A DNA stretch of 64,000 nucleotides, taken from NCBI RefSeq assembly GCF_020595125.1, contig NZ_JACNMS010000003.1, positions 496,001 through 560,000 of the forward strand, in the 5' to 3' direction. The translations under genes were made by a program, and so were the position numbers. Positions 1-64,000 of this stretch are shown one piece after another (position 1 is the stretch's first letter; every line of letters starts with the position of its first letter). The notes beneath the pieces are model-generated. The model saw only the letters and a list, made by a program, of their open reading frames with translations. It searched no databases and was not told the origin of the DNA. This stretch comes from Jeotgalibacillus aurantiacus (GTDB taxonomy: Bacteria > Bacillota > Bacilli > Bacillales > Jeotgalibacillaceae).

Positions 1-10
1 GAGGGATTCG

Positions 11-808
11 ATGCTTTTTTCAAATGATTCATTTCAACATGAACATATTCTCGTTACAGGTGCAACAGGCGGAATCGGCTATGCTACGGTGATTGAAGCA
101 CTTAAGGCAGGTGCCTCAGTCACTGCAACCGGACGCAATGAAGAAAAGCTTAATGCATTAAAAGCAGAATGCGAAAAAGCCCGCATTGCAGACAAACTGA
201 CCATCGTAACATCCGATCTCAATGAGGAGGGCGGCAGGCAGCATCTGCTCGAAAAAGCGAAAGAGTCTTCAGGATCTATTACAGGACTCGTCAACTCTGC
301 CGGCATTTCCGGAGGAGATATACTGGAGAAATTGAAAGAAGAAGACATGAAAAAGATCATGGAGCTCAACTACTTTTCTACCGTTGCGCTGACCCAGCTG
401 CTTTACTCCGACATGAAAGCGGCAGGAAAAGGAGCCGTCGTCAACGTATCCTCCCTTTCCGGACTGAGAGGGACACATGGCAACACCGCCTATGCTGCAT
501 CTAAGTTTGCAGTCATCGGTTTCACCCAATCCTTTGCAGTTGAAGCGATTGAACACGGAGTCAGAGTCAATGCCGTCTGCCCAGGTTTCGTTGATACTGA
601 AATGGGCCGGAATGCCATTAAGAAAAAAGCTGACCGGGAAGGCAGATCCTTCGAAGAACAGCTCAAACAGGTTGAAAAAGGACTCCCATCCGGCCGGATC
701 ACACAGCCGGAAGAAGTAGCCAGAACCATTCTCTTTTTACTATCGGACGCAGCTGAAAACATCGTCGGAGAATCCGTCAAAATCTCCGGTGGCAGCGTCA
801 TGCGTTAA
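11..808 (+). CDS. SDR-family NAD(P)-dependent oxidoreductase
   Basis: Short-chain dehydrogenase/reductase of 265 aa, full length for the family, cytosolic. A Rossmann cofactor motif TGATGGIG lies at residues 16-23, NSAG at about 95-98, NVSS at 145-148 and the catalytic YAASK at 161-165. The C-terminal segment ending in SGGSVMR is like 3-oxoacyl-ACP reductase (FabG) relatives. The ATG is preceded by GAGGG at the very edge of the window. It is the last gene before a hairpin terminator, so it may belong to a transcript starting outside the window. The substrate cannot be told from sequence; FabG-like or acetoacetyl-CoA reductase activity is possible. Confidence 0.9.
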   Translation: MLFSNDSFQHEHILVTGATGGIGYATVIEALKAGASVTATGRNEEKLNALKAECEKARIADKLTIVTSDLNEEGGRQHLLEKAKESSGSITGLVNSAGISGGDILEKLKEEDMKKIMELNYFSTVALTQLLYSDMKAAGKGAVVNVSSLSGLRGTHGNTAYAASKFAVIGFTQSFAVEAIEHGVRVNAVCPGFVDTEMGRNAIKKKADREGRSFEEQLKQVEKGLPSGRITQPEEVARTILFLLSDAAENIVGESVKISGGSVMR

Positions 809-873
809 ATCTTTCGGCTTGCGAAAAAATTGCTTGAATTACCTGTATAATCATGCTTAAATAAATTTGCGAC

Positions 874-903
874 AAAGACTGCAGCAGCCAAACTGCAGTC
901 TTT
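874..903 (+). terminator. Terminator after SDR gene
   Basis: Perfect 11-bp inverted repeat AAAGACTGCAG / CTGCAGTCTTT with an 8-nt loop, followed by TTATT. It is a plausible intrinsic terminator, although the T-run is largely contributed by the stem. Confidence 0.6.
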
Positions 904-921
904 ATTGTGGAATGAGGTTTA

Positions 922-949
922 GATTAATTAGTAACGGATCTAATTAATC
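922..949. promoter_or_regulatory. AT-rich palindrome, possible operator
   Basis: Inverted repeat GATTAATTAG / CTAATTAATC (10 bp perfect, 8-nt spacer) in the gap between the SDR gene and potA. It may be a binding site for an unidentified regulator or simply a hairpin. No obvious promoter is adjacent. Confidence 0.3.
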
Positions 950-1071
950 GGATTGCCTGTCTCCCTTTCTTACCTAACCAGTTTGATGTCATCTTTCGAG
1001 TTATACATTTTCGTTACACAAACTTGATGTGACAATCTTTTAGTACATTTTATTTTCATCCAATATTTAAA

Positions 1072-1310
1072 GTGCATGACACACCCGCAGACTCCTGCGG
1101 CAGAAAAGCGACAGGTGAGACAGCGCAGTGCGGTGCACTAGCTGGCTCACCGCGCGGCCTTGGAAAAGCGGAGGCGACTCGTCCAGCCCCGACAAGCATA
1201 AGGCGAAGATGAAAAGAGGGTTGCCCTTTACCCTCGTTCAGCTTTGACTTATGACCTCGAGGGGCTAGTCGCCGGAGCTGGACAAAGGAAAGGGAGGGAT
1301 TTTCAGGCAC
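1072..1310. repeat. Dispersed intergenic repeat, copy E1 (two modules)
   Basis: Contains both modules of a repeat family found elsewhere in the window. Module 1 is the GACAGGTGAGACAGCG ... GCTGGCTCACCGCGCGGCC hairpin core, shared with 9944-10058 and 33315-33579. Module 2 is a GGCGACTCG ... CTAGTCGCC hairpin, shared with 47058-47176. The outer ends begin GTGC and finish GGCAC, but the remaining arms are poorly matched here, unlike in other copies. The open frame across it on the minus strand has no ribosome site and is not a gene. Confidence 0.8.
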
Positions 1311-1421
1311 GGTTTTAAATCCTCACACATCCAAAATAAACATCTTGAAATCGTGACAATTTCCTATATTCTTTACAATAGATAAAAGCACACGCTGCTT
1401 ACATAAAAGGAGGATGCATAA

Positions 1422-2522
1422 TTGACTAACACCATTATTCGTTTCGAGCAGGTCAGCCACCAGTTTGATGATTCCGTTGTCTTAAACAACGTATCGTTTG
1501 ATATAGAAAAAGGAAAATTCTATACCTTATTAGGCCCTTCAGGCTGCGGTAAAACAACCATTCTACGCCTGATTGCCGGTTTTATGGAACCTTCACAAGG
1601 ATCTATTTATTTTGATGGCAAAAAGATTAATGAAGTGCCTGCTAACAAGCGTCAGGTAAATACCGTTTTTCAGGATTATGCGCTCTTTCCGCATTTGAAT
1701 GTATTTGAGAACGTTGCGTTCGGTCTTAAAATCAAAAAAATGAAAAAATCACTCATCGCTGAAAAGGTGAAGGAAGCACTGAAGTTCGTAAACCTTGAAG
1801 GCTATGAGCAGCGTGAGATCAGCGAGATGTCCGGTGGTCAGCGGCAGCGTGTGGCTATTGCCCGCGCCATTGTCAATGAGCCTGAGGTGATTTTGCTGGA
1901 CGAGCCTTTATCAGCGCTGGATTTAAAGCTTCGTACAGAAATGCAGTATGAGTTGCGCGAGCTTCAGCAGAGACTAGGCATTACGTTCATTTTTGTTACG
2001 CATGATCAAGAAGAGGCACTCGCGATGTCTGATGAAATTTTCGTTTTAAATAACGGCGTCATTCAGCAGAGTGGAACGCCAACAGATATTTACGACGAGC
2101 CAATTAACCGTTTCGTGGCAGATTTTATCGGGGAATCAAATATCACTTCAGGTAAAATGATCGCCGATTACAGGGTGTCATTTGCAGGCAAAGAATTTGA
2201 ATGTGTAGATGCTGGACTTCAGCCGAACGAAGAGATTGAAATTGTCATTCGTCCGGAGGATCTGGCGATTACAACGAGTGAAGCAGGAAAACTCAAAGTA
2301 AAAGTGGATTCACAGCTGTTCAGAGGGGTTCATTACGAGATTTGCTGCTTTGATGAATTTAATAATGAATGGCTTGTCCATTCGACAAGAAAAGCAGAGG
2401 TTGGCAGTGAAATCGGTCTGACGTTTGAGCCTGAGGCGATTCATGTCATGCGCTTCAATGAATCAGAAGAAGATTTCGACCGTCGCCTGGAAGGCTACTC
2501 GGAGACTGGCCATGGGAACTAA
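1422..2522 (+). CDS. potA: Spermidine/putrescine ABC transporter ATPase PotA
   Basis: Cytosolic ATPase powering polyamine import, 366 aa. Walker [10 protein letters not shown] is at residues 38-46, the ABC signature is MSGGQRQR, and Walker B is [14 protein letters not shown]-terminal TOBE-like region carries VIRPEDL. The start is TTG at 1422, chosen because AAAGGAGG sits 8-9 nt upstream and no ATG is in place. It is first in a tightly packed potABCD operon (potB starts before this stop). No separate regulator such as an XRE-type protein, sometimes fused into such operons, is seen. Confidence 0.95.
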
Positions 2523-3330
2523 AGCGAGAAATCTGTTTTTAATTCCATATGGCTTCTGGATCGTCTTTTTTGTGGCGGCACCCTTGTTAATGGTGCTATT
2601 TTACTCCTTCAGAGATTTAGATGGAGGATTCACGCTTGCCAATTACGCAAACTTTTTCAGCTCAACCTACTTTCAATTGGCAGTCAGTTCTTTCTGGTAC
2701 GCGTTTCTCATCACCTTATTTGCGCTGTTGATTTCGTACCCGACTGCACTTATTTTAACTAAATTAAAGCATAAACAGCTATGGCTTTTGCTGATTATCG
2801 TTCCATCATGGATTAATCTGCTGTTAAAGGTATATGCGTTTCTTGGGATCTTTGGGACGTATGGTCCTGCCAATGCCCTCCTCGAGGTAATGGGGATTGG
2901 TGAGCGCCAGCTGTTATTTACTGATTTCAGTTTCGTCTTTGTATCGGTTTATATTTTTATTCCGTTTATGATTTTACCGATTTATAATGCGCTTGATAAA
3001 CTGAATCCTTCTCTCGTGGATGCATCCCGTGATCTCGGTGCGTCAGCCTTTGAATCCTTCAGGCAGGTCATTTTTCCGTTGACGATTGATGGCGTAAAAG
3101 CAGGCTGTCAGCTTGTTTTCATCCCGTCTTTGTCACTGTTTATGATCACACGTCTAATTGCAGGAAATCAGGTCATTACGCTTGGTACAGCAATCGAACA
3201 GCATTTTCTTGTTACACAGGACTGGGGAATGGGTTCGGTCATTGCCGTGTTCCTGATTCTCTCTATGTTTGTCATTATGTTTTTAACCGGAAACAGAAAG
3301 TGGGGACTGACCAATGACAAAAAAGCTTAA
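2512..3330 (+). CDS. potB: Polyamine ABC transporter permease PotB
   Basis: Inner-membrane permease of the polyamine importer, 272 aa with six predicted hydrophobic segments. The EAA-type loop [16 protein letters not shown] that docks on PotA is visible in the C-terminal half. The frame stays open upstream inside potA, but the ATG at 2512 is preferred. It overlaps the potA stop by 11 nt, has a GGAG upstream, and begins the conserved [17 protein letters not shown]-terminus. Translational coupling to potA is likely. Confidence 0.93.
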
Positions 3331-4117
3331 ATGGTCCCGCATTTACTTAGCAGTTGTCTTTTTGATTTTATATGCACCTATTTTTTACTTAATGTTTTAT
3401 TCGTTTAACAGCGGAGAGAATATGTACGGGTTTGAAGGGTTCACGCTCGACTGGTATCGTGCAGTTTTCTCTGACACGAGACTGTTAATTATCGTGCTGA
3501 ATACCGTCATCATTGCCCTGCTGTCAGCGGTCATTTCAACGATTATCGGTGTGTTTGGCGCACTTGCGATCATGTATGTAAAGCAGCAGCGGATGAAAAA
3601 TACCCTGCTGTCGTTAAACAATGTGCTGATTGTCAGTCCGGACGTGATTATCGGTGCTTCATTCCTGATCCTGTTCACGATCATCGGGATCCGCCTTGGA
3701 TTCACCTCTGTCCTACTGGCGCACATCGCATTTAGTGTGCCGATTGTGGTCATCATGGTGCTTCCAAAACTTCAGGAAATGAGTCCGACGCTGATTGATG
3801 CAGCGCGTGATCTTGGTGCAAGCCGCTTTGAGGTGCTTTCAAAAGTTGTCATCCCTTACATTACGCCTGGTATTTTTGCCGGATTTTTTATGGCTTTAAC
3901 GTATTCGCTTGATGACTTTGCCGTCACATTTTTTGTGACAGGAAATGGCTTCTCGACGTTATCCGTTGAAATTTATTCTCTTGCCAGACAGGGAATTTCG
4001 CTCCAGATTAATGCTTTATCGACATTGATTTTCTTTGTCACGCTGGCACTTGTCATCGGCTACTACTTTATCAGTAAACGCAGTGGCGGACTGGTAGGAA
4101 TGGGGGTTCGTAAATAA
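3314..4117 (+). CDS. potC: Polyamine ABC transporter permease PotC
   Basis: Second membrane permease, 267 aa, six hydrophobic segments, with the docking motif LIDAARDLGASRFEVL around residues 160-175. It overlaps potB by 17 nt, and its stop shares one base with the potD start (TAATG), so the four genes form one translationally coupled unit. Length and topology are normal for PotC. Confidence 0.94.
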   Translation: MTKKLKWSRIYLAVVFLILYAPIFYLMFYSFNSGENMYGFEGFTLDWYRAVFSDTRLLIIVLNTVIIALLSAVISTIIGVFGALAIMYVKQQRMKNTLLSLNNVLIVSPDVIIGASFLILFTIIGIRLGFTSVLLAHIAFSVPIVVIMVLPKLQEMSPTLIDAARDLGASRFEVLSKVVIPYITPGIFAGFFMALTYSLDDFAVTFFVTGNGFSTLSVEIYSLARQGISLQINALSTLIFFVTLALVIGYYFISKRSGGLVGMGVRK

Positions 4118-5190
4118 TGGCAAAACTCATTCGTATTTTTGGTATCGTGACAGTCATTGCGCTTGTTTTACTCGTCGTGGTAGATCGTCTGGATGCTTCC
4201 CAGGGAGGCGGTGGCGGCAGTAATACGCTGACCGTTTTTAACTGGGGAGATTATATTGATGAAGAATTGATCACTAAATTTGAAGAAGAAACAGGCATTC
4301 GCGTCATTTACGAAACGTTCGATTCAAACGAAGCGATGCTGACAAAGATTGAACAAGGTGGAACGACGTATGATATCGCCGTCCCGTCTGAGTACACCAT
4401 TGATAAAATGATTGAGGACGACCTGTTAATTGAGCTTGATCACAGTCAGCTGCCGAATATGGAGTATCTGAACCCTGACTTTATGGATCTGTCCTTTGAT
4501 CCCGGTAATGCCTACTCTATCCCGTATTTCTGGGGAACAGTTGGCATCGTTTACAATAAGGAGATGGTTGGCCGCGAGCTGACCAGCTGGGACGACCTGT
4601 GGGCAGACGACCTCCGCAACGATATTCTCCTAGTTGACGGAGCACGTGAAATCATGGGGATGGGCTTAAACAGTCTCGGATACTCTCTCAATACAAAAGA
4701 AGAGTCTGAGCTGTTAGAGGCTCAGGAAAAACTCCAGACGTTGTCTCCGAATATCAAAGCAATTGTCGGGGATGAGATCAAAATGCTGATCGGAAACGGA
4801 GAAGCCCCACTCGGCGTCGTCTGGTCCGGTGAAGCAGCTGAGATCATGTATGAAAATGAAGACCTTGACTACGTTGTGCCGGAAGAAGGTTCCAATCTCT
4901 GGTTTGATAATATGGTCATTCCGAAAACAGCGGATAATGTTGAAGGAGCCCACCAGTTCATAAACTTCATGCTGGACCCGGAAAATGCCGCTCAAAACGC
5001 TGAATACGTAGGCTACTCCACGCCAAACGCAGCAGGGTATGAGTTGCTTCCTCCCGAAGTAGCAGAAGATGAGCGCTTTTATCCACCGGAAGAAGTAACA
5101 GAACGTCTCGAAGTATACGACAACCTCGGACCAGAGTGGCTCGGGCGCTATAATGAACTGTTTTTAGAGTTTAAGATGAATTTAAGATAA
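4117..5190 (+). CDS. potD: Polyamine-binding protein PotD, membrane anchored
   Basis: Extracytoplasmic substrate-binding protein of the importer, 357 aa. NWGDYIDEELITKFEEETG near residue 44 is the family's N-terminal lobe signature. The N-terminus is a hydrophobic segment (about residues 7-23) followed by a glycine-rich GGGGG linker, with no cysteine. It therefore looks like an uncleaved transmembrane anchor, not a lipoprotein. It is last gene of potABCD and followed directly by a terminator. Spermidine versus putrescine preference cannot be told. Confidence 0.93.
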   Translation: MAKLIRIFGIVTVIALVLLVVVDRLDASQGGGGGSNTLTVFNWGDYIDEELITKFEEETGIRVIYETFDSNEAMLTKIEQGGTTYDIAVPSEYTIDKMIEDDLLIELDHSQLPNMEYLNPDFMDLSFDPGNAYSIPYFWGTVGIVYNKEMVGRELTSWDDLWADDLRNDILLVDGAREIMGMGLNSLGYSLNTKEESELLEAQEKLQTLSPNIKAIVGDEIKMLIGNGEAPLGVVWSGEAAEIMYENEDLDYVVPEEGSNLWFDNMVIPKTADNVEGAHQFINFMLDPENAAQNAEYVGYSTPNAAGYELLPPEVAEDERFYPPEEVTERLEVYDNLGPEWLGRYNELFLEFKMNLR

Positions 5191-5199
5191 GTAAGAGTA

Positions 5200-5230
5200 A
5201 CCGATCAGCTGAGCTGGTCGGTTTTTCTTT
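5200..5230 (+). terminator. Terminator of potABCD
   Basis: Stem CCGATCAGCT / AGCTGGTCGG (one wobble pair) followed by TTTTTCTTTT, 10 nt after the potD stop. Confidence 0.85.
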
Positions 5231-5250
5231 TGGGGAAAGAGTCAGGAGGC

Positions 5251-5368
5251 AGGTTCGCAGGATTTTGGCGGAGGTTCACAGGATTTTGCGGAAGTTTCGC
5301 AAAATAAACCGAGTCGTTCGCAATATGATGTGATCAGTTCGCAAAATATCATGCATGGTTCTCAGAAT
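5251..5368. repeat. 21-nt-period degenerate array A (6 units)
   Basis: Cores of the form GTTCGCAAAAT recur at 5253, 5274, about 5295, 5316, 5337 and 5358, an exact 21-nt step. About 10-11 nt of each unit are conserved and the remainder is variable. The array lies between the potABCD terminator and the antiporter gene. The core is nearly identical to array F near 48.1 kb. Confidence 0.8.
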
Positions 5369-5493
5369 TATATCCATAGACCTATCGAGAAATGATTCAT
5401 TCACGCACGAATCTGAGTCATAACTTATAAAATCAACAAGGTTTTACTATGTTAATAAGTGGTAAACACTTTTTAAATAAAGGAGGAATCCTC

Positions 5494-6678
5494 ATGGATC
5501 CGGTTCAAATTATCCTGCTTTTATTGATAGGGTATATTATTTTCACTGCTGATAAACGAAGTCAGGTATTTCCAAGGCCGCCGGTACTTGCAGGCATCGG
5601 AATTATATTGGCCTTTATTCCGTTTTTTGAAGGGCTGATGCTTTCGGAAACCGCACTTTATGAAATCATTTTACCCGCACTTTTATTTATTTCAGCTTAT
5701 AAATATTCAGTTGCTGCACTGAAGAAAAATGCGTTTGTGATCGGACTGTTAAGTACAGTCAGTCTGATTCTGATGGTGCTGATTTTAGGTGGATTGATAT
5801 TCTGGCTCGCAGGATTATTTATAGAAATGCCGTTTTTACATGCATTGCTGATTTCAGCCATTTTAACACCGACTGATCCTGTTTCCGTTACATCGATCCT
5901 GCATAAATCAATGGATAACGAAAAGGTTGGAGATATTGTAGAAGGGGAGTCGCTGATTAATGATGGAACGAGCTATGTGATTTTTGCAACACTCCTCACA
6001 CTTGTAACGGAAAATGACTCTTTTTCCATAGGTGCATTCTCAGGAGAATTTCTTTACGTCTCATTGGGCGGCTCGTTAATCGGTATTGTGTGCGGTTGGG
6101 TTGTCAGCCGCGCTGTGCATTTCACACACCACCAGGAGTATCAGGTCATGTTGAGCATCGTGATGGCATACGGTATTTTCTATCTGGCTGAAGCGTTCGG
6201 TATTTCAGGTGTTTTGGCGACCGTTGCAGCAGGCCTTATGCTGTCGTGGGAGTTTGGAAGAATTAACAGAGAAGACCATTACAGGGAATCGCTTGATCAT
6301 TTCTGGGATGTTGTAGAGCCCACTCTATTATCACTCGTATTTTTGTTAATCGGTTTTACATCAGTCAGTTACATAAATTTAGAGCTTCTGATCCCGGCGG
6401 TTGGGATTTTCATCTTGTCTTTGATCGTGCGGACATCTGTAGTGGTTGGTACGATTTCACTGATTCCGTCCGGCAAAAGAACGGTGACGGGAAAAGAATC
6501 CTTTCTCATTTCGTTCGCCGGTGTAAAAGGAACAATGTCAGTGGTCCTCCTGTTGCTGCTAGAGGCTTCCGGAACAGATGGGATCGAAATGCTTACGGCG
6601 CTTGCCTTTATGGCGCTGATGCTATCTTTATTTATACAAAGTTTCGGGGTTTATCCGTTGGCGAGGAAATTGAAATAA
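5494..6678 (+). CDS. CPA1-type Na+/H+ antiporter (NhaP-like)
   Basis: Cation:proton antiporter, 394 aa, about 11-12 hydrophobic segments. Family motifs are TPTDPVSVTSIL (ion-binding Asp) and GESLINDGTSYVIF in the middle of the protein, and VKGTMSVVLLLLL near the C-terminus. It would exchange Na+ (or K+) for protons across the membrane in pH and salt homeostasis. The ATG at 5494 is chosen because AAAGGAGG is 8 nt upstream; an in-frame ATG at 5449 lacks a ribosome site. No long cytoplasmic C-terminal domain is present. It is transcribed alone and followed by a terminator. Confidence 0.88.
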   Translation: MDPVQIILLLLIGYIIFTADKRSQVFPRPPVLAGIGIILAFIPFFEGLMLSETALYEIILPALLFISAYKYSVAALKKNAFVIGLLSTVSLILMVLILGGLIFWLAGLFIEMPFLHALLISAILTPTDPVSVTSILHKSMDNEKVGDIVEGESLINDGTSYVIFATLLTLVTENDSFSIGAFSGEFLYVSLGGSLIGIVCGWVVSRAVHFTHHQEYQVMLSIVMAYGIFYLAEAFGISGVLATVAAGLMLSWEFGRINREDHYRESLDHFWDVVEPTLLSLVFLLIGFTSVSYINLELLIPAVGIFILSLIVRTSVVVGTISLIPSGKRTVTGKESFLISFAGVKGTMSVVLLLLLEASGTDGIEMLTALAFMALMLSLFIQSFGVYPLARKLK

Positions 6679-6690
6679 TGATTGGAAGAG

Positions 6691-6720
6691 ACCGGGGCTG
6701 AAAATAGCGCCGGTTTTTGA
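6691..6720 (+). terminator. Terminator after antiporter gene
   Basis: Stem ACCGGGGCT / AGCGCCGGT (one mismatch) with the loop GAAAAT, followed by TTTTGATTTTTT. Confidence 0.75.
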
Positions 6721-7060
6721 TTTTTTAAAAGTGATGTCATGTCTGGAGTAGGCTAAATATCACTGAACTGGCAAACTTTCTGTGGAACTGACGAATTCCG
6801 CTTCTAACCTCACGAACTCGGGTGCAAAGCTGACGAACTTAATGTCTAACCTCACGAACCTTATATTCTTGAGGCAACATGTTTTTTAAAAGTGATGTCA
6901 TGTCTGGAGTAGGCCAAATATCACTGAACTGGCAAACTTTCTGAGGAACTGACGAATTCCGCTTCTAACCTCACGAACTCCAACACTAACCTGACGAATT
7001 CAGCAACGAACCTCACAAATTACACCGCCAACCTCACAAACCCAAATTCTTTCCCAAAAT
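6721..7060. repeat. 21-nt-period degenerate array B with 99-nt duplication
   Basis: Cores CTGACGAAYT or CTCACGAACT start at 6768, 6788, 6809, 6830 and 6851. They recur at 6929, 6949, 6970, 6991, 7012 and 7033, almost always with a 21-nt step. A 99-nt block (6721-6819) is repeated at 6882-6980 with two mismatches, so the second half arose by segmental duplication. On the reverse strand the core reads AGTTCGTGAGG, related to arrays A and F. No coding potential is seen in this 450-nt gap. Confidence 0.8.
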
Positions 7061-7088
7061 CAGTTGCCAATTTCAAGAAATAAGTATA

Positions 7089-7114
7089 TAGTACATTACA
7101 ACAGTAATGCACTA
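7089..7114. promoter_or_regulatory. Probable GntR-family operator
   Basis: Inverted repeat TAGTACATTA / TAATGCACTA (9 of 10 matches, 6-nt spacer) ends 22 nt before the GntR start codon. Position and symmetry suggest autoregulation by the adjacent YtrA-like repressor. Confidence 0.55.
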
Positions 7115-7136
7115 GAAAAAGGAAGGTGGTGACCTT

Positions 7137-7520
7137 ATGCTGAATCCGGACAGCGTAAAACCGATTTATGTTCAAATTGCCGAATGGCTTGAAACAGAAA
7201 TTCTTCAGGAGCGGTTTAAAGCAGATGAAAAAATGTATTCCCAGTATCAGCTGGCAGATCAATTCAACATCAACCCTGCAACAGCCGCAAAAGGACTGAC
7301 CATTTTAGCTGACGCAGGCATTTTATATAAAAAAAGGGGACTCGGTATGTTTGTGACAGAACAGGCAGCAGAACAAATTCGACACAGAAGAATCAACGAA
7401 ACATTAACAGCACTCGTTTCTGAAATTGTTGAAGAAGCATCGCACTTAAATGTTGGAGAACAGGAGTTAATTCGTATGATTCAGCAGGAGGGAAAACGCC
7501 GGAAAGGGGCAGCGTTATGA
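7137..7520 (+). CDS. GntR-family regulator, YtrA subfamily
   Basis: Short transcription factor of 127 aa. An N-terminal winged helix-turn-helix (about residues 10-75, with YSQYQLADQFNINPATAAKGL) is followed by only a short helical tail, the layout of the YtrA subfamily. Such proteins typically repress the ABC transporter operon they head. Here the ATPase gene overlaps its stop by 4 nt (ATGA), and an inverted repeat sits upstream. The ribosome site is AAGGAAGGTGG. The ligand is unknown. Confidence 0.85.
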   Translation: MLNPDSVKPIYVQIAEWLETEILQERFKADEKMYSQYQLADQFNINPATAAKGLTILADAGILYKKRGLGMFVTEQAAEQIRHRRINETLTALVSEIVEEASHLNVGEQELIRMIQQEGKRRKGAAL

Positions 7521-8422
7521 GTTTGATTGAATGTCGTCATGCAGCTAAGAAATACAGAGGCGGTAGAGGTTTAATAGATGCTGATTTTTCGATTCGTGAA
7601 CATACGATCACCGGTGTAGTCGGACGCAACGGTGCAGGTAAAACAACACTTCTTAAAATGCTTGCCGGTTATCTCAAACCAACTGACGGGGAAGTGAAAG
7701 TGTTCGGAGAGAAGCCGTTTAACAGTTTGAAGGTTTCTGCTAACAGCATGTATTTGGATGAGCATACTGTGTATTCAGATGCCATGCCGATTCGTGAACT
7801 TCTGTATCATCACAGCAAATTTTATGCGAACTGGGACCAGAAGCTGGCGGAGGAACTGATTTCCTATTTTGCACTGCCTCTAACGGCGACGCAGGCAGGA
7901 CTCTCTAAAGGTCAGAAAAACACATTACATGGTGTGTTGGGTCTTGCGGCAAGATGCCCGCTTACTATTTTTGATGAGCCGACAACCGGGATGGATGCCT
8001 CTGTGAGAAAGGATTTCTTAAGGGCTCTTTTAAAGGACTACCTGGCCCATCCAAGAACCATGCTGATCTCCAGTCATCACCTTGATGAAATCGAAGACCT
8101 GCTCGAAGATCTTCTTTTGATTGATCAGGGGAAAACGATTTTGCATCTTCCTGTTGAAGAAGTGAAAGAATATGCTGTTGCTGTTGCAGGACCGGAATCA
8201 GCAGTTAATGTGTGGATTCAAAACCAGACTGTCATTGCAAAAAAAGAAGAAATGGCAGGAATGATCACAGCAATTGTCAAAAATGATTTCACCGCTGCCG
8301 AAAAAGCCACAGCATCTGGATTAAGATTTTCCCAGGTATCGGCCAGTGATATTTGCATCTACCTGACAAACCGCGATAAAGGAGGGATCGATGATGTCTT
8401 TAACAAACGTCAGTACAGCTGA
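7517..8422 (+). CDS. ABC transporter ATP-binding protein
   Basis: ATPase subunit of 301 aa. Walker A GRNGAGKTT is at residues 36-44, the signature is a variant LSKGQKNTL, and Walker B is LTIFDEPTTGMD with switch His in SSHHLDEIED. The C-terminal ~70 residues form an accessory region, as in exporter ATPases of the YtrB/BcrA type. It is translationally coupled to the GntR gene, and the next gene begins inside its 3' end. It is likely an export or resistance transporter. The substrate is not predictable. Confidence 0.85.
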   Translation: MSLIECRHAAKKYRGGRGLIDADFSIREHTITGVVGRNGAGKTTLLKMLAGYLKPTDGEVKVFGEKPFNSLKVSANSMYLDEHTVYSDAMPIRELLYHHSKFYANWDQKLAEELISYFALPLTATQAGLSKGQKNTLHGVLGLAARCPLTIFDEPTTGMDASVRKDFLRALLKDYLAHPRTMLISSHHLDEIEDLLEDLLLIDQGKTILHLPVEEVKEYAVAVAGPESAVNVWIQNQTVIAKKEEMAGMITAIVKNDFTAAEKATASGLRFSQVSASDICIYLTNRDKGGIDDVFNKRQYS

Positions 8423-9137
8423 GGTGATTAAAAAGCAGTTTGTCTTTAAGCTATCAACGTATAAAGATTTCTGGAGAAGTTTATTGATCGTGCAGTTGAT
8501 TGGGCTCGTATTTTCCTCCGTTGCAAATACCGGAGGAAGTATGATGAGTGATTACTATTCCGTCAATATCTCAACCTATTCCATAAATGTCGTGTTTTTC
8601 TTCACATTATTCTGGGCAGCCATTACGGCATTCCTTATAGCATCAAGAAGCTATCGATATGAAGATTTTTCATTTATCACAAACCGTCTGACCAGCTCTA
8701 TTTCCAGTGCGCTTTTCATTGTCACTGTCACGTTTACTGCGGCAGTTTTTACAGTCTTAAGCTCTTATGTGATTTTTATGGTCATGAAGATTGTTGCGGA
8801 TTCAGATACTCTTCCAGGTACAACTGTAATCGGAGGGTTTGGTGAGCAGACCGTTACTTTTATCGGAATCTTTGGCTATTTGCTGCTCATTGCTTCTGCC
8901 GGTTACCTGCTTGGAAATCTCGTGCAGATCCATCGTGCCTTTATTATTTTAATCCCGATTTTATTTGTATTACCGGGAATGATGACCGTCAGATTCCCTG
9001 TCATTAATTATATTTTTGAATTTTATTTTCAGGAATCGTCAGTGCTTTTATTTGCGGTAAAGATGCTCCTGACTGCAACTGTCTTTTTCTTATTAGCGGT
9101 CCTGGGTCTACGGAGAGAGGACGTGAGAGAATGGTAG
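8394..9137 (+). CDS. ABC exporter membrane subunit (putative)
   Basis: Integral membrane protein of about 247 aa with six hydrophobic segments, lying directly after an ABC ATPase and overlapping it by about 29 nt. AAAGGAGGG precedes a double ATG (8391 and 8394); the second has better spacing. The sequence matches no permease family I can name, so the role rests on topology and context. It overlaps the next gene by 7 nt. Confidence 0.7.
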   Translation: MSLTNVSTAEVIKKQFVFKLSTYKDFWRSLLIVQLIGLVFSSVANTGGSMMSDYYSVNISTYSINVVFFFTLFWAAITAFLIASRSYRYEDFSFITNRLTSSISSALFIVTVTFTAAVFTVLSSYVIFMVMKIVADSDTLPGTTVIGGFGEQTVTFIGIFGYLLLIASAGYLLGNLVQIHRAFIILIPILFVLPGMMTVRFPVINYIFEFYFQESSVLLFAVKMLLTATVFFLLAVLGLRREDVREW

Positions 9138-9850
9138 AATTCATCACAATTATACCTGTCATACTATTTGCTTGTTTACTTTATTTTCTTGTGAAAAGAT
9201 TTAAAAAACCAAGAGTTGGAGTAAGTCGTATCCCCGTAAAGTATATGCTCGGATCATATGCACTGATTTTAATCATAACCATGATCTTCTATTACGCGAG
9301 TGAAGGAACTGAGTCATCAGCTCAAACATACAATTCCCTTCATGTAGATGAAATGCAAAACTCGACATTACAGGAACAGGCCATGAACAGAAACTTTGAG
9401 AAAATTGATGAGAAATACTTCAAGGGACAGGAAAGGATTGAGTTGCAAACAGAGACATTGGAGCTTAAAGATTCAACTGGGATTTATACTTCTCACAATC
9501 ACACCATTATTATCACAGAAGAATCCGGACTGGATGCGGAGATACTAATTGACACCTATGCAACTCCTTTCTTAGTAAATGGAGTTGATGTCTCAGAAGA
9601 CTTTTGGAAAAGTGAATTCACTTACTCACAGGGAACAATGATTCTGAAAATCCCTGAACAGTCTCACATTGATTTAGAGTACGCTCAATTCACCCCATCA
9701 ATCGTCAATGAACAATTCATGGATAGCGACCCGCATATATTATCCAATATGAACTTCAGAGAAGGCCTAACAATTTACCACCTTCAAATTCCGGAAAGTC
9801 TGGAACTGAAATACGACGAAAACGATCCAATTTATCAATTTGAGCAATAA
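9131..9850 (+). CDS. Membrane-anchored protein of unknown function
   Basis: 239 aa. Two hydrophobic segments (about residues 3-20 and 37-54) precede a largely hydrophilic domain predicted outside the cell, with alternating beta-like stretches and acidic patches. I recognise no domain. It is the fourth gene of the GntR-ABC unit and overlaps the permease by 7 nt, so it probably works with that transporter, perhaps as an extracellular accessory or sensor. No terminator is obvious at its end. Confidence 0.65.
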   Translation: MVEFITIIPVILFACLLYFLVKRFKKPRVGVSRIPVKYMLGSYALILIITMIFYYASEGTESSAQTYNSLHVDEMQNSTLQEQAMNRNFEKIDEKYFKGQERIELQTETLELKDSTGIYTSHNHTIIITEESGLDAEILIDTYATPFLVNGVDVSEDFWKSEFTYSQGTMILKIPEQSHIDLEYAQFTPSIVNEQFMDSDPHILSNMNFREGLTIYHLQIPESLELKYDENDPIYQFEQ

Positions 9851-9943
9851 AAATCTAATACATCATTCAACTGAAGAACATCCAGTTTAATTTTTGAACT
9901 AAAAGTTATTCGGAATATTAGATTTTGATTGAAGTGTTCCCAA

Positions 9944-10058
9944 GGTCAGGAGGCCCCCGAAGACTCCTACGGCAGAGGAGCGACAGGTGAGACAGCGTAG
10001 CGCAAAGCGCTAGCTGGCTCACCGCGCGGCCGTGGAAAGCGAAGGGGGCCTCCTGACC
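9944..10058. repeat. Dispersed intergenic repeat, copy E2
   Basis: Core as in E1 (GACAGGTGAGACAGCG ... GCTGGCTCACCGCGCGGCC). It is bounded by a perfect 15-bp inverted repeat, GGTCAGGAGGCCCCC at 9944-9958 and its complement at 10044-10058. The arm sequence differs from that of other copies although it still pairs within this copy. It lies just upstream of the metY promoter. Confidence 0.85.
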
Positions 10059-10113
10059 AATTTTCTAAACAGAAATAAATTAAAAACCAATAAATAAAAT
10101 ATTCAGAAAAAGG

Positions 10114-10142
10114 TTGACTTCTGTTTCCAACCGCTCTATAAT
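10114..10142 (+). promoter_or_regulatory. Sigma-A promoter of metYX
   Basis: TTGACT (10114-10119), 17-nt spacer, TATAAT (10137-10142). It lies about 50 nt upstream of the S-box aptamer. Confidence 0.85.
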
Positions 10143-10192
10143 CCTCAACAAGAGATTAACATCAATGCATACCAAAACCATAACTTAATAAA

Positions 10193-10347
10193 CTCTTATC
10201 CAGAGTGGCGGAGGGACTAGGCCCTGCGATGCCCGGCAACCAACGAGTCAGCCTTGACTTGGAAAGGTGCTAATTCCTACAGATCGGACTGATCTGAAAG
10301 ATAAGAGGAGGATCAAAACCCTCTTCTTATGAAGGGGGTTTTTCTTT
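10193..10347 (+). ncRNA. SAM riboswitch (S-box) with terminator
   Basis: The aptamer spans 10193-10307. Closing stem CTCTTATC / GATAAGAG, then AGAGTGGCGGAGGGAC, GCCCGGCAACC and the GGAAAGGTGCTAATTCC hairpin match the S-box class. It is followed by an intrinsic terminator at 10317-10347 (AACCCTCTTC / GAAGGGGGTT, then T-run). The P1 3' strand and following AGGAGG can pair with the terminator's left side as an antiterminator. With SAM bound, transcription of metYX should stop. Confidence 0.95.
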
Positions 10348-10419
10348 TCCCTCTTCTCCTTTATCCCTTTACCGCAGCCACTCGACAACTTATTCAACCA
10401 CTAAAGGAGAGATTTGATC

Positions 10420-11721
10420 ATGACAAACGAAAACCCGCAGTACAATATTGAAACGTTATTATTACACGGTGCTACTGAAGCGGATCCAACGACTGGTTCA
10501 CGTGCGATTCCTGTTTATCAGACAACGTCGTATGTGTTTGACAGTGCTGAGCATGCGCAGAAGCTGTTTTCTTTAGAAGAGGCAGGCAATATTTATACGC
10601 GTATCGGAAATCCGACGGTTGCTGCGTTTGAGAACAGGATTGCTCTTTTAGAAGGCGGAGTGGGGGCTGTTGCTGTTTCGTCCGGAATGGCTGCGATCAC
10701 CTATGCAGTGTTGAATCTGGCGAGTGCAGGTGATGATATTGTCGCAGCTACGAACTTATACGGTGGAACCTATAATTTATTTGCGCAAACGTTGCCCCGT
10801 TATGGCGTCAATGTAACGTTTGTTGATGTATCGGATCCTGAAAATGTCCGAAAAGCCATTGGTCCGAAAACGAAGGCAGTGTTTGCTGAAGTGATTGGAA
10901 ATCCGAGCCTGCATGTGCTTGATACGGAAGCGGTAGCGAAGGTGGCTCATGAAGAAGGGGTTCCGCTTATTGTGGACAGCACGTTTGCGACTCCTTATTT
11001 GAATAAACCATTTGAGCATGGGGCCGATATTGTTGTTCACTCGGCAACGAAATGGATCGGTGGTCATGGTACGACAATCGGTGGTGTTGTGGTGGATGCC
11101 GGGAAGTTTAATTATGATAACGGCCGTTTCCCGGATTTTACAACGCCGGACCCAAGCTATAACGGACTGCGTTTTGTTGATTTGGAGGAAGCGGCTTTTA
11201 TTGCTAAGCTTCGGGTCAACCTGCTGCGTGATACCGGAGCGTGCCTGAGTCCGCAAAATGCATTCTATTTATTACAGGGGCTTGAAACGTTGCATTTACG
11301 CCTCGAACGACATGTTGAAAACGCTCAGAAGGTCGCTGACTATCTTGCAGCGCATCCTTCCGTAGATTGGGTTCAGTACCCTGGACTCGAAAATCACCCT
11401 TCACATGAGCTGGCGAAAAAATATTTCCCTAAAGGTCCAGGCTCAATCATTGTGTTCGGGATTAAAGGCGGACGTGAGGCAGGAAGAAAAGTCATCGACA
11501 ACACAAAGCTTTGGTCCCATGTAGCCAATGTTGGAGATGCGAAATCACTGATCATTCATCCGGCTACAACCACACACGCCCAGCTTAGAGGGGCAGATCT
11601 TGAAGCTGCCGGCGTCAAAGAGGAGCAGATTCGACTTTCAGTGGGAATCGAATCAGTGGAAGATCTCATCAATGATTTAAATCAGGCGATTGAGAAATCA
11701 GCAGTTCCTGCACATTCATAA
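10420..11721 (+). CDS. metY: O-acetylhomoserine sulfhydrylase MetY
   Basis: PLP enzyme of 433 aa that makes homocysteine from O-acetylhomoserine and sulfide (direct sulfhydrylation), cytosolic. PLP-lysine motif HSATKWIGGHG lies near residue 210, with SSGMAAI and YTRIGNPT as in Cys/Met-metabolism enzymes. The ATG at 10420 follows AAAGGAGA by 9 nt; an upstream in-frame TTG is less likely. It stands downstream of the SAM riboswitch and is followed at once by metX, which supplies its substrate. Confidence 0.95.
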   Translation: MTNENPQYNIETLLLHGATEADPTTGSRAIPVYQTTSYVFDSAEHAQKLFSLEEAGNIYTRIGNPTVAAFENRIALLEGGVGAVAVSSGMAAITYAVLNLASAGDDIVAATNLYGGTYNLFAQTLPRYGVNVTFVDVSDPENVRKAIGPKTKAVFAEVIGNPSLHVLDTEAVAKVAHEEGVPLIVDSTFATPYLNKPFEHGADIVVHSATKWIGGHGTTIGGVVVDAGKFNYDNGRFPDFTTPDPSYNGLRFVDLEEAAFIAKLRVNLLRDTGACLSPQNAFYLLQGLETLHLRLERHVENAQKVADYLAAHPSVDWVQYPGLENHPSHELAKKYFPKGPGSIIVFGIKGGREAGRKVIDNTKLWSHVANVGDAKSLIIHPATTTHAQLRGADLEAAGVKEEQIRLSVGIESVEDLINDLNQAIEKSAVPAHS

Positions 11722-11738
11722 TGGAGGAGGAATCAGGA

Positions 11739-12812
11739 ATGGGAGAGACACCTGTGACAGAGAAAACGAGGCAGAGTGAGGGAACGGTTCATATTGGCTC
11801 ATTAGTGCTTGAGTCCGGAAAGATACTCCGCGACGTTTCTCTCCGCTATGAGCGGGCTGGAGATCCATTGCTTCCTGTTATCCTGATCTGTCATGCGCTA
11901 ACAGGTACTCATCAATCCTACGGTACAGAGGAAGATCCGGGGTGGTGGAGAGGCTTTATCTCAGAAGGCGGTTCTGTCGATCTGACAAAATTTCAGGTCA
12001 TTACTTTTAATGTGATCGGGGGATGCAGCGGTTCAACTGGGCCGGCTTCCCTCAATCCGGATAAAGAGCTGTACCGCTCGGATTTTCCCTTTGTATCCAT
12101 CAAAGATATGGTCAATGCACAGCATAAGGCATTGAACGAACTGGGCATCGGACATTTACACGGTGTCATTGGCGGATCGCTAGGCGGGATGCAGGTGCTG
12201 GAGTGGAGCGTATCGTATCCGGATTTTATGGATAAAATCGTTCTGCTTGCTGCGACACCGTCATTGAGTGATTACGGCATCGCTTTTAACAGAATCGGTA
12301 TTCATGCCATTGAAAATGACCCTGGATGGAACGGGGGAAATTATGATCAGGCTTCAGAGGTTAAAGGCTTTGAAGTAGCAAGAATGGTCGGCCTCGTTAC
12401 GTACCGGAGTCCAGCGCTTTTCACAGGACGTTTTAAACGGGAGGAAAAACCATCTGAGGAAGAACAGCCTTACTATCAGGTGGAATCGTATTTACGTTAT
12501 CAAGGTGAAAAAATCACGAAACGGTTTGATCCAAACAGTTACTTAACCCTTCTCTATGCCATGAACCATCATGATATTGGACGTGGCAGAGGCGGGATCG
12601 AGCAGGCAGCAGCACGAATTAAAGGCGAATTTTTAGGTGTAGGGTTTAAGGGAGATCTCCTTTATCCGCCGCAGGATATCAGACAGTTTGCGGCGCTGGT
12701 GGAAGGTGGGTCCTACCATGAAGTCGATACCCATTTTGGACATGACGGATTTTTAGTTGAATTTGATAAATGGGGTCCGTTGGTTAAACATCATTTTGAA
12801 AGTAAAGAATAG
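11739..12812 (+). CDS. metX: Homoserine O-acetyltransferase MetX
   Basis: Alpha/beta-hydrolase fold acetyltransferase, 357 aa, converting homoserine and acetyl-CoA to O-acetylhomoserine for MetY. Visible are NVIGGCSGSTGP, nucleophile GGSLGGMQ, a late catalytic Asp in DLLYPPQD and His in HFGHDGFL. The ATG at 11739 is preferred over 11721 because GGAGGAGG ends 8 nt before it. It is in one transcript with metY (17-nt gap) under S-box control. Confidence 0.93.
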   Translation: MGETPVTEKTRQSEGTVHIGSLVLESGKILRDVSLRYERAGDPLLPVILICHALTGTHQSYGTEEDPGWWRGFISEGGSVDLTKFQVITFNVIGGCSGSTGPASLNPDKELYRSDFPFVSIKDMVNAQHKALNELGIGHLHGVIGGSLGGMQVLEWSVSYPDFMDKIVLLAATPSLSDYGIAFNRIGIHAIENDPGWNGGNYDQASEVKGFEVARMVGLVTYRSPALFTGRFKREEKPSEEEQPYYQVESYLRYQGEKITKRFDPNSYLTLLYAMNHHDIGRGRGGIEQAAARIKGEFLGVGFKGDLLYPPQDIRQFAALVEGGSYHEVDTHFGHDGFLVEFDKWGPLVKHHFESKE

Positions 12813-12870
12813 GCAGTCCGGCTGCCTCTTTCTTTTAACTATAAAACAGAGTAAACAGGGAGGAATTATG

Positions 12871-13854
12871 ATGAATAGAAAAACAACAGGTCTTGTCTTA
12901 TCTTTAGCAGCAATTGGGGTCCTCGCTGGCTGCTCTGCAAATGCCAATTCTGATGAACAGCCAGATAAAATAACACTTGATTATGCCTATTACTCACCGA
13001 CAAGTCTTGTTCTGAAGGAGCAGGGACTGGTGGAAAAAGCACTGGAAGACGAAGGGATAGAAGTCGAGTGGGTGCTGAGCCAGGGAAGTAACAAGGCACT
13101 CGAGTTTCTCAATTCGCGGAGTGTGGATTTCGGCTCAACGGCTGGTGCTGCAGCACTGATTGCCAAATCAAACGGGTCGCCTATTGAGTCCGTTTATCTA
13201 TATGCCAAGCCTGAATGGACAGCACTTGTTGCGCCGGAAGGATCTGATATTGAAAGCGTGGAAGATCTAGCTGGCAAAAAGGTAGCGGCAACGCTTGGGA
13301 CGGATCCCTATATCTTTTTACTAAGAGCACTTGAGGAAGCGGGCCTGTCATCTGAAGACGTGGAAATCGTAAACCTGCAGCATGCTGATGGCGCCAATGC
13401 GTTGAGCTCAGGACAGGTGGATGCTTGGGCAGGACTTGATCCTCATATGGCAAGAGCAGAGCTGGATACAGGAGCAGAGCTGTTTTACCGTAATGCTGAT
13501 TTCAATACATACGGTACGCTGAATGTCCGGTCAGATTTTGCTGAGGATTACCCTGAGTTGGTGGAAACCGTGATTGAGCAATACGAGGTGGCTAGAGAAT
13601 GGACGATTGAAAATCCGGATGAAGCTGCGGCCATTCTGTCAGAAGAAGCGGATATGAACATTGAAGTAGCGAAAGCGAGTGTCGCACGTAATGATTTTTC
13701 AAATCCTGTCATTGGTTCAGAGCATACGGATGCGCTGATTGCAGCGGGTGAAGTGCTGAGAAATGAAGAGGTCATTGATGCAGATGCCGATGTGGAATCA
13801 CTCGTTAATGAGCTGTTAAATCCTTCATTTACAGAATCACTTGGATCTGAATAG
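12871..13854 (+). CDS. Sulfonate/nitrate-type ABC substrate-binding lipoprotein
   Basis: Binding protein of the SsuA/TauA/NMT1-like family, about 327 aa. It has an N-terminal signal and lipobox VLAGC, so it is anchored outside the membrane. Typical motifs are DYAYYSPTSLVLKEQG at the start of lobe 1 and VEDLAGKKVAATLGTDPYIFL. It is first of three importer genes that follow metYX with only 58 nt between. GGAGG precedes a double ATG (12868 and 12871). A sulfonate is a reasonable substrate given the methionine context; nitrate or another anion cannot be excluded. Confidence 0.85.
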   Translation: MNRKTTGLVLSLAAIGVLAGCSANANSDEQPDKITLDYAYYSPTSLVLKEQGLVEKALEDEGIEVEWVLSQGSNKALEFLNSRSVDFGSTAGAAALIAKSNGSPIESVYLYAKPEWTALVAPEGSDIESVEDLAGKKVAATLGTDPYIFLLRALEEAGLSSEDVEIVNLQHADGANALSSGQVDAWAGLDPHMARAELDTGAELFYRNADFNTYGTLNVRSDFAEDYPELVETVIEQYEVAREWTIENPDEAAAILSEEADMNIEVAKASVARNDFSNPVIGSEHTDALIAAGEVLRNEEVIDADADVESLVNELLNPSFTESLGSE

Positions 13855-13865
13855 GAGGTGCTTTT

Positions 13866-14648
13866 ATGAAGCAGGTCAATAAAAAGTTATCGATCGCTGG
13901 AATCGGACTCGTACTGCCCGTTTTGCTTCTGGTGATCTGGGAAGGGGCAGCCAGACTTGGATGGATTGAACCGTATCTCCTTCCCGCTCCTACAGTGGTC
14001 GTCACTTCTATTGTTGAAATGGCACAGGATGGGACGCTTTGGGGACATGTATCTATCACGCTGTACCGTGTGCTCATTGGGTTTTTGATCGGAACGGCTG
14101 CGGCGCTCGTGATCGGTTCAGCGGTTGGCTATTTCAAAAGGTTTGAACAGCTGATGGACCCGATTCTTCAGGCATTCCGATCCATCCCTTCACTGGCATG
14201 GGTGCCATTGTTTCTTTTATGGATGGGCATAGGGGAGCCGTCGAAGGTCACGCTGATTGCAGTCGGTGTCTTTTTTCCGGTTTATTTGAACATTGTCTCA
14301 GGCATCCAGGGTGTGGACAGAAAATTAATTGAAGTTGGGAAGGTGTACCGTTTCAGCTCTTTCCAGCTCGTCAAAAGAATTATCCTGCCAGCCTCGCTCC
14401 CATCCTTTTTAGTCGGTATCCGGAGCGGGCTTGGACTTGGCTGGATGTTCGTCGTGGCAGCTGAATTACTTGGGGCAAGCGAAGGTCTCGGTTATTTGCT
14501 CGTGCTCGGACAGAATACGTCATCTCCTGAACTGATTATTGCAAGTATTTTATTGTTTGCTGCATTAGGTAAAGGAACAGATGCCTTATTAAAGCAGGTG
14601 GAAGTCCGCTCGCTGAAGTGGCAGGATAATCTTCAAAATGCTCAATAA
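13866..14648 (+). CDS. ABC permease, SsuC/TauC family
   Basis: Membrane permease of 260 aa with about six hydrophobic segments and EAA-loop-like VYRFSSFQLVKRIILPASLP. It is typical in length for sulfonate/nitrate/taurine permeases. It starts 11 nt after the binding-protein gene behind AGGAGGT and is followed by the ATPase gene. It probably forms one importer with its neighbours, and may be co-regulated with metYX by read-through from the S-box promoter since no terminator is seen between them. Confidence 0.88.
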   Translation: MKQVNKKLSIAGIGLVLPVLLLVIWEGAARLGWIEPYLLPAPTVVVTSIVEMAQDGTLWGHVSITLYRVLIGFLIGTAAALVIGSAVGYFKRFEQLMDPILQAFRSIPSLAWVPLFLLWMGIGEPSKVTLIAVGVFFPVYLNIVSGIQGVDRKLIEVGKVYRFSSFQLVKRIILPASLPSFLVGIRSGLGLGWMFVVAAELLGASEGLGYLLVLGQNTSSPELIIASILLFAALGKGTDALLKQVEVRSLKWQDNLQNAQ

Positions 14649-14662
14649 CGAGGTGAGAACAT

Positions 14663-15406
14663 ATGCTGACAGTCAAGAAAGCATCAAAGTTATTTAAAGG
14701 TGGAACAGCCGGTTTTAAAGACGTCAGTTTTACGATACAAAAAGGCGAAATTGTCGGGATTCTCGGTACAAGTGGATGCGGGAAAAGTACGCTTCTGAGG
14801 GTGTTATCAGGTCTTGAGCAGTCAGACAGCGGAACCATTCATACCGGTGGAGAGCAGGGTGAGCATCAGGCAGGTGGAATGATTTTTCAGGAGCCGAGAT
14901 TAATGCCGTGGCTATCAGTTGAGGATAACGTGCTCTTTGGCTTTGGTCAGCCAAAAAAGCATACTGACAAAGCAGGTCATTATTTATCACTTGTTGGATT
15001 AAGTGATTTTGCCAAGTCACTGCCGCGCGACTTATCAGGCGGGATGGCGCAGCGGACTGCGATTGCCAGAGCCCTTGCATCACAACCCTCCGTATTGCTT
15101 TTAGACGAACCCTTCAGCGCACTGGATGCTTTTACAAAAATGCAGCTGCAGGATTTACTGCTTGATATTTGGAGTCAGGAAAAAACGACAATGGCCATTG
15201 TCACGCATGATATAGATGAAGCGCTCTACTTATGTGACAGAGTGCTCGTGATGAGCGGTCAACCAGGTACCATTGCTGCAGAATTGAAAATCAAACAGCC
15301 GAAGCCGAGGAGCCGCAGTGATATCAGCCTTGCCGTCTATAAAGAAAAAATCTTTTCCATTCTTGAAGGCACGAACGGCAAGACTAAAGCACAGACAGCA
15401 AAATAA
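14663..15406 (+). CDS. ABC ATPase, SsuB family
   Basis: ATPase subunit of 247 aa. It has Walker A GTSGCGKST, Q-loop MIFQEPRLMPW, signature LSGGMAQRTAIARA, Walker B LLLDEPFSALD and switch His in VTHDIDEAL. LSGGM and EPRLMPW are usual in the sulfonate/nitrate/taurine ATPase group. It is the last gene of the three-gene importer; the amidinohydrolase follows after 74 nt with its own ribosome site. Confidence 0.9.
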   Translation: MLTVKKASKLFKGGTAGFKDVSFTIQKGEIVGILGTSGCGKSTLLRVLSGLEQSDSGTIHTGGEQGEHQAGGMIFQEPRLMPWLSVEDNVLFGFGQPKKHTDKAGHYLSLVGLSDFAKSLPRDLSGGMAQRTAIARALASQPSVLLLDEPFSALDAFTKMQLQDLLLDIWSQEKTTMAIVTHDIDEALYLCDRVLVMSGQPGTIAAELKIKQPKPRSRSDISLAVYKEKIFSILEGTNGKTKAQTAK

Positions 15407-15480
15407 AATCCAGCTATTTCCGTTTAATCTCTTTTAAAAAAGGAATAATACACAAAAAGAGAAAATTCGGAGGACTGGAT

Positions 15481-16338
15481 ATGTTAATGGAACGAAAAGA
15501 GAGTAACAAACGTGCTGGCTGTGAAAACGAATATGGAACCCTCGAACGTGTATTAGTCTGTCCGCCGGCTTTTATGAAAATTGAAGAAGCAATAAATGAA
15601 ACACAGAAGCATTTTCTAAAAGACAATATTGACCAGGAAAAAGCGATGGAGCAGCATAAAGCTTTTATTCAGCTTCTCCATGAACATGGTGCGGACGTTG
15701 TTCAACTGCCGCCAATTTCCGCGTATCCGGAGCAGGTATTTACACGTGATATCGGCTTTACGATTGGAGATACCGTTTTTGTTTCGTCAATGGGTACAGA
15801 AATGAGAGATGGCGAGGAATCCATTCTGCTTGAGTGGCTGAGAGAATCAGGTGTGCCTCATAAGAAAATCAAAACATCTTCCATTGAAGGTGGGGATGTC
15901 GTCGTTGATGGAAAAACGGTCTGGGTAGGCATCAGCAGCCGCACTACTGTCGAAGCTGTTGAAGAATTACGCACCGCTCTGCCGGATTATGACATCATTG
16001 AAGTACCATTTGATTCACAATATCTGCATCTGGACTGTCTGTTCAACATTGTTTCAGAAAATGATGCCCTCATTTATAAAGAGGCATTTGATCAGAAAAC
16101 CATTGACCATTTTGCTGAAAAGTACGAGTTAATGATGGTGAATGATGATGAACAATTCACAATGGGTCCCAATGTTTTATCTATTGGAAATGATAAAGTC
16201 ATCAGCCTTCCGGTCAATAAAGAAGTAAATCGCAACCTGAAACGGGCAGGCTATGATGTTTTGGAACTCGATATCTCAGAGATTATCAAATCAGGCGGTT
16301 CATTCAGGTGCTGCACACTGCCTGTGAACCGCTCATGA
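15481..16338 (+). CDS. DDAH-like amidinohydrolase (YkgA family)
   Basis: 285 aa of the guanidine-modifying (pentein) fold, related to dimethylarginine dimethylaminohydrolase and B. subtilis YkgA. Family motifs are FTRDIGF near residue 82, SIEGGDVVVDG with the substrate-binding acidic residue, DCLFN with the catalytic His just before, and the C-terminal nucleophile Cys in GGSFRCCTLPV. It hydrolyses a guanidino or related substrate, not identified here. GGAGG lies 7 nt upstream of the ATG. It may be co-transcribed with the importer and ends at a terminator. Confidence 0.82.
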   Translation: MLMERKESNKRAGCENEYGTLERVLVCPPAFMKIEEAINETQKHFLKDNIDQEKAMEQHKAFIQLLHEHGADVVQLPPISAYPEQVFTRDIGFTIGDTVFVSSMGTEMRDGEESILLEWLRESGVPHKKIKTSSIEGGDVVVDGKTVWVGISSRTTVEAVEELRTALPDYDIIEVPFDSQYLHLDCLFNIVSENDALIYKEAFDQKTIDHFAEKYELMMVNDDEQFTMGPNVLSIGNDKVISLPVNKEVNRNLKRAGYDVLELDISEIIKSGGSFRCCTLPVNRS

Positions 16339-16340
16339 CA

Positions 16341-16374
16341 AACACCTCTCCACTTGATGTGGGGAGGTGTTTTA
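16341..16374 (+). terminator. Terminator after amidinohydrolase gene
   Basis: AACACCTCTCCAC / GTGGGGAGGTGTT stem (13 bp, one wobble) then TTTA. Confidence 0.85.
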
Positions 16375-16393
16375 TAGTTGTTGAATAGTAACC

Positions 16394-16431
16394 GTGCCGT
16401 TCCTTTTCGCGGACACGGAAAAGAACGGCAC
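16394..16431. repeat. Hairpin without T-run
   Basis: Inverted repeat GTGCCGTTCCTTTTC / GAAAAGAACGGCAC (14 bp with one bulge). It may be an extra transcript-end hairpin or a worn repeat-family end, since GTGCC/GGCAC termini recur in the dispersed repeats. Confidence 0.5.
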
Positions 16432-16483
16432 GGCACTCAGTGATAAATTGATAAATAGCCTTGTTTAGAGAAAGAGATTTTCA

Positions 16484-16606
16484 CAAAAATGTCCAAGCTT
16501 GGGTGCTAAGTGACCAAATAGCGAAGGAAAGTGACCAAGCCGGGGCGGAATGTGTCCAAATGACTTGCGAAAGTGACCAAATCAGCCGAAAAAGTGACCA
16601 AGCTCC
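16484..16606. repeat. 21-nt-period degenerate array C (6 units)
   Basis: Cores AGTGACCAAAT (first one ATGTCCAAG) align at 16491, 16512, 16533, 16554, 16575 and 16596, an exact 21-nt step. It lies between convergent genes (the amidinohydrolase and the 50-aa protein). Confidence 0.8.
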
Positions 16607-16625
16607 GCCTGCCTGCGCTTTTCTT

Positions 16626-16923
16626 GTCTAGCTCCACCGGGCAGGGACTAGCAAACTTCCCGTCCTCTCCTTCGATAAGTCAACATCAGCTCACTGCGTT
16701 CACCGTGTTTCCTTTATCTTCGTCGAGGCCGGTCCAGTTTGTACGTCCCTAAACGCCCGCTTCTGCTTTTCTATGTCTAGCTCCACCGGGCAGGGACTAG
16801 CAAACTTCCCGTCCTCTCGTTCGATAAGTCAACATCGGTTCACTTCGTTCACCGTGTTTCCTTTATCTTCGTCGAGGCCGGTCCAGTTTGTACGTCCCTA
16901 AACGCCCGCTTCTGCTTTTCTAG
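16626..16923. repeat. Tandem 149-bp repeat (copy E3)
   Basis: Two near-identical tandem copies, 16626-16774 and 16775-16923, each running GTCTAGCTCCACCGGGCAGG ... CGTCCCTAAACGCCCGC. They differ at only a few positions. The same module occurs inside E5 at about 33342-33490. The second copy reaches the stop codon of the small minus-strand gene. Confidence 0.85.
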
Positions 16924-17072
16924 GTCGCTGGCTGATCCGGCCCTTCCAGTTTCTTATCTTTTATCACTCCTGCATTTCTTTCTTTCCGGTCAACGGTGCC
17001 TTCTTCGTACATGCGCTGGATTTGTTCTTCAGCGAATGATTCTTCGATTTGTGTTTTCTTTTTATCGTTCAT
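16920..17072 (-). CDS. Small hydrophilic protein, unknown function
   Basis: 50 aa, highly charged, no membrane segment, predicted helical (TQIEESFAEEQIQRMYEEG). The ATG at 17072 follows AAGGAGGCGATTTATC on the minus strand, a good ribosome site. The frame is open further upstream but without another site. I do not recognise a family. Its 3' end abuts the tandem repeat E3. Confidence 0.6.
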   Translation of the reverse strand: MNDKKKTQIEESFAEEQIQRMYEEGTVDRKERNAGVIKDKKLEGPDQPAT

Positions 17073-17158
17073 GATAAATCGCCTCCTTTTTGAATTAGTA
17101 TCGTTAAAATGAGACCGATTATTCCTGAGGATGATTACTCTGAAATTTCTGTCAATAT

Positions 17159-17187
17159 TTGATTTCTTTTGTGAAAACGGATACAAT
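17159..17187 (+). promoter_or_regulatory. Promoter with overlapping cre site (acyl-CoA ligase)
   Basis: TTGATT (17159-17164), 17-nt spacer, TACAAT (17182-17187). GTGAAAACGGATACAA at 17171-17186 matches the CcpA cre consensus WTGNAARCGNWWWCAW at 15 of 16 positions and covers the -10, so catabolite repression is expected. Confidence 0.65.
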
Positions 17188-17255
17188 ACACCATATCTTT
17201 CAGGTTTTTCAAAAATGTTAAGGCAATCATAGAACGATCAAAAGGGGATGGGAAT

Positions 17256-18836
17256 ATGCATGTGCCATTAATTTTAACGGATTTTCTTGATCGCGCTGTT
17301 ACACTTTACGGTGATAAAACAGCTGTCGTTGACGGAGAACGCTCGCTGACTTACAGCGATGTTGAAAAAAGGGTCAATCGTTTATCAAGGGGATTAGATG
17401 AACTTGGCATCAAAAAAGGAGATAAAGTGGCGTATCTGACGCCGAATTCCCTTGAGATGTTTGAGGGATTTTATGGACTGTACCAGGTGGGGGCTGTGAT
17501 GACGTCGCTCAACACGCGCCTTCGTCCGGAGGATTATCAGTTCATTTTAAATCACAGTGAAAGTAAAGTGCTGTTTGTTGCTGCAGACTTATATCCGCTC
17601 ATTGAATCAATCCGGCCAAATCTTGAAACCGTACATACATTTATTATTCATGACGGGGACGCAGAAGGCTGCCTTTCTTATGAACAATGGCTGTCCGACT
17701 ATTCAGAAGAAGCTTATGACAGGGTGCCACTTGAAGAAACTGATATTGCTTCGCTCCTTTATACGAGTGGGACAACGGGGGATCCAAAAGGGGTGCTCCT
17801 GTCACATCGTTCAAACTATCTCCATGCTTTAACGACAATGCATCACTTAAAAGTCAGTGATCAGGATACACTGCTTCACGTCCTGCCAATGTTTCACGTG
17901 AACGGATGGGGATCACCCTTTTATTACACGGCAAATGGTGCCACCCAGGTGATGCAGCGTAAAGTGGATCCGAAAGCCATCCTTGAAAATGTGGCTAAAC
18001 ATCAGGTCAGCATTATGCATATGGCGCCGACCGTTTTAAATATGCTGATTGAAGAATCATCCCACACGAACGCAACATTTGATCACGACTTAAGAGTAGT
18101 CATAGCCGGCTCTGCACCACCTCCGGCTTTTGTCAGGAAAGTGGAAGAGGAACTCGGGTGGGAATTTATTCAAGTATACGGCATGACAGAGATTTCACCG
18201 CTCGTCACAATGTCAGCTCACCGCAGTAATACGCACGTAAAAGACGCAGCCCATTCAGCTAAATTAAAATCCAAAACGGGCTATGAACTGATTGGCTCCA
18301 GGGTAAGAGTATTTAATGAAATGGGTGAAGAAGTCGCCCATGACGGTAAATCCATCGGCGAAATTGCGGTCCGCTCCAACAACGTGATGGAGGGCTACTT
18401 TAAAAATCCGGAAGCTACCTCAGCAACAATCCGCGATGGATGGCTGTATACAGGAGACATGGCAATAGTGGATGAGCGGGGATATATTGAAATCGTGGAT
18501 CGCAAAAAAGATGTCATTATCAGCGGCGGTGAAAATATTTCATCCATTGAGGTAGAGGCCGCTTTATACGATCACCCGGCGATTCTTGAGGCAGCGGTCA
18601 TTGCGGTACCACATGAAAAATGGGGAGAAGTTCCGCATGCCGTGATTGTCAAAAGAGAAGGCTACGAGTTAACAGAGGATGATATCATCGCATTCGCCAA
18701 TGAAAAACTGGCCCGATTTAAAATCCCAAAAAGCTTCAGCTTCACAAACCAGCTTCCAAAAACAGCATCAGGAAAAATCCAAAAAGTCGTGCTGCGAAAA
18801 GAATTCTGGGATAAGGACGGGAAGATGGTGAATTGA
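17256..18836 (+). CDS. Long-chain acyl-CoA ligase family protein
   Basis: Adenylate-forming enzyme of 526 aa activating a carboxylic acid with ATP and CoA. The P-loop-like TSGTTGDPKG is at residues 170-179, with YGMTE, GWLYTGD, DRKKDVIISGGENIS and the C-terminal catalytic Lys in LPKTASGKIQK. It resembles the medium/long-chain fatty-acyl-CoA synthetase branch of the AMP-binding family. The ribosome site AAAGGGGATGGG precedes the ATG. A cre-like site overlaps its promoter, fitting use of fatty acids when sugars are low. Confidence 0.9.
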   Translation: MHVPLILTDFLDRAVTLYGDKTAVVDGERSLTYSDVEKRVNRLSRGLDELGIKKGDKVAYLTPNSLEMFEGFYGLYQVGAVMTSLNTRLRPEDYQFILNHSESKVLFVAADLYPLIESIRPNLETVHTFIIHDGDAEGCLSYEQWLSDYSEEAYDRVPLEETDIASLLYTSGTTGDPKGVLLSHRSNYLHALTTMHHLKVSDQDTLLHVLPMFHVNGWGSPFYYTANGATQVMQRKVDPKAILENVAKHQVSIMHMAPTVLNMLIEESSHTNATFDHDLRVVIAGSAPPPAFVRKVEEELGWEFIQVYGMTEISPLVTMSAHRSNTHVKDAAHSAKLKSKTGYELIGSRVRVFNEMGEEVAHDGKSIGEIAVRSNNVMEGYFKNPEATSATIRDGWLYTGDMAIVDERGYIEIVDRKKDVIISGGENISSIEVEAALYDHPAILEAAVIAVPHEKWGEVPHAVIVKREGYELTEDDIIAFANEKLARFKIPKSFSFTNQLPKTASGKIQKVVLRKEFWDKDGKMVN

Positions 18837-18875
18837 TCAGTAATCGATGATGACCAAACTGAACAGGAGGATAAG

Positions 18876-19145
18876 ATGAAAAATAGTATTTCCGCTCTGA
18901 TTTTAACCATCTTTGGTCTTTTAGTTGCCTACATGATCTTTCCGCCATTTAACATATCCTTTGGTAAAGGATCAATGCTAGCCATACCAATTGGATTTAT
19001 CATTTTTTTGATAGGGGTAACATATGGCATCATTGCCTTCTATAAAAAAGAAAAAGGAGTCCTGAAATATATTTCGTTAACACCTATTCCACTAGGCGTT
19101 TTGTATGTGGTCTTCATATTTTATTTGTTTGAAGGGCTGATATAA
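18876..19145 (+). CDS. Small membrane protein, unknown
   Basis: 89 aa with three hydrophobic segments (about residues 5-23, 31-53 and 66-86) separated by short charged loops. AGGAGG precedes the ATG. It lies 39 nt after the acyl-CoA ligase gene, possibly on the same transcript. No family recognised. Confidence 0.6.
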   Translation: MKNSISALILTIFGLLVAYMIFPPFNISFGKGSMLAIPIGFIIFLIGVTYGIIAFYKKEKGVLKYISLTPIPLGVLYVVFIFYLFEGLI

Positions 19146-19218
19146 TTCATAGAACTTTTGAAGTGACAATTAGACTTCACTTTGAAAAGCTCATTGAAGA
19201 TCGTAGTTCCAAACCAGA

Positions 19219-19289
19219 GTGCCTGGTCATTCCGTAGACTCCCTGCGCGCCGGAGCTAGACAAAGAAAAGCGAAGGAATGACCCGGCAC
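19219..19289. repeat. Dispersed intergenic repeat, short copy E4
   Basis: Arms GTGCCTGGTCATTCC (19219-19233) and GGAATGACCCGGCAC (19275-19289), 14 of 15 pairing. They enclose only a remnant of the core (GTAGACTCCCTGCGCGCCGGAGCTAGACAAA region). Arm sequence equals E5, so this looks like an internally deleted copy. Confidence 0.8.
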
Positions 19290-19305
19290 GGTTTACTTAT
19301 ACTAT

Positions 19306-19347
19306 AAAAAAGGGTCAAACATGATCGCCTCATGTTTGACCCTTTTT
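19306..19347. terminator. Bidirectional terminator
   Basis: AAAAAGGGTCAAACATGA / TCATGTTTGACCCTTTTT with a short loop. A-run and T-run on both sides serve the convergent membrane-protein and YceI genes. Confidence 0.9.
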
Positions 19348-19363
19348 ACTTTTTATAACAAAC

Positions 19364-19891
19364 TTACGCTTCCTGTGCCTGAATCTGCAGGTTAATTTTG
19401 ATGTCTTCTCCTACAAGCACACCGCCTGTTTCAAGCGCCTGGTTCCACGTTAAGCCGTATTCCTTACGGTTCAGCTTGCCGGTAGCAGAGAAACCGACTT
19501 TTTCGTTCCCCCATGGATCTTTTCCAGCACCTTCATATTCCACAGTGAAAGTTTCCTTGCGTGTTACATCCTTAATCGTTACATCACCAGTTAACTCGTA
19601 CTCGTCGTCACCGGTTTTCTTTACATCTGTCGAAACGAACGTGATGTTTGGAAATTGCTCAACTTCAAAGAAGTCAGCTGAACGAAGGTGATTATCGCGG
19701 TCCTGATTGCGTGTGTCAATTGAATTTACATCAATAGAAAAGCGGATATCAGCTCCAGTAAGGTCAGTCGGATCAGCGGTTACATCTGCTGAAAAGTCAT
19801 GGAAAGATCCTTTTACCTTTGAGATCATCATATGCTTTACTGAAAAATCGATACTTGAGTGTGCTGCGTCTACTGCCCATTTTTTTGTCAT
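19364..19891 (-). CDS. YceI-family lipid-binding-fold protein
   Basis: 175 aa of the YceI family (a lipocalin-like beta barrel that binds isoprenoid or similar lipids). Starts MTKKWAVDAAHSSIDFSVKH, and DIRFSIDVNSIDTRNQDRD and the late KINLQIQAQEA are typical. No signal peptide, so cytosolic, as in other Firmicute members. AAGGAGG precedes the ATG. A strong promoter and a perfect palindrome lie upstream. Physiological role not established; in Firmicutes such genes are often induced by electrophile or thiol stress. Confidence 0.9.
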   Translation of the reverse strand: MTKKWAVDAAHSSIDFSVKHMMISKVKGSFHDFSADVTADPTDLTGADIRFSIDVNSIDTRNQDRDNHLRSADFFEVEQFPNITFVSTDVKKTGDDEYELTGDVTIKDVTRKETFTVEYEGAGKDPWGNEKVGFSATGKLNRKEYGLTWNQALETGGVLVGEDIKINLQIQAQEA

Positions 19892-19911
19892 AGAAAATTC
19901 CTCCTTAAAAC

Positions 19912-19930
19912 AAGTTACATTAAGTAACTT
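19912..19930. promoter_or_regulatory. Inverted repeat in the YceI leader
   Basis: AAGTTAC / GTAACTT separated by 5 nt, between the promoter and the ribosome site of the YceI gene. It could be an operator. Confidence 0.35.
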
Positions 19931-19947
19931 GGTTAGTATTTGTAATT

Positions 19948-19976
19948 AGTATATTCTGAGCTAAAAAGAAAGTCAA
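19948..19976 (-). promoter_or_regulatory. Sigma-A promoter of the YceI gene
   Basis: On the minus strand TTGACT (19976-19971), 17-nt spacer, TATACT (19953-19948), 57 nt upstream of the ATG. Confidence 0.75.
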
Positions 19977-19984
19977 TAACTTTC

Positions 19985-19998
19985 TCTCGAATTCGAGA
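19985..19998. promoter_or_regulatory. Perfect palindrome resembling an MhqR box
   Basis: TCTCGAATTCGAGA, a perfect 14-nt palindrome 8 bp upstream of the YceI -35. It resembles the core I recall for the MarR-type quinone sensor MhqR of B. subtilis (TATCTCGAATTCGAGATA). No MhqR gene is in the window. Confidence 0.5.
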
Positions 19999-20179
19999 TA
20001 TTTTTTATTTAATCTATATACCGCTCGTCTGGACTTGAAAATATTTGCGATCAGGAGCACAATAGAAACTTTAAAGAATAAGCCTGTTTCTTCACATAAT
20101 TATCATTGAATTCTTTGGAAATAGAGTGAAAAATGGTAAGAAAGGGTAGTAGAATATAAGAAAAGAGGAGGGTGACACG

Positions 20180-21301
20180 ATGAGTAACAGACATTCACAT
20201 GAATCATCTTCAGATCAACCATCGTCTAAATCTCCTTCAAAAGATTTCAGTAAACCTTCGAAACCTTTTTTCAGGCCGATGAGCCTTTTAACGCTGGTTT
20301 TTGTGATCTGTATCTTATCTCTTGGAGCAGTATATGTCTATGAGACATGGAGAAATCATCAGGTTGAAGCATGGAAGACTTCGGCGGAAAATGCCGCTTT
20401 TAATAAACAATGGAAAGACGCAGAAAGAGATCTGGCACGAGCTGCCTCTGTGCGTCCGGAATATGAAGAGTTGCGCCAGAGTCTGACAGCAGTCAGAGAT
20501 GCGCGTTTGTTTGAAAAAAAGATTGCACGGCTGGAGGAGAAGTTAGCGGCTGGACAGATTGAAGAAGTAGAAAACGAGATTCGTGATATCCGTGAGACAC
20601 TTCAAAAAGACAAAAACGGCCTGCTCTTTCTGGAACAGCAAAAAATAATGTCTTTAAAAGAATCCACGCTTATTACTTCGATTAAAAATGAAATCAAAGA
20701 GCCTTTATCCATTCAGGCTTTGGCTGGAAAGTTGCTTGAGGTATCGGAGATTAATCGTCCCGAGGCTAAAGAGGTTCAAAACCTCATACGAAATCAGATT
20801 GCGGGATTATCAATTGATCAGGCTTCTGCAGAATTAAATAAGTTTCATTTTACAGAAGCGCTGAATATTGTCGAGATTGGACTTGGATATGCACCATTGC
20901 ATGAAGAATTGATTCAATTTAAAAAAACCATTGAAGCTGAGCGTAATGCCTATCAGGAAGAGGAATATATCAGGCTTGCTGAAGCGCAGGAAGAAGCTGA
21001 AAGGCAGGATCATTTTAACCGTACTGAGGCAGTGTCAGTGGAAGAATGGGAAGTGAAAAATATAAATGATACCATTCAATTGACAGGTACGATTAAGAAT
21101 AACGGAACAAGACCGATCAGCTGGATTGAAATTGAGTGGACCGTTACAGACAAAGTTGGACAGGTGATGTCCGAGAGTCTGACGGTCGTGGATCCCGAAT
21201 ATGTCTTACCTGACGGAGAGGGTTCTTTTAAAGATGAATTAAATTTGTCAGGAGACTATGAAAAAGTGGAGATTACATCCATCACATGGTATTTGGAATA
21301 G
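20180..21301 (+). CDS. Single-pass membrane protein with FxLYD-like domain
   Basis: 373 aa. A Ser/Lys/Pro-rich cytosolic N-terminus (1-32) is followed by one transmembrane segment (about 35-54) and a long charged helical/coiled-coil region (about 60-280). A C-terminal beta domain (about 285-373; WEVKNINDTIQLTGTIKNNG) resembles the FxLYD fold of extracytoplasmic proteins. It stands 9 nt before an HtrA-like protease gene, so the pair probably acts together at the outer membrane face. Specific function unknown. Confidence 0.7.
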   Translation: MSNRHSHESSSDQPSSKSPSKDFSKPSKPFFRPMSLLTLVFVICILSLGAVYVYETWRNHQVEAWKTSAENAAFNKQWKDAERDLARAASVRPEYEELRQSLTAVRDARLFEKKIARLEEKLAAGQIEEVENEIRDIRETLQKDKNGLLFLEQQKIMSLKESTLITSIKNEIKEPLSIQALAGKLLEVSEINRPEAKEVQNLIRNQIAGLSIDQASAELNKFHFTEALNIVEIGLGYAPLHEELIQFKKTIEAERNAYQEEEYIRLAEAQEEAERQDHFNRTEAVSVEEWEVKNINDTIQLTGTIKNNGTRPISWIEIEWTVTDKVGQVMSESLTVVDPEYVLPDGEGSFKDELNLSGDYEKVEITSITWYLE

Positions 21302-21310
21302 GGGTGAAGT

Positions 21311-22456
21311 ATGAAGAAAAAATGGATTTCCAGCATACTTGTCTCCGTTACATTAATTGCCCTTACAGTATGGGGAGGCCTGATGCTTAGGGAAGAAATA
21401 CAGCAAAACGTTAAAGAAGAACCTTCTTATCTGGTTAGTAACCAGCTTGATTCTTCACAGCGGAATTTTATTGAACAGCTTTCTCTTAATCGCGAAGAGG
21501 CACTTTTTGAAGCGCAGCAAAAAGTCATTCAGATCGAAACCCCTATCGGTTCAATAGGATCAGGGTTTATTTATAACACGGAAGGGGCAGTCGTCACGAA
21601 TGCCCATGTGGTGGCAAATGCTTCTGAAGTCACGGTCATTACGGCTGACTCTGCCCGTTACGATGGTGTTGTCATCGGCATCAGTGAAAAAGAGGATATT
21701 GCTGTGATACAGGTTGATGAATTGAAGGGGAGAGAGCCTTTGGAGTTGGAACTCGACAGGGAAGCGCAGGTGCTTGATCAGGTGCTGGCACTGGGAAGTC
21801 CGCTTGGATTTCAGAACACGGTAACAGCGGGTGAGATCAACGGGACCAACCGATCATTCACCATTGAGCCGTTTATATACGAGAATATTGATCAGTTTAC
21901 TGCTGCGATTTCTCCGGGAAATAGCGGTGGCCCTTTACTGAATTCATCAACAATGAAGGTAATCGGTATTAATTCAGCGGAGGAACCTGAACAGAATCTT
22001 GGTTATAGCATCCCCATTATTGATGTGAAAGATCAGATTGATGAATGGATCGCCTCACCGATGCAGGAGCTCCCGTCATTTGAGAATTACGCCGATCAGC
22101 CACAGGATGCAGTCGTTCCAACATTGGAAGAACAGGCTCTGTATATTGCACAATATTATTTATCCAGTATTGAATTTGGTGACTATGTTACGGCTTATTC
22201 TTTACTTGGCGCAGACTATCAGAATGACACGAGCTTTAACACATTTAAAGACGAATTTCGAAATCTGCTTTCCATTTCTCTGAAGACGTCTGAAGGTATT
22301 GCGATTTCCGGAGAGGTCGAAGTGAGAGCGACTGTTGAAAAAGAGGAAATTGTTTCGGGTAAACCTGAAAAAAATCTTTACTCCTATCGCTTTTTGATCA
22401 CAGATGAGAATGGTCAGATGAAAATTAAACGGCTGGAATATCAGGAAGCAGAATGA
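21311..22456 (+). CDS. HtrA-like membrane serine protease without PDZ domain
   Basis: 381 aa. N-terminal membrane anchor (about 5-25) and trypsin-like domain with catalytic His99 (NAHVV), Asp129 (KEDIAVIQV) and Ser205 (GNSGGPL). It would act outside the membrane in protein quality control. A PDZ domain, usual in HtrA/DegP, is absent. Instead there is a C-terminal ~120-residue domain (ALYIAQYYLSSIEFGDYVTAY) that may be NTF2-like. Co-transcribed with the FxLYD-like gene and followed by a strong terminator. Confidence 0.82.
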   Translation: MKKKWISSILVSVTLIALTVWGGLMLREEIQQNVKEEPSYLVSNQLDSSQRNFIEQLSLNREEALFEAQQKVIQIETPIGSIGSGFIYNTEGAVVTNAHVVANASEVTVITADSARYDGVVIGISEKEDIAVIQVDELKGREPLELELDREAQVLDQVLALGSPLGFQNTVTAGEINGTNRSFTIEPFIYENIDQFTAAISPGNSGGPLLNSSTMKVIGINSAEEPEQNLGYSIPIIDVKDQIDEWIASPMQELPSFENYADQPQDAVVPTLEEQALYIAQYYLSSIEFGDYVTAYSLLGADYQNDTSFNTFKDEFRNLLSISLKTSEGIAISGEVEVRATVEKEEIVSGKPEKNLYSYRFLITDENGQMKIKRLEYQEAE

Positions 22457-22463
22457 CAGGCAT

Positions 22464-22497
22464 AAAAAAACAGCGGGAAATTTCCCGCTGTTTTTTT
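22464..22497. terminator. Bidirectional terminator
   Basis: CAGCGGGAAA / TTTCCCGCTG perfect stem flanked by A7 and T7, between the convergent protease and YodB-type genes. Confidence 0.92.
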
Positions 22498-22501
22498 ATA
22501 T

Positions 22502-22822
22502 TCAATGACTGGAGTCAATCCATTCATCCGCCCACTTCTGTACGCCGTCCAGAATAGGAGTGAGCGAGTGTCCTTTATCAGTCAGACTGTATTCAATTCG
22601 AACCGGAGTTTCAGGGTACACGTCTCTTGCGACGAGACCATGCTCTTCCAGTTCTTTTAAACGTTCGGTTAGAATTTTGTTGCTGATCTGAGGGATCGGC
22701 TCTGCAATTTCCGAAAAGCGTTTAGGACCTTCGGCAAGTACACGGATAATCACACCATTCCAGCGTTTGCCGAGAATTTGAAACGCCTGCTCGAATTTGG
22801 GACATAAAGACATCGCGGCCAT
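22502..22822 (-). CDS. yodB: HxlR/DUF24 regulator, YodB-type
   Basis: 106-aa winged-helix DNA-binding protein. The N-terminus with CPKFEQAFQILGKRWNG closely resembles B. subtilis YodB, a repressor of quinone and azo reductases. Its redox-sensing Cys is conserved here as Cys7. YodB's C-terminal cysteines are absent: this protein ends in DSSH, so only one-cysteine sensing (mixed disulfide or S-alkylation) is possible. AAAGGAGGG precedes the ATG. The target genes are probably stress enzymes. An independent HxlR paralogue is the alternative. Confidence 0.8.
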   Translation of the reverse strand: MAAMSLCPKFEQAFQILGKRWNGVIIRVLAEGPKRFSEIAEPIPQISNKILTERLKELEEHGLVARDVYPETPVRIEYSLTDKGHSLTPILDGVQKWADEWIDSSH

Positions 22823-22896
22823 CCTTTTCCCTCCTTTATATGAAAGATGCGTTTAGTCAATCTAAGTATACAGGAGGAGGAGTGGGTTCGTCACCT

Positions 22897-23817
22897 TCAG
22901 CGGTTTAACAGCGTTTCGTATATTTTCACGTTGGCATAAGCTGCTTCCAAAACCGGTGCTTCAAGCTGATACTGGCTCGCTTTTTCCAGCAGCCAGCCCT
23001 GCAGGTGATGCGTTTCAGTCTGAAGTCCCTTTTCCATATCGCGCTGCATAGAGGATTTCATGCCGTATTCCATCTCCTGCATTCTCTTCATCTGAATGTC
23101 CGGCAGGTTATGGGCAATCGGAGCTTCAATCGCTCTCATGATCATCGAAATTTCTTTAAATAGACGCTCGAGGGTTTGTTTGGCAGCAGGAATTTCAACG
23201 GCAGGGCCCACCGGAGCGCGCATGAGCGTAGTAATGCCGGACATTGCTGTGATGAAAGAATATTTGTGCCACATATCCTGCATAATCGTGTCACTTCTTT
23301 TAAAGGATGCCTTCGTACCATTAAAAATTTCTTCCAATGCTGAAATTCTGTCAGTTTGACGGCCATCCCGTTCGCCGTATACGAGATCATGAACGGGGCT
23401 CGATTGAACAACGGCTCCATTTTCATCAAGTGTCGTTTCAATAAAACAGAGTCCTCCAAGAACACGATCCTCTCCGAACGCTTCAATCAATGGATCGAGG
23501 TGGGCGATACCATTCAGCAACGGAAGGATCATGGTCTTGCTGTGGACAAAAGGTGTAATATCCTTGATCACCTGATCAAGATGATAAGCTTTGGTTGTCA
23601 GGATGATGAGATCAAATGTCTCGCCCTGATCCTGAGCAGTCAGTAAAATAGGCGCTGTTGAATAATCTCCATGGGGACTTTTGATGACAAGCCCCATTTG
23701 CTGCAGCTGACGTTTGCGGTTTTCACGGACAAGAAACGTTACTTTCTGTCCTTTTTCCATCAGTCTCCCACCGAAATAGCCTCCAATTCCCCCGGCACCG
23801 GCAATTAGAATATTCAT
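22897..23817 (-). CDS. panE: 2-dehydropantoate 2-reductase
   Basis: Ketopantoate reductase family, 306 aa, NADPH-dependent, pantothenate/CoA pathway. Rossmann motif GAGGIGGYFGG is at residues 7-17, TTKAYHLDQVI carries the conserved Lys, and the helical C-terminal domain has the usual length. The ATG at 23817 is chosen for GGAGG 8 nt upstream; the frame extends upstream without a ribosome site. Bacilli often carry several PanE-like paralogues, so another 2-ketoacid is possible. Confidence 0.85.
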   Translation of the reverse strand: MNILIAGAGGIGGYFGGRLMEKGQKVTFLVRENRKRQLQQMGLVIKSPHGDYSTAPILLTAQDQGETFDLIILTTKAYHLDQVIKDITPFVHSKTMILPLLNGIAHLDPLIEAFGEDRVLGGLCFIETTLDENGAVVQSSPVHDLVYGERDGRQTDRISALEEIFNGTKASFKRSDTIMQDMWHKYSFITAMSGITTLMRAPVGPAVEIPAAKQTLERLFKEISMIMRAIEAPIAHNLPDIQMKRMQEMEYGMKSSMQRDMEKGLQTETHHLQGWLLEKASQYQLEAPVLEAAYANVKIYETLLNR

Positions 23818-23984
23818 GATGCAAACCTCCAATTCAGTTTTAGTCATTATTGATCATACGTCATTTCGAAAGAAGTCGAAAGAAAAGTCGATTGAATTTT
23901 ATAAAAATTCCTTTTCATCCCATAATGATCACACTATAATTAGGTTAATTGACTTACATAGATACATATAGGGGGATTATTTTT

Positions 23985-25484
23985 ATGACAAATGGGGGAG
24001 TGGGGAAGCGTGAGACAGAACAAAAGCTGTCTGTCCTTCTTTGCAAAATATTTCTTGTTTCTGCTGCTTTAATGGTTGTTAACATGGTTGCGCAGGTATT
24101 ACTATACGGAATACCTGATTTGACGGTAATGAATGTATTGTATAACACACAGTTCCTGCTGCTGATCTTACCGCCTCTTTACTATAAATTGTCCAGGGAA
24201 CCGGTCTATTTTAAGGAGTTATCTGTTTTGTCCACTCTTTTATTGGCGTTTATTTTTTATTCAAACGCCTGGGTGAATGTTCCGTATTTCTGGTTTGTAC
24301 CACTGGGTATTGCAGCGGTTTATGCGGATGCAAAGCTGATGAAAAAAGCATTGATTTCGACCGCGGTTCTGCTGGGAGTAGCTCAGTTTGTTCATTTGTA
24401 TTTTGCAGAGCCGATGACCGTTACGACGTCGATGGAATTCGCCATTTTAACAGGAGCTTATCATATCGTTCAATATGTTCCGATCGCGATTATTCTGTTA
24501 TATGCTGTGCGCCGTGCGCGGATCAAAACTGAACAAAGTGAAGAACTAAAAGAAGCGCTTCAAACAATGCTTGAAAAAGTGGAAAGTACCGCTGTTAAAC
24601 TGGAAGGAAAAGTTGAGAGCCTGACTGATCAGTTAAATGGATCCTCACAGGCTGTGACTTCAGTGAGCAGACAGTTAGAAAAAATGGAAGCGGTATCATT
24701 TCATTACCGTGAATCTTCAGCAGCTGCCGAACAGCATGCTGATGGAATTATCAATGAGGTCAGAAATGTATCAGCACGTACAGATGAGATGCACCTTTTA
24801 ACAGATGAAGTGATCCATGCTGCTGCTCAAAATCAGGCGAATCTGAGGGATACAATCAGACAGATGTCTGAAGTCCAAAGTTCGTCTGAAAAATCTGTTG
24901 ATACCGTTCAGGTCCTTGATGAAAAAACGAAGGAAATTGATCAGGCACTGAATTTAATCGAAGGAATCGCTGATCAGACAAATCTTCTGGCACTGAATGC
25001 ATCCATTGAAGCGGCAAGAGCAGGAGAGCATGGAAAAGGATTTGCGATTGTGGCAGATGAGGTAAGAAAGCTTGCAGAACAATCCTCTGTTTCTTCTGAA
25101 CACATCAGAGCGATCGTCTCCGACATCTCAAACGCTAAAGAGGAGGTCGTTCAGTCGCTGAATAGCACAAAAGGAAAAATCGATACGAGTATGGCTTCTA
25201 TTCAGGACACTGCTACTGTTTTTCAGCAGCTGATTGGACGTCAGGAACAACTGAAGCAGCAGCTCAATCAGGTCATTGAGGCATCAAAGGGTTCCGCTCA
25301 AAGCGGACAGTCTGTTCATGAAGCCATGCAGGTACTTCAGCAGCACGCATCAGAAAATGATAAAAGCATTGAAGACATCATTGATTCCATGCACAGATTA
25401 GAACAAACATTTAACGACATCCAATCCTTTGCCGATGAGGTAAAAGGACAGGCAAATGACCTGATGGCTAACCTGAAAAAATAA
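23985..25484 (+). CDS. Methyl-accepting chemotaxis protein
   Basis: 499 aa. The N-terminal ~180 residues hold about six hydrophobic segments with no extracellular sensor domain. A coiled coil and a full cytoplasmic signalling domain with the tip motif [16 protein letters not shown] follow. No HAMP domain is evident. It would feed the CheA/CheW pathway from a membrane-embedded or indirect cue. The ATG at 23985 follows GGGGGA; an in-frame ATG at 23949 is less likely. It stands alone, with no other chemotaxis genes nearby. Confidence 0.88.
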
Positions 25485-25576
25485 TCCTGAAACCTTTTGT
25501 TCAGAAAAAACGTCTATATAGGAGACAGTCAAACCTGACTGCTCTGTTAAATATGGAAATCAAAAGGAGAAATACA

Positions 25577-26506
25577 ATGTTAAAACGCATATTATTATCA
25601 ACGATGGCGGTTATGCTCATGGTACCTGCTCTGTATGCAGGCGCATCTGATCATAACACGGAAGAAAGTATTGACGAGCGCTTCGGCCTGCCGATTCTCG
25701 TACTTGGTGGCACGCTTTCTGAGGATCAAAAGCAGGAAGTGCGCGAAATGCTTGAAGTAAACGATCCGGAAATGGTGGAAGAAGTGGTCGTAACCGGCGA
25801 AGATCTTGTGCGTTATATTGATGGAGAAGATCGCAATGCACGTATGTTTTCTTCAGCTAAAATCACACGTGAGGATGACGGGCACGGGCTTGTTATTGAG
25901 CGTGTAACCCCTGAAAATATTACTGAAGTAACGGACAGTATGTATGCGAATGCTCTCTTAACAGCAGGGATTGAAAATGCCACAGTGGAAATCGCTTCTC
26001 CTGTAAAAGTAAGTGGGCACTCTGCGCTTACAGGGATTTACAAAGCATACGAAGTGAGTGGTGAAGAGCTTGATACAGCAAGACTTGAAGTAGCCAATGA
26101 TGAATTAAATCTGGCAACGGACCTTGCAAACAAAGAAGGCATTGATCAGGAAAAAGTAAGTGAACTCTTAACAGAAATCAAACAGGCGATTGCTGAGCAG
26201 AATCCGGCAACTCGTGAAGATGTCGAGCAGATTGTTAACGATCAGCTGACAAATCTTGAAATTAATCTGAGTGAGGAAGATCGTCAAAGATTAACAGACT
26301 TGTTTGAACAGATGAGAAATTTAAATATCAATTTTGATAACGTATCACAGCAGCTGAATGATTTATCCACAGCGATCCAGGATCAGCTCAGCGACGTGAT
26401 CAATGATGAAGGTTTCTGGCAGGGAGTGCGCGACTTCTTCCAGGGGATTATCGACGCCATTTCAGGCATTTTTGGTGGCGGCACAGAGGATGAATCAACT
26501 CCATAA
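25577..26506 (+). CDS. Secreted DUF1002 protein (YpuA-like)
   Basis: 309 aa with an N-terminal signal peptide ending around ALYAGA (about residues 16-21). The body matches the DUF1002 family (YpuA of B. subtilis): FGLPILVLGGTLSEDQK, VERVTPENITEVT and ALLTAGIENATVEIASP. A Gln/Asn-rich helical C-terminal region ends in a glycine-rich segment. It is secreted or wall-associated, function unknown. The start is set by AAAAGGAG before the ATG at 25577. It has a single-gene transcript with a terminator. Confidence 0.85.
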   Translation: MLKRILLSTMAVMLMVPALYAGASDHNTEESIDERFGLPILVLGGTLSEDQKQEVREMLEVNDPEMVEEVVVTGEDLVRYIDGEDRNARMFSSAKITREDDGHGLVIERVTPENITEVTDSMYANALLTAGIENATVEIASPVKVSGHSALTGIYKAYEVSGEELDTARLEVANDELNLATDLANKEGIDQEKVSELLTEIKQAIAEQNPATREDVEQIVNDQLTNLEINLSEEDRQRLTDLFEQMRNLNINFDNVSQQLNDLSTAIQDQLSDVINDEGFWQGVRDFFQGIIDAISGIFGGGTEDESTP

Positions 26507-26518
26507 GAAATCCAGTTC

Positions 26519-26550
26519 AAAACTCTCCGGGATGTCCCGGGGAGTTTTTT
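26519..26550 (+). terminator. Terminator of DUF1002 gene
   Basis: AACTCTCCGGGA / TCCCGGGGAGTT (one wobble), then T6. The remaining stretch to 26803 is AT-rich and shows nothing else I can support. Confidence 0.88.
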
Positions 26551-26803
26551 AAGTATCAGGCAGTAAGTTGCCTTCCTCTCAAACCATTTTCCTTGTATAG
26601 TCATGATCTGTTCATAAATATACAAGTAAGAAAATGAAAATAAAGAGTACGTAAAGGTTCATGTCAACATTTCTCGTTTGATACGGATCTTTTATTATCT
26701 TTGTACAAAGGAAAAGATGGATTTATCTTTGATTTAGAAGGGTTTGTCATATTTATACTCAATGCAAAATTATGCAATCTACAGAAAAATTAAAAAATTA
26801 GTA

Positions 26804-26831
26804 TTGAAATATTCCTGTAACATCGTATAAT
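26804..26831 (+). promoter_or_regulatory. Promoter of oligopeptide ABC operon
   Basis: TTGAAA (26804-26809), 16-nt spacer, TATAAT (26826-26831), about 70 nt before the first gene. Confidence 0.65.
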
Positions 26832-26903
26832 AAGGCTTATCAAATTCAGAAAACTAAGTATATTAGAAAAATAAAAATGATTCAGGTTTTGAGGGGGATG
26901 ACC

Positions 26904-27923
26904 ATGAACACGCAGGAAAAGGTGCTTGACGTCAAAGGGCTCAAGGTTTCCTTCTTCACAGACGATGGGGAAGTACCGGCAGTTGATGATATTGACTTTT
27001 ATGTCCGAAAGGGAGAAGTCCTTGGTATTGTTGGTGAATCAGGGTGCGGAAAAAGTGTAACATCATTATCCGTCATGGGTTTGATTCCAAGTCCTCCAGG
27101 TAAAATTGTCGGAGGCAGCATTAAATTAAATGATGAAGAATTAACAAAAGCTTCTGAGAAGAGGATGCGGCAAATCAGAGGAAATGATGTAGCCATGATT
27201 TTTCAGGAGCCGATGACATCGCTGAATCCGCTTTTTACAATTGGAAATCAGCTGATGGACTCGATGCTTATACATAAAAAAGGGAATAAACGAGAAGCGA
27301 AAAAACGGGCGATCGACATGCTGAAGCTTGTCGGTTTGCCTCGTGCCGAAGAATTGATGAATGACTATCCGCATCAGCTGTCAGGTGGAATGAGGCAGCG
27401 TGTCATGATTGCGATGGCGATGGTGTGCGATCCGAAGCTGCTGATTGCAGATGAGCCGACAACGGCATTGGATGTAACCATTCAGGCCCAGATTCTGAAG
27501 CTGATGAAACGTCTGAATGTAGAGCTGAACACTGCTATCATGCTGATTACACATGATCTTGGAGTTGTTGCTGAAACATGTGAGCGGATCGTTGTTATGT
27601 ATGCAGGGAAGGTCGTTGAAACAGGCCCTGCAATTGATATTTTCAAAGATCCACAGCATCCATATACCAGAGGATTAATCCAATCAGTACCGGACATGAG
27701 ATACAAAAAGCAGCGGCTTTATTCGATTCCGGGCAATGTACCAAAACCAGGCTCAATCAAAACAGGGTGCCGCTTTGCAGACCGCTGTGAATTCGCATTT
27801 GACCGTTGCAGACAGGAAGACCCGCCACTGTATCATACGGCGGAAGGCCGCTCCACAAGATGTTTCCTGTTCGATGAAAAGGAGGGCGCAGCTCATGACA
27901 ACAGAGCCACTGTTGAAAGTTGA
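26904..27923 (+). CDS. Oligopeptide ABC transporter ATPase (OppD/AppD type)
   Basis: 339 aa. Walker A GESGCGKS, signature [14 protein letters not shown], Walker [13 protein letters not shown], and the C-terminal oligopeptide/nickel extension with GCRFADRC. It provides one of two ATPases for peptide import. The ATG at 26904 has a 7-nt gap to GAGGGGG; the ATG at 26898 is too close. It is first of five genes in the order D-F-A-B-C, the order I recall for the B. subtilis app operon. Confidence 0.9.
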
Positions 27924-28923
27924 AAATCTTAAGAAGCATTTCCCTGTTCGCGGGGGAATCTTAGGTAAAGAAGTTGGCAGTGTAAAAGCAGTTGAAGGTG
28001 TATCGTTTACCGTACATAAAGGTGAAACGCTTGGCATCGTTGGTGAGTCAGGCTGCGGCAAATCGACAACAGGACGCATGCTTCTCAGACTGATTGAGCC
28101 GACTGATGGAAAGGTTTACTTTGAGGGTCAGGATGTCACGACATTAAGTACATCTGAAATGCGTAAGCTTAGACGTGATATGCAGATGGTGTTCCAGGAC
28201 CCGTTTGCTTCACTCAATCCAAGACATACGGTTGAAAAGATTCTCGAAGAACCGTTGAAAGTCCATGGAATTGGTACGCCTAAAGAACGTAAACAGAAAG
28301 TACGTGAATTACTTGAAATCGTTGGGCTCAGCAGTTATCACGCCAAGCGTTATCCACACCAGTTCAGTGGTGGACAGCGTCAGCGGATTGGCATCGCCCG
28401 GGCACTGATGACCCGTCCGAAATTAATTATTGCGGATGAGCCCGTCTCAGCGCTGGATGTATCGATTCAATCCCAGGTGCTGAACCTGATGCAGGATTTA
28501 CAAAAAGAATTTCAGCTTACGTATATCGTGATCGCTCATGATCTCGGTGTCGTTCGCCATATAAGTGACCGTGTCGGTGTGATGTATTTAGGTAAAATGG
28601 CTGAGCTTGCTGATAGTGAAAGGCTTTATGAAAACCCATTACACCCTTATACGCAGGCATTATTATCAGCCGTGCCGATTCCGGATCCACTGTTTGAAAA
28701 AGAGTCTGTTGTGCTTGAAGGAGATATTCCAAGTCCAGCGAATCCGCCATCAGGCTGTACATTCCACACAAGATGTCCATTTAAAATGGATGTTTGTGCC
28801 CAAAAGGTTCCCGAGTTGAGGGAGCATGAATCAGGACATTACGTTGCCTGCCATTTATATACAGAGAACGGCAGTGCAGCGAGTCAAAATACAAAAGTAC
28901 TTGAGGAGGGAAAGCATGAATAA
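27895..28923 (+). CDS. Oligopeptide ABC transporter ATPase (OppF/AppF type)
   Basis: 342 aa. Walker [49 protein letters not shown], and the C-terminal [11 protein letters not shown] extension. Second ATPase of the peptide importer. The ATG at 27895 is used because AAAAGGAGGG lies upstream; it overlaps the D gene by 29 nt. The long open frame upstream is a shadow of that gene. Confidence 0.9.
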
Positions 28924-30544
28924 GAAAGCATGGTTATTATTTTTCGTATTGCTTCTTACGGTCTCAACTGCATTATTTGGTTGTTCCAGTGAGGATGGGG
29001 CGTCAGAAGACGGCTCAGGAAATGATGGGGGCGGCGATTCTGCTGAAGAAACACAAGATACACTTGTCTTTGGACGTGGGGGCGACTCAGTCGGACTTGA
29101 TCCAATTACAGTAACAGACGGTGAATCTTTCAAAGTAACGAAAAACATCTTTGATACACTGATTTCCTTCGGTGAACAGGATACTGAAATCCAGCCTGGA
29201 CTTGCTGCAGAATGGGAAGTGTCTGAAGATGGTCTGACTTATACTTTCATGCTTCAGGAAGGTGTAACATTCCACGATGGTACTGAATTTAATGCGGATG
29301 CGGTTGTGTTCAACTTTGACCGCTGGGCTAATGGAACAGAAGATAAGTTCTACTACTACAAATCAATGTTTGGTGGATTCGGTGATGATGAAGGGCACGT
29401 AATTGAATCCGTTACAGCGGTCGATGATCTGACTGTTGAAATTAAGCTCAAGCGTCCACAGGCGCCATTCCTTAAGAATCTTGCAATGAGCCCGTTTGGA
29501 ATTGCAAGCCCGGCTGCACTTGAAGAATTGGGTGATGAAGGGTTTAATGAGGCACCTGTAGGTACAGGTCCATTCAAGTTTGTTGAGTGGAGAAGAAATG
29601 AGCGTATTGTGATTGAGAAAAATGAAGATTACTGGCAGGAAGGTTATCCAAAGCTGAACCAGGTTATTTTCCGTTCAATTCCTGAGAACTCAGCACGTCT
29701 GAATGCGCTATTGAATAACGAAATTGATCTTGCTGACGGTATCAACCCGAGTGATGCTGCACAAATCGAAGGCAATGACCAGCTGCAGCTGTTTGAACGC
29801 CCATCGATGAATGTTGGTTACCTTGGTCTTACTGCAACTCGCGAACCATTTGACGATCCAAAAGTACGTCAGGCGATGAACCACGCAATTGACCGTCAGG
29901 CGATCGTGGATGCATTCTTTGAAGGTCGTGCTGAAGTAGCGAAAAACCCTATGCCACCAGTTATTGCAGGATACAATGATGAAATTGAAGGCTACGAATA
30001 CGATCCTGAAAAAGCAAAGCAGCTTCTGGAAGAAGCAGGTCTTGGTGACGGGTTTGAAATGGAGCTTTGGGCAATGCCGGTTCCACGTCCTTACATGCCA
30101 GATGGACAAAAAGTTGCTGAAGCGATTCAGAGTAATCTTGCTGATGTAGGGATTACTGCTGAAATCGTAACATATGAGTGGGCTACTTACCTTGAGAAAG
30201 CACGTATGGGAGAAGCTGATGCATTCCTTCTTGGATGGACTGGAGACAACGGTGATGCTGACAACTTCCTTTATGTTCTATTAGATCAGGATAATATCGG
30301 AAGCAACAACTATACGTACTACGAAAATCAGGAAGTACACGATCTGTTAATTCAGGCTCAGTCTGAAACAGATGAAGATGCACGTAATCAGCTGTATATG
30401 GAAGCACAAGAGCTGATTCATGCGGATGCTCCTTGGGTACCACTTGCACACTCTACGCCTCTGATGGCAGGGTCTGCAGCACTTCAGGACTTCGTTGCTC
30501 ACCCAACTGGCTCTGATGATCTTCACAAAGTATACTTTGAATAA
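28916..30544 (+). CDS. Oligopeptide-binding lipoprotein (family 5 SBP)
   Basis: 542 aa. Signal peptide with lipobox LFGC, an acidic-glycine linker, then the family-5 fold (VFGRGGDSVGLDPITVTDGES, GTGPFKFVEWRR, VRQAMNHAIDR). It is anchored outside the membrane and delivers oligopeptides to the permeases. The start is set by GAGGAGGG before the ATG at 28916, overlapping the F gene by 8 nt. An imperfect terminator follows, which would raise its transcript level over the permeases. Confidence 0.9.
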   Translation: MNKKAWLLFFVLLLTVSTALFGCSSEDGASEDGSGNDGGGDSAEETQDTLVFGRGGDSVGLDPITVTDGESFKVTKNIFDTLISFGEQDTEIQPGLAAEWEVSEDGLTYTFMLQEGVTFHDGTEFNADAVVFNFDRWANGTEDKFYYYKSMFGGFGDDEGHVIESVTAVDDLTVEIKLKRPQAPFLKNLAMSPFGIASPAALEELGDEGFNEAPVGTGPFKFVEWRRNERIVIEKNEDYWQEGYPKLNQVIFRSIPENSARLNALLNNEIDLADGINPSDAAQIEGNDQLQLFERPSMNVGYLGLTATREPFDDPKVRQAMNHAIDRQAIVDAFFEGRAEVAKNPMPPVIAGYNDEIEGYEYDPEKAKQLLEEAGLGDGFEMELWAMPVPRPYMPDGQKVAEAIQSNLADVGITAEIVTYEWATYLEKARMGEADAFLLGWTGDNGDADNFLYVLLDQDNIGSNNYTYYENQEVHDLLIQAQSETDEDARNQLYMEAQELIHADAPWVPLAHSTPLMAGSAALQDFVAHPTGSDDLHKVYFE

Positions 30545-30560
30545 TCAGTAACACGATTGC

Positions 30561-30593
30561 GGGGGAAGGTGATCATTCGCCTTCCTCCTTTTT
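30561..30593 (+). terminator. Intra-operon attenuating terminator
   Basis: GGGGGAAGGTGA / TCGCCTTCCTCC stem with two wobble pairs, then TTTTTCTTT. It lies between the binding-protein and permease genes; partial read-through is assumed. Confidence 0.65.
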
Positions 30594-30642
30594 CTTTGTC
30601 AAACATTACATATTTAATAGAAGTGTTGAGAGGTGAAAAAGG

Positions 30643-31647
30643 ATGCTTCAATACATCATTAGAAGATTGCTGCAGCTCATACCGGTATTACTCGGAATGA
30701 CGTTTATCGTGTTTTTAATTATACGGGCGATTCCCGGAGACCCTGCATTGGTGATTCTGGGACAGCAGGCTACAGAGGAAGCCGTGGCCGCATTAAGGGC
30801 ATCTCTTGGTTTGGATGAACCATGGTATGTTCAATATTTTCAGTATCTTGGTAACTTGTTTACAGGAGACCTTGGGGAATCAATCCGGACGCGTACCCCT
30901 GTAAACGAAGAAATCTGGCCTTATCTTGCTACAACGTTTGAGCTTTCATTTTTTGCGATTTTAATTGCCGTTATTATTGGAGTTAATGCGGGGATTATCT
31001 CAGCATGGTTTCAAAATTCATGGTTTGATTATACAGCGATGATTTTAGCACTTGTAGGTGTGTCAATGCCTATCTTCTGGCTTGGTCTGATGATGCAGTA
31101 TCAGTTTTCCCTGCAGTGGGACTGGCTGCCGACATCAGGTCGTGAGGATGTTAGGGACCCTGTAACTGCTATTACAAATTTGTACTTACTCGATACATTA
31201 ATCCAGGGCAGATTCGATCAGTTCTGGACGGTGCTTAAGCATCTGATCATGCCGGGTATTGCACTTGCAACCATTCCAATGGCGATCATTGCGCGTATGA
31301 CAAGGTCAAGCATGCTTGAGGTCATGAAATCAGATTATATTCGTACTGCACGTGCGAAGGGTGAAAAAATGTTCTGGGTTGTTTATAAGCACTCTCTCAA
31401 GAATGCTGTTATTCCAGTTCTGACAGTAATCGGTCTGCAGACAGGATTACTGCTTGGAGGAGCAATTCTGACAGAAACCATTTTCAGCTTGCCTGGTATA
31501 GGACGCTACATCTATGAAGGTATTTCATCCCGTGACTATCCGGTTATTCAATCAGGCATTCTGGTCGTTGCCTTTATTTTTGTCATGATCAATCTGATTG
31601 TCGATATCCTTTACTCAATTATTGATCCTAGGATTCGCTACAACTGA
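30643..31647 (+). CDS. Oligopeptide ABC permease (DppB/OppB type)
   Basis: 334 aa with six hydrophobic segments. It starts MLQYIIRRLLQLIPVLLGMT as in DppB/OppB and has the docking loop YIRTARAKGEKMFWV around residue 230. First membrane subunit of the peptide importer. AGAGGTG precedes the ATG, 98 nt after the binding-protein gene. Confidence 0.92.
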   Translation: MLQYIIRRLLQLIPVLLGMTFIVFLIIRAIPGDPALVILGQQATEEAVAALRASLGLDEPWYVQYFQYLGNLFTGDLGESIRTRTPVNEEIWPYLATTFELSFFAILIAVIIGVNAGIISAWFQNSWFDYTAMILALVGVSMPIFWLGLMMQYQFSLQWDWLPTSGREDVRDPVTAITNLYLLDTLIQGRFDQFWTVLKHLIMPGIALATIPMAIIARMTRSSMLEVMKSDYIRTARAKGEKMFWVVYKHSLKNAVIPVLTVIGLQTGLLLGGAILTETIFSLPGIGRYIYEGISSRDYPVIQSGILVVAFIFVMINLIVDILYSIIDPRIRYN

Positions 31648-31677
31648 TGGGATTTCACGTAAGAGAGGAGTGTTTGT

Positions 31678-32577
31678 ATGGGTGAACCAGCTAAAATGCA
31701 GGAGCCGCCAGCTCCAGTGCAGCCACAAGAAGAAAATATTTCTCCATGGAAAGAAGGATGGAGAAAATTCCGCAAAAATAAAATTGCTCTAGTAGGGACG
31801 AGTATTGTTTTGTTCTTTGTCCTGATGGCAATCTTTGCACCATGGATTGCTCCTCAGGGAATCAATGAACAGGACCTGCCAAATCGTCTTCAGCCGCCAT
31901 CGTCTGAATTCTGGTTTGGAACCGATGATTTTGGCCGTGATATTTTCTCACGTGTTGTGTATGGAGCGCGAATCTCTCTGACCGTTGGATTTCTGGCGGT
32001 AGTCGGGTCTGCAGCTGTTGGAAGTCTGCTTGGCATTCTGGCAGGATATTATGGACGCTGGGTAGATACGATTATTTCACGTCTATTTGATATCATGCTG
32101 GCGTTTCCTAGTATTCTGTTAGCGATTGCGGTCGTTTCAATTCTGGGCCCTTCACTGCGCAACGCGCTAATTGCCATTGCGATCATTAATATACCGAACT
32201 TTGGACGACTAATCCGATCGAGAGTACTAAGCGTAAAAGAAGAGGAATATATTATGGCAGCGAAAGCAATTGGGATGAGTGATGCACGGATTTTATTCTC
32301 ACACGTTCTGCCGAATTCAATGACACCAATCATTGTACAGGGATCACTTGCCGTTGCAACAGCCATACTGGAAGCAGCAGCATTAGGATTCCTCGGGCTT
32401 GGTGCTCAGGTACCGCAGCCGGAGTGGGGAGCCATGCTTGCAGCGTCCCGTGCCTTGCTTGTACAGGCGCCATGGACACTTTTCTTCCCTGGTCTTGCCA
32501 TCATGCTTGCAGTACTGGGCTTTAACCTGATGGGTGACGGGCTGCGTGACGCACTTGATCCAAAAATGAAAACATAA
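31678..32577 (+). CDS. Oligopeptide ABC permease (DppC/OppC type)
   Basis: 299 aa with a proline-rich cytosolic N-terminus (PPAPVQP), then six hydrophobic segments. It has FGTDDFGRDIFSRVVYGAR after the first membrane segment and docking loop YIMAAKAIGMSDARIL. Second membrane subunit, last gene of the operon. GAGAGGAG precedes the ATG. A strong terminator follows within a few bases. Confidence 0.92.
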   Translation: MGEPAKMQEPPAPVQPQEENISPWKEGWRKFRKNKIALVGTSIVLFFVLMAIFAPWIAPQGINEQDLPNRLQPPSSEFWFGTDDFGRDIFSRVVYGARISLTVGFLAVVGSAAVGSLLGILAGYYGRWVDTIISRLFDIMLAFPSILLAIAVVSILGPSLRNALIAIAIINIPNFGRLIRSRVLSVKEEEYIMAAKAIGMSDARILFSHVLPNSMTPIIVQGSLAVATAILEAAALGFLGLGAQVPQPEWGAMLAASRALLVQAPWTLFFPGLAIMLAVLGFNLMGDGLRDALDPKMKT

Positions 32578-32578
32578 A

Positions 32579-32609
32579 AAAAATTCGCCGGTGATGCCGG
32601 CGAATTTTT
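32579..32609 (+). terminator. Terminator of oligopeptide operon
   Basis: AAATTCGCCGG / CCGGCGAATTT perfect stem, loop TGATG, then T-run. Confidence 0.92.
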
Positions 32610-32679
32610 GTGTTACATGGTATTTAGATGCTTGTCTATAAATTGCTGAAGGTGGTAGGGTATAGGTCAAATGACACGA

Positions 32680-32796
32680 TTTTTCGAACAAACCTGAAAT
32701 TCTTACGAACGTGTCGTATAGTCCTCCGATCCAGGGCGCAAATCCTGTGAACCATCAGCAACATCCCACGAACCTCAGCCGAAATCCTGCTAACCA
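32680..32796. repeat. 21-nt-period degenerate array D (6 units)
   Basis: Cores such as TACGAACG, TGTGAACC and CACGAACC align at 32683, 32704, 32725, 32746, 32767 and 32788, an exact 21-nt step. The reverse complement GGTTCACAGGATT of one unit is identical to a unit of array A. It sits between the convergent oligopeptide operon and mscL. Confidence 0.78.
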
Positions 32797-32838
32797 GCGC
32801 CTGCTGAAGCGAAGGACGGCTACTGCCCGATTTATAAA

Positions 32839-33219
32839 CTACAAAGTCTTCTCCTCTTTCAACAAATCCCTGATTTCACGCAAAAGCTCAATCTGTGGAT
32901 CAGGCACAGGAACAGCTTCCTTCGCCTCTTCTTTCCGCTTGAGTCGGTTCAACAGCTTCACAAACAGGAAAATAGCAAACGCCACAATAATAAAGTCAAT
33001 AATAGCCTGGATAAACACACCATATGTAACAGCTGCATCGCCAATCGTCAGTGCCAGCCCTGAGAAATTGACACCACCCATCACAATGCCAATCAGCGGA
33101 GTGATGATGTTCTCAACAAGTGCGGTTACAATTTTTCCAAATGCTGCACCGAGAACAACCGCAATCGCAAGATCCAGGACGTTTCCTCTCATCGCAAATT
33201 CTTTAAATTCCTTCAACAT
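32839..33219 (-). CDS. mscL: Large-conductance mechanosensitive channel MscL
   Basis: 126 aa, normal length. It begins [20 protein letters not shown] with the amphipathic helix, then first membrane helix [16 protein letters not shown], periplasmic loop, second membrane helix and charged C-terminal bundle. It opens under membrane tension to release solutes on osmotic downshock. The start at 33219 follows GGCGGTGATC; an in-frame ATG at 33243 has no ribosome site. Monocistronic. Confidence 0.95.
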
Positions 33220-33314
33220 ATGATCACCGCCTTTTCTTTTCATTATAAAACAGCAGAAGAGAAATAGTAGTGTTTATTACAAAGACTCTAAATGTTGAAA
33301 AATTATAAAAAACC

Positions 33315-33579
33315 GTGCCTGGTCATTCCTTCGCTTTCCGCTGTCTAGCTCCGTCGGGCAGGGACTAGCAAACTTCCCGTCCCCTCGTCCGATAAGTCAA
33401 CATCAGCTCACTGCGTTCGCTGTGTTTCCTTTATCTCCGTCGGGTCCAGTCCAGTTTGTACGTCCCTAAACGCCCGCCTCCGCTTTTCTATGGCCGCGCG
33501 GTGAGCCAGCTAGTGCTCCGCACTACGCTGTCTCACCTGTCGCTTCTCTGCCGCAGGAGTCTCCGGAATGACCAGGCAC
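33315..33579. repeat. Dispersed intergenic repeat, full copy E5
   Basis: Perfect 15-bp outer arms GTGCCTGGTCATTCC (33315-33329) and complement (33565-33579). Inside are a GTCTAGCTCCGTCGGGCAGG ... CGTCCCTAAACGCCCGC module (as in E3) and the inverted core module GGCCGCGCGGTGAGCC ... CTGTCTCACCTGTCGC (as in E1/E2). It lies between mscL and the alpha/beta-hydrolase gene. The rest of that gap shows nothing I can support. Confidence 0.85.
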
Positions 33580-33738
33580 TTTAGTGAGAGTTAACCTATA
33601 ACTTCATTTTTGAGGAGCGTGACTGAATATAACATATCCTTATTTTTTAGCGTTCTATCACATTCTTGTAGCGTCTAGATAAAAAACAAAAAAAGGATGA
33701 AACAATTCTTCCTTTTGAAGATGTCCCATCCTGTTTCA

Positions 33739-34539
33739 TTACCCTGTAGCTAATTGCTTACTTTTGTTTTCCAACTTATAAATATAGTCAATTGTCTGAA
33801 GGTTAAATTCCTCCGGCTGATCGATGTTGCAAACATGACCGGAACGTCGGATAGTAATGTACTGAAGTGACTGGTCGCGTCTGACAAGCTCTTCTACGGG
33901 AGCACGGAAGAGGTAATCCTCCTGTCCCATCACAAAAAATGTCGGGATTCCTTTGTGATCAAGCTGCAGCTTTGATAAATAAGGATTAATCATCTTTGTG
34001 AGTGAGAACCACTTGATGAACTCTTTCTGACACATTTTTTTAGCAGAATTGACAAACGCTAAACGGGATTCTTCATGCCGGCGATTTGGCATAATGATCC
34101 AGGCGAACAGCTTGTACAGAAGCATGTATGGAATGAAGCGTTTCGTTGTCCGGCCGAACCATAACAGGAACTTGGTGCGGATATCAAGCTTGATAATCGC
34201 CCCGCATAAGATCTGTGAGCGGACATATTGAGGGAACTCGCTTGTAATCGTCTGAACAACGATGGTTCCAAGAGAGATTCCGATAAAATGAGATTGCTTT
34301 ACATGTAAATGATTTAATACGTCAATGACTTCTTTTGAGATCTCTTTAAACGTATCTCCCTTTTTCCAGCGGCCGCGCTCTGACTGGCCGTGACCACGAA
34401 GGTCAACAACAATGACGTTAAAATGTTTTCTGAATTCCTTGATTTGTTTAAACCAGATGCTTGAGCTTCCACCGGCACCGTGAATAAAAGTAACCCATGG
34501 AAGAGATTCGTTATTTTGATAGGTTCTGTAATGAAGCAC
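33739..34539 (-). CDS. Alpha/beta-hydrolase
   Basis: 266 aa alpha/beta-hydrolase fold protein. Oxyanion-hole HGAGGSSSIW is near residue 20, VVDLRGHGQSER follows, nucleophile Ser is in GISLGTIV, acid in GQEDYLF, and catalytic His in SGHVCNIDQPEEF. Cytosolic. Substrate unknown; esterase or lactonase are possible. The start codon is GTG at 34539, with AAAAGGGG 9 nt upstream on the minus strand. Confidence 0.85.
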   Translation of the reverse strand: MLHYRTYQNNESLPWVTFIHGAGGSSSIWFKQIKEFRKHFNVIVVDLRGHGQSERGRWKKGDTFKEISKEVIDVLNHLHVKQSHFIGISLGTIVVQTITSEFPQYVRSQILCGAIIKLDIRTKFLLWFGRTTKRFIPYMLLYKLFAWIIMPNRRHEESRLAFVNSAKKMCQKEFIKWFSLTKMINPYLSKLQLDHKGIPTFFVMGQEDYLFRAPVEELVRRDQSLQYITIRRSGHVCNIDQPEEFNLQTIDYIYKLENKSKQLATG

Positions 34540-34611
34540 GTATCGTTACCCCTTTTTATATACTCTATTAATCTAAACATATTAAACCCTATTGAATCAA
34601 CTGAAAAGCGG

Positions 34612-34962
34612 TCAGACCACTTGGAAATAATAGTGTTTGTGAAGGCTGCAGCCCGGGTTGAAGGAAGCCTGGCAGGAAGGGCAGACAGAGTCGCTTTGCA
34701 AGTATTCGTTAATCGTTAATTCTGTTCCGCAGGACCCGCAGAGGATTGCTTTTTGATCGAACTGATCAGCAGGCCAGACCTGATGGTTTCCGCAGCCGGA
34801 TTCATCGTGACAGTTTTTACACGGATAATAACGTCCGCAGCAGTAAAACTTAATCGCAATAACATCGAGTGGGGAATGATAATGAGTGCACCTTGTTTCG
34901 CGATCAATTTGTGGTCCGAAGACATCTATACCGTGAATATTGACTTTATGCTGAATTGTCAT
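34612..34962 (-). CDS. CHY-type zinc finger protein
   Basis: 116 aa, rich in Cys and His. TRCTHYHSPLDVIAIKFYCC, CKNCHDESGCGNH and two CxxC pairs (CGSCG, CPSCQ) match the CHY zinc-finger family, binding probably three zinc ions. Cytosolic; function in bacteria unknown. The ribosome site is weak (GGTGATCTCAC). It stands between the hydrolase (same strand, 72 nt away) and the divergent lytS. Confidence 0.85.
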   Translation of the reverse strand: MTIQHKVNIHGIDVFGPQIDRETRCTHYHSPLDVIAIKFYCCGRYYPCKNCHDESGCGNHQVWPADQFDQKAILCGSCGTELTINEYLQSDSVCPSCQASFNPGCSLHKHYYFQVV

Positions 34963-35075
34963 GTGAGATCACCATTTTTTCTTTTATCTTATCATAAAGG
35001 AAGGAAATGCAGCTTCTCTCTATTTAGTAAAAGGTGTTATGATAGCGTTAACAATAAAGGGATGAAGGTGATTGG

Positions 35076-36836
35076 ATGCTGATTCTTGCGATGATTGAAC
35101 GTCTGGGCATCATTGTCACGGTGGCATTTTTATTGACTCGTTTATCTTTTTTCAGAAGACTGTTTGACTCTCACGGGCAAATTGATGTAAAGCAGCGAAT
35201 CCTGCTGGTCATCGTATTTGGCTGTTTTGGCATCATCGGTACTTATACAGGCATTATCATTAATCCGATGGAGGATTCGATTGATCGCTGGACCAGGGTG
35301 CTGAATGATGATGAAGCGATTGCGAATTCCCGGGTGCTTGGTGTGGTTGTAGCAGGGCTGCTTGGCGGCTGGCGGATCGGTGTAGGAGCAGGTTTAATTG
35401 CGGGTGTTCACCGTTTCTTTCTTGGAGGCTTCACCGGCATTGCATGTGGCATTGCAACCATTGTCGCCGGCGCTATGGCAGGTATCATCTCATCAAAGCA
35501 AAAGAAAAGCCGGATCGTGACACCAAAGGCTGCGCTGGTAGTAGGTGCATCAGCAGAAGCTGTTCAGATGCTGATCATTCTGGGTATGGCAAGACCTTTT
35601 GACCGTGCGTGGGCACTGGTACAGGATATCGGGATTCCGATGATTGTGGCAAATGGGATCGGGACTGCCCTCTTTGTGCTCATTATTAGAAGTGTTATTC
35701 AGGAAGAGGAGCGGATGGGTGCCGTTCAGTCTCAAAAAGCCTTACGTATTGCGAATCTGACTTTGACTCATATGAGAAAAGGACTGACGCCTGTTTCAGC
35801 TGCTGAAGTCTGCGCTATTTTATATAAGGAGATTCCTTCACTGGCGGTTGCGATTACAGACCGGACCACGATTTTATCACATATCGGAAACGGTCTTGAT
35901 CATCACGGAACAGGGGAGGAAATCCGGACGGAAGCCACTAAATACGTGATCGAAACCGGACAGGGCATCACGGTTGGGAAGCAGTCCATTCAGTGCGATG
36001 ATCCTGACTGCCCACTGCAGGCAGCCGTTATTGCCCCGTTAAAGCAGAAGGATAAAACGATCGGGACATTAAAGGTGTATTTTTCATCTGAACGGATGAT
36101 TTCTCCGATCATGCTGGAGCTGATAAGGGGATTATCGACTTTGTTAAGCCATCAGCTTGAAATTGCGGATGGGGAAAAGCATAAAGAGCTGGCCAGAGAG
36201 TCCGAGATCCGGATGCTGCAGGCTCAGGTCAGCCCGCACTTCCTGTTTAATGCGTTAAATACCATTGTCTCCCTTACAAGAACGAATCCGGATCATGCCA
36301 GAAAGCTGCTGATCTCATTATCAGCCTTTTTCAGGCAGAACCTTTCCGGAACCACGAAGAAAATTTCTACGGTGAGTGAGGAAATTGAACACGTGAAAGC
36401 CTATCTGTCCATTGAGGAAGCGCGTTTTTATGACAGGCTGGATGTCTCCTATGAAGTGGATCCTGGTGCTTTATCTGCAGCTGTTCCGCCGATGACGCTG
36501 CAGCCGCTTGTTGAAAATGCGATTAAGCACGGCTTGAAGGGAAAGAGTGAAGGCGGCAGACTGATCGTCAGGGTATACAAAGACGGCGACCGTGTCAGGA
36601 TAGAAATAGAAGATAACGGACAAGGAATGGATGAAACCCGCCTTGGCTCACTGGTTTCAGCTGCTGTTCCATCAGAAAAGGGAACCGGGATCGGCCTTTA
36701 CAATCTAAACGAACGTTTGATTAAGGTCATTGATGAGCACGCCGGACTGATTGTGAAATCAGAAAAAGGAAGTGGTACAACCGTCCGTTTTTCTGTTCCG
36801 GCCCCTGCAGACGAGTTTATGGGAGAGGTGATGTGA
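35076..36836 (+). CDS. lytS: LytS-family sensor histidine kinase
   Basis: 586 aa. N-terminal 5TM-5TMR_LYT membrane sensor (about residues 5-200), GAF-like domain (about 225-365), then His-kinase with phospho-acceptor in QVSPHFLFNALNT and ATPase motifs LVENAIKHGLKG, DNGQGM and GTGIGLYNLNERL. With the downstream regulator and cstA this mirrors BtsSR/BtsT-type pyruvate systems; that substrate is an inference. Overlap with the regulator is minimal (1-nt gap). Confidence 0.92.
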   Translation: MLILAMIERLGIIVTVAFLLTRLSFFRRLFDSHGQIDVKQRILLVIVFGCFGIIGTYTGIIINPMEDSIDRWTRVLNDDEAIANSRVLGVVVAGLLGGWRIGVGAGLIAGVHRFFLGGFTGIACGIATIVAGAMAGIISSKQKKSRIVTPKAALVVGASAEAVQMLIILGMARPFDRAWALVQDIGIPMIVANGIGTALFVLIIRSVIQEEERMGAVQSQKALRIANLTLTHMRKGLTPVSAAEVCAILYKEIPSLAVAITDRTTILSHIGNGLDHHGTGEEIRTEATKYVIETGQGITVGKQSIQCDDPDCPLQAAVIAPLKQKDKTIGTLKVYFSSERMISPIMLELIRGLSTLLSHQLEIADGEKHKELARESEIRMLQAQVSPHFLFNALNTIVSLTRTNPDHARKLLISLSAFFRQNLSGTTKKISTVSEEIEHVKAYLSIEEARFYDRLDVSYEVDPGALSAAVPPMTLQPLVENAIKHGLKGKSEGGRLIVRVYKDGDRVRIEIEDNGQGMDETRLGSLVSAAVPSEKGTGIGLYNLNERLIKVIDEHAGLIVKSEKGSGTTVRFSVPAPADEFMGEVM

Positions 36837-36837
36837 C

Positions 36838-37563
36838 ATGGAAATCAAAGCTGTCATCATTGATGATGAACCGCTCAGCAGACAGGAATTACTTCACCTC
36901 CTCGGCATGCACGCCGAAATACATGTGATCGGGGAAGCTTCTTCAGCTGAAAAGGGTCTGGAAATTGTACTCAAAGAAGAGCCGGACGCTTTGTTTCTGG
37001 ATATTGAAATGACCGGTATGAATGGTGTTGAACTTGCTGAAGCCCTTCAGCGGATGAAAAAACCGCCGGCCATTATTTTCGCGACGGCTTATCCGGATTA
37101 TGCCGTTAAAGCTTTTCGGGTGGAAGCGGTCGATTATTTGCTGAAGCCCTTTGATGAGATCCAGCTCGAACAGGCGATTAACAGGTTAAAACAGCGGCTC
37201 GCACCTCCGGAAGTAAAGGTATCTTCTCCGGGAGCCGGAAGACTGGCTGTACAGAGTGAGGACAGGATTATCTACCTCAAACCCGAGGAAATTCTGTACG
37301 TCTACAGAGAAGGCAGGGATACCTTTGTTGTGAGTGAAAAAGGCACATATCCAACGAAAGCTGCGCTAAAGGATCTTGAAATAAAGCTGAAAAACTTCTC
37401 TTTTTTCCGTGTCCACAAAGGATATCTCGTCAATATAAAAAAAGTGGAGGAGCTTGTATCCTGGAGCACAAATGTTTTCGAATTGAAGGTCCGTGACAGG
37501 GCTGAATCCATACCAGTCAGTCGCAATTATGTAAAAGAATTACGTGAAACGCTTGAATTGTAA
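36838..37563 (+). CDS. LytTR-family response regulator
   Basis: 241 aa. Receiver domain with acidic pocket IDDEP, phospho-Asp in ALFLDIEMTGMNG (about residue 55) and Lys in LLKPFD. A C-terminal LytTR DNA-binding domain spans about 135-240 (ILYVYREGRDTFVV, FFRVHKGYLVNI, IPVSRNYVKELRE). It would activate the next gene, cstA, when phosphorylated by the LytS partner. Confidence 0.93.
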   Translation: MEIKAVIIDDEPLSRQELLHLLGMHAEIHVIGEASSAEKGLEIVLKEEPDALFLDIEMTGMNGVELAEALQRMKKPPAIIFATAYPDYAVKAFRVEAVDYLLKPFDEIQLEQAINRLKQRLAPPEVKVSSPGAGRLAVQSEDRIIYLKPEEILYVYREGRDTFVVSEKGTYPTKAALKDLEIKLKNFSFFRVHKGYLVNIKKVEELVSWSTNVFELKVRDRAESIPVSRNYVKELRETLEL

Positions 37564-37674
37564 CAGGGGGTGGTCATCACCCTCTTTACACGTCAGGCGT
37601 TATTTTTTACTTTTCAGACTTTTATACACACATGTTATCCGGATTTGATCTCAAAATGCCTCTCTCCCGCTAAA

Positions 37675-37690
37675 ATGAAAGCGTATACAA
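37675..37690 (+). promoter_or_regulatory. Perfect cre site upstream of cstA
   Basis: ATGAAAGCGTATACAA fits the CcpA consensus WTGNAARCGNWWWCAW at all 16 positions and lies 22 nt before the cstA start codon. It suggests glucose repression. Confidence 0.8.
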
Positions 37691-37712
37691 AATGCGTGAG
37701 GGGGAACAACAG

Positions 37713-39170
37713 ATGGTTACATTTCTCGTCGCTATCGCTATTTTAATTGTTGGGTATTTTACGTACGGCAAATTTGTAGAAAAAGTATTCGTGGTAAAGG
37801 AACAGCGCCTTACACCTGCTTATTCTCATGCAGATGGCGTGGACTATGTACCGATGGATACAAAGAGAAATTCCATGATCCAGCTGTTAAACATCGCTGG
37901 AGTAGGGCCGATCTTTGGTCCGATTATGGGGGCGTTATATGGTCCGGTTGCGTTTTTATGGATTGTATTCGGCTGTATTTTTGCCGGAGCGGTTCACGAT
38001 TATCTGACCGGTATGATCTCAATCCGGAATAAAGGAGCTCACCTTCCTGAGCTTGCCGGAAAGTTTTTAGGTAAGGCCTTTAAGCACGTCGTCAATGCAT
38101 TCTCTATCTTATTACTTGTTCTTGTCGGAACCGTGTTCGTAACGGCACCTGCTGCATTAATTGCAGACCTGACGCCGGCCTGGATTACAATGGGTGTAAT
38201 TATTGGAGCCATTTTTGTTTATTATATTTTTGCTACATTGCTTCCGGTTGATAAAATCATTGGACGTCTTTATCCGATCTTTGGTGCTCTTCTTCTGATT
38301 AGTGCGATAGGAGTAGGGGGAGCGCTTGTTGTTCAGGGCCACCCGATCCCTGAAATGACATTAGAGAACATGCATCCGGGTGGACTGGCGATCTTCCCGT
38401 TATTATTCCTGACGATTTCATGTGGTGCACTATCCGGATTCCATGCCACACAGTCGCCAATCATTTCAAGAACGACCCAGAAAGAAAGTCAGGGAAGAAA
38501 AATCTTCTACGGCATGATGATTTTAGAGGGGATTATCGCGATGATCTGGGCAGCAGCCGGTATGGCACTGTTCAATGGTGCGGATCTAAATGAAATTCTT
38601 GCTGCAGGCGGTCCTGCTGCAGTCGTACGTGAAGTATCGATTACAACGCTTGGTGCGATTGGCGGAACACTTGCCATTATCGGGGTTATTGTCCTTCCGA
38701 TTACATCAGGCGATACAGCTTTCCGAAGTGCTCGTATGATTATTGCGGATTACATTAAGGTTGGACAAAAGAAGATTATGAGCCGACTTTGGATTGCGAT
38801 TCCACTGTTTGTGATCTCAGTTGTGTTAACTCAGATTGATTTCAATATTCTATGGCGCTACTTCTCCTGGGCGAACCAGTCAACAGCGATGATAGCGCTT
38901 TGGGTTGGTGCGATGTACCTTGCGCTTCAGCGTAAAAATTTCTGGATTGCAGCTGTACCGGCCGCCTTTATCACAATGGCTACTTTTACGTACATTCTGA
39001 ATGCAGAAATTGGCCTCAGGCTGCCGATTGAAGTCTCGTATGCAGGAGCAGCTCTCATCACAATCGGTGCCATTGTTGCTTTCTTCTATACGGTTAAAGT
39101 AAGACTGGCAGCAAATGATTCAGGACTCCGTCCGATTGTAGTCGATGACGAGTTTGATCAGACCGCGTAA
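37713..39170 (+). CDS. cstA: CstA-family carbon-starvation transporter
   Basis: 485 aa with about 14 hydrophobic segments. The N-terminal YFTYGKFVEKVF, YVPMDTKRNSMIQLLNIAGVG and GALSGFHATQSPIISR are characteristic of the CstA/BtsT family, which includes pyruvate:H+ symporters and peptide-utilisation proteins. The ATG at 37713 follows GAGGGGGAA. Placed after LytS/LytTR and a cre site, it is probably induced by an external carbon signal and repressed by good sugars. Shorter than E. coli CstA, as in BtsT-like or Firmicute forms. Confidence 0.9.
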   Translation: MVTFLVAIAILIVGYFTYGKFVEKVFVVKEQRLTPAYSHADGVDYVPMDTKRNSMIQLLNIAGVGPIFGPIMGALYGPVAFLWIVFGCIFAGAVHDYLTGMISIRNKGAHLPELAGKFLGKAFKHVVNAFSILLLVLVGTVFVTAPAALIADLTPAWITMGVIIGAIFVYYIFATLLPVDKIIGRLYPIFGALLLISAIGVGGALVVQGHPIPEMTLENMHPGGLAIFPLLFLTISCGALSGFHATQSPIISRTTQKESQGRKIFYGMMILEGIIAMIWAAAGMALFNGADLNEILAAGGPAAVVREVSITTLGAIGGTLAIIGVIVLPITSGDTAFRSARMIIADYIKVGQKKIMSRLWIAIPLFVISVVLTQIDFNILWRYFSWANQSTAMIALWVGAMYLALQRKNFWIAAVPAAFITMATFTYILNAEIGLRLPIEVSYAGAALITIGAIVAFFYTVKVRLAANDSGLRPIVVDDEFDQTA

Positions 39171-39198
39171 AACAGGGGTTTAGGGTTAAATATAGAGG

Positions 39199-39280
39199 CC
39201 TTTCAGGATGTGTCGCCTGAAAGGTTCCTCAAAACAGTACAGTGGCGAACCATTTTCCGTTGCTGTCCTGTTTTGAGGAA
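39199..39280 (+). ncRNA. Two adjacent stable hairpins, possible structured RNA
   Basis: CCTTTCAGG / CCTGAAAGG (39199-39224) is immediately followed by TTCCTCAAAACAG / CTGTTTTGAGGAA (39225-39280). The inner loop of the second can form a further 8-bp stem (CAGTGGCG / CGTTGCTG with G-U pairs). It is not a family I recognise. A separate T-run terminator follows at 39337. Confidence 0.4.
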
Positions 39281-39336
39281 TACTGCCGGCAGCGTTCCTC
39301 TGATTTACACCTGACCCATAAATATTTTCCCAAATG

Positions 39337-39367
39337 ACCTCCTTTCTGATGAAGGGAGGTTTTTTTA
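39337..39367 (+). terminator. Terminator downstream of cstA
   Basis: ACCTCCTTT / AAGGGAGGT stem, loop CTGATG, then T7. Confidence 0.85.
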
Positions 39368-39465
39368 TGTATGAAGTAGGCAATAACAGGAATATGTGCA
39401 ATAATTCCTCATTGTATTAAGTCTGAAAATTCTTTATATTTAAAGGAGCAGGGGGGTGGAGACCG

Positions 39466-40020
39466 ATGTCTATAGCAGAATGGATCTTTATCCTTGTCAG
39501 TGTCGCCTGGGTGGGGGAATTTATATTCTTCCGAAATCGGGGAACCGGAAAAGGTGATCCTCTTGAAAAACGCTCTTTTTACTACATCCTCGGAAGTCTG
39601 CTCGCTGCTATAGCGCTGGCACTCGCACTTCAGGAAATGAAAGAAACCGGCATAGAGACAGTACTTAGATGGATAGGTCTCACTCTTTTTGCAGGGGGCG
39701 TTTTTCTGCGTTACTGGGGTATTCTGCATCTTAAAGCGCAGTTTACACGTCATGTAACCGTCCGTGAAGGTGACAGTATAGTCAGTTCCGGACCTTATCG
39801 GAAGCTGAGACACCCGCTCTACACAGGCCTCTTTTTAATCGGTATCGGCATGACCCTGTTTTTCATGAGTCTGCTCGCCGCCGCAATCGGTTCCGTTGCT
39901 TTACTTTTCACACTTTTATACCGGATTCAATATGAGGAGAAGTTGCTGATTACGCAGTTTGGACCAGAGTACGAAGAATGGATGAAAAGCCGTTACAGGC
40001 TGATTCCATTTATATATTGA
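39466..40020 (+). CDS. ICMT-family membrane methyltransferase
   Basis: 184 aa with about four to five hydrophobic segments. The C-terminal VSSGPYRKLRHPLYTGL and YRIQYEEKLLITQFGPEYEEW are the SAM-binding signature of isoprenylcysteine carboxyl methyltransferase-like enzymes. The substrate is unlikely to be prenylated protein in a bacterium. Its neighbour 16 nt downstream is a carotenoid desaturase, so a carotenoid or other isoprenoid carboxylate is conceivable, but unproven. The ribosome site is a distant GGGGGGTGGAG. Confidence 0.8.
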   Translation: MSIAEWIFILVSVAWVGEFIFFRNRGTGKGDPLEKRSFYYILGSLLAAIALALALQEMKETGIETVLRWIGLTLFAGGVFLRYWGILHLKAQFTRHVTVREGDSIVSSGPYRKLRHPLYTGLFLIGIGMTLFFMSLLAAAIGSVALLFTLLYRIQYEEKLLITQFGPEYEEWMKSRYRLIPFIY

Positions 40021-40036
40021 AAAGGGGAGTGGCAGA

Positions 40037-41554
40037 ATGAAGAAGAAAGCATTGGTTATTGGTGCAGGTTTAGCAGGTATGTCAGCAGCGATCAGATTGA
40101 CAGCTGACGGATACGACGTAAAGATTATTGAGAAAAACAGCAACGTGGGTGGTAAGCTGAATCGCCGTGAAGGAAAAGGCTTTACGTTTGATACAGGACC
40201 ATCTATCCTGACAATGCCGTGGGTACTTGAGCAGCTGTTTTCAAGCGTACACCGCCGGATTGAGGACTACATAACGATCGAGAGAATTGAGCCCCAGTGG
40301 CGTACATTCTTCGAAGATGGTGTCCAGCTGGATGTTACGAGCGATCTTCCTACCATGATTGATGAAATGAAAAAAGTGAGCGGCAACACAGATGCCAGCA
40401 TCAGTGAGCTCATCAACTATTCAGAGAAGATGTACGACCTCTGCATGAAGAGCTTTTATAAATACAGTCTTGCAGATTTAAAAGATCTGAAAAAATATCA
40501 TACACTAAAAGATTTAATGTCGATGGATCCGCTTAATACGGTTGCAGAAGGCACGAAGAAAAAATTAAACAACAAACATCTTGAACAGCTGTTTAATTTC
40601 TTCGTGATGTACGTCGGATCAAATCCGTATCAGGCGCCGGCTATTTTAAACCAGCTCATTTACGTTCAGCTTGGACTTGGCATTCATTATGTAAAAGGTG
40701 GCATGTACAACATTGCCATTGGAATGAAAAAGCTGCTTGATGAGCTGCGTGTTGAAGTTCAGCTGAATTCACCGGTTGATCATCTTGTACTGGAAGGAAA
40801 AACAGTAACGGGCGTCAGAACAGCTGACGGTACATTACATGAGGCGGATATCGTTGTATCCAATCTGGAAGCGATCCCTGCTTACCGCAACCTCGTCCCA
40901 CATAAAGAAGGGAAGAAGGAAGCGAAGAAGCTGAATAAAACGTTTGTTCCAAGCGTGTCAGGACTTGTTCTCCTTCTCGGAGTAGACCGCCAGTTTACAA
41001 ACCTAAAGCACCACAATTTCTTCTTCTCAGAAGATCCTGAAAAAGAATTCAGTGATATTTTCGAAAAAGGGATCCCATCAGATGACCCGACTGTTTATGT
41101 TGGCATTTCTTCCCGCTCAGATGACTCGCAGGCACCCGCCGGCAAAGATAATCTGTTTGTCCTTACACATGTCCCGCCACTTAAAGAAGGTGAACAGGGT
41201 AAATACGACTGGGCAGAGTATCGCGAACTCGTACTCGACAAGCTTGAGCGTATGGGTGCAAAAGGACTGCGTGATTCTATCGAGTTTGAATACCGCTTTA
41301 CGCCGGAAGACCTTGAAGAGCTTTACGGTCCAAACGGAGGCTCCATTTACGGTATTGCATCTGACAAGAAAAAGAATGGCGGATTCAAAATTCCTGCCAA
41401 GAGTGAGCTTTACGAGAACCTTTATTTCGTAGGTGGCTCAACTCACCCGGGTGGCGGCGTACCAATGGTCACATTATCCGGCCAGCTGACAGCCGATTTA
41501 ATTAAGAGAAATGAAGAGGGCACTTTAGTCAATTCGAAAGTGAAGCACGCGTGA
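40037..41554 (+). CDS. CrtI/CrtN-family carotenoid desaturase or oxidase
   Basis: 505 aa FAD-dependent amine-oxidase-fold enzyme. Dinucleotide motif VIGAGLAGMSAAIRL is at residues 7-21, GGKLNRREGKGFTFDTGPS follows, and the C-terminal GGSTHPGGGVPMVTLSG is the CrtI/CrtN/CrtP signature. It acts on C30 or C40 polyenes at the membrane. No phytoene/diapophytoene synthase lies beside it, so desaturase versus CrtP-type oxygenase cannot be decided. It is in one unit with the ICMT-like gene. Confidence 0.87.
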   Translation: MKKKALVIGAGLAGMSAAIRLTADGYDVKIIEKNSNVGGKLNRREGKGFTFDTGPSILTMPWVLEQLFSSVHRRIEDYITIERIEPQWRTFFEDGVQLDVTSDLPTMIDEMKKVSGNTDASISELINYSEKMYDLCMKSFYKYSLADLKDLKKYHTLKDLMSMDPLNTVAEGTKKKLNNKHLEQLFNFFVMYVGSNPYQAPAILNQLIYVQLGLGIHYVKGGMYNIAIGMKKLLDELRVEVQLNSPVDHLVLEGKTVTGVRTADGTLHEADIVVSNLEAIPAYRNLVPHKEGKKEAKKLNKTFVPSVSGLVLLLGVDRQFTNLKHHNFFFSEDPEKEFSDIFEKGIPSDDPTVYVGISSRSDDSQAPAGKDNLFVLTHVPPLKEGEQGKYDWAEYRELVLDKLERMGAKGLRDSIEFEYRFTPEDLEELYGPNGGSIYGIASDKKKNGGFKIPAKSELYENLYFVGGSTHPGGGVPMVTLSGQLTADLIKRNEEGTLVNSKVKHA

Positions 41555-41559
41555 TAGAT

Positions 41560-41594
41560 AAAGAAGCCGGGATGATATTCCGGCTTCTTTTTTT
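41560..41594 (+). terminator. Terminator after desaturase gene
   Basis: AAAGAAGCCGG / CCGGCTTCTTT perfect stem then T-run. Confidence 0.92.
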
Positions 41595-41641
41595 AGGTTT
41601 TTATCTGAATTTGGATTGCTTGTGGGGGAGTGTGAAGCGGT

Positions 41642-41852
41642 CGACAGAAATTAAGCTTGTATCGACAGAAATGTAGCGTGTAACGTCAATAAACCGTGGT
41701 CTACCAACAGAAATGAAGTGTCAACCGACAGAAATGCTGATGCAGATGAATTGATCGACAGAAATGTAGCTTGTATCAACAGAAATATAGCGTATAATGC
41801 CAAAAAATCGGGGTCTACCAACAGAAAATGGAGCGTGAATCCGCACAAATGT
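41642..41852. repeat. 21-nt-period degenerate array E, duplicated
   Basis: Cores CGACAGAAAT, CAACAGAAAT or CGTCAATAAA align at 41642, 41663, 41684, 41705 and 41726 (21-nt steps). After a 30-nt step they recur at 41756, 41777, 41798 and 41819. The second set is a diverged copy of the first, offset 114 nt. It lies between the convergent desaturase and GNAT genes. Open frames across it on the minus strand have no ribosome sites. Confidence 0.8.
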
Positions 41853-41882
41853 TGATGCAGGTTGAGCGATCAACATTTGTGC
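41843..41882. repeat. Hairpin at end of array E
   Basis: GCACAAATGTTGAT / ATCAACATTTGTGC, 14-bp perfect inverted repeat with 12-nt loop. Without a T-run, its role as a terminator for the minus-strand gene is uncertain. Confidence 0.55.
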
Positions 41883-41951
41883 ATTGTTTAAAGAATAAAA
41901 TGTAAGCAAACGTTATGAAAGCACTTCGTTTGCTCACTCATAGATAAAACG

Positions 41952-42761
41952 TCAGCTCAGCGGAAAGTCAAAATAATCCTGGGCATGGTAAACCTTGAAT
42001 CCACATGATTCATAAAGCTTCAAGGGACCTTTATTCTCAGCCTCCACCTCAAGATGCACCTCAACGTTTTCCTGCTGAAGCTGGCTCAGGACAAGAAGCA
42101 GCGCATTTCGGCCAATCCCTCGTCCTCTCAAATCAGAAGAAACGACAAATCCGTAAATCCACTTTTGACCATCGTTTGAATGGATTCTGATCTTCCCTGC
42201 AGGTTTCCCATTCCATTCAATGATATAAGTGATGGTGGAAGGGTCGTTGCGTTCTGCGTTCAGAAATTGTTCAGCGTCCTCCACCGGCACGAAAAAGCCC
42301 TTCGCATCGAGCTTGATTTGGAATTGACGATCTTTTTCTTCAGAGCGGCGGATCGACACTGCTTCAGAAGCAGCAGGAAGCGGCTGTGATTCCCATTTCA
42401 TCTGGTATTCCGTCATTTTATAAACCGCTTTTACTGCCTGGATAAATGCCTGCCCGGATTCTGATTGAGCCGGTGTGTTCAACAGCATTGTTTTGATGCC
42501 CATCTCAGGTACCGCATCAATTGCTTCTTTGAACAAAGTTGAAAAAAGACCCTGTCTCCTGTAGTCGGGGTGAACCATTCCACAAACTTCACCCACAGAG
42601 CCGAAATAATAAACACCCAGATAGGCAATCAGTTCATCACTTATAAATTGATAAAACATCTTAACACCGTCACCTGTCTGAATGGTGTCTTCGTTCAGTT
42701 TTAATTGAATTCCATCCGTTTTCTCACAAAGCGTTTTCAGCTCAGAAATTTTCTCTAACAT
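41952..42761 (-). CDS. GNAT-family N-acetyltransferase
   Basis: About 269 aa with two GNAT-like halves: CGMVHPDYRRQGLFSTLFKEA (acetyl-CoA loop, around residue 70) and FVVSSDLRGRGIGRNALLLVL (around residue 205). The C-terminal YESCGFKVYHAQDYF is typical. Acceptor substrate unknown. The start is ambiguous: the ATG at 42761 has weak TAGGGAT upstream, while the ATG at 42782 has none. Single gene. Confidence 0.82.
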   Translation of the reverse strand: MLEKISELKTLCEKTDGIQLKLNEDTIQTGDGVKMFYQFISDELIAYLGVYYFGSVGEVCGMVHPDYRRQGLFSTLFKEAIDAVPEMGIKTMLLNTPAQSESGQAFIQAVKAVYKMTEYQMKWESQPLPAASEAVSIRRSEEKDRQFQIKLDAKGFFVPVEDAEQFLNAERNDPSTITYIIEWNGKPAGKIRIHSNDGQKWIYGFVVSSDLRGRGIGRNALLLVLSQLQQENVEVHLEVEAENKGPLKLYESCGFKVYHAQDYFDFPLS

Positions 42762-42845
42762 AACGATCCCTACTTTACTCATAATGATGATTGATTCTTC
42801 TATCAGAATAGCTTAAAAAGATAAATTCCACTATGAATCATTCAT

Positions 42846-42886
42846 AAAAAAACTGGAGACGAACGCAATGCGCCATCATCTCCAGC
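42846..42886 (-). terminator. Terminator of BCCT gene
   Basis: On the minus strand CTGGAGA / TCTCCAG with an inner GC-rich extension, followed by T7. Confidence 0.75.
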
Positions 42887-42898
42887 TTTATCATCTAT

Positions 42899-44440
42899 TT
42901 ACTCACCACTTCTCTTTTTCGCTTTTCGGATCGGAGGAGCAGGGAACTCCTTTCGTAAAAGGCTGAAGAGTGTATAAACCATCAGAATAAGGATAATGGT
43001 AAATGGCAGTGCTGACACAAGTGAGGCCGTCTGCAGTGCTTCGAGTCCGTTCTCGCCGGCCACAAGAAGTACGAGGGTAATCGCTCCAATTAAAATACCC
43101 CAAATGATGCGGACGATCAAAGGAGGGTTCAGGCCTCCAGATGTTGTCATACTGCTGATAATGTATGTGGCAGAATCCGCAGATGTAATAAGGAAAGTAA
43201 AAATCAGCGAAATAGCCAGTATTGACAGGACCAATGAAAGTGGGAGCTCATTAAAAGTCACGAATAAAGCACTCGTTATATCATTGTTTACTGCTTCGGC
43301 AATATTTGTTCCCTGAAATAAGTCAAGGTGCAGCGCAGTTCCGCCAAAGACTGCAATCCACAGAATGGCAATAACCGGAGGAACAATTAACACGCCGACA
43401 ATAAACTCACGAATTGTACGGCCTTTTGATACACGGGCAATAAAGGCTCCGACAAATGGAGACCAGGCGATGGCCCATGCCCAGTAGAAAATGGTCCAGT
43501 CATTCACCCACGTACCACCCTGATAGGGCTGCAGACGCAAGCTGTAACGAACGAAATTTGTAAGATAATCTCCAAGACCCAAAACAAATGTTTCAAGAAT
43601 AAAGATTGTTGGACCAGCGAAAAACACAAACAGCATTAACAGTAATGCGACACCCAGATTGACATTACTGAGCCATTTGATCCCGCGGTCGATCCCTGTG
43701 GTAGTGGAGAAAATAAAGAGTGCAGTAAGGACCACCATAATAATAATTTGCGTAGTTCCGTTATTCGGAACATCAAATACGCTGTTCAGTCCTCCGTTGA
43801 TTTGAAGGACACCGAGTCCGACCGAGGTAGCGACACCCATAACAGTAGCGATGACCGCCAGGATATCAATTGTCTGATTCAGAGGTTTTTTGTAGGAGCG
43901 TTCTTTGATCATTGGTGAAAGACTGGTTGAGATGAGCCCATTCTCTTTTCTTCGGAACTGAAAATAAGCAATAATCAAACCTACAATGGCAAACACAGAC
44001 CACTGACTGATACCCCAGTGAAAAAAGGAGTATGCCATAGCGAGTCTGGCTCCTTGTTCAGTCAAAGGTTCTGTTGATGCTTCAGGAGAAGTGAAAAAGT
44101 GGCTCATCGGTTCGGCGATTCCCCAGAATACGAGGCCGACACCGAATCCTGCAGAAAACAGCATTCCGATCCACGTGAAGAATGGATATTCAGGACGATC
44201 ATCATCCCCGCCAAGTCTGACCCTTCCGTATCGGGTCAAAGCTAAAAACAGCAAAAATAAAACAAAAAAGAATACCGCCAATAAGTAAAGCCATCCGAAT
44301 GATTCCGTTGTGAAACCGAACGCAGCATTCGCCCCTGCTGAAAACTGTGCAGGAAGGAATGCTCCAATCAGCACTAACACCGTTATGATGGCAGCTGATA
44401 CATAAAAAACAAGTCCAAGTGATTTCTTTTCTTTCTTCAT
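42899..44440 (-). CDS. BCCT-family transporter (betaine/choline type)
   Basis: 513 aa with 12 hydrophobic segments. The BCCT signature region MAYSFFHWGISQWSVFA and the tryptophan-rich WTIFYWAWAIAWSPFVG segment are visible. It imports glycine betaine, choline, carnitine or related solutes with Na+ for osmoprotection. The ATG at 44440 follows AAAGGAGAC; the frame extends upstream without a site. The short C-terminal tail is Lys-rich, as in osmo-regulated BetP/OpuD relatives. Confidence 0.92.
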   Translation of the reverse strand: MKKEKKSLGLVFYVSAAIITVLVLIGAFLPAQFSAGANAAFGFTTESFGWLYLLAVFFFVLFLLFLALTRYGRVRLGGDDDRPEYPFFTWIGMLFSAGFGVGLVFWGIAEPMSHFFTSPEASTEPLTEQGARLAMAYSFFHWGISQWSVFAIVGLIIAYFQFRRKENGLISTSLSPMIKERSYKKPLNQTIDILAVIATVMGVATSVGLGVLQINGGLNSVFDVPNNGTTQIIIMVVLTALFIFSTTTGIDRGIKWLSNVNLGVALLLMLFVFFAGPTIFILETFVLGLGDYLTNFVRYSLRLQPYQGGTWVNDWTIFYWAWAIAWSPFVGAFIARVSKGRTIREFIVGVLIVPPVIAILWIAVFGGTALHLDLFQGTNIAEAVNNDITSALFVTFNELPLSLVLSILAISLIFTFLITSADSATYIISSMTTSGGLNPPLIVRIIWGILIGAITLVLLVAGENGLEALQTASLVSALPFTIILILMVYTLFSLLRKEFPAPPIRKAKKRSGE

Positions 44441-44581
44441 GTTGTCTCCTTTCTTGGTTAAATGTTTACCTGTTCTAGTCCTTATTTCCCTGTTGGCTCT
44501 CACATTAAACGGAAAAACTGTGTTTGAACTGGAGAGAATCAGTCAATAATAAACTATCAAAATTCAAACGGAGAAGGTGCG

Positions 44582-45193
44582 ATGATGAGTGTTCCCTTTT
44601 TTAAACAGTTCAGCCGTCCAAAAGGTGCAATGGGAAAAGTGGCGGGATACATTATGTCAAAGGAAAACAAAAAGCTGAATCGCTGGTCTGCAGGCTGTCT
44701 TGATGTGCAAACCGGTGAAAGAATTCTTGAAATCGGTTATGGACCAGGTGCGTGTATGAAGGAAATCATTAAAAAGAATGTCATTATTGACGGTATTGAT
44801 GCATCCGCAGCGATGGCAGAACAGGCCGGAAAAAGAATGGAGCAATCAATTGAGAGTGGGAAGGCGAGAGTCATGCAGGGGAAGGTTGAACACATTCATC
44901 TGCCGGAAGAATACTATGACAAAATACTCTCCGTTAACAATTTCACCATATGGGAAGATCCGGATCAGGGGCTTAAAAAGCTGTATCACGCCTTAAAAGA
45001 AAATGGCCGGATCGTGATTACGATGCAGCCCCGTGAAGATACAGCCAGCCCGAATTTAACCCGTATGATGGGCAATGATCTTTATCGCCGACTGGAAAAG
45101 GCCGGTTTTGAACATGTGACTCTTTCCTACAGAAGGTTCTGGCCGGAGCTTGCTGTAGCGGCTGTTGCATTTAAAAAGAAGAGAGATCATTAA
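44582..45193 (+). CDS. Class I SAM-dependent methyltransferase
   Basis: 203 aa. SAM-binding GERILEIGYGPG is around residues 43-54, followed by GIDASAAMAEQAGKR and the later VNNFTIWEDPDQGLKKLY, as in UbiE/Methyltransf_11 enzymes. Cytosolic, substrate unknown. GGAGAAGGTG precedes a double ATG (44582 and 44585). Its 3' end overlaps the convergent kinase gene by 23 nt. Confidence 0.85.
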   Translation: MMSVPFFKQFSRPKGAMGKVAGYIMSKENKKLNRWSAGCLDVQTGERILEIGYGPGACMKEIIKKNVIIDGIDASAAMAEQAGKRMEQSIESGKARVMQGKVEHIHLPEEYYDKILSVNNFTIWEDPDQGLKKLYHALKENGRIVITMQPREDTASPNLTRMMGNDLYRRLEKAGFEHVTLSYRRFWPELAVAAVAFKKKRDH

Positions 45194-45677
45194 GCCATTT
45201 TTCAGTTTCGGCAGGTGAACGGTGGATGATGATCCGGGCATCTGTTTTGTTCAGACGACCCATGACAACAGGGGCGTGGCGGTCATTGTAAAACCAGATC
45301 CATTTCAAAAAATCCAGGTCCAGTTTTTCCTTGCAGCCCTCTGTCATATCCGGACGGGAACGGTTGGCGTACTGTAACCTTCTTTTTATGGCTCGGCTCA
45401 CACAAATAAAACGGGAGTAGTGCAGGAAAATAACGGTGTCGCACATTTCAAGACGCTGTTCCATGGTGCTGTTGAAGTTTCCATCAATGATCCACTGTTC
45501 CTGCATCATAATATCCTGTGTTTTATGACGGAACTCGTCCCGGTCACTCTGCTCCCAGCCCGGTTTCCAGAATAACGCGTCAAGATGATACACCGGGATG
45601 CTCAAAATGTCTGAGAGCCTTCTGGCCATGGTCGATTTCCCGGCACCGCCGGATCCGATAATCAGGATTTTTTTCAT
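45171..45677 (-). CDS. P-loop AAA/adenylate-kinase-like protein
   Basis: 168 aa. P-loop GSGGAGKST is at residues 8-16, LDALFWKPGW follows, and WIIDGNFNSTMEQRL is characteristic of the 'DNA topology modulation protein FlaR-like' NTPase group related to adenylate/shikimate kinases. Function unknown. Ribosome site AAAGGAGG on the minus strand. Convergent overlap with the methyltransferase gene. Confidence 0.82.
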   Translation of the reverse strand: MKKILIIGSGGAGKSTMARRLSDILSIPVYHLDALFWKPGWEQSDRDEFRHKTQDIMMQEQWIIDGNFNSTMEQRLEMCDTVIFLHYSRFICVSRAIKRRLQYANRSRPDMTEGCKEKLDLDFLKWIWFYNDRHAPVVMGRLNKTDARIIIHRSPAETEKWLNDLSSF

Positions 45678-45776
45678 AGTAAAAACCTCCTTTAATAAAA
45701 AATATAAAAAGTGCTGGTCAGATGCAGCGCTTTCAATTATACTAAAAAAGAAGTAAATGGAAAGGGTGTGTTGAAT

Positions 45777-45857
45777 ATGACAAACGACGTAAATATGATC
45801 ATTGTCTTAAGCGTACACAACCCGTCTGACCACTTGAGGTCTTCCATTCAGGAATAG
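45777..45857 (+). CDS. Candidate 26-aa leader peptide
   Basis: Small open frame MTNDVNMIIVLSVHN... of 26 codons, preceded by GAAAGGGTGTG, then a terminator hairpin and the rsgA gene. No codon run typical of amino-acid attenuators is present. It may be a real small protein or leader, or chance. Confidence 0.35.
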   Translation: MTNDVNMIIVLSVHNPSDHLRSSIQE

Positions 45858-45869
45858 GATTCTTCTGTT

Positions 45870-45940
45870 ATTTTTCAAATCAGAAGTCCGCGGGTTTGTG
45901 TACATTCACAAATTCGCGGGCTTTTTTATATTTGAAAAAT
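45870..45940 (+). promoter_or_regulatory. Nested hairpin/terminator in rsgA leader
   Basis: Inner terminator-like stem CCGCGGGTTTGTG / CACAAATTCGCGG (two wobbles) with T6. It is enclosed by outer arms ATTTTTCAAAT / ATTTGAAAAAT, perfect over 11 bp. The outer 3' arm abuts the rsgA ribosome site AGGAGG, so folding could affect both termination and translation. Confidence 0.6.
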
Positions 45941-45954
45941 CAGGAGGAATTACA

Positions 45955-47010
45955 TTGACAACTTTATTATCAAAAATGGGCTGGAATCAGGACTGGGAAA
46001 ATAAAATATCTAAAACAGAACTGACACCCGGCAGAATTATTACAGAGCACAAACACATTTACCGTATTCAAACGGAACAAGGATTATTAATCGGTGAAGT
46101 ATCAGGGAAATTCCGACACCAGGCCATTTCACGAGAGGACTATCCTGCTGTTGGGGACTGGGTGATGGCAGATATCCGCCCGGAAGAAGGAAAAGCGACC
46201 ATCCATGAAATCCTGCCGAGAATATCGAAATTCTCCCGAAAGGCACCCGGAGATACGACTGAAGAACAAATAGTGGCTGTAAATATCGATACCGTCTTTC
46301 TGGTCATGGCATTAAATCAGGACTTTAATTTGAGACGCCTTGAACGTTATCTTCTTTCAACATGGGAAAGTGGCGCAAATCCGGTTGTGATTTTGTCAAA
46401 AGCTGATTTGTGTTTGGATCCGGGTGCGAAGCTGGCTGAGGCTGAATCGGTTGCCATGGGTGTACCAATCACAATCACAAGTGCGAAAAATGGCACAGGC
46501 ATTGAAGAAGTGAAATCCTACATCAAAGAGGGGATGACGATCGCTGTCATGGGATCATCCGGTGTCGGCAAGTCGTCCATCATCAATTCACTGCTTGGAG
46601 AAGAGCGGATGCTGACCCATGAAATCAGAGAAGACGATGGAAAAGGAAAGCATACGACAACACACAGAGAACTGCTATTACTTCCGGAACAGGGTGTAAT
46701 TATTGATACGCCAGGGATGAGAGAGCTTCAACTCTGGGAATCAGAAAGTGGTCTGTCCCACAGCTTTCAAGATATTGAGCAAATTGCTGAACAATGTCAG
46801 TTCAGGGATTGCCGTCACGAATCAGAACCCGGCTGCGCTATTTCCCGGGCAATAAATAATGGCGAAATAGATCAGTCCCGATTCGACAGCTATGTCAAAC
46901 TGCAGAGAGAGCTTGCTTACCTGGAACGTAAAACGAATAAAAAAGAACAGCTCCTGGAGAAAAAGAAATGGAAGAAAATTTCCCAGCAGCAAAAAGCGCA
47001 CTACCGTTAA
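45955..47010 (+). CDS. rsgA: Ribosome small-subunit GTPase RsgA family
   Basis: 351 aa circularly permuted GTPase acting in 30S maturation. An OB fold (about 20-100) is followed by permuted G motifs: LSKADL, P-loop GSSGVGKSS, HTTTHRELL, DTPGMREL. A C-terminal zinc motif of Cys-x4-Cys-x-His-x5-Cys type lies in CQFRDCRHESEPGC. The start is TTG at 45955, with AGGAGG 7 nt upstream. The usual prpC-prkC neighbours are absent, so this may be a second, solitary RsgA paralogue. Confidence 0.88.
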   Translation: MTTLLSKMGWNQDWENKISKTELTPGRIITEHKHIYRIQTEQGLLIGEVSGKFRHQAISREDYPAVGDWVMADIRPEEGKATIHEILPRISKFSRKAPGDTTEEQIVAVNIDTVFLVMALNQDFNLRRLERYLLSTWESGANPVVILSKADLCLDPGAKLAEAESVAMGVPITITSAKNGTGIEEVKSYIKEGMTIAVMGSSGVGKSSIINSLLGEERMLTHEIREDDGKGKHTTTHRELLLLPEQGVIIDTPGMRELQLWESESGLSHSFQDIEQIAEQCQFRDCRHESEPGCAISRAINNGEIDQSRFDSYVKLQRELAYLERKTNKKEQLLEKKKWKKISQQQKAHYR

Positions 47011-47035
47011 AAATCCGGCTTCGGCCGGATTTTTA
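47008..47035 (+). terminator. Terminator of rsgA
   Basis: AAATCCGGC / GCCGGATTT stem with loop TTCG, then T-run; starts at the stop codon. Confidence 0.9.
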
Positions 47036-47057
47036 CTATTTAAGCATCTATCATTTT

Positions 47058-47176
47058 GAGAGTGTAGGCGACTCGTACAGCCCCGACAAGCATAAGTCAA
47101 AGATGAAAAGAGGGCCGACCTTCGCTTTCGTTCATCTTTGGCGTATGACCTCGAGTTGCTAGTCGCCGCAGTTGGA
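47058..47176. repeat. Dispersed repeat module 2, copy E6
   Basis: AGGCGACTCGTACAGCCCCG ... GACCTCGAGTTGCTAGTCGCC, a diverged copy of the second half of E1 (1170-1290). It forms a long imperfect hairpin with GTCAAAGATGAAA / TCATCTTTGGC inside. Confidence 0.75.
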
Positions 47177-47228
47177 AAATGAAAGCATAGAATTTCTTTT
47201 GAAAATAATTATGTGATTTAATACCAGA

Positions 47229-47341
47229 GTGCCGGGGACATCCGAAGACTCCTGTGGCGGAAAGGGTCAGGTGAAACCGACTGTGCGAAGCGCAGGTGGG
47301 TTCACCGCCCGGCCACGGAAAGCGTAGGATGTCCCCGGCAC
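47229..47341. repeat. Dispersed intergenic repeat, copy E7
   Basis: Perfect 15-bp outer arms GTGCCGGGGACATCC (47229-47243) and complement (47327-47341). They enclose a diverged core with CAGGTGAAACCGACTGTGCG and GTGGGTTCACCGCCCGGCC. Arm sequence differs from E5 at five positions, each matched by a change in the partner arm. Confidence 0.85.
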
Positions 47342-47463
47342 GGTTTTATATGGTTAAACATCTAAAGACAGATGAAGCCATCTATAAACACATACATCCT
47401 CATGAAATGACTATTGCGGTGCTATACTGATATTATCAATTTCAAATATCAGGAGGACCTGAG

Positions 47464-48093
47464 ATGAAATCAATGTTTGAAAAGGCGGTCGGAAACTCAT
47501 TTAACCGGATGCACCCTGAGCTTCAAAAGAAATACGCCCTCCATAGCGAGTCCGGCTATATGGTCATCACCGAAGGAACCATGCACGAAATAAAAGGAGG
47601 ATCTTTACTAGTCAGAAAAGTATCGATTCTTGGCACGAAGCTTAATTTCGCTTTTCCGGAACGCGGAGACGAAATTCCTTTTTATATGGAGAATAAAGCA
47701 TATAAAGATAAGCACGGTAAAGAAAGCATGACGTGGAAAAGAACCTTTCGATTTCCCGGAACTGTCCGCTACTTCCACGATGAGATGAAGGAAGGAGAGC
47801 ACCCCGATACGGTCGATAATTTAACAGACCAATGGGGAATTGTCCGTCTTCCACTAGACCTGAAAGTAACGAAAACAGGTGGCATGCTGCTGACCTCAAG
47901 AACCATGACAGTTCATCTGTTCAATACAATAATTCAAATCCCATCTTTTTTAGGTGTAAAAGCAACCGTAATTGAAGAATTCAACAAAGAAAAAGACCTG
48001 TTCGACGTTCACATTCATATTTATCAGCCCTTGTTTGGAACGATTCTTTCTTACAAAGGGACTGTGAAGATGAGATTTCCGGAAGTGGATTGA
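47464..48093 (+). CDS. DUF4166 domain protein
   Basis: 209 aa of the DUF4166 family. The N-terminal FEKAVGNSFNRMHPELQKKY and the beta-rich body with WKRTFRFPGTVRYFHDEM and LFGTILSYKGTVKM are recognisable. No membrane segment or signal, so cytosolic. Function unknown. AGGAGG precedes the ATG. Single gene flanked by repeats on both sides (E7 and array F). Confidence 0.8.
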   Translation: MKSMFEKAVGNSFNRMHPELQKKYALHSESGYMVITEGTMHEIKGGSLLVRKVSILGTKLNFAFPERGDEIPFYMENKAYKDKHGKESMTWKRTFRFPGTVRYFHDEMKEGEHPDTVDNLTDQWGIVRLPLDLKVTKTGGMLLTSRTMTVHLFNTIIQIPSFLGVKATVIEEFNKEKDLFDVHIHIYQPLFGTILSYKGTVKMRFPEVD

Positions 48094-48101
48094 GAGTGGT
48101 G

Positions 48102-48222
48102 GCAGGTTCGTAAAATAATGGACAGGGTTCGCAGAATGTGAGCTGATGTTCGCGGAATTTCAAGGATGTTTCGCAGGATTTTTGGCTCGTTTCACAAAAT
48201 CCCGCATCACTTTCGGAGAATT
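48102..48222. repeat. 21-nt-period degenerate array F (6 units)
   Basis: Cores GTTCGTAAAAT, GTTCGCAGAAT, GTTCGCGGAAT, TTTCGCAGGAT, TTTCACAAAAT and TTTCGGAGAAT begin at 48106, 48127, 48148, about 48169, about 48190 and about 48211: six units at 21 nt. It begins 9 nt after the DUF4166 stop, between convergent genes. Minus-strand frames translate as 7-residue repeats but lack a ribosome site. Confidence 0.82.
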
Positions 48223-48312
48223 GTACCAATTGACCTATGCGCGGAGACTAACAAGCCAGTACAGCTTCCTACTCCACACTTACTCAATAATAATACTTTT
48301 TATACAAACAAT

Positions 48313-48364
48313 AGGACCCTGTATCCCTCATCACGCAGCCGTGAAGAAGGGGATACAGGGTCCT
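48313..48364. terminator. Branched hairpin / possible terminator
   Basis: Outer arms AGGACCCTGTATCCC / GGGATACAGGGTCCT, 15 bp perfect, with an internal TCACG / CGTGA stem, then GTTCTATTTTC. The T-run is weak. It lies between the convergent DUF4166 and TusA-rhodanese genes. Confidence 0.6.
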
Positions 48365-48399
48365 GTTCTATTTTCTCAAATCAATTAGATAATGCTAAG

Positions 48400-48502
48400 A
48401 CCAGACGCATCCGCATACTCTTCCGGCAGAAAAGTGACAGGTGAGACAGCTTAGTGCGTGCGGGTTCACCGTCCAACCGTGGAAGAATGAGTCCGGCCTG
48501 GT
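48400..48502. repeat. Dispersed intergenic repeat, worn copy E8
   Basis: Retains core elements GACAGGTGAGACAGC and GGGTTCACCGTCC and ends CCAG ... CTGG, but the arms are largely mismatched. Probably a decayed family member. Confidence 0.65.
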
Positions 48503-48508
48503 TTTATA

Positions 48509-49090
48509 TTATTTCATCCCTGCCGTCGCCAGCAATTCACTCGTAATCGGACCATTCCACTCACTCATCCCCGGTGCAACGCGGATGATATTCGAGCGTC
48601 CATTCACCATCAGGTTGTCACACGCCATTTGACTGCGCATCCCTGATTTACATAAAACATAAACCGGCTCTGATGCAGGAATCGCAGCAATATACTGCTC
48701 CACTTGTGCAAGTGGAACTGAATGCGCGCCTGGAATGTGACCGCCTGCATATTCTTCGGGCTCGCGGACGTCCAGTAAAATAACGGGCCCCGTTTTCATT
48801 TTTGCTTCCAACTCTTCGTTCGAGATGCTCTTCACATCTCCGGCAGGTGCAACTTTCTTACGTTCAGTACGTTTTACATAATGAGTCTGAACGTTTCCAT
48901 CCTCTGAGCCTGATAAATATTCATTTCCTGTGCTTTTACACCATGCAGGGATATCAGCCATTGAGCCTTTATCTGTTGTGGTGATTTGAAGAATTTCTCC
49001 TTCCTGCAGGTTAGCCATCGCTTTCTTCGTACGCACGATTGGCATCGGGCAGGCAAGACCTTTGGCATCGAGTTTGTGATCAGCATTCAT
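48509..49090 (-). CDS. TusA-rhodanese fusion sulfurtransferase
   Basis: 193 aa. TusA/SirA-like domain (1-75) with the sulfur-carrying Cys in GLACPMPIVRTKKAM, then a rhodanese domain (about 95-190) with active-site loop CKSGMRS. It would pass sulfane sulfur between carriers, like the multi-domain CstA of the S. aureus cst operon but shorter. It is third in a minus-strand operon after CstB and a membrane rhodanese. The ribosome site is AAGGAGTG. Confidence 0.88.
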   Translation of the reverse strand: MNADHKLDAKGLACPMPIVRTKKAMANLQEGEILQITTTDKGSMADIPAWCKSTGNEYLSGSEDGNVQTHYVKRTERKKVAPAGDVKSISNEELEAKMKTGPVILLDVREPEEYAGGHIPGAHSVPLAQVEQYIAAIPASEPVYVLCKSGMRSQMACDNLMVNGRSNIIRVAPGMSEWNGPITSELLATAGMK

Positions 49091-49106
49091 TGATTCAAAA
49101 CACTCC

Positions 49107-49454
49107 TTATAGTTGGTTCATCCCGCCGCGTACATTGACAATGCGGGTGAAGCCTTGTTTTTTCAGTACTTTTGCAGCCTGCGTGCTTCTCATTCCACTT
49201 TGGCACAGCAGGACGACTTCTTTATTTTTATCTAACGAGGATGCCTGCTGCGGCAGACTCCCTAACGGTATATTTTGAAACCCTCTCATGTTGCGTGCTT
49301 TGAATTCTCCAGGGGTTCTCACGTCAATCCACTGGGAATCCTTTGTCTTTTTTAATGTTTTCAGTTCGTCTGCTGAGATCGTCTTGACTCCTTTAGCAGG
49401 CATCATTCGCCAGATAAAAAAGAGGACAACGGCTCCGATTAAGATCCATTCCAT
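49107..49454 (-). CDS. Membrane-anchored rhodanese-like protein
   Basis: 115 aa. One N-terminal membrane helix (MEWILIGAVVLFFIW) and a single rhodanese domain with WIDVRTPGEFKARNMRGFQNIP and active-site loop CQSGMRST. It handles sulfane sulfur at the inner membrane face. Between cstB and the TusA-rhodanese gene, 16-17 nt from each, in one operon. Ribosome site GGAGGGC. Confidence 0.88.
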   Translation of the reverse strand: MEWILIGAVVLFFIWRMMPAKGVKTISADELKTLKKTKDSQWIDVRTPGEFKARNMRGFQNIPLGSLPQQASSLDKNKEVVLLCQSGMRSTQAAKVLKKQGFTRIVNVRGGMNQL

Positions 49455-49471
49455 TTATGACATGCCCTCCA

Positions 49472-50881
49472 TTACACGAGTACTTCCTTGGGACGATTCT
49501 TTGACCATGCATTGAATCCTCCAGTCAGGTGTGTCACATCTTTATAACCAAGACCAAGCATGACGCTTGCTGCGATCGCAGAGCGTGCGCCTGACTGACA
49601 ATGGATCAGTACCGGTTTATTTGGATCCAGTTTTGACCCTTCTTTTCTTAAATGACCAAGCATTTTGTGCTCGGTTCCTTCAATGCGTCCATTTTTCCAC
49701 TCGCTGTCATTTCTAACGTCGATAACCTGGTAGTCTTTGTTATCTTTCAGCTTTGCAAATGTTTCAGTATCAACAGATGTGTAGGTTTCAGTTGCAACAG
49801 ATGCAATGATTGCCGGATCAGCAAGCTTGACGATGCGGTCTAAATGAATGGACTGCAGCGTCTGGATGGCTTCTTCCGCCTGTTCAGGTTTGACGATAAG
49901 TGCAATGTCTTCATCGTAGTTGATTAACCAGCCAGCCCAGTTCGGCAGCATTTTTCCGAATGGAATATTGATGGAGCCTGGCACCAGCCCTTTTTCAGCT
50001 TCTTTTGAAGGGCGTGTATCAATCACGATGTTTCCAGGCTGTTGACTGAAAGCTGCCAGATCGTCTGCGCTGTTAAACCATTCAACGTTCGTCTCATCCA
50101 GAACGGCTGGACCAAGTTTGTTGACCTTTTTCATTTCAGCAAAATAAGCAGGTGCTTCAGGCTGATCCTTCAGAAGCTCTTCGATAAATGCAGCTTCATT
50201 CGTCTCTTTCATCGCCCAGTTGAATTGCTTCTCATAGCCGACTGTTGATTGCGGCACTGCGCCGAGTGATTTGCCGCATGCGCTTCCTGCACCGTGACCC
50301 GGCCATACCATCAGATAATCAGGCAGTTCCTTAAAGCGCTGGACAGATTGGAACATCGCTTTTGCTCCGCTTTCGGCAGTCCCTGCAGCACCGGCAGCTT
50401 TTTCGAGCAGGTCCGGACGGCCGATATCTCCAACAAAGACAAAGTCTCCTGTAAAGATACCCATTGGTTTGTCTGCACCGCCACCTCTATCTGTCAGGAT
50501 AAAGGAGATACTCTCGGGGGTATGACCCGGGGTATGCAGCACCTTAAATTCAATGTTTCCGATCTTGAAGGTGCTTCCATCTGTAACCGGCTCTACATTC
50601 AGATTGTCTGTATATTGATATTTCCAATTTTCATCCCCTTCATCAGAAAGGTATAGCTTTACACCATGTTTTTCAGCAAGCTGTCGTGCGCCTGACACGA
50701 AGTCTGCATGAATGTGTGTTTCCGCAGCAGCAGAAACCGAAAGTCCTTCTTTTTTTGCATCCGCCAGAATGGCTTCAACGCTTCGCGGCGGATCAATCAG
50801 GATAGCTTCTCCTGTACGCTGGCAACCGACAAGATATGAATATTGTGCAAGTTTTTCATCAAAATAAGACCGGAATAACAT
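49472..50881 (-). CDS. cstB: Persulfide dioxygenase-rhodanese fusion, CstB-like
   Basis: 469 aa. Metallo-beta-lactamase-fold non-haem iron dioxygenase domain (1-250; HIHADFVSG, HTPGHTPESISF, WPGHGAG). An inactive rhodanese (about 270-350, Cys replaced in the LIVKPEQ loop) and an active C-terminal rhodanese with CQSGARS follow. This matches S. aureus CstB, which oxidises persulfides and releases thiosulfate. AGGAGG precedes the ATG. First gene of the three-gene detoxification operon, with a CstR-type operator just upstream. Confidence 0.9.
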   Translation of the reverse strand: MLFRSYFDEKLAQYSYLVGCQRTGEAILIDPPRSVEAILADAKKEGLSVSAAAETHIHADFVSGARQLAEKHGVKLYLSDEGDENWKYQYTDNLNVEPVTDGSTFKIGNIEFKVLHTPGHTPESISFILTDRGGGADKPMGIFTGDFVFVGDIGRPDLLEKAAGAAGTAESGAKAMFQSVQRFKELPDYLMVWPGHGAGSACGKSLGAVPQSTVGYEKQFNWAMKETNEAAFIEELLKDQPEAPAYFAEMKKVNKLGPAVLDETNVEWFNSADDLAAFSQQPGNIVIDTRPSKEAEKGLVPGSINIPFGKMLPNWAGWLINYDEDIALIVKPEQAEEAIQTLQSIHLDRIVKLADPAIIASVATETYTSVDTETFAKLKDNKDYQVIDVRNDSEWKNGRIEGTEHKMLGHLRKEGSKLDPNKPVLIHCQSGARSAIAASVMLGLGYKDVTHLTGGFNAWSKNRPKEVLV

Positions 50882-50926
50882 ACGTTAAACGCCTCCTTGG
50901 ATAGTCACAGAGATTATTTATGGTTA

Positions 50927-50942
50927 ATACCCTGTGGGGTAT
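50927..50942. promoter_or_regulatory. CstR/CsoR-type operator
   Basis: ATACCC-TGT-GGGGTAT, an inverted repeat of the type bound by CsoR/CstR-family repressors, 46 nt before cstB and between cstB and tcyA. The CstR gene is at 61823-62080. Confidence 0.8.
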
Positions 50943-50998
50943 AATTGAATTAAATCATCTTCATGGCACAAAAGCAAGTGCAAAGTTTGAAAAAGTTA

Positions 50999-51027
50999 TT
51001 TACATTTTTGACGAATCGGAGTACAAT
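50999..51027 (+). promoter_or_regulatory. Sigma-A promoter of tcyABC
   Basis: TTTACA (50999-51004), 17-nt spacer, TACAAT (51022-51027), 44 nt before the tcyA start. Confidence 0.7.
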
Positions 51028-51071
51028 CATCCGTATGTTTATAAATCCGATAAGAATAGGTGGTTTTTATT

Positions 51072-51893
51072 TTGAAGAAACGATTTGCATTTTCAGCATT
51101 TGCATTAGCAGGACTTTTAGCGGCTTGTGGTTCAACTGACGATGGAGGCAGCACAAACGGATCAGGCGGCAGTGAGAGTTCAGAAGAGCTGACTCTTTTA
51201 GAGCAGATCCAGGAAGAAGGTGTCATCAAAGTTGGAACGGAAGGAACTTATGCACCTTTCACATTCCACGATGAGTCAGATACGCTTACTGGTTACGATG
51301 TTGAAGTCATGAATGAAGTGGCAGAACGTATGGGTGTAGAAGTTGAATATATGGAAACGCAGTGGGATTCTATGTTTGAAGGCTTGAATTCGGAGCGTTT
51401 TGATGTCATTGCCAATCAGGTAGGCATTCGTGAAGACCGCTTGGCTGAATATGATTTTTCTATTCCATATACGCTTTCATCTGCAGTAGTTGTTGTGCCG
51501 GAAGAGAACTCAGCGGTATCTTCATTTGAAGATCTAGAAGGACTGCAATCTGCACAGTCATTGACAAGTAACTACGCTGATATCGCAACAGAATACGGTG
51601 CCGAGCTTGTGCAGGTAGAAGGATTGGCACAGGCGATTGAATTGATTAAGACAGGCCGTGCGGAAGTTACGGTAAATGATAAGCTTGCGATTCTTGATTT
51701 CCAGAAGCAGCAGCCGGATGCAGGGATTAAGATTGCTGCTGAAGAAGGAGATGTGGCAGAAAGCGCATTTATGTTCCGCAAAGGAAATGAAGAGCTTGTA
51801 GAGGAGTTTAATAAGCACCTTGAAGAGATGCAGGAAGATGGAACATTAACAGAAATCTCAGAGAAATGGTTTGGCGAAGATGTTTCTCAATGA
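51072..51893 (+). CDS. tcyA: Cystine-binding lipoprotein TcyA
   Basis: 273 aa with lipobox LLAAC, Gly/Ser linker, then the amino-acid SBP fold. [54 protein letters not shown] and the ending [12 protein letters not shown] are very close to B. subtilis TcyA (YckK). It delivers L-cystine to TcyB. The start is TTG at 51072, 9 nt after AGGTGG; a GTG at 51060 would lie inside that site. Divergent from the persulfide operon. Confidence 0.9.
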
Positions 51894-52587
51894 TCTCAAC
51901 ATAAATAATGCGGCTCCAATCGTGGACTGGGATTTATTCTGGTCCTCACTTGGTCCGATGATTGAAGGCGGAATCCAGTATACGATTCCGCTTACTCTTA
52001 TTTCCTTTGCATGCGGGATTGTCATTGCAGTATTGACTGCATTGGCGCGTATATCAACGAGTAAGATCCTGGCTGGAATCGCACGGGTATATGTGTCTGC
52101 GATTCGTGGAACACCTCTGCTCGTACAGCTGTTTATTATTTTTTACGGGCTTCCGAACCTTGGAGATGCTTTTGTGCTCGATCCATTTCCGAGTGCTGTC
52201 ATCGCATTTTCGTTAAATGTCGGCGCTTATGCTTCAGAAATTATCCGTGCATCCATCCTTTCTGTTCCGAAAGGGCAGTGGGAGGCAGGCTATACAATTG
52301 GGATGACATATCGTCAGACGCTGTTTCGCATTATTCTGCCTCAGGCAACAAGAGTATCTATTCCGCCATTATCAAATTCCTTTATCAGTCTGGTGAAGGA
52401 CACATCACTTGCTTCGCAGATTCTTGTAGTGGAGCTGTTCAGAAGATCGCAGGAAATCGCTGCGCGAACGTATGATTTTCTTCAGCTTTATTTAACAGCA
52501 GCACTTCTATACTGGATCATCTGCTTTATTCTATCAATAATACAAGGCAGAATCGAAAAAAGGCTGGATCGTTATGTTGCTAAATAA
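51880..52587 (+). CDS. tcyB: Cystine ABC permease TcyB
   Basis: About 235 aa, HisM/GlnP-type permease with five hydrophobic segments. [28 protein letters not shown]-type motif ([12 protein letters not shown]) and docking loop [21 protein letters not shown] are visible. It overlaps tcyA by about 14 nt. ATG at 51880 preferred; TTG at 51871 is possible; both have weak ribosome sites, so translation probably depends on coupling. Confidence 0.88.
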
Positions 52588-52596
52588 GGAGGGACA

Positions 52597-53349
52597 ATGA
52601 TGCTGATCAGTGTGAAAAATCTTCATAAGTCATTTGGCGATTTGGACGTTTTACGTGGAGTGGACCTGGAGATTCCTAAAGGAAATGTTGTAGCGATTAT
52701 CGGTCCTTCCGGTTCAGGAAAGACAACCTTTTTGCGCTGTCTGAATGCACTTGAAATGCCGAATAAGGGAACCTTTACTTTTTCGGACGGTTTTGAACTC
52801 GATTTCTCCCGTTCACCTAAAAAAGAAGAGATTTTAAAGCTTCGCAGGAAATCAGGGATGGTGTTTCAATCCTACAACCTCTTCCCGCACAAGACCGCCC
52901 TTGAGAACGTAATGGAGGGGCCGGTTATCGTACAACGCAAGAAGAAAGAAGAGGTACGTGTGAAAGCGGAAGAGCTTTTAAAGAAAGTGGGATTGGCTGA
53001 AAAAATGCACCTGTATCCTCACCAGTTGTCAGGCGGACAGCAGCAGCGTGTAGGTATTGCCCGTGCGCTTGCGATTGAACCTGAACTGATGCTGTTTGAT
53101 GAGCCGACCTCTGCACTTGATCCTGAGCTTGTGGGGGAAGTGTTAAGCGTAATGCGTGAGCTTGCGAAGGAAGGGCAGACGATGGCTGTTGTCACACACG
53201 AGCTCAAGTTTGCCGAGGATGTGGCAGATCACGTGATGTTTATTGATGGAGGCGTCATTGTAGAGCAGGGACCACCTGAAGAGATCTTAAAATCTCCAAA
53301 AGAAGCACGAACCAAACAGTTTCTGGACCGGGTGTTGAACCCGTCTTAA
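52597..53349 (+). CDS. tcyC: Cystine ABC ATPase TcyC
   Basis: 250 aa. Walker [28 protein letters not shown], signature [14 protein letters not shown], Walker [16 protein letters not shown] and switch [15 protein letters not shown], the polar amino-acid ATPase group. Third gene of tcyABC, 9 nt after tcyB behind AAGGAGGG; a double ATG (52597 and 52600) leaves the exact start open. Followed by a terminator. Confidence 0.9.
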
Positions 53350-53358
53350 AATGATAGG

Positions 53359-53388
53359 AAGACCTGATCTGAGGATTGGGTCTTTTTG
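53359..53388 (+). terminator. Terminator of tcyABC
   Basis: AAGACCTGATC / GATTGGGTCTT stem with wobble pairs, then TTTTGTTTTG. Confidence 0.8.
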
Positions 53389-53485
53389 TTTTGGGCAAAG
53401 CGGCTGTTGTCCGTTTACTGCCTGTATTGCTTTTCATCCTGAATTTTGTGACAATGAATAAAACCATTGTGAAGGAGTGAGCGTT

Positions 53486-54271
53486 TTGCCGAAAACACTG
53501 TTTTTTGATTTGGATGATACGCTTTTATGGGATAAAAAAAGCATTGATACAGCACTACAGAAAACGGCTGACGATGCAGCTGAGAAGTATGGGGTGGAGT
53601 CAGAACAGCTGATTGCTGAAGTAAGAAAGGTAGCACCTGAACTTTATAGCAGACTTACGAGCTATGAGTTTACAAAAAAAATCGGTATTAACCCCTTCGA
53701 AGGGCTCTGGGGTGAATTTGGTGATGTGGTTCATCACGGTTTCAGAACAATGGGGGAAGAAGTGCCCGCCTATCAAAAAGTGGTTTGGGAAACCGCTCTT
53801 CAAAACCTTGGTGTGAATGAAGAAGGTGGCAGGCTTCGTGAGAAATTTATTGAACACCGAAAAACTTCTCCTTTTTTATATGAGGAAACAATGGATGTAT
53901 TAAATGAGCTCAAACAGCTTGGTCACCGCCTTGTTATGGTGACAAACGGTGCTCCTTCACTGCAGCTGGAAAAGCTACGTATTACACCGGAAATCGTACC
54001 GTATTTTGAATACATCGTCATCTCAGGAAACGTCGGGGAAGGGAAACCCGCTAAAGCTGTGTTTGACCACGCATTGAGATTAGCGGAGGAAAATAAAGAA
54101 AACGTCATCATGATTGGGGATAATCTGAAAACTGATATTCTTGGTGCAAACCGCTCAGGAATTGAAAGTATATGGATCCGGCATGACTTGTCCGTTTCAC
54201 CACAGCAGGACATTGACGGTCAACCGGCTCACACGGTCAGCCGCCTGAAAGAAATTTTTTCCGTTCTTTGA
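53486..54271 (+). CDS. HAD-family hydrolase (YjjG/YsaA-like)
   Basis: 261 aa HAD phosphatase. Motif I FFDLDDTLLWD is at the N-terminus, motif II Thr in MVTNGAPSLQ, Lys motif EGKPAKAVFD, and motif IV GDNLKTDILGA. The cap domain is helical, as in nucleotidase-like YjjG relatives. Likely dephosphorylates a small metabolite. The start is TTG at 53486, 8 nt after AAGGAG; the GTG at 53477 lies inside that site. Confidence 0.83.
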   Translation: MPKTLFFDLDDTLLWDKKSIDTALQKTADDAAEKYGVESEQLIAEVRKVAPELYSRLTSYEFTKKIGINPFEGLWGEFGDVVHHGFRTMGEEVPAYQKVVWETALQNLGVNEEGGRLREKFIEHRKTSPFLYEETMDVLNELKQLGHRLVMVTNGAPSLQLEKLRITPEIVPYFEYIVISGNVGEGKPAKAVFDHALRLAEENKENVIMIGDNLKTDILGANRSGIESIWIRHDLSVSPQQDIDGQPAHTVSRLKEIFSVL

Positions 54272-54344
54272 AACTTTTAAGTGTAAGCATGCGTAAAATA
54301 GGGGAAAGGAAATTATTCCATACATATTTTAAGGAGGTTTTTTC

Positions 54345-54809
54345 ATGAAACGTACCGCTGAAGGTGTATTAACGATTATTGGCATTGTTATTAACTTTTT
54401 AATGATCGGTGGGGCTCTGCTAATACTTGCGCTATTTAGTGATCCGGTTGCACGGCAGGAATTTGAAATGCAGTTTCAGGCTGATCCTGCTTTAGCTGAT
54501 GCAGGCGTCACGCCGGATCAGGTTTTTGGTATTGTAGACAGCCTTGGTTTTGCATTTAATATTGTTGTTATCATTAGTATCATTTTGAGTTTTGTAGCAT
54601 TGTTTGCGATGAAGCGTAATAAAAAGCCAAAGCTTGCAGGAAGTCTCCTCATTGCAAGTGCGCTGCTTGTTGGAGTTGCGACTATTCTGCTAGGCTGGTT
54701 GCCGGCACTTCTCTTCCTGATTGCAGGAATTATGTGTTTTGCAAGAAAGCCTAAGGTGCCACAGCAGACAACGGTTTATCAGGAAGATGAGCAAATTAGA
54801 CCTTTATAA
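54345..54809 (+). CDS. DUF4064 membrane protein
   Basis: 154 aa with four hydrophobic segments and a short extracellular loop after the first (DPVARQEFEMQFQADPALAD). It starts MKRTAEGVLTIIGIVIN, as in DUF4064 proteins. Function unknown. AAGGAGG precedes the ATG. Own transcript with a strong terminator. Confidence 0.8.
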   Translation: MKRTAEGVLTIIGIVINFLMIGGALLILALFSDPVARQEFEMQFQADPALADAGVTPDQVFGIVDSLGFAFNIVVIISIILSFVALFAMKRNKKPKLAGSLLIASALLVGVATILLGWLPALLFLIAGIMCFARKPKVPQQTTVYQEDEQIRPL

Positions 54810-54813
54810 ATGA

Positions 54814-54852
54814 TAAAAAAGTGCCCGGGAATAAATTTCCGGGCACTTTTTT
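54814..54852. terminator. Bidirectional terminator
   Basis: AAAAAAGTGCCCGGGAA / TTTCCGGGCACTTTTTT, A-run and T-run, between the convergent DUF4064 and fhuF genes. Confidence 0.93.
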
Positions 54853-55567
54853 ATGCTTTCAACTGGCAGCATGTTTTGCAATTTTTTCCTCCTGGCAGTT
54901 GGACCTTATAACAACATGTACTTCTGACACGACTGCCATCCTCCATTAAGCGTTTTGCTTTAAATTCATTCAGGTGATAAAAAGGGTTCGTTTCATGAAT
55001 GCCAAAAAACGTTTTCCCGGTCCATCTGCTCAGCTCATCTTCCCAGTTCTGCTGATCAAGATCACTCAGTTTAGGTGCCAGCGTTAAATAAAACCATCTG
55101 ATATAAATAAAGAAGTTTTCCCATAATACCAATTTGTTCACTTTGGCTGCTTTTTCAACGGATAGAATGAGAGGTTTACACCAGTCGAAGTACAGTTTAT
55201 GAAAATAAGCTTTACTGTCCATGGTCTCTTTATACGCGACTGCATGACTGATATGAAGCCTGATACCAAAAGGTGCGTCAGCTTCATAGGCAATCCGGAT
55301 ATCAGAAGCAGCTAAATTCCACTGAACACCTTCTTTATAATAGGCAAGGAGAGCACAAATCAGGACATGTGCCGTTCTCTTCATAGAAAGAGAGCCGGCA
55401 ACCATCAGCTTAGGGGCGTCCTGAAGTGTTTTAATATGCATAATATCCTCAGCAGCGAAATCAGGATTCAGCCAGGCAGAAACGTCCCACTCTGGACCCA
55501 GAGCTGGTTCATCAAATATCACGGGAAGAACTTCTTCAAGATAATCGAATAAGGCCTGCCGGTTCAT
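54851..55567 (-). CDS. fhuF: FhuF-like siderophore-iron reductase
   Basis: 238 aa. The C-terminal CC-x10-C-x2-C pattern (STCCYKVQLPG ... CKTCC) is the [2Fe-2S] ligand set of FhuF. The N-terminal part is the usual degenerate helical domain. It would reduce ferric siderophore in the cytosol to release iron. It overlaps the permease gene by 4 nt (ATGA) and is last of the three-gene minus-strand operon. Confidence 0.85.
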   Translation of the reverse strand: MNRQALFDYLEEVLPVIFDEPALGPEWDVSAWLNPDFAAEDIMHIKTLQDAPKLMVAGSLSMKRTAHVLICALLAYYKEGVQWNLAASDIRIAYEADAPFGIRLHISHAVAYKETMDSKAYFHKLYFDWCKPLILSVEKAAKVNKLVLWENFFIYIRWFYLTLAPKLSDLDQQNWEDELSRWTGKTFFGIHETNPFYHLNEFKAKRLMEDGSRVRSTCCYKVQLPGGKNCKTCCQLKA

Positions 55568-56625
55568 GATTTGCGGCTCCTTTCTTTAAAGAGTAAATAT
55601 ATGAAATAAGGCGCACCGATCGCTGCAGTAAATACACCTGCCGGAACTTCAAGAGGTGCAGCAATAAGGCGGCCGAGCAGATCTGCCAGCATCACAAGTC
55701 CTGCGCCAATCAGAGCAGCCATTGGAATCAGCGCCCCGTAAGATGAACCTACAAGCTTTCTGGCGAGGTGCGGCGCCATGAGGCCCACAAACCCGATTCC
55801 TCCTGCAAAGGCAACCGAACCTCCGACAAGACCTGTACTTAACAGTAGAATAAAAATACGCTGTTTCGAAACGATGGATCCCATTGATGTGCTTATATCA
55901 TCTCCAAGCTCAAGCAGGTTGAGATGACGTGCCATAAGTAAACTTAACAAAAATAGAACCCCAACCCAAGGAAGCAGGATCCAGACCTGGCTCCAGGTTG
56001 AACCGTTAACAGACCCTGTAATCCAGATATTCGCCTGACTTGCACGGTAAATTGGGCCAATCAGCATCAGCATTGTGGTACATGCATTCATTAATAATGA
56101 GAAACCAATACCGATCAGCACAAGCCGAATCGGGGAAAGTCCGTTTTTCCAAGAAAACACATAAACGAGTATAGCAGCTGTAAGAGCCCCAAGGAAAGCT
56201 GCTACCGGTAACCATTGAATAGAAACTGATAATGCTCCATTGGAGTCGCTGAAAAGCACGAGAAAGCCGACGACGAATACACTTGCACCACCAGTAATAC
56301 CAATGATATCAGGCGATGCCAATGGGTTTCTGACCATTCCCTGAAGCAGCGCTCCGGCTACGGCAAGTGCGATGCCAACCAGCAGGGCAATCAGAATTCT
56401 TGGAAGTCTGAATTCCTTCACGATTAATTCATTCAGTGGTTCTCCGCTACCGAATAAGACTTGTAAAATATCCTGCGGCGGAATCCACACATCACCCAGG
56501 CCAAGACTGATTAAGAAAGCGCCCGTTACAACGATTAGAGCCACAATCGTTCGCAAAACCGTCCGTTGATCAAATAAAAAGGAGGGCCCCTTCGATCCTA
56601 GACGAATCGGAATAAATCGCTTCAT
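55564..56625 (-). CDS. FecCD-family siderophore permease (second)
   Basis: 353 aa with about nine to ten hydrophobic segments. RLPRILIALLVGIALAVAG and MVRNPLASPDIIGITGGAS, and the ATPase docking region GIGFVGLMAPHLARKLVG, are FecCD signatures. It pairs with the upstream permease; both resemble B. subtilis YfiZ/YfhA. A 4-nt overlap on either side shows coupling. Confidence 0.9.
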   Translation of the reverse strand: MKRFIPIRLGSKGPSFLFDQRTVLRTIVALIVVTGAFLISLGLGDVWIPPQDILQVLFGSGEPLNELIVKEFRLPRILIALLVGIALAVAGALLQGMVRNPLASPDIIGITGGASVFVVGFLVLFSDSNGALSVSIQWLPVAAFLGALTAAILVYVFSWKNGLSPIRLVLIGIGFSLLMNACTTMLMLIGPIYRASQANIWITGSVNGSTWSQVWILLPWVGVLFLLSLLMARHLNLLELGDDISTSMGSIVSKQRIFILLLSTGLVGGSVAFAGGIGFVGLMAPHLARKLVGSSYGALIPMAALIGAGLVMLADLLGRLIAAPLEVPAGVFTAAIGAPYFIYLLFKERSRKS

Positions 56626-57623
56626 GATGAAGTTCCCACCTTTCTTGCAATGTAAATAAAGATTGGCGTCCCGATAATTGCTGTCATAACCCCAACAGGA
56701 ACCTCCTGAGGCATGATCACATAGCGTGCGGCAATATCAGCAGCCAGTAACAGATTGGCCCCTAAAAAAGCAGACATCGGAATTAACAGACGGTGATCAA
56801 CACCAATCCACTTCCTGGCTAAATGTGGAATCATAATCCCGATGAAGCCAATCGGGCCTGCTACAGCAACAGCACCGCCAGCTAAAAGTACGACGATGAT
56901 CCCAATCCAGATTTTCAACACACCGGTTTTGACACCAAGTCCATTAGCGACATCATCACCCATCGCCAGAACATTAAAGGACCTCGAGAAAAACATTGCG
57001 ATTATAAATCCTGCTGCAAGATAAGGTAGCGCCGTTTGAAGCAGCGCCAGGTCTCTTCCCTGAACCGAACCGGCAAGCCAGAAGAGCACCTGTTCAAGAG
57101 CAGATTCATTTAAAACGAGTAGCCCTTGCGTCACTGATCCAAAAAGAGCTGATAATGCAGCGCCGGCGAGCGTCAGCTGAAGAGGGGACAATCCTTTTTG
57201 ATCCAATGATCCAAGCGCATACACAGAAACCATTGCAACGGCTGCTCCAATGAATGCAAGTACTGCAAACATTTGAATGGAAGTGACACCAAAGAGCGTT
57301 ACCCCCATTACAACAGCCAATCCTGCTCCTGCATTGATACCAAAAATACTCGGTGATGCAAGTGGGTTTTTCGTTAACGTCTGCATTAAAACGCCAGCAA
57401 CGGCTAAAGACGCACCTATGGCTGCAGCGATGAGTGCACGTGGAACACGAACAGATTGAATGATCAAATGTTCGTTAGATCCATCAAAAGCATTAAATGA
57501 AGCTATAATCTGACTGAACGATGTTTGCTGATAGCCAAATCGAACACTGGCCAATATAAGCAAACACATAAGCAAAAATGAGCCTGTCATTGATAATAAG
57601 ACAAAAAGCCGTGAAGATTTCAT
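56622..57623 (-). CDS. FecCD-family siderophore permease (first)
   Basis: 333 aa with about nine to ten hydrophobic segments; VPRALIAAAIGASLAVAG, TKNPLASPSIFGINAGAG and GPIGFIGIMIPHLARKWIG as in FecCD permeases. Start at 57623 after AAGGAACGG; the frame extends upstream without a site. First gene of the operon permease-permease-fhuF, divergent from the binding-protein gene with Fur boxes between. No ATPase gene is present, so a shared one (YusV-like) must be used. Confidence 0.9.
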   Translation of the reverse strand: MKSSRLFVLLSMTGSFLLMCLLILASVRFGYQQTSFSQIIASFNAFDGSNEHLIIQSVRVPRALIAAAIGASLAVAGVLMQTLTKNPLASPSIFGINAGAGLAVVMGVTLFGVTSIQMFAVLAFIGAAVAMVSVYALGSLDQKGLSPLQLTLAGAALSALFGSVTQGLLVLNESALEQVLFWLAGSVQGRDLALLQTALPYLAAGFIIAMFFSRSFNVLAMGDDVANGLGVKTGVLKIWIGIIVVLLAGGAVAVAGPIGFIGIMIPHLARKWIGVDHRLLIPMSAFLGANLLLAADIAARYVIMPQEVPVGVMTAIIGTPIFIYIARKVGTSS

Positions 57624-57681
57624 AAAAGTCCGTTCCTTCCTGACACACAATTAGTTCTATTATAACGAATATAACAGCTAA

Positions 57682-57696
57682 TGAAAATCATTTTCA
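57682..57696. promoter_or_regulatory. Fur box 1 (permease-fhuF side)
   Basis: TGAAAAT-C-ATTTTCA, perfect 7-1-7 palindrome, two symmetric differences from TGATAATnATTATCA, 59 nt upstream of the permease start. Confidence 0.75.
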
Positions 57697-57704
57697 TTTA
57701 GATA

Positions 57705-57733
57705 TTGACATTGCTTTCTGAATATTTTATGAT
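57705..57733 (+). promoter_or_regulatory. Promoter of siderophore-binding protein
   Basis: TTGACA (57705-57710), 17-nt spacer, TATGAT (57728-57733), just upstream of Fur box 2. Confidence 0.78.
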
Positions 57734-57743
57734 GAAATAGCTT

Positions 57744-57758
57744 TGAGAATGATAATCA
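57744..57758. promoter_or_regulatory. Fur box 2 (binding-protein side)
   Basis: TGAGAAT-G-ATAATCA, 7-1-7 match with one difference per half to the Fur consensus; would block the adjacent promoter under iron sufficiency. Confidence 0.8.
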
Positions 57759-57780
57759 CTATTACTAAAAGGAGAGTATC

Positions 57781-58770
57781 TTGCAAATGAAAAAGTTTAA
57801 CCTTTTCTTACTTCTGATTGGCTTACTGACGCTCGTGCTGGCGGCATGCGGCTCAAATTCAGATGAAAATACATCAGAGGAACCGGCTGCTGACGGCGGT
57901 GGTTCTGAGGAAACAAGTGAAACATACACAGTTGAACATGCAATGGGTACAGCTGAGATCAAAGGAACACCTGAAAAGGTCGTGATCCTGACTAACGAAG
58001 GTACGGAAGCTCTTTTATCAATGGGGGTAACACCTGTTGGAGCGGTACAATCATGGACAGGTGACCCATGGTACGATCACATCTCTGATCAAATGGAGGG
58101 AGTAGAGGTCGTAGGGACAGAAAGTGAAGTAAATGTTGAAGCGATTGCTGCTCTTAAACCGGACCTGATTATTGGTACAAAACTTCGTCAGGAAGCTGTA
58201 TATGAACAGTTGAACCAGATTGCCCCAACTGTTATGTCTGAAACACTTAAGGGTGACTGGAAAGAAAACTTCGCTCTTTATGCTGAAGCTTTAAATAAGT
58301 CTGAAGAAGGCGAACAGGTGATCAGTGAGTTTGATCAGCGTGTGGAAGAATTAAGTGGAGCGCTTGAAGAAGGTGGACATCTTGAAAAAGAAATTTCAAT
58401 GGTCCGTTTCCTTGCAGGGGACACCAGAATTTATCATAAGGATTCGTTCTCAGGCATTATCCTCGATCAGTTAGGGTTTGCCCGTCCTGAAGAACAGGAT
58501 ATCGATGATTTTGCTGAAGACGGTGTCACAAAAGAGCGTGTTGGTGCGATGGAAGGGGACGTACTATTCTATTTCACTTATGAAACAGGTGACGGAGAAG
58601 GAAACGCAACAGAGGAAGACTGGCTGAATGATCCATTATTCCAAAATCTTGAGGTTGTAAAAGCAGGAAACGTTCAGGAAGTAAGTGATACTATCTGGAA
58701 TACTGCCGGAGGTGTTCTTGCAGCTAATGTGATGCTGGATGATATTGAGAGCTATTTTTTAAGTGAATAA
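57781..58770 (+). CDS. Ferric-siderophore binding lipoprotein
   Basis: 329 aa with signal peptide, lipobox LAAC, an acidic linker and the periplasmic-binding (FhuD/FepB-like) fold: KGTPEKVVILTNEGTEALLSMG, LKPDLIIGT and the long connecting helix. It presents a ferric siderophore to the divergent permeases; YfiY-like. The start is TTG at 57781 (AAAAGGAG 6 nt upstream) or ATG at 57787. Iron-repressed by the Fur box upstream. Confidence 0.88.
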   Translation: MQMKKFNLFLLLIGLLTLVLAACGSNSDENTSEEPAADGGGSEETSETYTVEHAMGTAEIKGTPEKVVILTNEGTEALLSMGVTPVGAVQSWTGDPWYDHISDQMEGVEVVGTESEVNVEAIAALKPDLIIGTKLRQEAVYEQLNQIAPTVMSETLKGDWKENFALYAEALNKSEEGEQVISEFDQRVEELSGALEEGGHLEKEISMVRFLAGDTRIYHKDSFSGIILDQLGFARPEEQDIDDFAEDGVTKERVGAMEGDVLFYFTYETGDGEGNATEEDWLNDPLFQNLEVVKAGNVQEVSDTIWNTAGGVLAANVMLDDIESYFLSE

Positions 58771-58780
58771 TAGATAAATT

Positions 58781-58814
58781 GAAACAGGCTGCGACAATTG
58801 TTGCAGCCTGTTTC
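58781..58814 (+). terminator. Terminator of binding-protein gene
   Basis: GAAACAGGCTGC / GCAGCCTGTTTC perfect 12-bp stem, with only a weak T-run after it. Confidence 0.7.
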
Positions 58815-58985
58815 AGTTATCAGATTTATAAATCGGGCAAGGCCATTCCAACGCAGTCCAGTAGTGAACAGCTGTTGATCAGCTATGGGTTCGCCTTTCT
58901 TTTTTGAAATAAAACATTCGTAGGTTTTTAACTACCCTTTTTGTGGAAATAATAAAGGCAGACAACAATAAAGGAGATGGTTGGA

Positions 58986-59411
58986 ATGAATCAGAAGGAA
59001 TTGAAAGATCACATTATGAGTGTTATTGAAAATAATAAGGTAGGAACGCTTGCTACTGTAAAAAATAACCGTCCGCATTCCCGTTATATGACATTTTACA
59101 ATGAAGGTTTGGTGTTGCATACACCGACAAGCAGTGATACCCATAAGGCAGATGAGGTTGATGAGAACCCTTTTGTACATATTCTATTGGGGTATGATGG
59201 GGAAGGCTACGCTGATTCTTATGTAGAGATAGAAGGTACGGCTGTTATAAGGGATTCAGAGGAGATCCGTCATAAGCTTTGGAATGATCGTTTTTCAAAC
59301 TGGTTTGAAGGTCCGGATGATCCAACTTATATTGTGCTTGAAATTGAACCAACGTCTATCCGTCTGATGAATTCCGGAGAAGAACCGCAAACGCTTGAAC
59401 TGGATCAGTAA
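58986..59411 (+). CDS. Pyridoxamine-5'-phosphate-oxidase-fold protein (GSP26-like)
   Basis: 141 aa with the FMN-binding split-barrel fold: VGTLATVKNNRPHSRYMTFYN, HKADEVDENPFVHILLGYDG and RLMNSGEEPQTLEL, like general stress protein 26 / pyridoxamine oxidase-related proteins. Probably a flavin- or F420-like cofactor-dependent enzyme of stress response. AAAGGAG fits the ATG at 58986; the ATG at 58977 is too close. Single gene with a terminator. Confidence 0.83.
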   Translation: MNQKELKDHIMSVIENNKVGTLATVKNNRPHSRYMTFYNEGLVLHTPTSSDTHKADEVDENPFVHILLGYDGEGYADSYVEIEGTAVIRDSEEIRHKLWNDRFSNWFEGPDDPTYIVLEIEPTSIRLMNSGEEPQTLELDQ

Positions 59412-59458
59412 AAAATAAGCATCCTAACGATGATCATCGTCGGGATGCTTATTTTTTT
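59412..59458. terminator. Terminator after GSP26-like gene
   Basis: AATAAGCATCC / GGATGCTTATT with an inner ACGATGATCATCGT palindrome, then T7. It overlaps the 3' end of a small minus-strand gene. Confidence 0.88.
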
Positions 59459-59558
59459 GCTTTTGTAAAAGTGTTATGAAAATAAGACCGACGGCAAGAA
59501 TAAAAATCAGTCCGGCTCCAAATAAAAGCTGAAATATCCAGTCAATGGCTGCGTCCAT
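59424..59558 (-). CDS. 44-aa single-span membrane protein
   Basis: Small open frame beginning MDAAIDWIFQLLFGAG, one hydrophobic helix (about residues 8-31) and a polar tail ending HPDDDHR. CAGGAGGGA lies 7 nt before the ATG, an excellent ribosome site. Its stop lies inside the terminator of the convergent gene. Function unknown. Confidence 0.6.
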   Translation of the reverse strand: MDAAIDWIFQLLFGAGLIFILAVGLIFITLLQKQKNKHPDDDHR

Positions 59559-59681
59559 CTGAATCCCTCCTGTAGATTTTTTTATGCTGATATCATTGAT
59601 CTTACTTATCTGAACATGAAAGTTACGGGTGATTTGATTATAATGGATTCATGTATCGGATGAAAGAACGGAGGAATCATT

Positions 59682-60146
59682 ATGAACTGGGAATTGAAGC
59701 GGTTTGACGAATTAAATACAAGGGAGCTGTACAACATTCTTCAGGCCAGAAATGCGATTTTCGTGGTGGAGCAGGAGTGTGCGTATCACGAAATCGATGG
59801 GCATGATCCTGATTGCTGGCACCTGTCGTTGAAAATAGATGGGGAGCTGGCCGCATATTCAAGGTTATTGGAAAGAGGAGTGAAATATGATATCGCGTCT
59901 ATAGGGCGGATTATTGTGCCGGAGAAATTCCGTGGTAATGGTTTGGCAAGGCTATTAGTTCAGCGGTCCATAGATATTATGGTAAATGATTGGAAAGAAA
60001 AAGAAATTAAGCTGCAGGCTCAAACGTACTTGAGAGACTTTTATGAATCATTTGGTTTTGAAGCGACTTCTGAAGAATATCTTGATGATGGTATTCCGCA
60101 TGTAGATATGGTTATGACGATTAAGGAAACGAGTGACGCAAAATGA
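59682..60146 (+). CDS. ElaA-family GNAT acetyltransferase
   Basis: 154 aa. ELYNILQARNAIFVVEQECAYHEIDGHD is the ElaA signature (N-terminal), followed by the acetyl-CoA loop GRIIVPEKFRGNGLARLL and YESFGFEATSEEY. Acceptor unknown. ACGGAGGAATC precedes the ATG. Its stop overlaps the start of a 52-aa membrane protein (ATGA). Confidence 0.87.
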   Translation: MNWELKRFDELNTRELYNILQARNAIFVVEQECAYHEIDGHDPDCWHLSLKIDGELAAYSRLLERGVKYDIASIGRIIVPEKFRGNGLARLLVQRSIDIMVNDWKEKEIKLQAQTYLRDFYESFGFEATSEEYLDDGIPHVDMVMTIKETSDAK

Positions 60147-60301
60147 GCGGGAACAAAATTGTGATCGGAATTGTAGTGTTTGTTCTGTTGATGATTTTGG
60201 GTATTTTTGTTGTGATTGCGAATTTTAATCCTGAGAGAATGTCAACTGGGCTGATAGGTGAAGTTGGGATTGGGGAGTTTTATGAGGAGAGAAATATTTA
60301 G
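60143..60301 (+). CDS. 52-aa single-span membrane protein
   Basis: MSGNKIVIGIVVFVLLMILG then a polar tail ending YEERNI; one membrane helix (about 6-27). Its ATG overlaps the ElaA stop by 4 nt, so it is translationally coupled. No family recognised. Function unknown. Confidence 0.6.
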   Translation: MSGNKIVIGIVVFVLLMILGIFVVIANFNPERMSTGLIGEVGIGEFYEERNI

Positions 60302-60371
60302 AAACCGCGCAGGAGACATTCTTTCCACCTCAGGAGTCTGCGGTGAGTCGAGCCCGGGATGGTTGTCTGAA
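60302..60371. repeat. Fragment of dispersed repeat (E9)
   Basis: AACCGCGCAGGAGACATTC and CAGGAGTCTGCGGTGAG resemble end and core parts of the E family but without pairing arms. Tentative. Confidence 0.35.
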
Positions 60372-60416
60372 GAACTTTTCAATAAAATTGTCTATAAATG
60401 ATGATGTAACGATGAG

Positions 60417-60446
60417 AAAAAGCTGCCTGAATGGGCAGCTTTTGGT
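60417..60446. terminator. Terminator
   Basis: AAAAGCTGCC / GGGCAGCTTTT stem with loop TGAAT; serves the ElaA/small-protein unit and possibly the minus-strand DUF2187 gene. Confidence 0.75.
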
Positions 60447-60484
60447 GACTTTGTTGATCAGACTATGAACCTGCTCACGTATGT

Positions 60485-60673
60485 TTACTTTTCGATAATC
60501 TCATAATTTTCATGGGACACAACGGTGAAATTGGTTCCATAATCCAATAGCAATGCATCTTCTTCTGATATATTTACAATTACGGATCGCTCAAGAATTT
60601 TGGTTACTTCACCTGTAATATCAAAACCATGGCGAGTAAATTTAATTTTTTGACCTACATTTGCCTGTGTCAT
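60485..60673 (-). CDS. DUF2187 small protein (YkvS-like)
   Basis: 62 aa, soluble, SH3-like beta-rich: ANVGQKIKFTRHGFDITGEV and SVIVNISEEDALLLDYGTNFTVVSHENYEII are typical of DUF2187. Function unknown. The ATG at 60673 follows GGGGTG; a GTG at 60682 is possible. Single gene. Confidence 0.8.
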   Translation of the reverse strand: MTQANVGQKIKFTRHGFDITGEVTKILERSVIVNISEEDALLLDYGTNFTVVSHENYEIIEK

Positions 60674-60950
60674 AATCAGCACCCCATATCCTAAAGTAAA
60701 ATATCCGATTGTCTGCTCTATTATAACGCAGACTTTTCTTCCTTCAAACGCTTATACTTCCTGAACTGTACACGCATTCATTTCTCTATACCCCATTATT
60801 ACTTAAGTATTCTACTATAAATAATCTTAAATAGGGTGAAATTTCTGTAATTTTCACGAAAAAGATTTTCAGACTATGCATCATTTAACTTACTTTATTA
60901 AATGCGGTTTGATAAAATGGACCGTAATGGCGTTTTCACGGGGGGGTAAC

Positions 60951-61409
60951 ATGAAGAGCAGGAAGTCTTTCTGGTATACAGCAGGAGCATACAGCATTAT
61001 TATAATGCTGATTTCAATGGCTGTTTTATTTAATATCTATCCTGGTGGCTATGGATATATCTATAACGAAGAAACGGAGCAGATCACGCTTGAGCGTGGT
61101 GTCTTTGGAAAAGAGAAGGTAACGGATCAGGTAGCGGACGATGAGGCGCTCAGTTATGTGCTTTATCAAAATGAGGTTGACCGCGCGATTCAATCATGGA
61201 TTCTCGTACTGACGCTGGGGATTTTTATAGTGTACTTAGTACAGCGAATATTACCGGCTTATCAAAATCGTAAAGAGCAGGGTTACAGGGTAAAGGATTT
61301 AATAGCGCTTGGACTATTTGTCCTGACAGTGGTAGTTGCTGTGTCATTGCTCGTATCACTCAGTCAAAGCATTCAATATCTTGAGCAGGTTTATCATACT
61401 GTTGCTTAG
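60951..61409 (+). CDS. Membrane protein of unknown function
   Basis: 152 aa with three hydrophobic segments (about 8-27, 83-103 and 120-142). Between the first two is a ~50-residue extracellular loop carrying an acidic region (EETEQITLERGVFGKEKV). GGGGGGGT precedes the ATG at 60951; upstream in-frame ATGs lack sites. No family recognised. Confidence 0.65.
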   Translation: MKSRKSFWYTAGAYSIIIMLISMAVLFNIYPGGYGYIYNEETEQITLERGVFGKEKVTDQVADDEALSYVLYQNEVDRAIQSWILVLTLGIFIVYLVQRILPAYQNRKEQGYRVKDLIALGLFVLTVVVAVSLLVSLSQSIQYLEQVYHTVA

Positions 61410-61520
61410 TTAGTCACGGGACAACAAAAAAATCATCTGTCGAATCATCACAAATAGGTGTGAATTTTCTGACGATTAATGGTACAATAGCCTTACCAAA
61501 TGGGATAGGCAGGTGAATAT

Positions 61521-61790
61521 ATGAGTAAAAAAAGAAGAAAATCTTCACATGATGGTTGGATTAATTTCATTTTTACTTTGATTTACCTAAGTTACTGGTG
61601 GTTTATTCTGCAAGGAGTCCTCCAGGGGTTTTCACAGCTCATCTACATAAGCATTGTACCGTTTATCATCCTGATGTTTTTACACTCTTTGACCACAAGA
61701 TGGATGGAGAGACGTGTTGAGAAACAGCTCGCAGCAAGTGTTGAAAAAAGTATTGCCAGATATAAAGACCGGATTCGAACCGGCGCATAA
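61521..61790 (+). CDS. Small membrane protein of unknown function
   Basis: 89 aa; a Lys/Arg/Ser-rich N-terminus (MSKKRRKSSHDGW), two hydrophobic segments (about 13-32 and 38-57), then a basic helix. GGCAGGTG upstream of the ATG. Followed by a bidirectional terminator. No family recognised. Confidence 0.6.
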   Translation: MSKKRRKSSHDGWINFIFTLIYLSYWWFILQGVLQGFSQLIYISIVPFIILMFLHSLTTRWMERRVEKQLAASVEKSIARYKDRIRTGA

Positions 61791-61826
61791 AAAAGAGGCT
61801 GGAGCGGTTTCCAGCCTCTTTTTTAT
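61788..61826. terminator. Bidirectional terminator
   Basis: AAAAAAGAGGCTGGA / TCCAGCCTCTTTTTT, shared by the convergent small membrane protein and cstR genes. Confidence 0.93.
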
Positions 61827-62080
61827 CTCGATTTTACCAGGAGTTGAACAGCCTCATTGATATAGTCGGCCGATTCTTCACCTTCTTTTGCATTTCGCAG
61901 ACATTCTTCAAGGTTTCGTGCAACAATTAATCCGATGGTCCGATCAAGTGCGGTTCTGGTGGCAGAAAGCTGGGTGATGACATCCTTACAGTCTTTTCCC
62001 TCTTCCATCATACGGATAATTCCTTTGATCTGACCTTCAGCACGCTTTAAGCGGTTGAGCTGTTGTTTATCGTAATTCAT
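61823..62080 (-). CDS. cstR: Persulfide-sensing repressor CstR
   Basis: 85 aa, all-helical CsoR/CstR family. Cys31 (EEGKDCKDVITQL) and Cys60 (NLEECLRN) are the persulfide-sensing pair. The N-terminus MNYDKQQLNRLKR and the end NEAVQLLVKSR closely resemble S. aureus CstR. CsoR copper ligands are not all present. It represses sulfur-detoxification genes until Cys residues form a polysulfide bridge. The likely target is the operator before cstB, 11 kb away. AAAGGAG precedes the ATG at 62080. Confidence 0.92.
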   Translation of the reverse strand: MNYDKQQLNRLKRAEGQIKGIIRMMEEGKDCKDVITQLSATRTALDRTIGLIVARNLEECLRNAKEGEESADYINEAVQLLVKSR

Positions 62081-62162
62081 ATAGAGAACTCCTTTGAGTA
62101 TAGTGAATAGTAATCGTATTTCTATCGTATAAGGAGATGAAGGGATTGTAAAGAACGATGTC

Positions 62163-62390
62163 TTATTTTTGAATTTCGAACAGATCCTCCAGTTTTTCTG
62201 CAAAAAAGCGGTGTGAATCATTGACACCCTGATTATAAATAGCTGGTCCAATCTCCTTCAGCATAAAATCCAGTAATAGAGTGGCGCGCAACTGTCCGAT
62301 ATCTTCATCATATTCATCGAGAAAGTAACCCTGTATTTTTTGAACCATGATTTTTTTATCATCGGCTGTAAAAGCAAATGGATCTTTCAT
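62163..62390 (-). CDS. DUF2164 protein
   Basis: 75 aa, soluble and helical; MVQKIQGYFLDEYDEDIGQL and LLLDFMLKEIGPAIYNQGV are the DUF2164 signature. Function unknown. AAAGGATTG precedes the ATG at 62390. Lies between the Pmp3 terminator and cstR on the same strand. Confidence 0.85.
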   Translation of the reverse strand: MKDPFAFTADDKKIMVQKIQGYFLDEYDEDIGQLRATLLLDFMLKEIGPAIYNQGVNDSHRFFAEKLEDLFEIQK

Positions 62391-62435
62391 TTTTATCAAT
62401 CCTTTTCGAAAAATTAAGAAGGCCATGATATTCAT

Positions 62436-62466
62436 AAAGAAGCACCGGACAGGCCGGTGCTTTTTG
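62436..62466 (-). terminator. Terminator of Pmp3-like gene
   Basis: AGCACCGG / CCGGTGCT stem; on the minus strand followed by TCTTT. On the plus strand T5 follows as well. Confidence 0.75.
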
Positions 62467-62468
62467 CT

Positions 62469-62657
62469 TTATTTATTTTTGTTCATATAGCGGTTCATTT
62501 CTTTTCTGTGACGCTGATCTCTCACAACGATGACGGCGTGAATAAGTCCCGGAATATAGCCGAGAATCGTCAGCAGAATATTTAGCAAGAAGGATCCGAA
62601 CCTCCCTGTGAACAACACGGCCAGGGGAGGTAAAAAGATGGCCAAAATGTATAACAT
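62469..62657 (-). CDS. YqaE/Pmp3-family membrane protein
   Basis: 62 aa with two hydrophobic helices; LAIFLPPLAVLFTGRFG and LLNILLTILGYIPGLIHAVIVV match the YqaE/Pmp3 (UPF0057) signature. Such proteins influence membrane potential and salt tolerance. The ribosome site on the minus strand is AAAGGCAG. Single gene. Confidence 0.9.
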   Translation of the reverse strand: MLYILAIFLPPLAVLFTGRFGSFLLNILLTILGYIPGLIHAVIVVRDQRHRKEMNRYMNKNK

Positions 62658-62698
62658 GCAATCATCTGCCTTTCAATTTTCTAACATGCCTATTCCCG

Positions 62699-64000
62699 CT
62701 ATAACCCTGGGTTAAACGGTAAAGCAACCACGCAAGTTGATAAACCGGGCACTTCAATCATGTCTGACCGGACGATACTGAGCGGCTCCCTGCTGGCACT
62801 TTCGCCATCGACAAGCAGATGCCAGGTTCCACTTTTCTCGAGGTGAAAAGGAACCGGATGCACATGTGCATTATGAACCACGATATATTCATTATATGGA
62901 GAATGCTCATCACCGTTAAGTTTGTAGGCAATTACATGGTCATCTGTCGGATAAATGTGCATCTTCTGCATGATTTCCTCCATAGACCTCATCCTGAATA
63001 CCCGGGCTGACTTTCGCAGGGAAATCAGCCCTTTCACAAACTCAATGTCCTGATTAAACTCTTCGCGCCTGAACCAGTCCAGCTGGTTAATGGCATCAGG
63101 GGAACGATAGCTGTTATGAACGCCTTGTTTAGTTCTCATAAACTCCTGACCTGCATGTAAAAACGGAATTCCCTGCGACAGTAGAACAATAGAAGTAGCA
63201 AGCTTGTGCATTTTTCTTCGTTCAATCATTGGTGAGCCCGGATTGGTCAGCTGCAGTTTATCCCAGAGCGTATGATTATCGTGTGCTTCCACGTAATTCA
63301 CAACCTGCCCCGGCGATACAAAAGACTTCCGGTCATAAGGAACCTTCATGCCTGCTGATATTCCCTGCAGCATTCTATGACGATATCCGGGTCTGCCATT
63401 AACAAACCCGTTATCCTGATCTGAGAAATTGCTTCCTTTCAAATCATCCCGAAGAGAGTCATTGAAATGAGCGATACCGGGCATTTTATAAGCATTTTCC
63501 TGGTTTGCTTTTTTATTTCCGGAAAGAGAGGTCTGAAGATCCCAACCTTCACCTAAAATGATGATGGAAGGGTCTACATCATCGAGAGCCAGTCTGATTT
63601 CATTCATCGTTTCCACATCATGTATCCCCATCAGGTCAAATCGGAATCCGTCGATATGATACTCTTTGGCCCAATAGACGACTGAATCAATGATAAAACG
63701 TCTCATCATTGCCCGTTCCGATGCTGTATCGTTCCCGACACCTGTTCCGTTGGATAGACCATCCCGTGTATAGCGGAAGTAATAACCCGGCATCAGGAGG
63801 TGGAATGGTGAACGCTTAACGTCATACACATGATTATAAACAACATCCATAATCACCCTCATTCCACGGTCATGAATGGCCTGAATAAGTGTTTTTAATT
63901 CTTTTATACGAAGCGCCGGATCATACGGGTCTGTCGAATACGATCCTTCGGGTGCATTGAAATGCTTTGGATCATATCCCCAATTGTACTGAGGAGTATC
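62699..64000 (-). CDS. pulA: Type I pullulanase, C-terminal part (5' end outside window)
   Basis: 433 codons of a GH13 debranching enzyme. The frame is open to the window edge and includes YNWGYDPKHFNAPEGSYS, the type I pullulanase signature. Visible conserved regions are DVVYNHV, catalytic Asp in GFRFDLMGIHD, Glu in ILGEGWDL and Asp in YVEAHDNHTLWDK. It hydrolyses alpha-1,6 links in pullulan or glycogen. An apparent ATG at 63862 is internal. Whether it has a signal peptide cannot be seen. Confidence 0.93.
   Translation of the reverse strand, partial: DTPQYNWGYDPKHFNAPEGSYSTDPYDPALRIKELKTLIQAIHDRGMRVIMDVVYNHVYDVKRSPFHLLMPGYYFRYTRDGLSNGTGVGNDTASERAMMRRFIIDSVVYWAKEYHIDGFRFDLMGIHDVETMNEIRLALDDVDPSIIILGEGWDLQTSLSGNKKANQENAYKMPGIAHFNDSLRDDLKGSNFSDQDNGFVNGRPGYRHRMLQGISAGMKVPYDRKSFVSPGQVVNYVEAHDNHTLWDKLQLTNPGSPMIERRKMHKLATSIVLLSQGIPFLHAGQEFMRTKQGVHNSYRSPDAINQLDWFRREEFNQDIEFVKGLISLRKSARVFRMRSMEEIMQKMHIYPTDDHVIAYKLNGDEHSPYNEYIVVHNAHVHPVPFHLEKSGTWHLLVDGESASREPLSIVRSDMIEVPGLSTCVVALPFNPGL

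Follow-up and report, generated by a model that had tools for sequence, protein, structure and literature searches.

A 64-kb stretch of the Jeotgalibacillus aurantiacus chromosome (64,000 nucleotides, the window) carries six intergenic arrays that each repeat a short core every 21 nt, which raises the question of whether they are one kind of element and what they do for the cell. A detector set to an identity of 50% or more at lag 21 across 84 bases returned seven regions in the window, covering all six arrays (array B counts as two), compared with a mean of 0.05 and a maximum of 1 region in order-2 Markov simulations of the same DNA (n = 100). The arrays and their strict period are thus as the earlier note described them, as are the six units each of arrays A, C, D and F; array E had been drawn too short. 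The features are as follows.

Array A, 5248 to 5373, plus strand: class I (F1), core GTTCGCA(R)(R)AT, six units of 21 bp
End unit of array A, 5376 to 5385, minus strand: ATAGGTCTAT on the minus strand
Tandem duplication of 161 bp, 6721 to 7016, plus strand: contains array B and flank
Array B, copy 1, 6785 to 6868, plus strand: class I (F2), core CT(G/C)ACGAAC
Array B, copy 2, 6946 to 7050, plus strand: class I (F2)
Array C, 16486 to 16611, plus strand: class F3, core AGTGACCAAAT, six units
End unit (leader) of array D, 32661 to 32678, plus strand: TATAGGTCAAATGACACG
Array D, 32676 to 32801, minus strand: class I (F1), with the CGAAC sense on the plus strand, six units
Array E, 41578 to 41862, plus strand: class F4, core CGACAGAAAT, about seven units with an internal duplication
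Array F, 48099 to 48224, plus strand: class I (F1), six units
End unit of array F, 48221 to 48239, minus strand: CATAGGTCAATTGGTACAA on the minus strand

Against Rfam, the window yields a single match at gathering score, a SAM riboswitch at 10193-10307.

The period is specific. With 105-base windows, lag 21 gave five regions in the window, lag 42 gave three, and the remaining lags from 10 to 44 gave none. The excess at lag 21, proposed earlier as a check on the arrays, holds genome-wide: in 864 kb scanned of the window genome (G000), 71 intergenic regions were found at lag 21 and 0-3 at lags other than 21 and its multiples. Within the lag-21 regions identity was 0.479 at lag 21 vs 0.257-0.296 at lags 19, 20, 22 and 23. 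In a second genome, G007, lag 20 returned six intergenic regions and the remaining non-21 lags at most three. Genes were called by our own codon-usage script. On one set of 464 kb, two threshold settings of this script gave 44 and 47 intergenic regions; it covered little of two G007 stretches (L053 and L135). Tandem repeats made by recent slippage have fully alike units; here the units have different spacers, which diverge faster than the cores, and we agree with the earlier note that recent slippage is unlikely.

Grouping by eye gave at least seven core classes in the window genome, all with the common 21-bp period and six of them present at several loci. Arrays A, D and F form one class, with D on the opposite strand, and the end unit of this class is also found in B; F1 and F2 align in one register. 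Arrays C and E represent further classes, and both of these recur elsewhere in the window genome. The cores are therefore class-specific rather than locus-specific as had been proposed. Array cores are asymmetric. Outside the core and the first flanking bases, F1 spacers share little between loci (column information 0.01-0.31 bits). Of 58 class-I-like arrays, 28 have an end unit matching TAGkNC no more than 60 nt ahead of the first core, and 6 have it behind the last core; this pattern misses the end unit of array A, which is also seen in other class-I arrays. Whole-array tandem duplications, that of array B among them, were found. The unity of all classes was considered and set aside: position weight matrix runs for F3, F5, F6 and F7 drifted to low-complexity matches at lax thresholds and were for that reason not used.

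Comparison with the close relative G004 shows that the cores are constrained. Across all classes, in the 19 of 71 arrays usable for this purpose, 52 of 989 array-conserved columns differed (5.3%) compared with 185 of 990 variable columns (18.7%), and divergence of the conserved columns was lower in 17 of the 19 arrays and equal in two. For class I, where the alignment ran through 12 of 32 array groups, 59 of 813 core sites and 131 of 740 spacer sites differed, and the contrast was sharper between the TTC/AT columns (12/369) and the outer spacer (90/370). Class-I core divergence, at 7.3%, is little below the 9.1% of the flanks, which are mostly genes (624/6,869). Array F differs from its G004 counterpart by 1.6%, compared with 10.7% for the whole aligned stretch.

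Arrays occur in 7 of the 12 Jeotgalibacillus genomes compared, and these species are monophyletic on a noc tree; five congeners have none. Outside the genus the class-I pattern is at background, with no more than one match in any of 385 genomes. At four shared loci, species differ in the core, the orientation or the presence of the array. In the intergenic region of array B, J. terrae has a class-I array with a different core and J. salarius has no array, and array E is missing from the corresponding place in G004. Arrays are gained or lost within the same intergenic region, once in opposite orientation; between species the cores shift, the period stays constant and the end unit is often retained. 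The window genome and G004 differ from the remaining array species in their class-I core. Since the presence of an array at a given locus is labile, single arrays are dispensable.

Along the chromosome, the arrays are concentrated on the origin side. Contig C2 of the window genome is the terminus contig and holds the skew switch of the terminus. On a regular grid, made of the first 20 stretches and further C2 stretches, 38 regions were found in 14 stretches off C2 and 3 in 15 stretches on C2. Counted per intergenic region longer than 150 bp, this is 23 of 100 vs 2 of 90 (p = 1.8e-5), or 1 of 30 on C2 when only its six first-grid stretches are taken (p = 0.015). The full set is biased, as some of its other stretches (C1, C3, C8) were picked at known class-I matches and the window was picked by the finding itself; it has 68 regions in the 26 stretches outside C2 vs 3 in the 15 on it (49/195 vs 2/90 intergenic regions, p = 2.5e-7). 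The G004 stretches, too, were picked at known class-I matches. In G007, whose stretches were set at roughly even steps after class-I matches were known, 12 stretches within 760 kb of dnaA held 22 regions and the 11 stretches beyond held none (19/81 vs 0/62 intergenic regions, p = 8e-6); its scan table has 12 stretches without regions between 850 and 2,870 kb. Searching G007 for two classes by pattern left an empty arc of 1,243-2,479 kb, a size reached by none of 200,000 random placements, with class I taken as exact matches only, so that one-mismatch class-I sites beyond the matches listed may lie in this arc. The border is not sharp: the window genome has a weak array 965 kb from dnaA, and C2 holds, besides its three regions, a GGTCAC locus at C2:868.6 kb. 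An unrelated 150-bp intergenic repeat of the window genome has six matches on C2 (three of them 47-70-bp pieces) and five elsewhere. Avoidance of the terminus is thus specific to the arrays, since another intergenic repeat stays on the terminus contig.

Within the origin side the arrays prefer the 3′ sides of genes. In the window genome off C2 and in G007 within 760 kb of dnaA, they occupy 26 of the 53 intergenic regions longer than 150 bp that lie between convergent genes, 36 of the 163 between tandem genes and 6 of the 60 between divergent ones, and by eye many adjoin an intrinsic terminator. Roles at gene ends have been proposed for the BIME/REP sequences of enteric bacteria, and the arrays could likewise be local sites for a topoisomerase or nucleoid protein that handles supercoils or blocks read-through between neighbours. 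We consider this unlikely, as convergent regions in the terminus half hold no arrays (0/9 on C2, 0/6 in G007), the sequence classes are many and there is no clear orientation rule: between tandem genes, class-I-like arrays point with transcription 21 times and against it 12 times, a count that rests on a crude motif rule and includes a few arrays from other classes. The transcript-end element suggested in the earlier note fits poorly for the same lack of an orientation rule and because folding of five window arrays (A, C, D, E and F) on both strands did not exceed that of shuffled sequences (z from -1.65 to +0.91). These folding values, with the absence of any Rfam match at gathering score within the window arrays, also make a structured RNA hard to credit. 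Its coding counterpart, a heptad-repeat peptide in which 21 nt are seven codons, draws on the F2 cores, which vary as CT(G/C)AC(G/A)AA(C/T) in a manner resembling third codon positions; column-by-column divergence forms a smooth hump without a period of three, which does not bear out that reading of F2, and we regard a coding or RNA element as scarcely believable.

Selfish origins deserve more weight. Non-autonomous interspersed repeats, each class with its own machinery, could land between genes, be removed or fail to insert near the terminus, and keep the core columns that the machinery needs. The dispersed classes, the gain and loss within single intergenic regions, the distinct end unit and the whole-array duplications would all suit such repeats, which we hold to be doubtful but conceivable. 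The constraint on orthologous core columns does not, as a copy has no need of them after insertion; nor do the F1 spacers, which share so little between loci, or the other intergenic repeat that persists on the terminus contig. No clean empty site with a target duplication was seen in the pairs examined, and transposon ends were rejected for array E, where the junction in G004 is not clean. Another source might be plasmids. The arrays resemble iterons, whose direct repeats span two helical turns and come in many specificities; by eye, a 20-kb contig from another genus of the same order (G057) ends in an array of about 22 nt. As sites for plasmid-type initiators the arrays would be origin remnants or traps for incoming plasmids, which is very improbable. 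The Rep_3 domain, the sole initiator family tested, is present in none of the seven array species and one of the five array-less species, and array A has no match in phage records. Five viral contigs have a single exact class-I match each; three of these (L193, L194, L196) have no lag-21 region, and the two read further (L195, L197) have some, all in genes or GC-rich DNA.

Several known systems share features with the arrays. Literature searches on 21-bp intergenic repeats and on Jeotgalibacillus repeats, at the level of titles and abstract openings, turned up nothing about them. STAR elements of staphylococci are, in the excerpted account, intergenic direct repeats of unknown function with a short conserved core, locus-specific spacers and species-specific locations, a description the arrays share; the STAR core is a 14-bp GC-rich T(G/A/T)TGTTG(G/T)GGCCC(C/A) with at least 40 bp between cores, and these excerpts make no mention of terminus exclusion (PMC3532100). 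The arrays, in contrast, have several unrelated cores, no class consensus that by eye resembles the STAR core, and a strict 21-bp period in place of gaps of at least 40 bp. Plasmid iterons and ParR centromeres likewise consist of direct repeats, about 20-22 bp long, that proteins bind head to tail, but they occupy one place per replicon, whereas the arrays are dispersed over the chromosome and their species lack Rep_3.

Site sets that mark chromosome position come closer. The Noc-binding site is a 14-bp palindrome, ATTTCCCGGGAAAT, and the RacA-binding ram site is a GC-rich inverted 14-bp motif. Like Noc sites, the arrays are many, dispersed and off the terminus (nearly absent rather than absent there in the window genome), and like ram sites they are dense on the origin side; unlike either, they have asymmetric cores, and they form direct repeats where Noc sites are single palindromes. 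Excerpts of the respective papers describe about 70 dispersed Noc sites in Bacillus subtilis, absent from the terminus region (PMC4331003), ram sites dense near the origin and also found over the rest of the chromosome, with the forespore capturing the origin-proximal 30% (PMC6593407), and five near-palindromic RefZ motifs whose positions on both arms are set relative to the origin (PMC6657595). Arrays share this last property with RefZ motifs but are many and asymmetric. Their species also retain noc and its palindromes beside the arrays: Noc is present in 12 of 12 species with its own palindromic sites, which, counted separately, number 20-23 per array species at up to one mismatch. A search with 66 residues of the RacA DNA-binding domain found no convincing RacA in the 12 species; its 13 matches in the 12 genomes (E 4.6e-5 to 0.0086) lie in open frames of 249-336 aa, and the only one read, in the window genome, is presumably a MerR-type regulator that looks B12-binding. 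Seven weak ram-like sites, with two mismatches, occur in 864 kb of the window genome. A very divergent RacA in the genus is possible. The actin-like ALP_N domain is in 12 of 12 species, arrayed and array-less alike. RacA, Rep_3, ALP_N and extra ParB paralogues were rejected as binders, the candidate tests being negative or uninformative.

We favor, at a probability of about 0.5, the reading that the arrays are rows of sites for putative DNA-binding proteins that take part in organising the chromosome. In each array, the sites for a sequence-specific protein would follow one another at intervals of two helical turns, with the protein, perhaps bound cooperatively, sitting head to tail along one face of the DNA; the separate core classes with one geometry would then reflect several such proteins or one family of several specificities. 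The architectural or nucleoid protein proposed in the earlier note gains from the shared phase of unrelated cores, the core constraint, the lack of an orientation rule and the origin-side placement, and loses from the searches, in which no binder was found. Across the chromosome, the set would mark the origin side and most likely serve its organisation, possibly by anchoring, condensing or keeping division off the origin-proximal part, by analogy with Noc, RacA and RefZ in B. subtilis. On our best reading the arrays would work like these site sets without belonging to them, although origin-side placement could perhaps reflect where such DNA is tolerated. More tentatively, they may form a clade-specific marking system in which a protein family binds 21-bp arrays head to tail with its own core per class and tells the origin-proximal part, perhaps that captured by the forespore, from the terminus half; sites and proteins would have co-evolved, which led an entire class to switch its core between sister lineages.

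The arrays of this salt-loving genus look like an undescribed set of protein-binding sites marking chromosome position. New here are their limit to one clade, their origin-side placement, the constraint on array columns, and the species differences in core, orientation or presence at shared loci. Even if they are selfish, they would be a kind of repeat that keeps one geometry across many sequences, and we found no name for it. If the favored reading is right, one genus can acquire a large set of phased arrays with several specificities that defines a chromosome domain, and sister clades with and without arrays would allow a direct test of how an origin-side domain is built and why the terminus is avoided.

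The six intergenic arrays of 21-nt period that the earlier note had placed in the window (A to F) are all present where it put them. We scored self-similarity at every lag between 12 and 63 bases over 864 kb of the Jeotgalibacillus aurantiacus genome (G000; 3.5 Mb in 19 contigs, with the window on contig C3), made up of the window and 40 further stretches, counting stretches with at least 50% identity over 84 bases and calling a region intergenic when no more than half of it was covered by genes from a purpose-written gene caller. Lag 21 yielded 71 intergenic and 11 coding regions, and 43 and 20 intergenic regions were found at lags 42 and 63, as against 0 to 3 at each other lag, which bears out the genome-wide excess that the note had proposed as a check. 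Within the 71 regions identity reaches 0.479 at lag 21 but falls to 0.257-0.296 at the neighbouring lags (19, 20, 22 and 23), so the phase of the arrays is strict. At four places (window 6721-7016, L012:8802-9341, L022:16857-17331 and L004:5682-6218) an entire array together with its flank is duplicated in tandem, the period being about 160-230 bp. A SAM riboswitch lies at window 10193-10307.

The cores had been described as locus-specific; the consensus table of the 71 regions instead makes the six window cores members of classes, and one geometry is served by several unrelated core sequences.

Core classes among the 71 intergenic lag-21 regions of G000 (grouped by eye from the consensus table, tandem copies counted separately)
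F1: core GTTCGCARRAT, 17 of 71 regions
F2: core CTSACGAAC, 14 of 71 regions
F3: core AGTGACCAAAT, 7 of 71 regions
F4: core CGACAGAAAT and kin, 12 of 71 regions
F5: core AACGATACAAA, 5 of 71 regions
F6: core GAAGGAAT, 10 of 71 regions
F7: two adjacent regions forming one locus
Others: 4 of 71 regions, in part low-complexity

F1 and F2 were joined as class I because a single register aligns both and the end unit TAGGTC-N5-TTACACT is often common to them. TAGkNC, a crude pattern for this unit, was sought around 58 class-I-like arrays (a few non-class-I arrays among them): 28 have it no more than 60 nt ahead of the first core, and 6 have it behind the last one. In sister species the class-I core is TTTTTCTAMGAAC or TTTTTCTCCGAACC.

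Orthologous class-I arrays of G000 and its close relative G004 could be aligned throughout in 12 of 32 groups. Core sites differed at 59 of 813 positions and spacer sites at 131 of 740; the counts were 12 of 369 for the TTC and AT columns, 90 of 370 for the outer spacer and 624 of 6,869 for the flanks, which are mostly genes. When columns of all classes were defined by conservation inside the G000 array, conserved columns differed at 52 of 989 sites versus 185 of 990 for variable columns, and divergence was lower in the conserved columns of 17 arrays and equal in 2. These 19 were the usable arrays among the 71; for 39 the G004 sequence compared offered no match, and 13 aligned in part, some unusable arrays having been lost or replaced in G004. 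Array F (window 48099-48224) differs from its G004 counterpart (L118) at 1.6% of sites, compared with 10.7% for the whole aligned stretch, reflecting either recent exchange or strong constraint.

Arrays are scarce around the terminus. The dnaA gene of G000 lies at C1:980 kb, and GC skew turns from plus to minus on contig C2 between 320 and 360 kb, a sign of the terminus. A regular grid of 14 stretches off C2 held 38 lag-21 regions, and 15 stretches of C2 held 3. Among intergenic regions longer than 150 bp, 23/100 off C2 and 2/90 on C2 carried an array (p = 1.8e-5); restricting C2 to its six stretches of the same grid sampling gave 1/30 (p = 0.015). An intergenic repeat of 150 bp with no relation to the arrays (GTCTAGCTCCACCGGGCAGGG..., at window 16617-16926 and 33342-33483) served as control and was not kept off the terminus contig: of its 11 matches in 864 kb, 6 lie on C2, three of these being 47-70 bp fragments, and 5 lie elsewhere. 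It had 0 matches in the plasmid collection.

The origin-side result was repeated in the complete chromosome of a second species (G007, dnaA at 0.9 kb), here without reference to class because the lag scan knows no core. Of 23 stretches, 12 lie no more than 760 kb from dnaA and contain 22 lag-21 regions; the other 11, farther out, contain none. Arrays occupied 19/81 intergenic regions in the near set and 0/62 in the far set (p = 8e-6). The near-dnaA stretches also gave 6 regions at lag 20 and at most 1 at other neighbouring lags. Mapping of class I by exact matches (28 loci; one-mismatch matches were enumerated as far as about 505 kb, so the map uses exact ones) and of GGTCAC with at most one mismatch (19 loci) left the arc 1,243-2,479 kb empty in both maps; when 47 points were placed at random 200,000 times, an arc as large never arose, and for the single classes it arose 4 and 75 times in 200,000. 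On C1 of G009 (1.03 Mb, dnaA at 13 kb), class-I matches run from 29 to 514 kb with none further out. C2 of G009 (0.99 Mb) begins with plus skew and has minus skew at 500 kb, as for a terminus; it has one match, and the remainder of all 68 are on smaller contigs. In the origin halves of G000 and G007, many stretches rich in arrays show, by eye, a weaker gene strand bias than the terminus half does.

The antiporter gene next to array A, used as a query, had relatives in four Jeotgalibacillus species and no matches beyond them. Eleven congeners (G001-G011) were compared. With at most one mismatch, the class-I pair pattern matched 127 times in G007, 68 in G009, 63 in G006, 12 in G008 and 6 in G011, with 0 control matches, and was absent from G001, G002, G003, G005 and G010. 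The G000 form had 74 matches in G000, 58 in G004, 2 in G006 and one in one of 49 other genomes of the order, and GGTCACAT, whose core is related to F3, was present in 6/6 array species searched (those other than G004) and 0/5 array-less ones. When a relaxed form of the class-I pattern was run against 397 genomes of the order, the seven array species alone had more than one match; G001 had one, as did each of 14/385 genomes outside the genus, fewer than matched the control pattern. The seven group together in the noc gene tree with support 1.0. G001 is called array-less from pattern search; in 15 stretches of the other four, 2 lag-21 regions remained after gene calling, and both resemble coding heptads. 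Outside that count, a short G005 contig (L050) has another that looks coding. A scan of 20 stretches from the same order found 8 regions at lag 21 (coding ones counted), 8 at lag 42 and 0-6 at each of the other lags, which is evidence against a comparable array density there; other classes could exist elsewhere, unseen. A roughly 22-nt, plasmid-iteron-like array (ACCATTTTTGTTATA) ends a 20-kb contig of G057, from another genus of the order (L082:19787-20000). In G003, a 256-aa frame that contains a DnaA-like ATPase domain is present in six copies of equal score; it may be an insertion-sequence helper.

Arrays turn over between species. Five non-G000 arrays had both neighbours within G000 stretches, in one case apart, leaving four regions. 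The antiporter-gntR region carries GTCGAAC cores in J. terrae, a doubled CTGACGAAC array in G000 and no array in J. salarius; for J. alimentarius the sequence covers the antiporter side alone, and the array there resembles that of J. terrae. At the second region the G007 and G000 arrays share orientation with different cores, at the third those of G011 and G000 are oppositely oriented, and at the fourth an array is present in G009 but not in G000. Off C2 in G000 (a biased stretch set) and near dnaA in G007, arrays occupied 26/53 convergent, 36/163 tandem and 6/60 divergent intergenic regions longer than 150 bp. Class-I-like arrays between tandem genes run along transcription in 21 cases and against it in 12.

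Passages of four papers cited jointly (PMC3532100, PMC6593407, PMC6657595, PMC4331003) describe Noc sites as missing from the terminus, ram sites as dense near the origin yet found elsewhere too, and the forespore as capturing roughly 30% of the chromosome, namely the part surrounding the origin, with RefZ motifs marking the border of the captured part. Paper listings on 21-bp intergenic repeats and on Jeotgalibacillus, with few subscription journals covered, showed nothing on the arrays. No array-binding protein emerged among the candidates searched in the genus (Noc/ParB-type, RacA, Rep_3, ALP_N). The genes noc and an actin-like ALP_N occur in all 12 species, as does a second ParB-type gene that we take to be spo0J. 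Searches of the 12 for RacA gave no convincing hit, and Rep_3 was found in none of the array species. Palindromic Noc sites exist beside the arrays, and their numbers divide the species cleanly, with 20-23 per genome where arrays occur (seven species) and 7-12 where they do not (five species). Array gain may be tied to a change in Noc use, or the split may be no more than a mark of the clade.

Both functional readings that follow are inferences, pending a binder. Phase, core constraint and the lack of an RNA or coding signal favour reading the arrays as protein-binding sites, with a probability of about 0.75. Their exclusion from the terminus, together with its control, gives roughly even odds that they serve in organising the chromosome.
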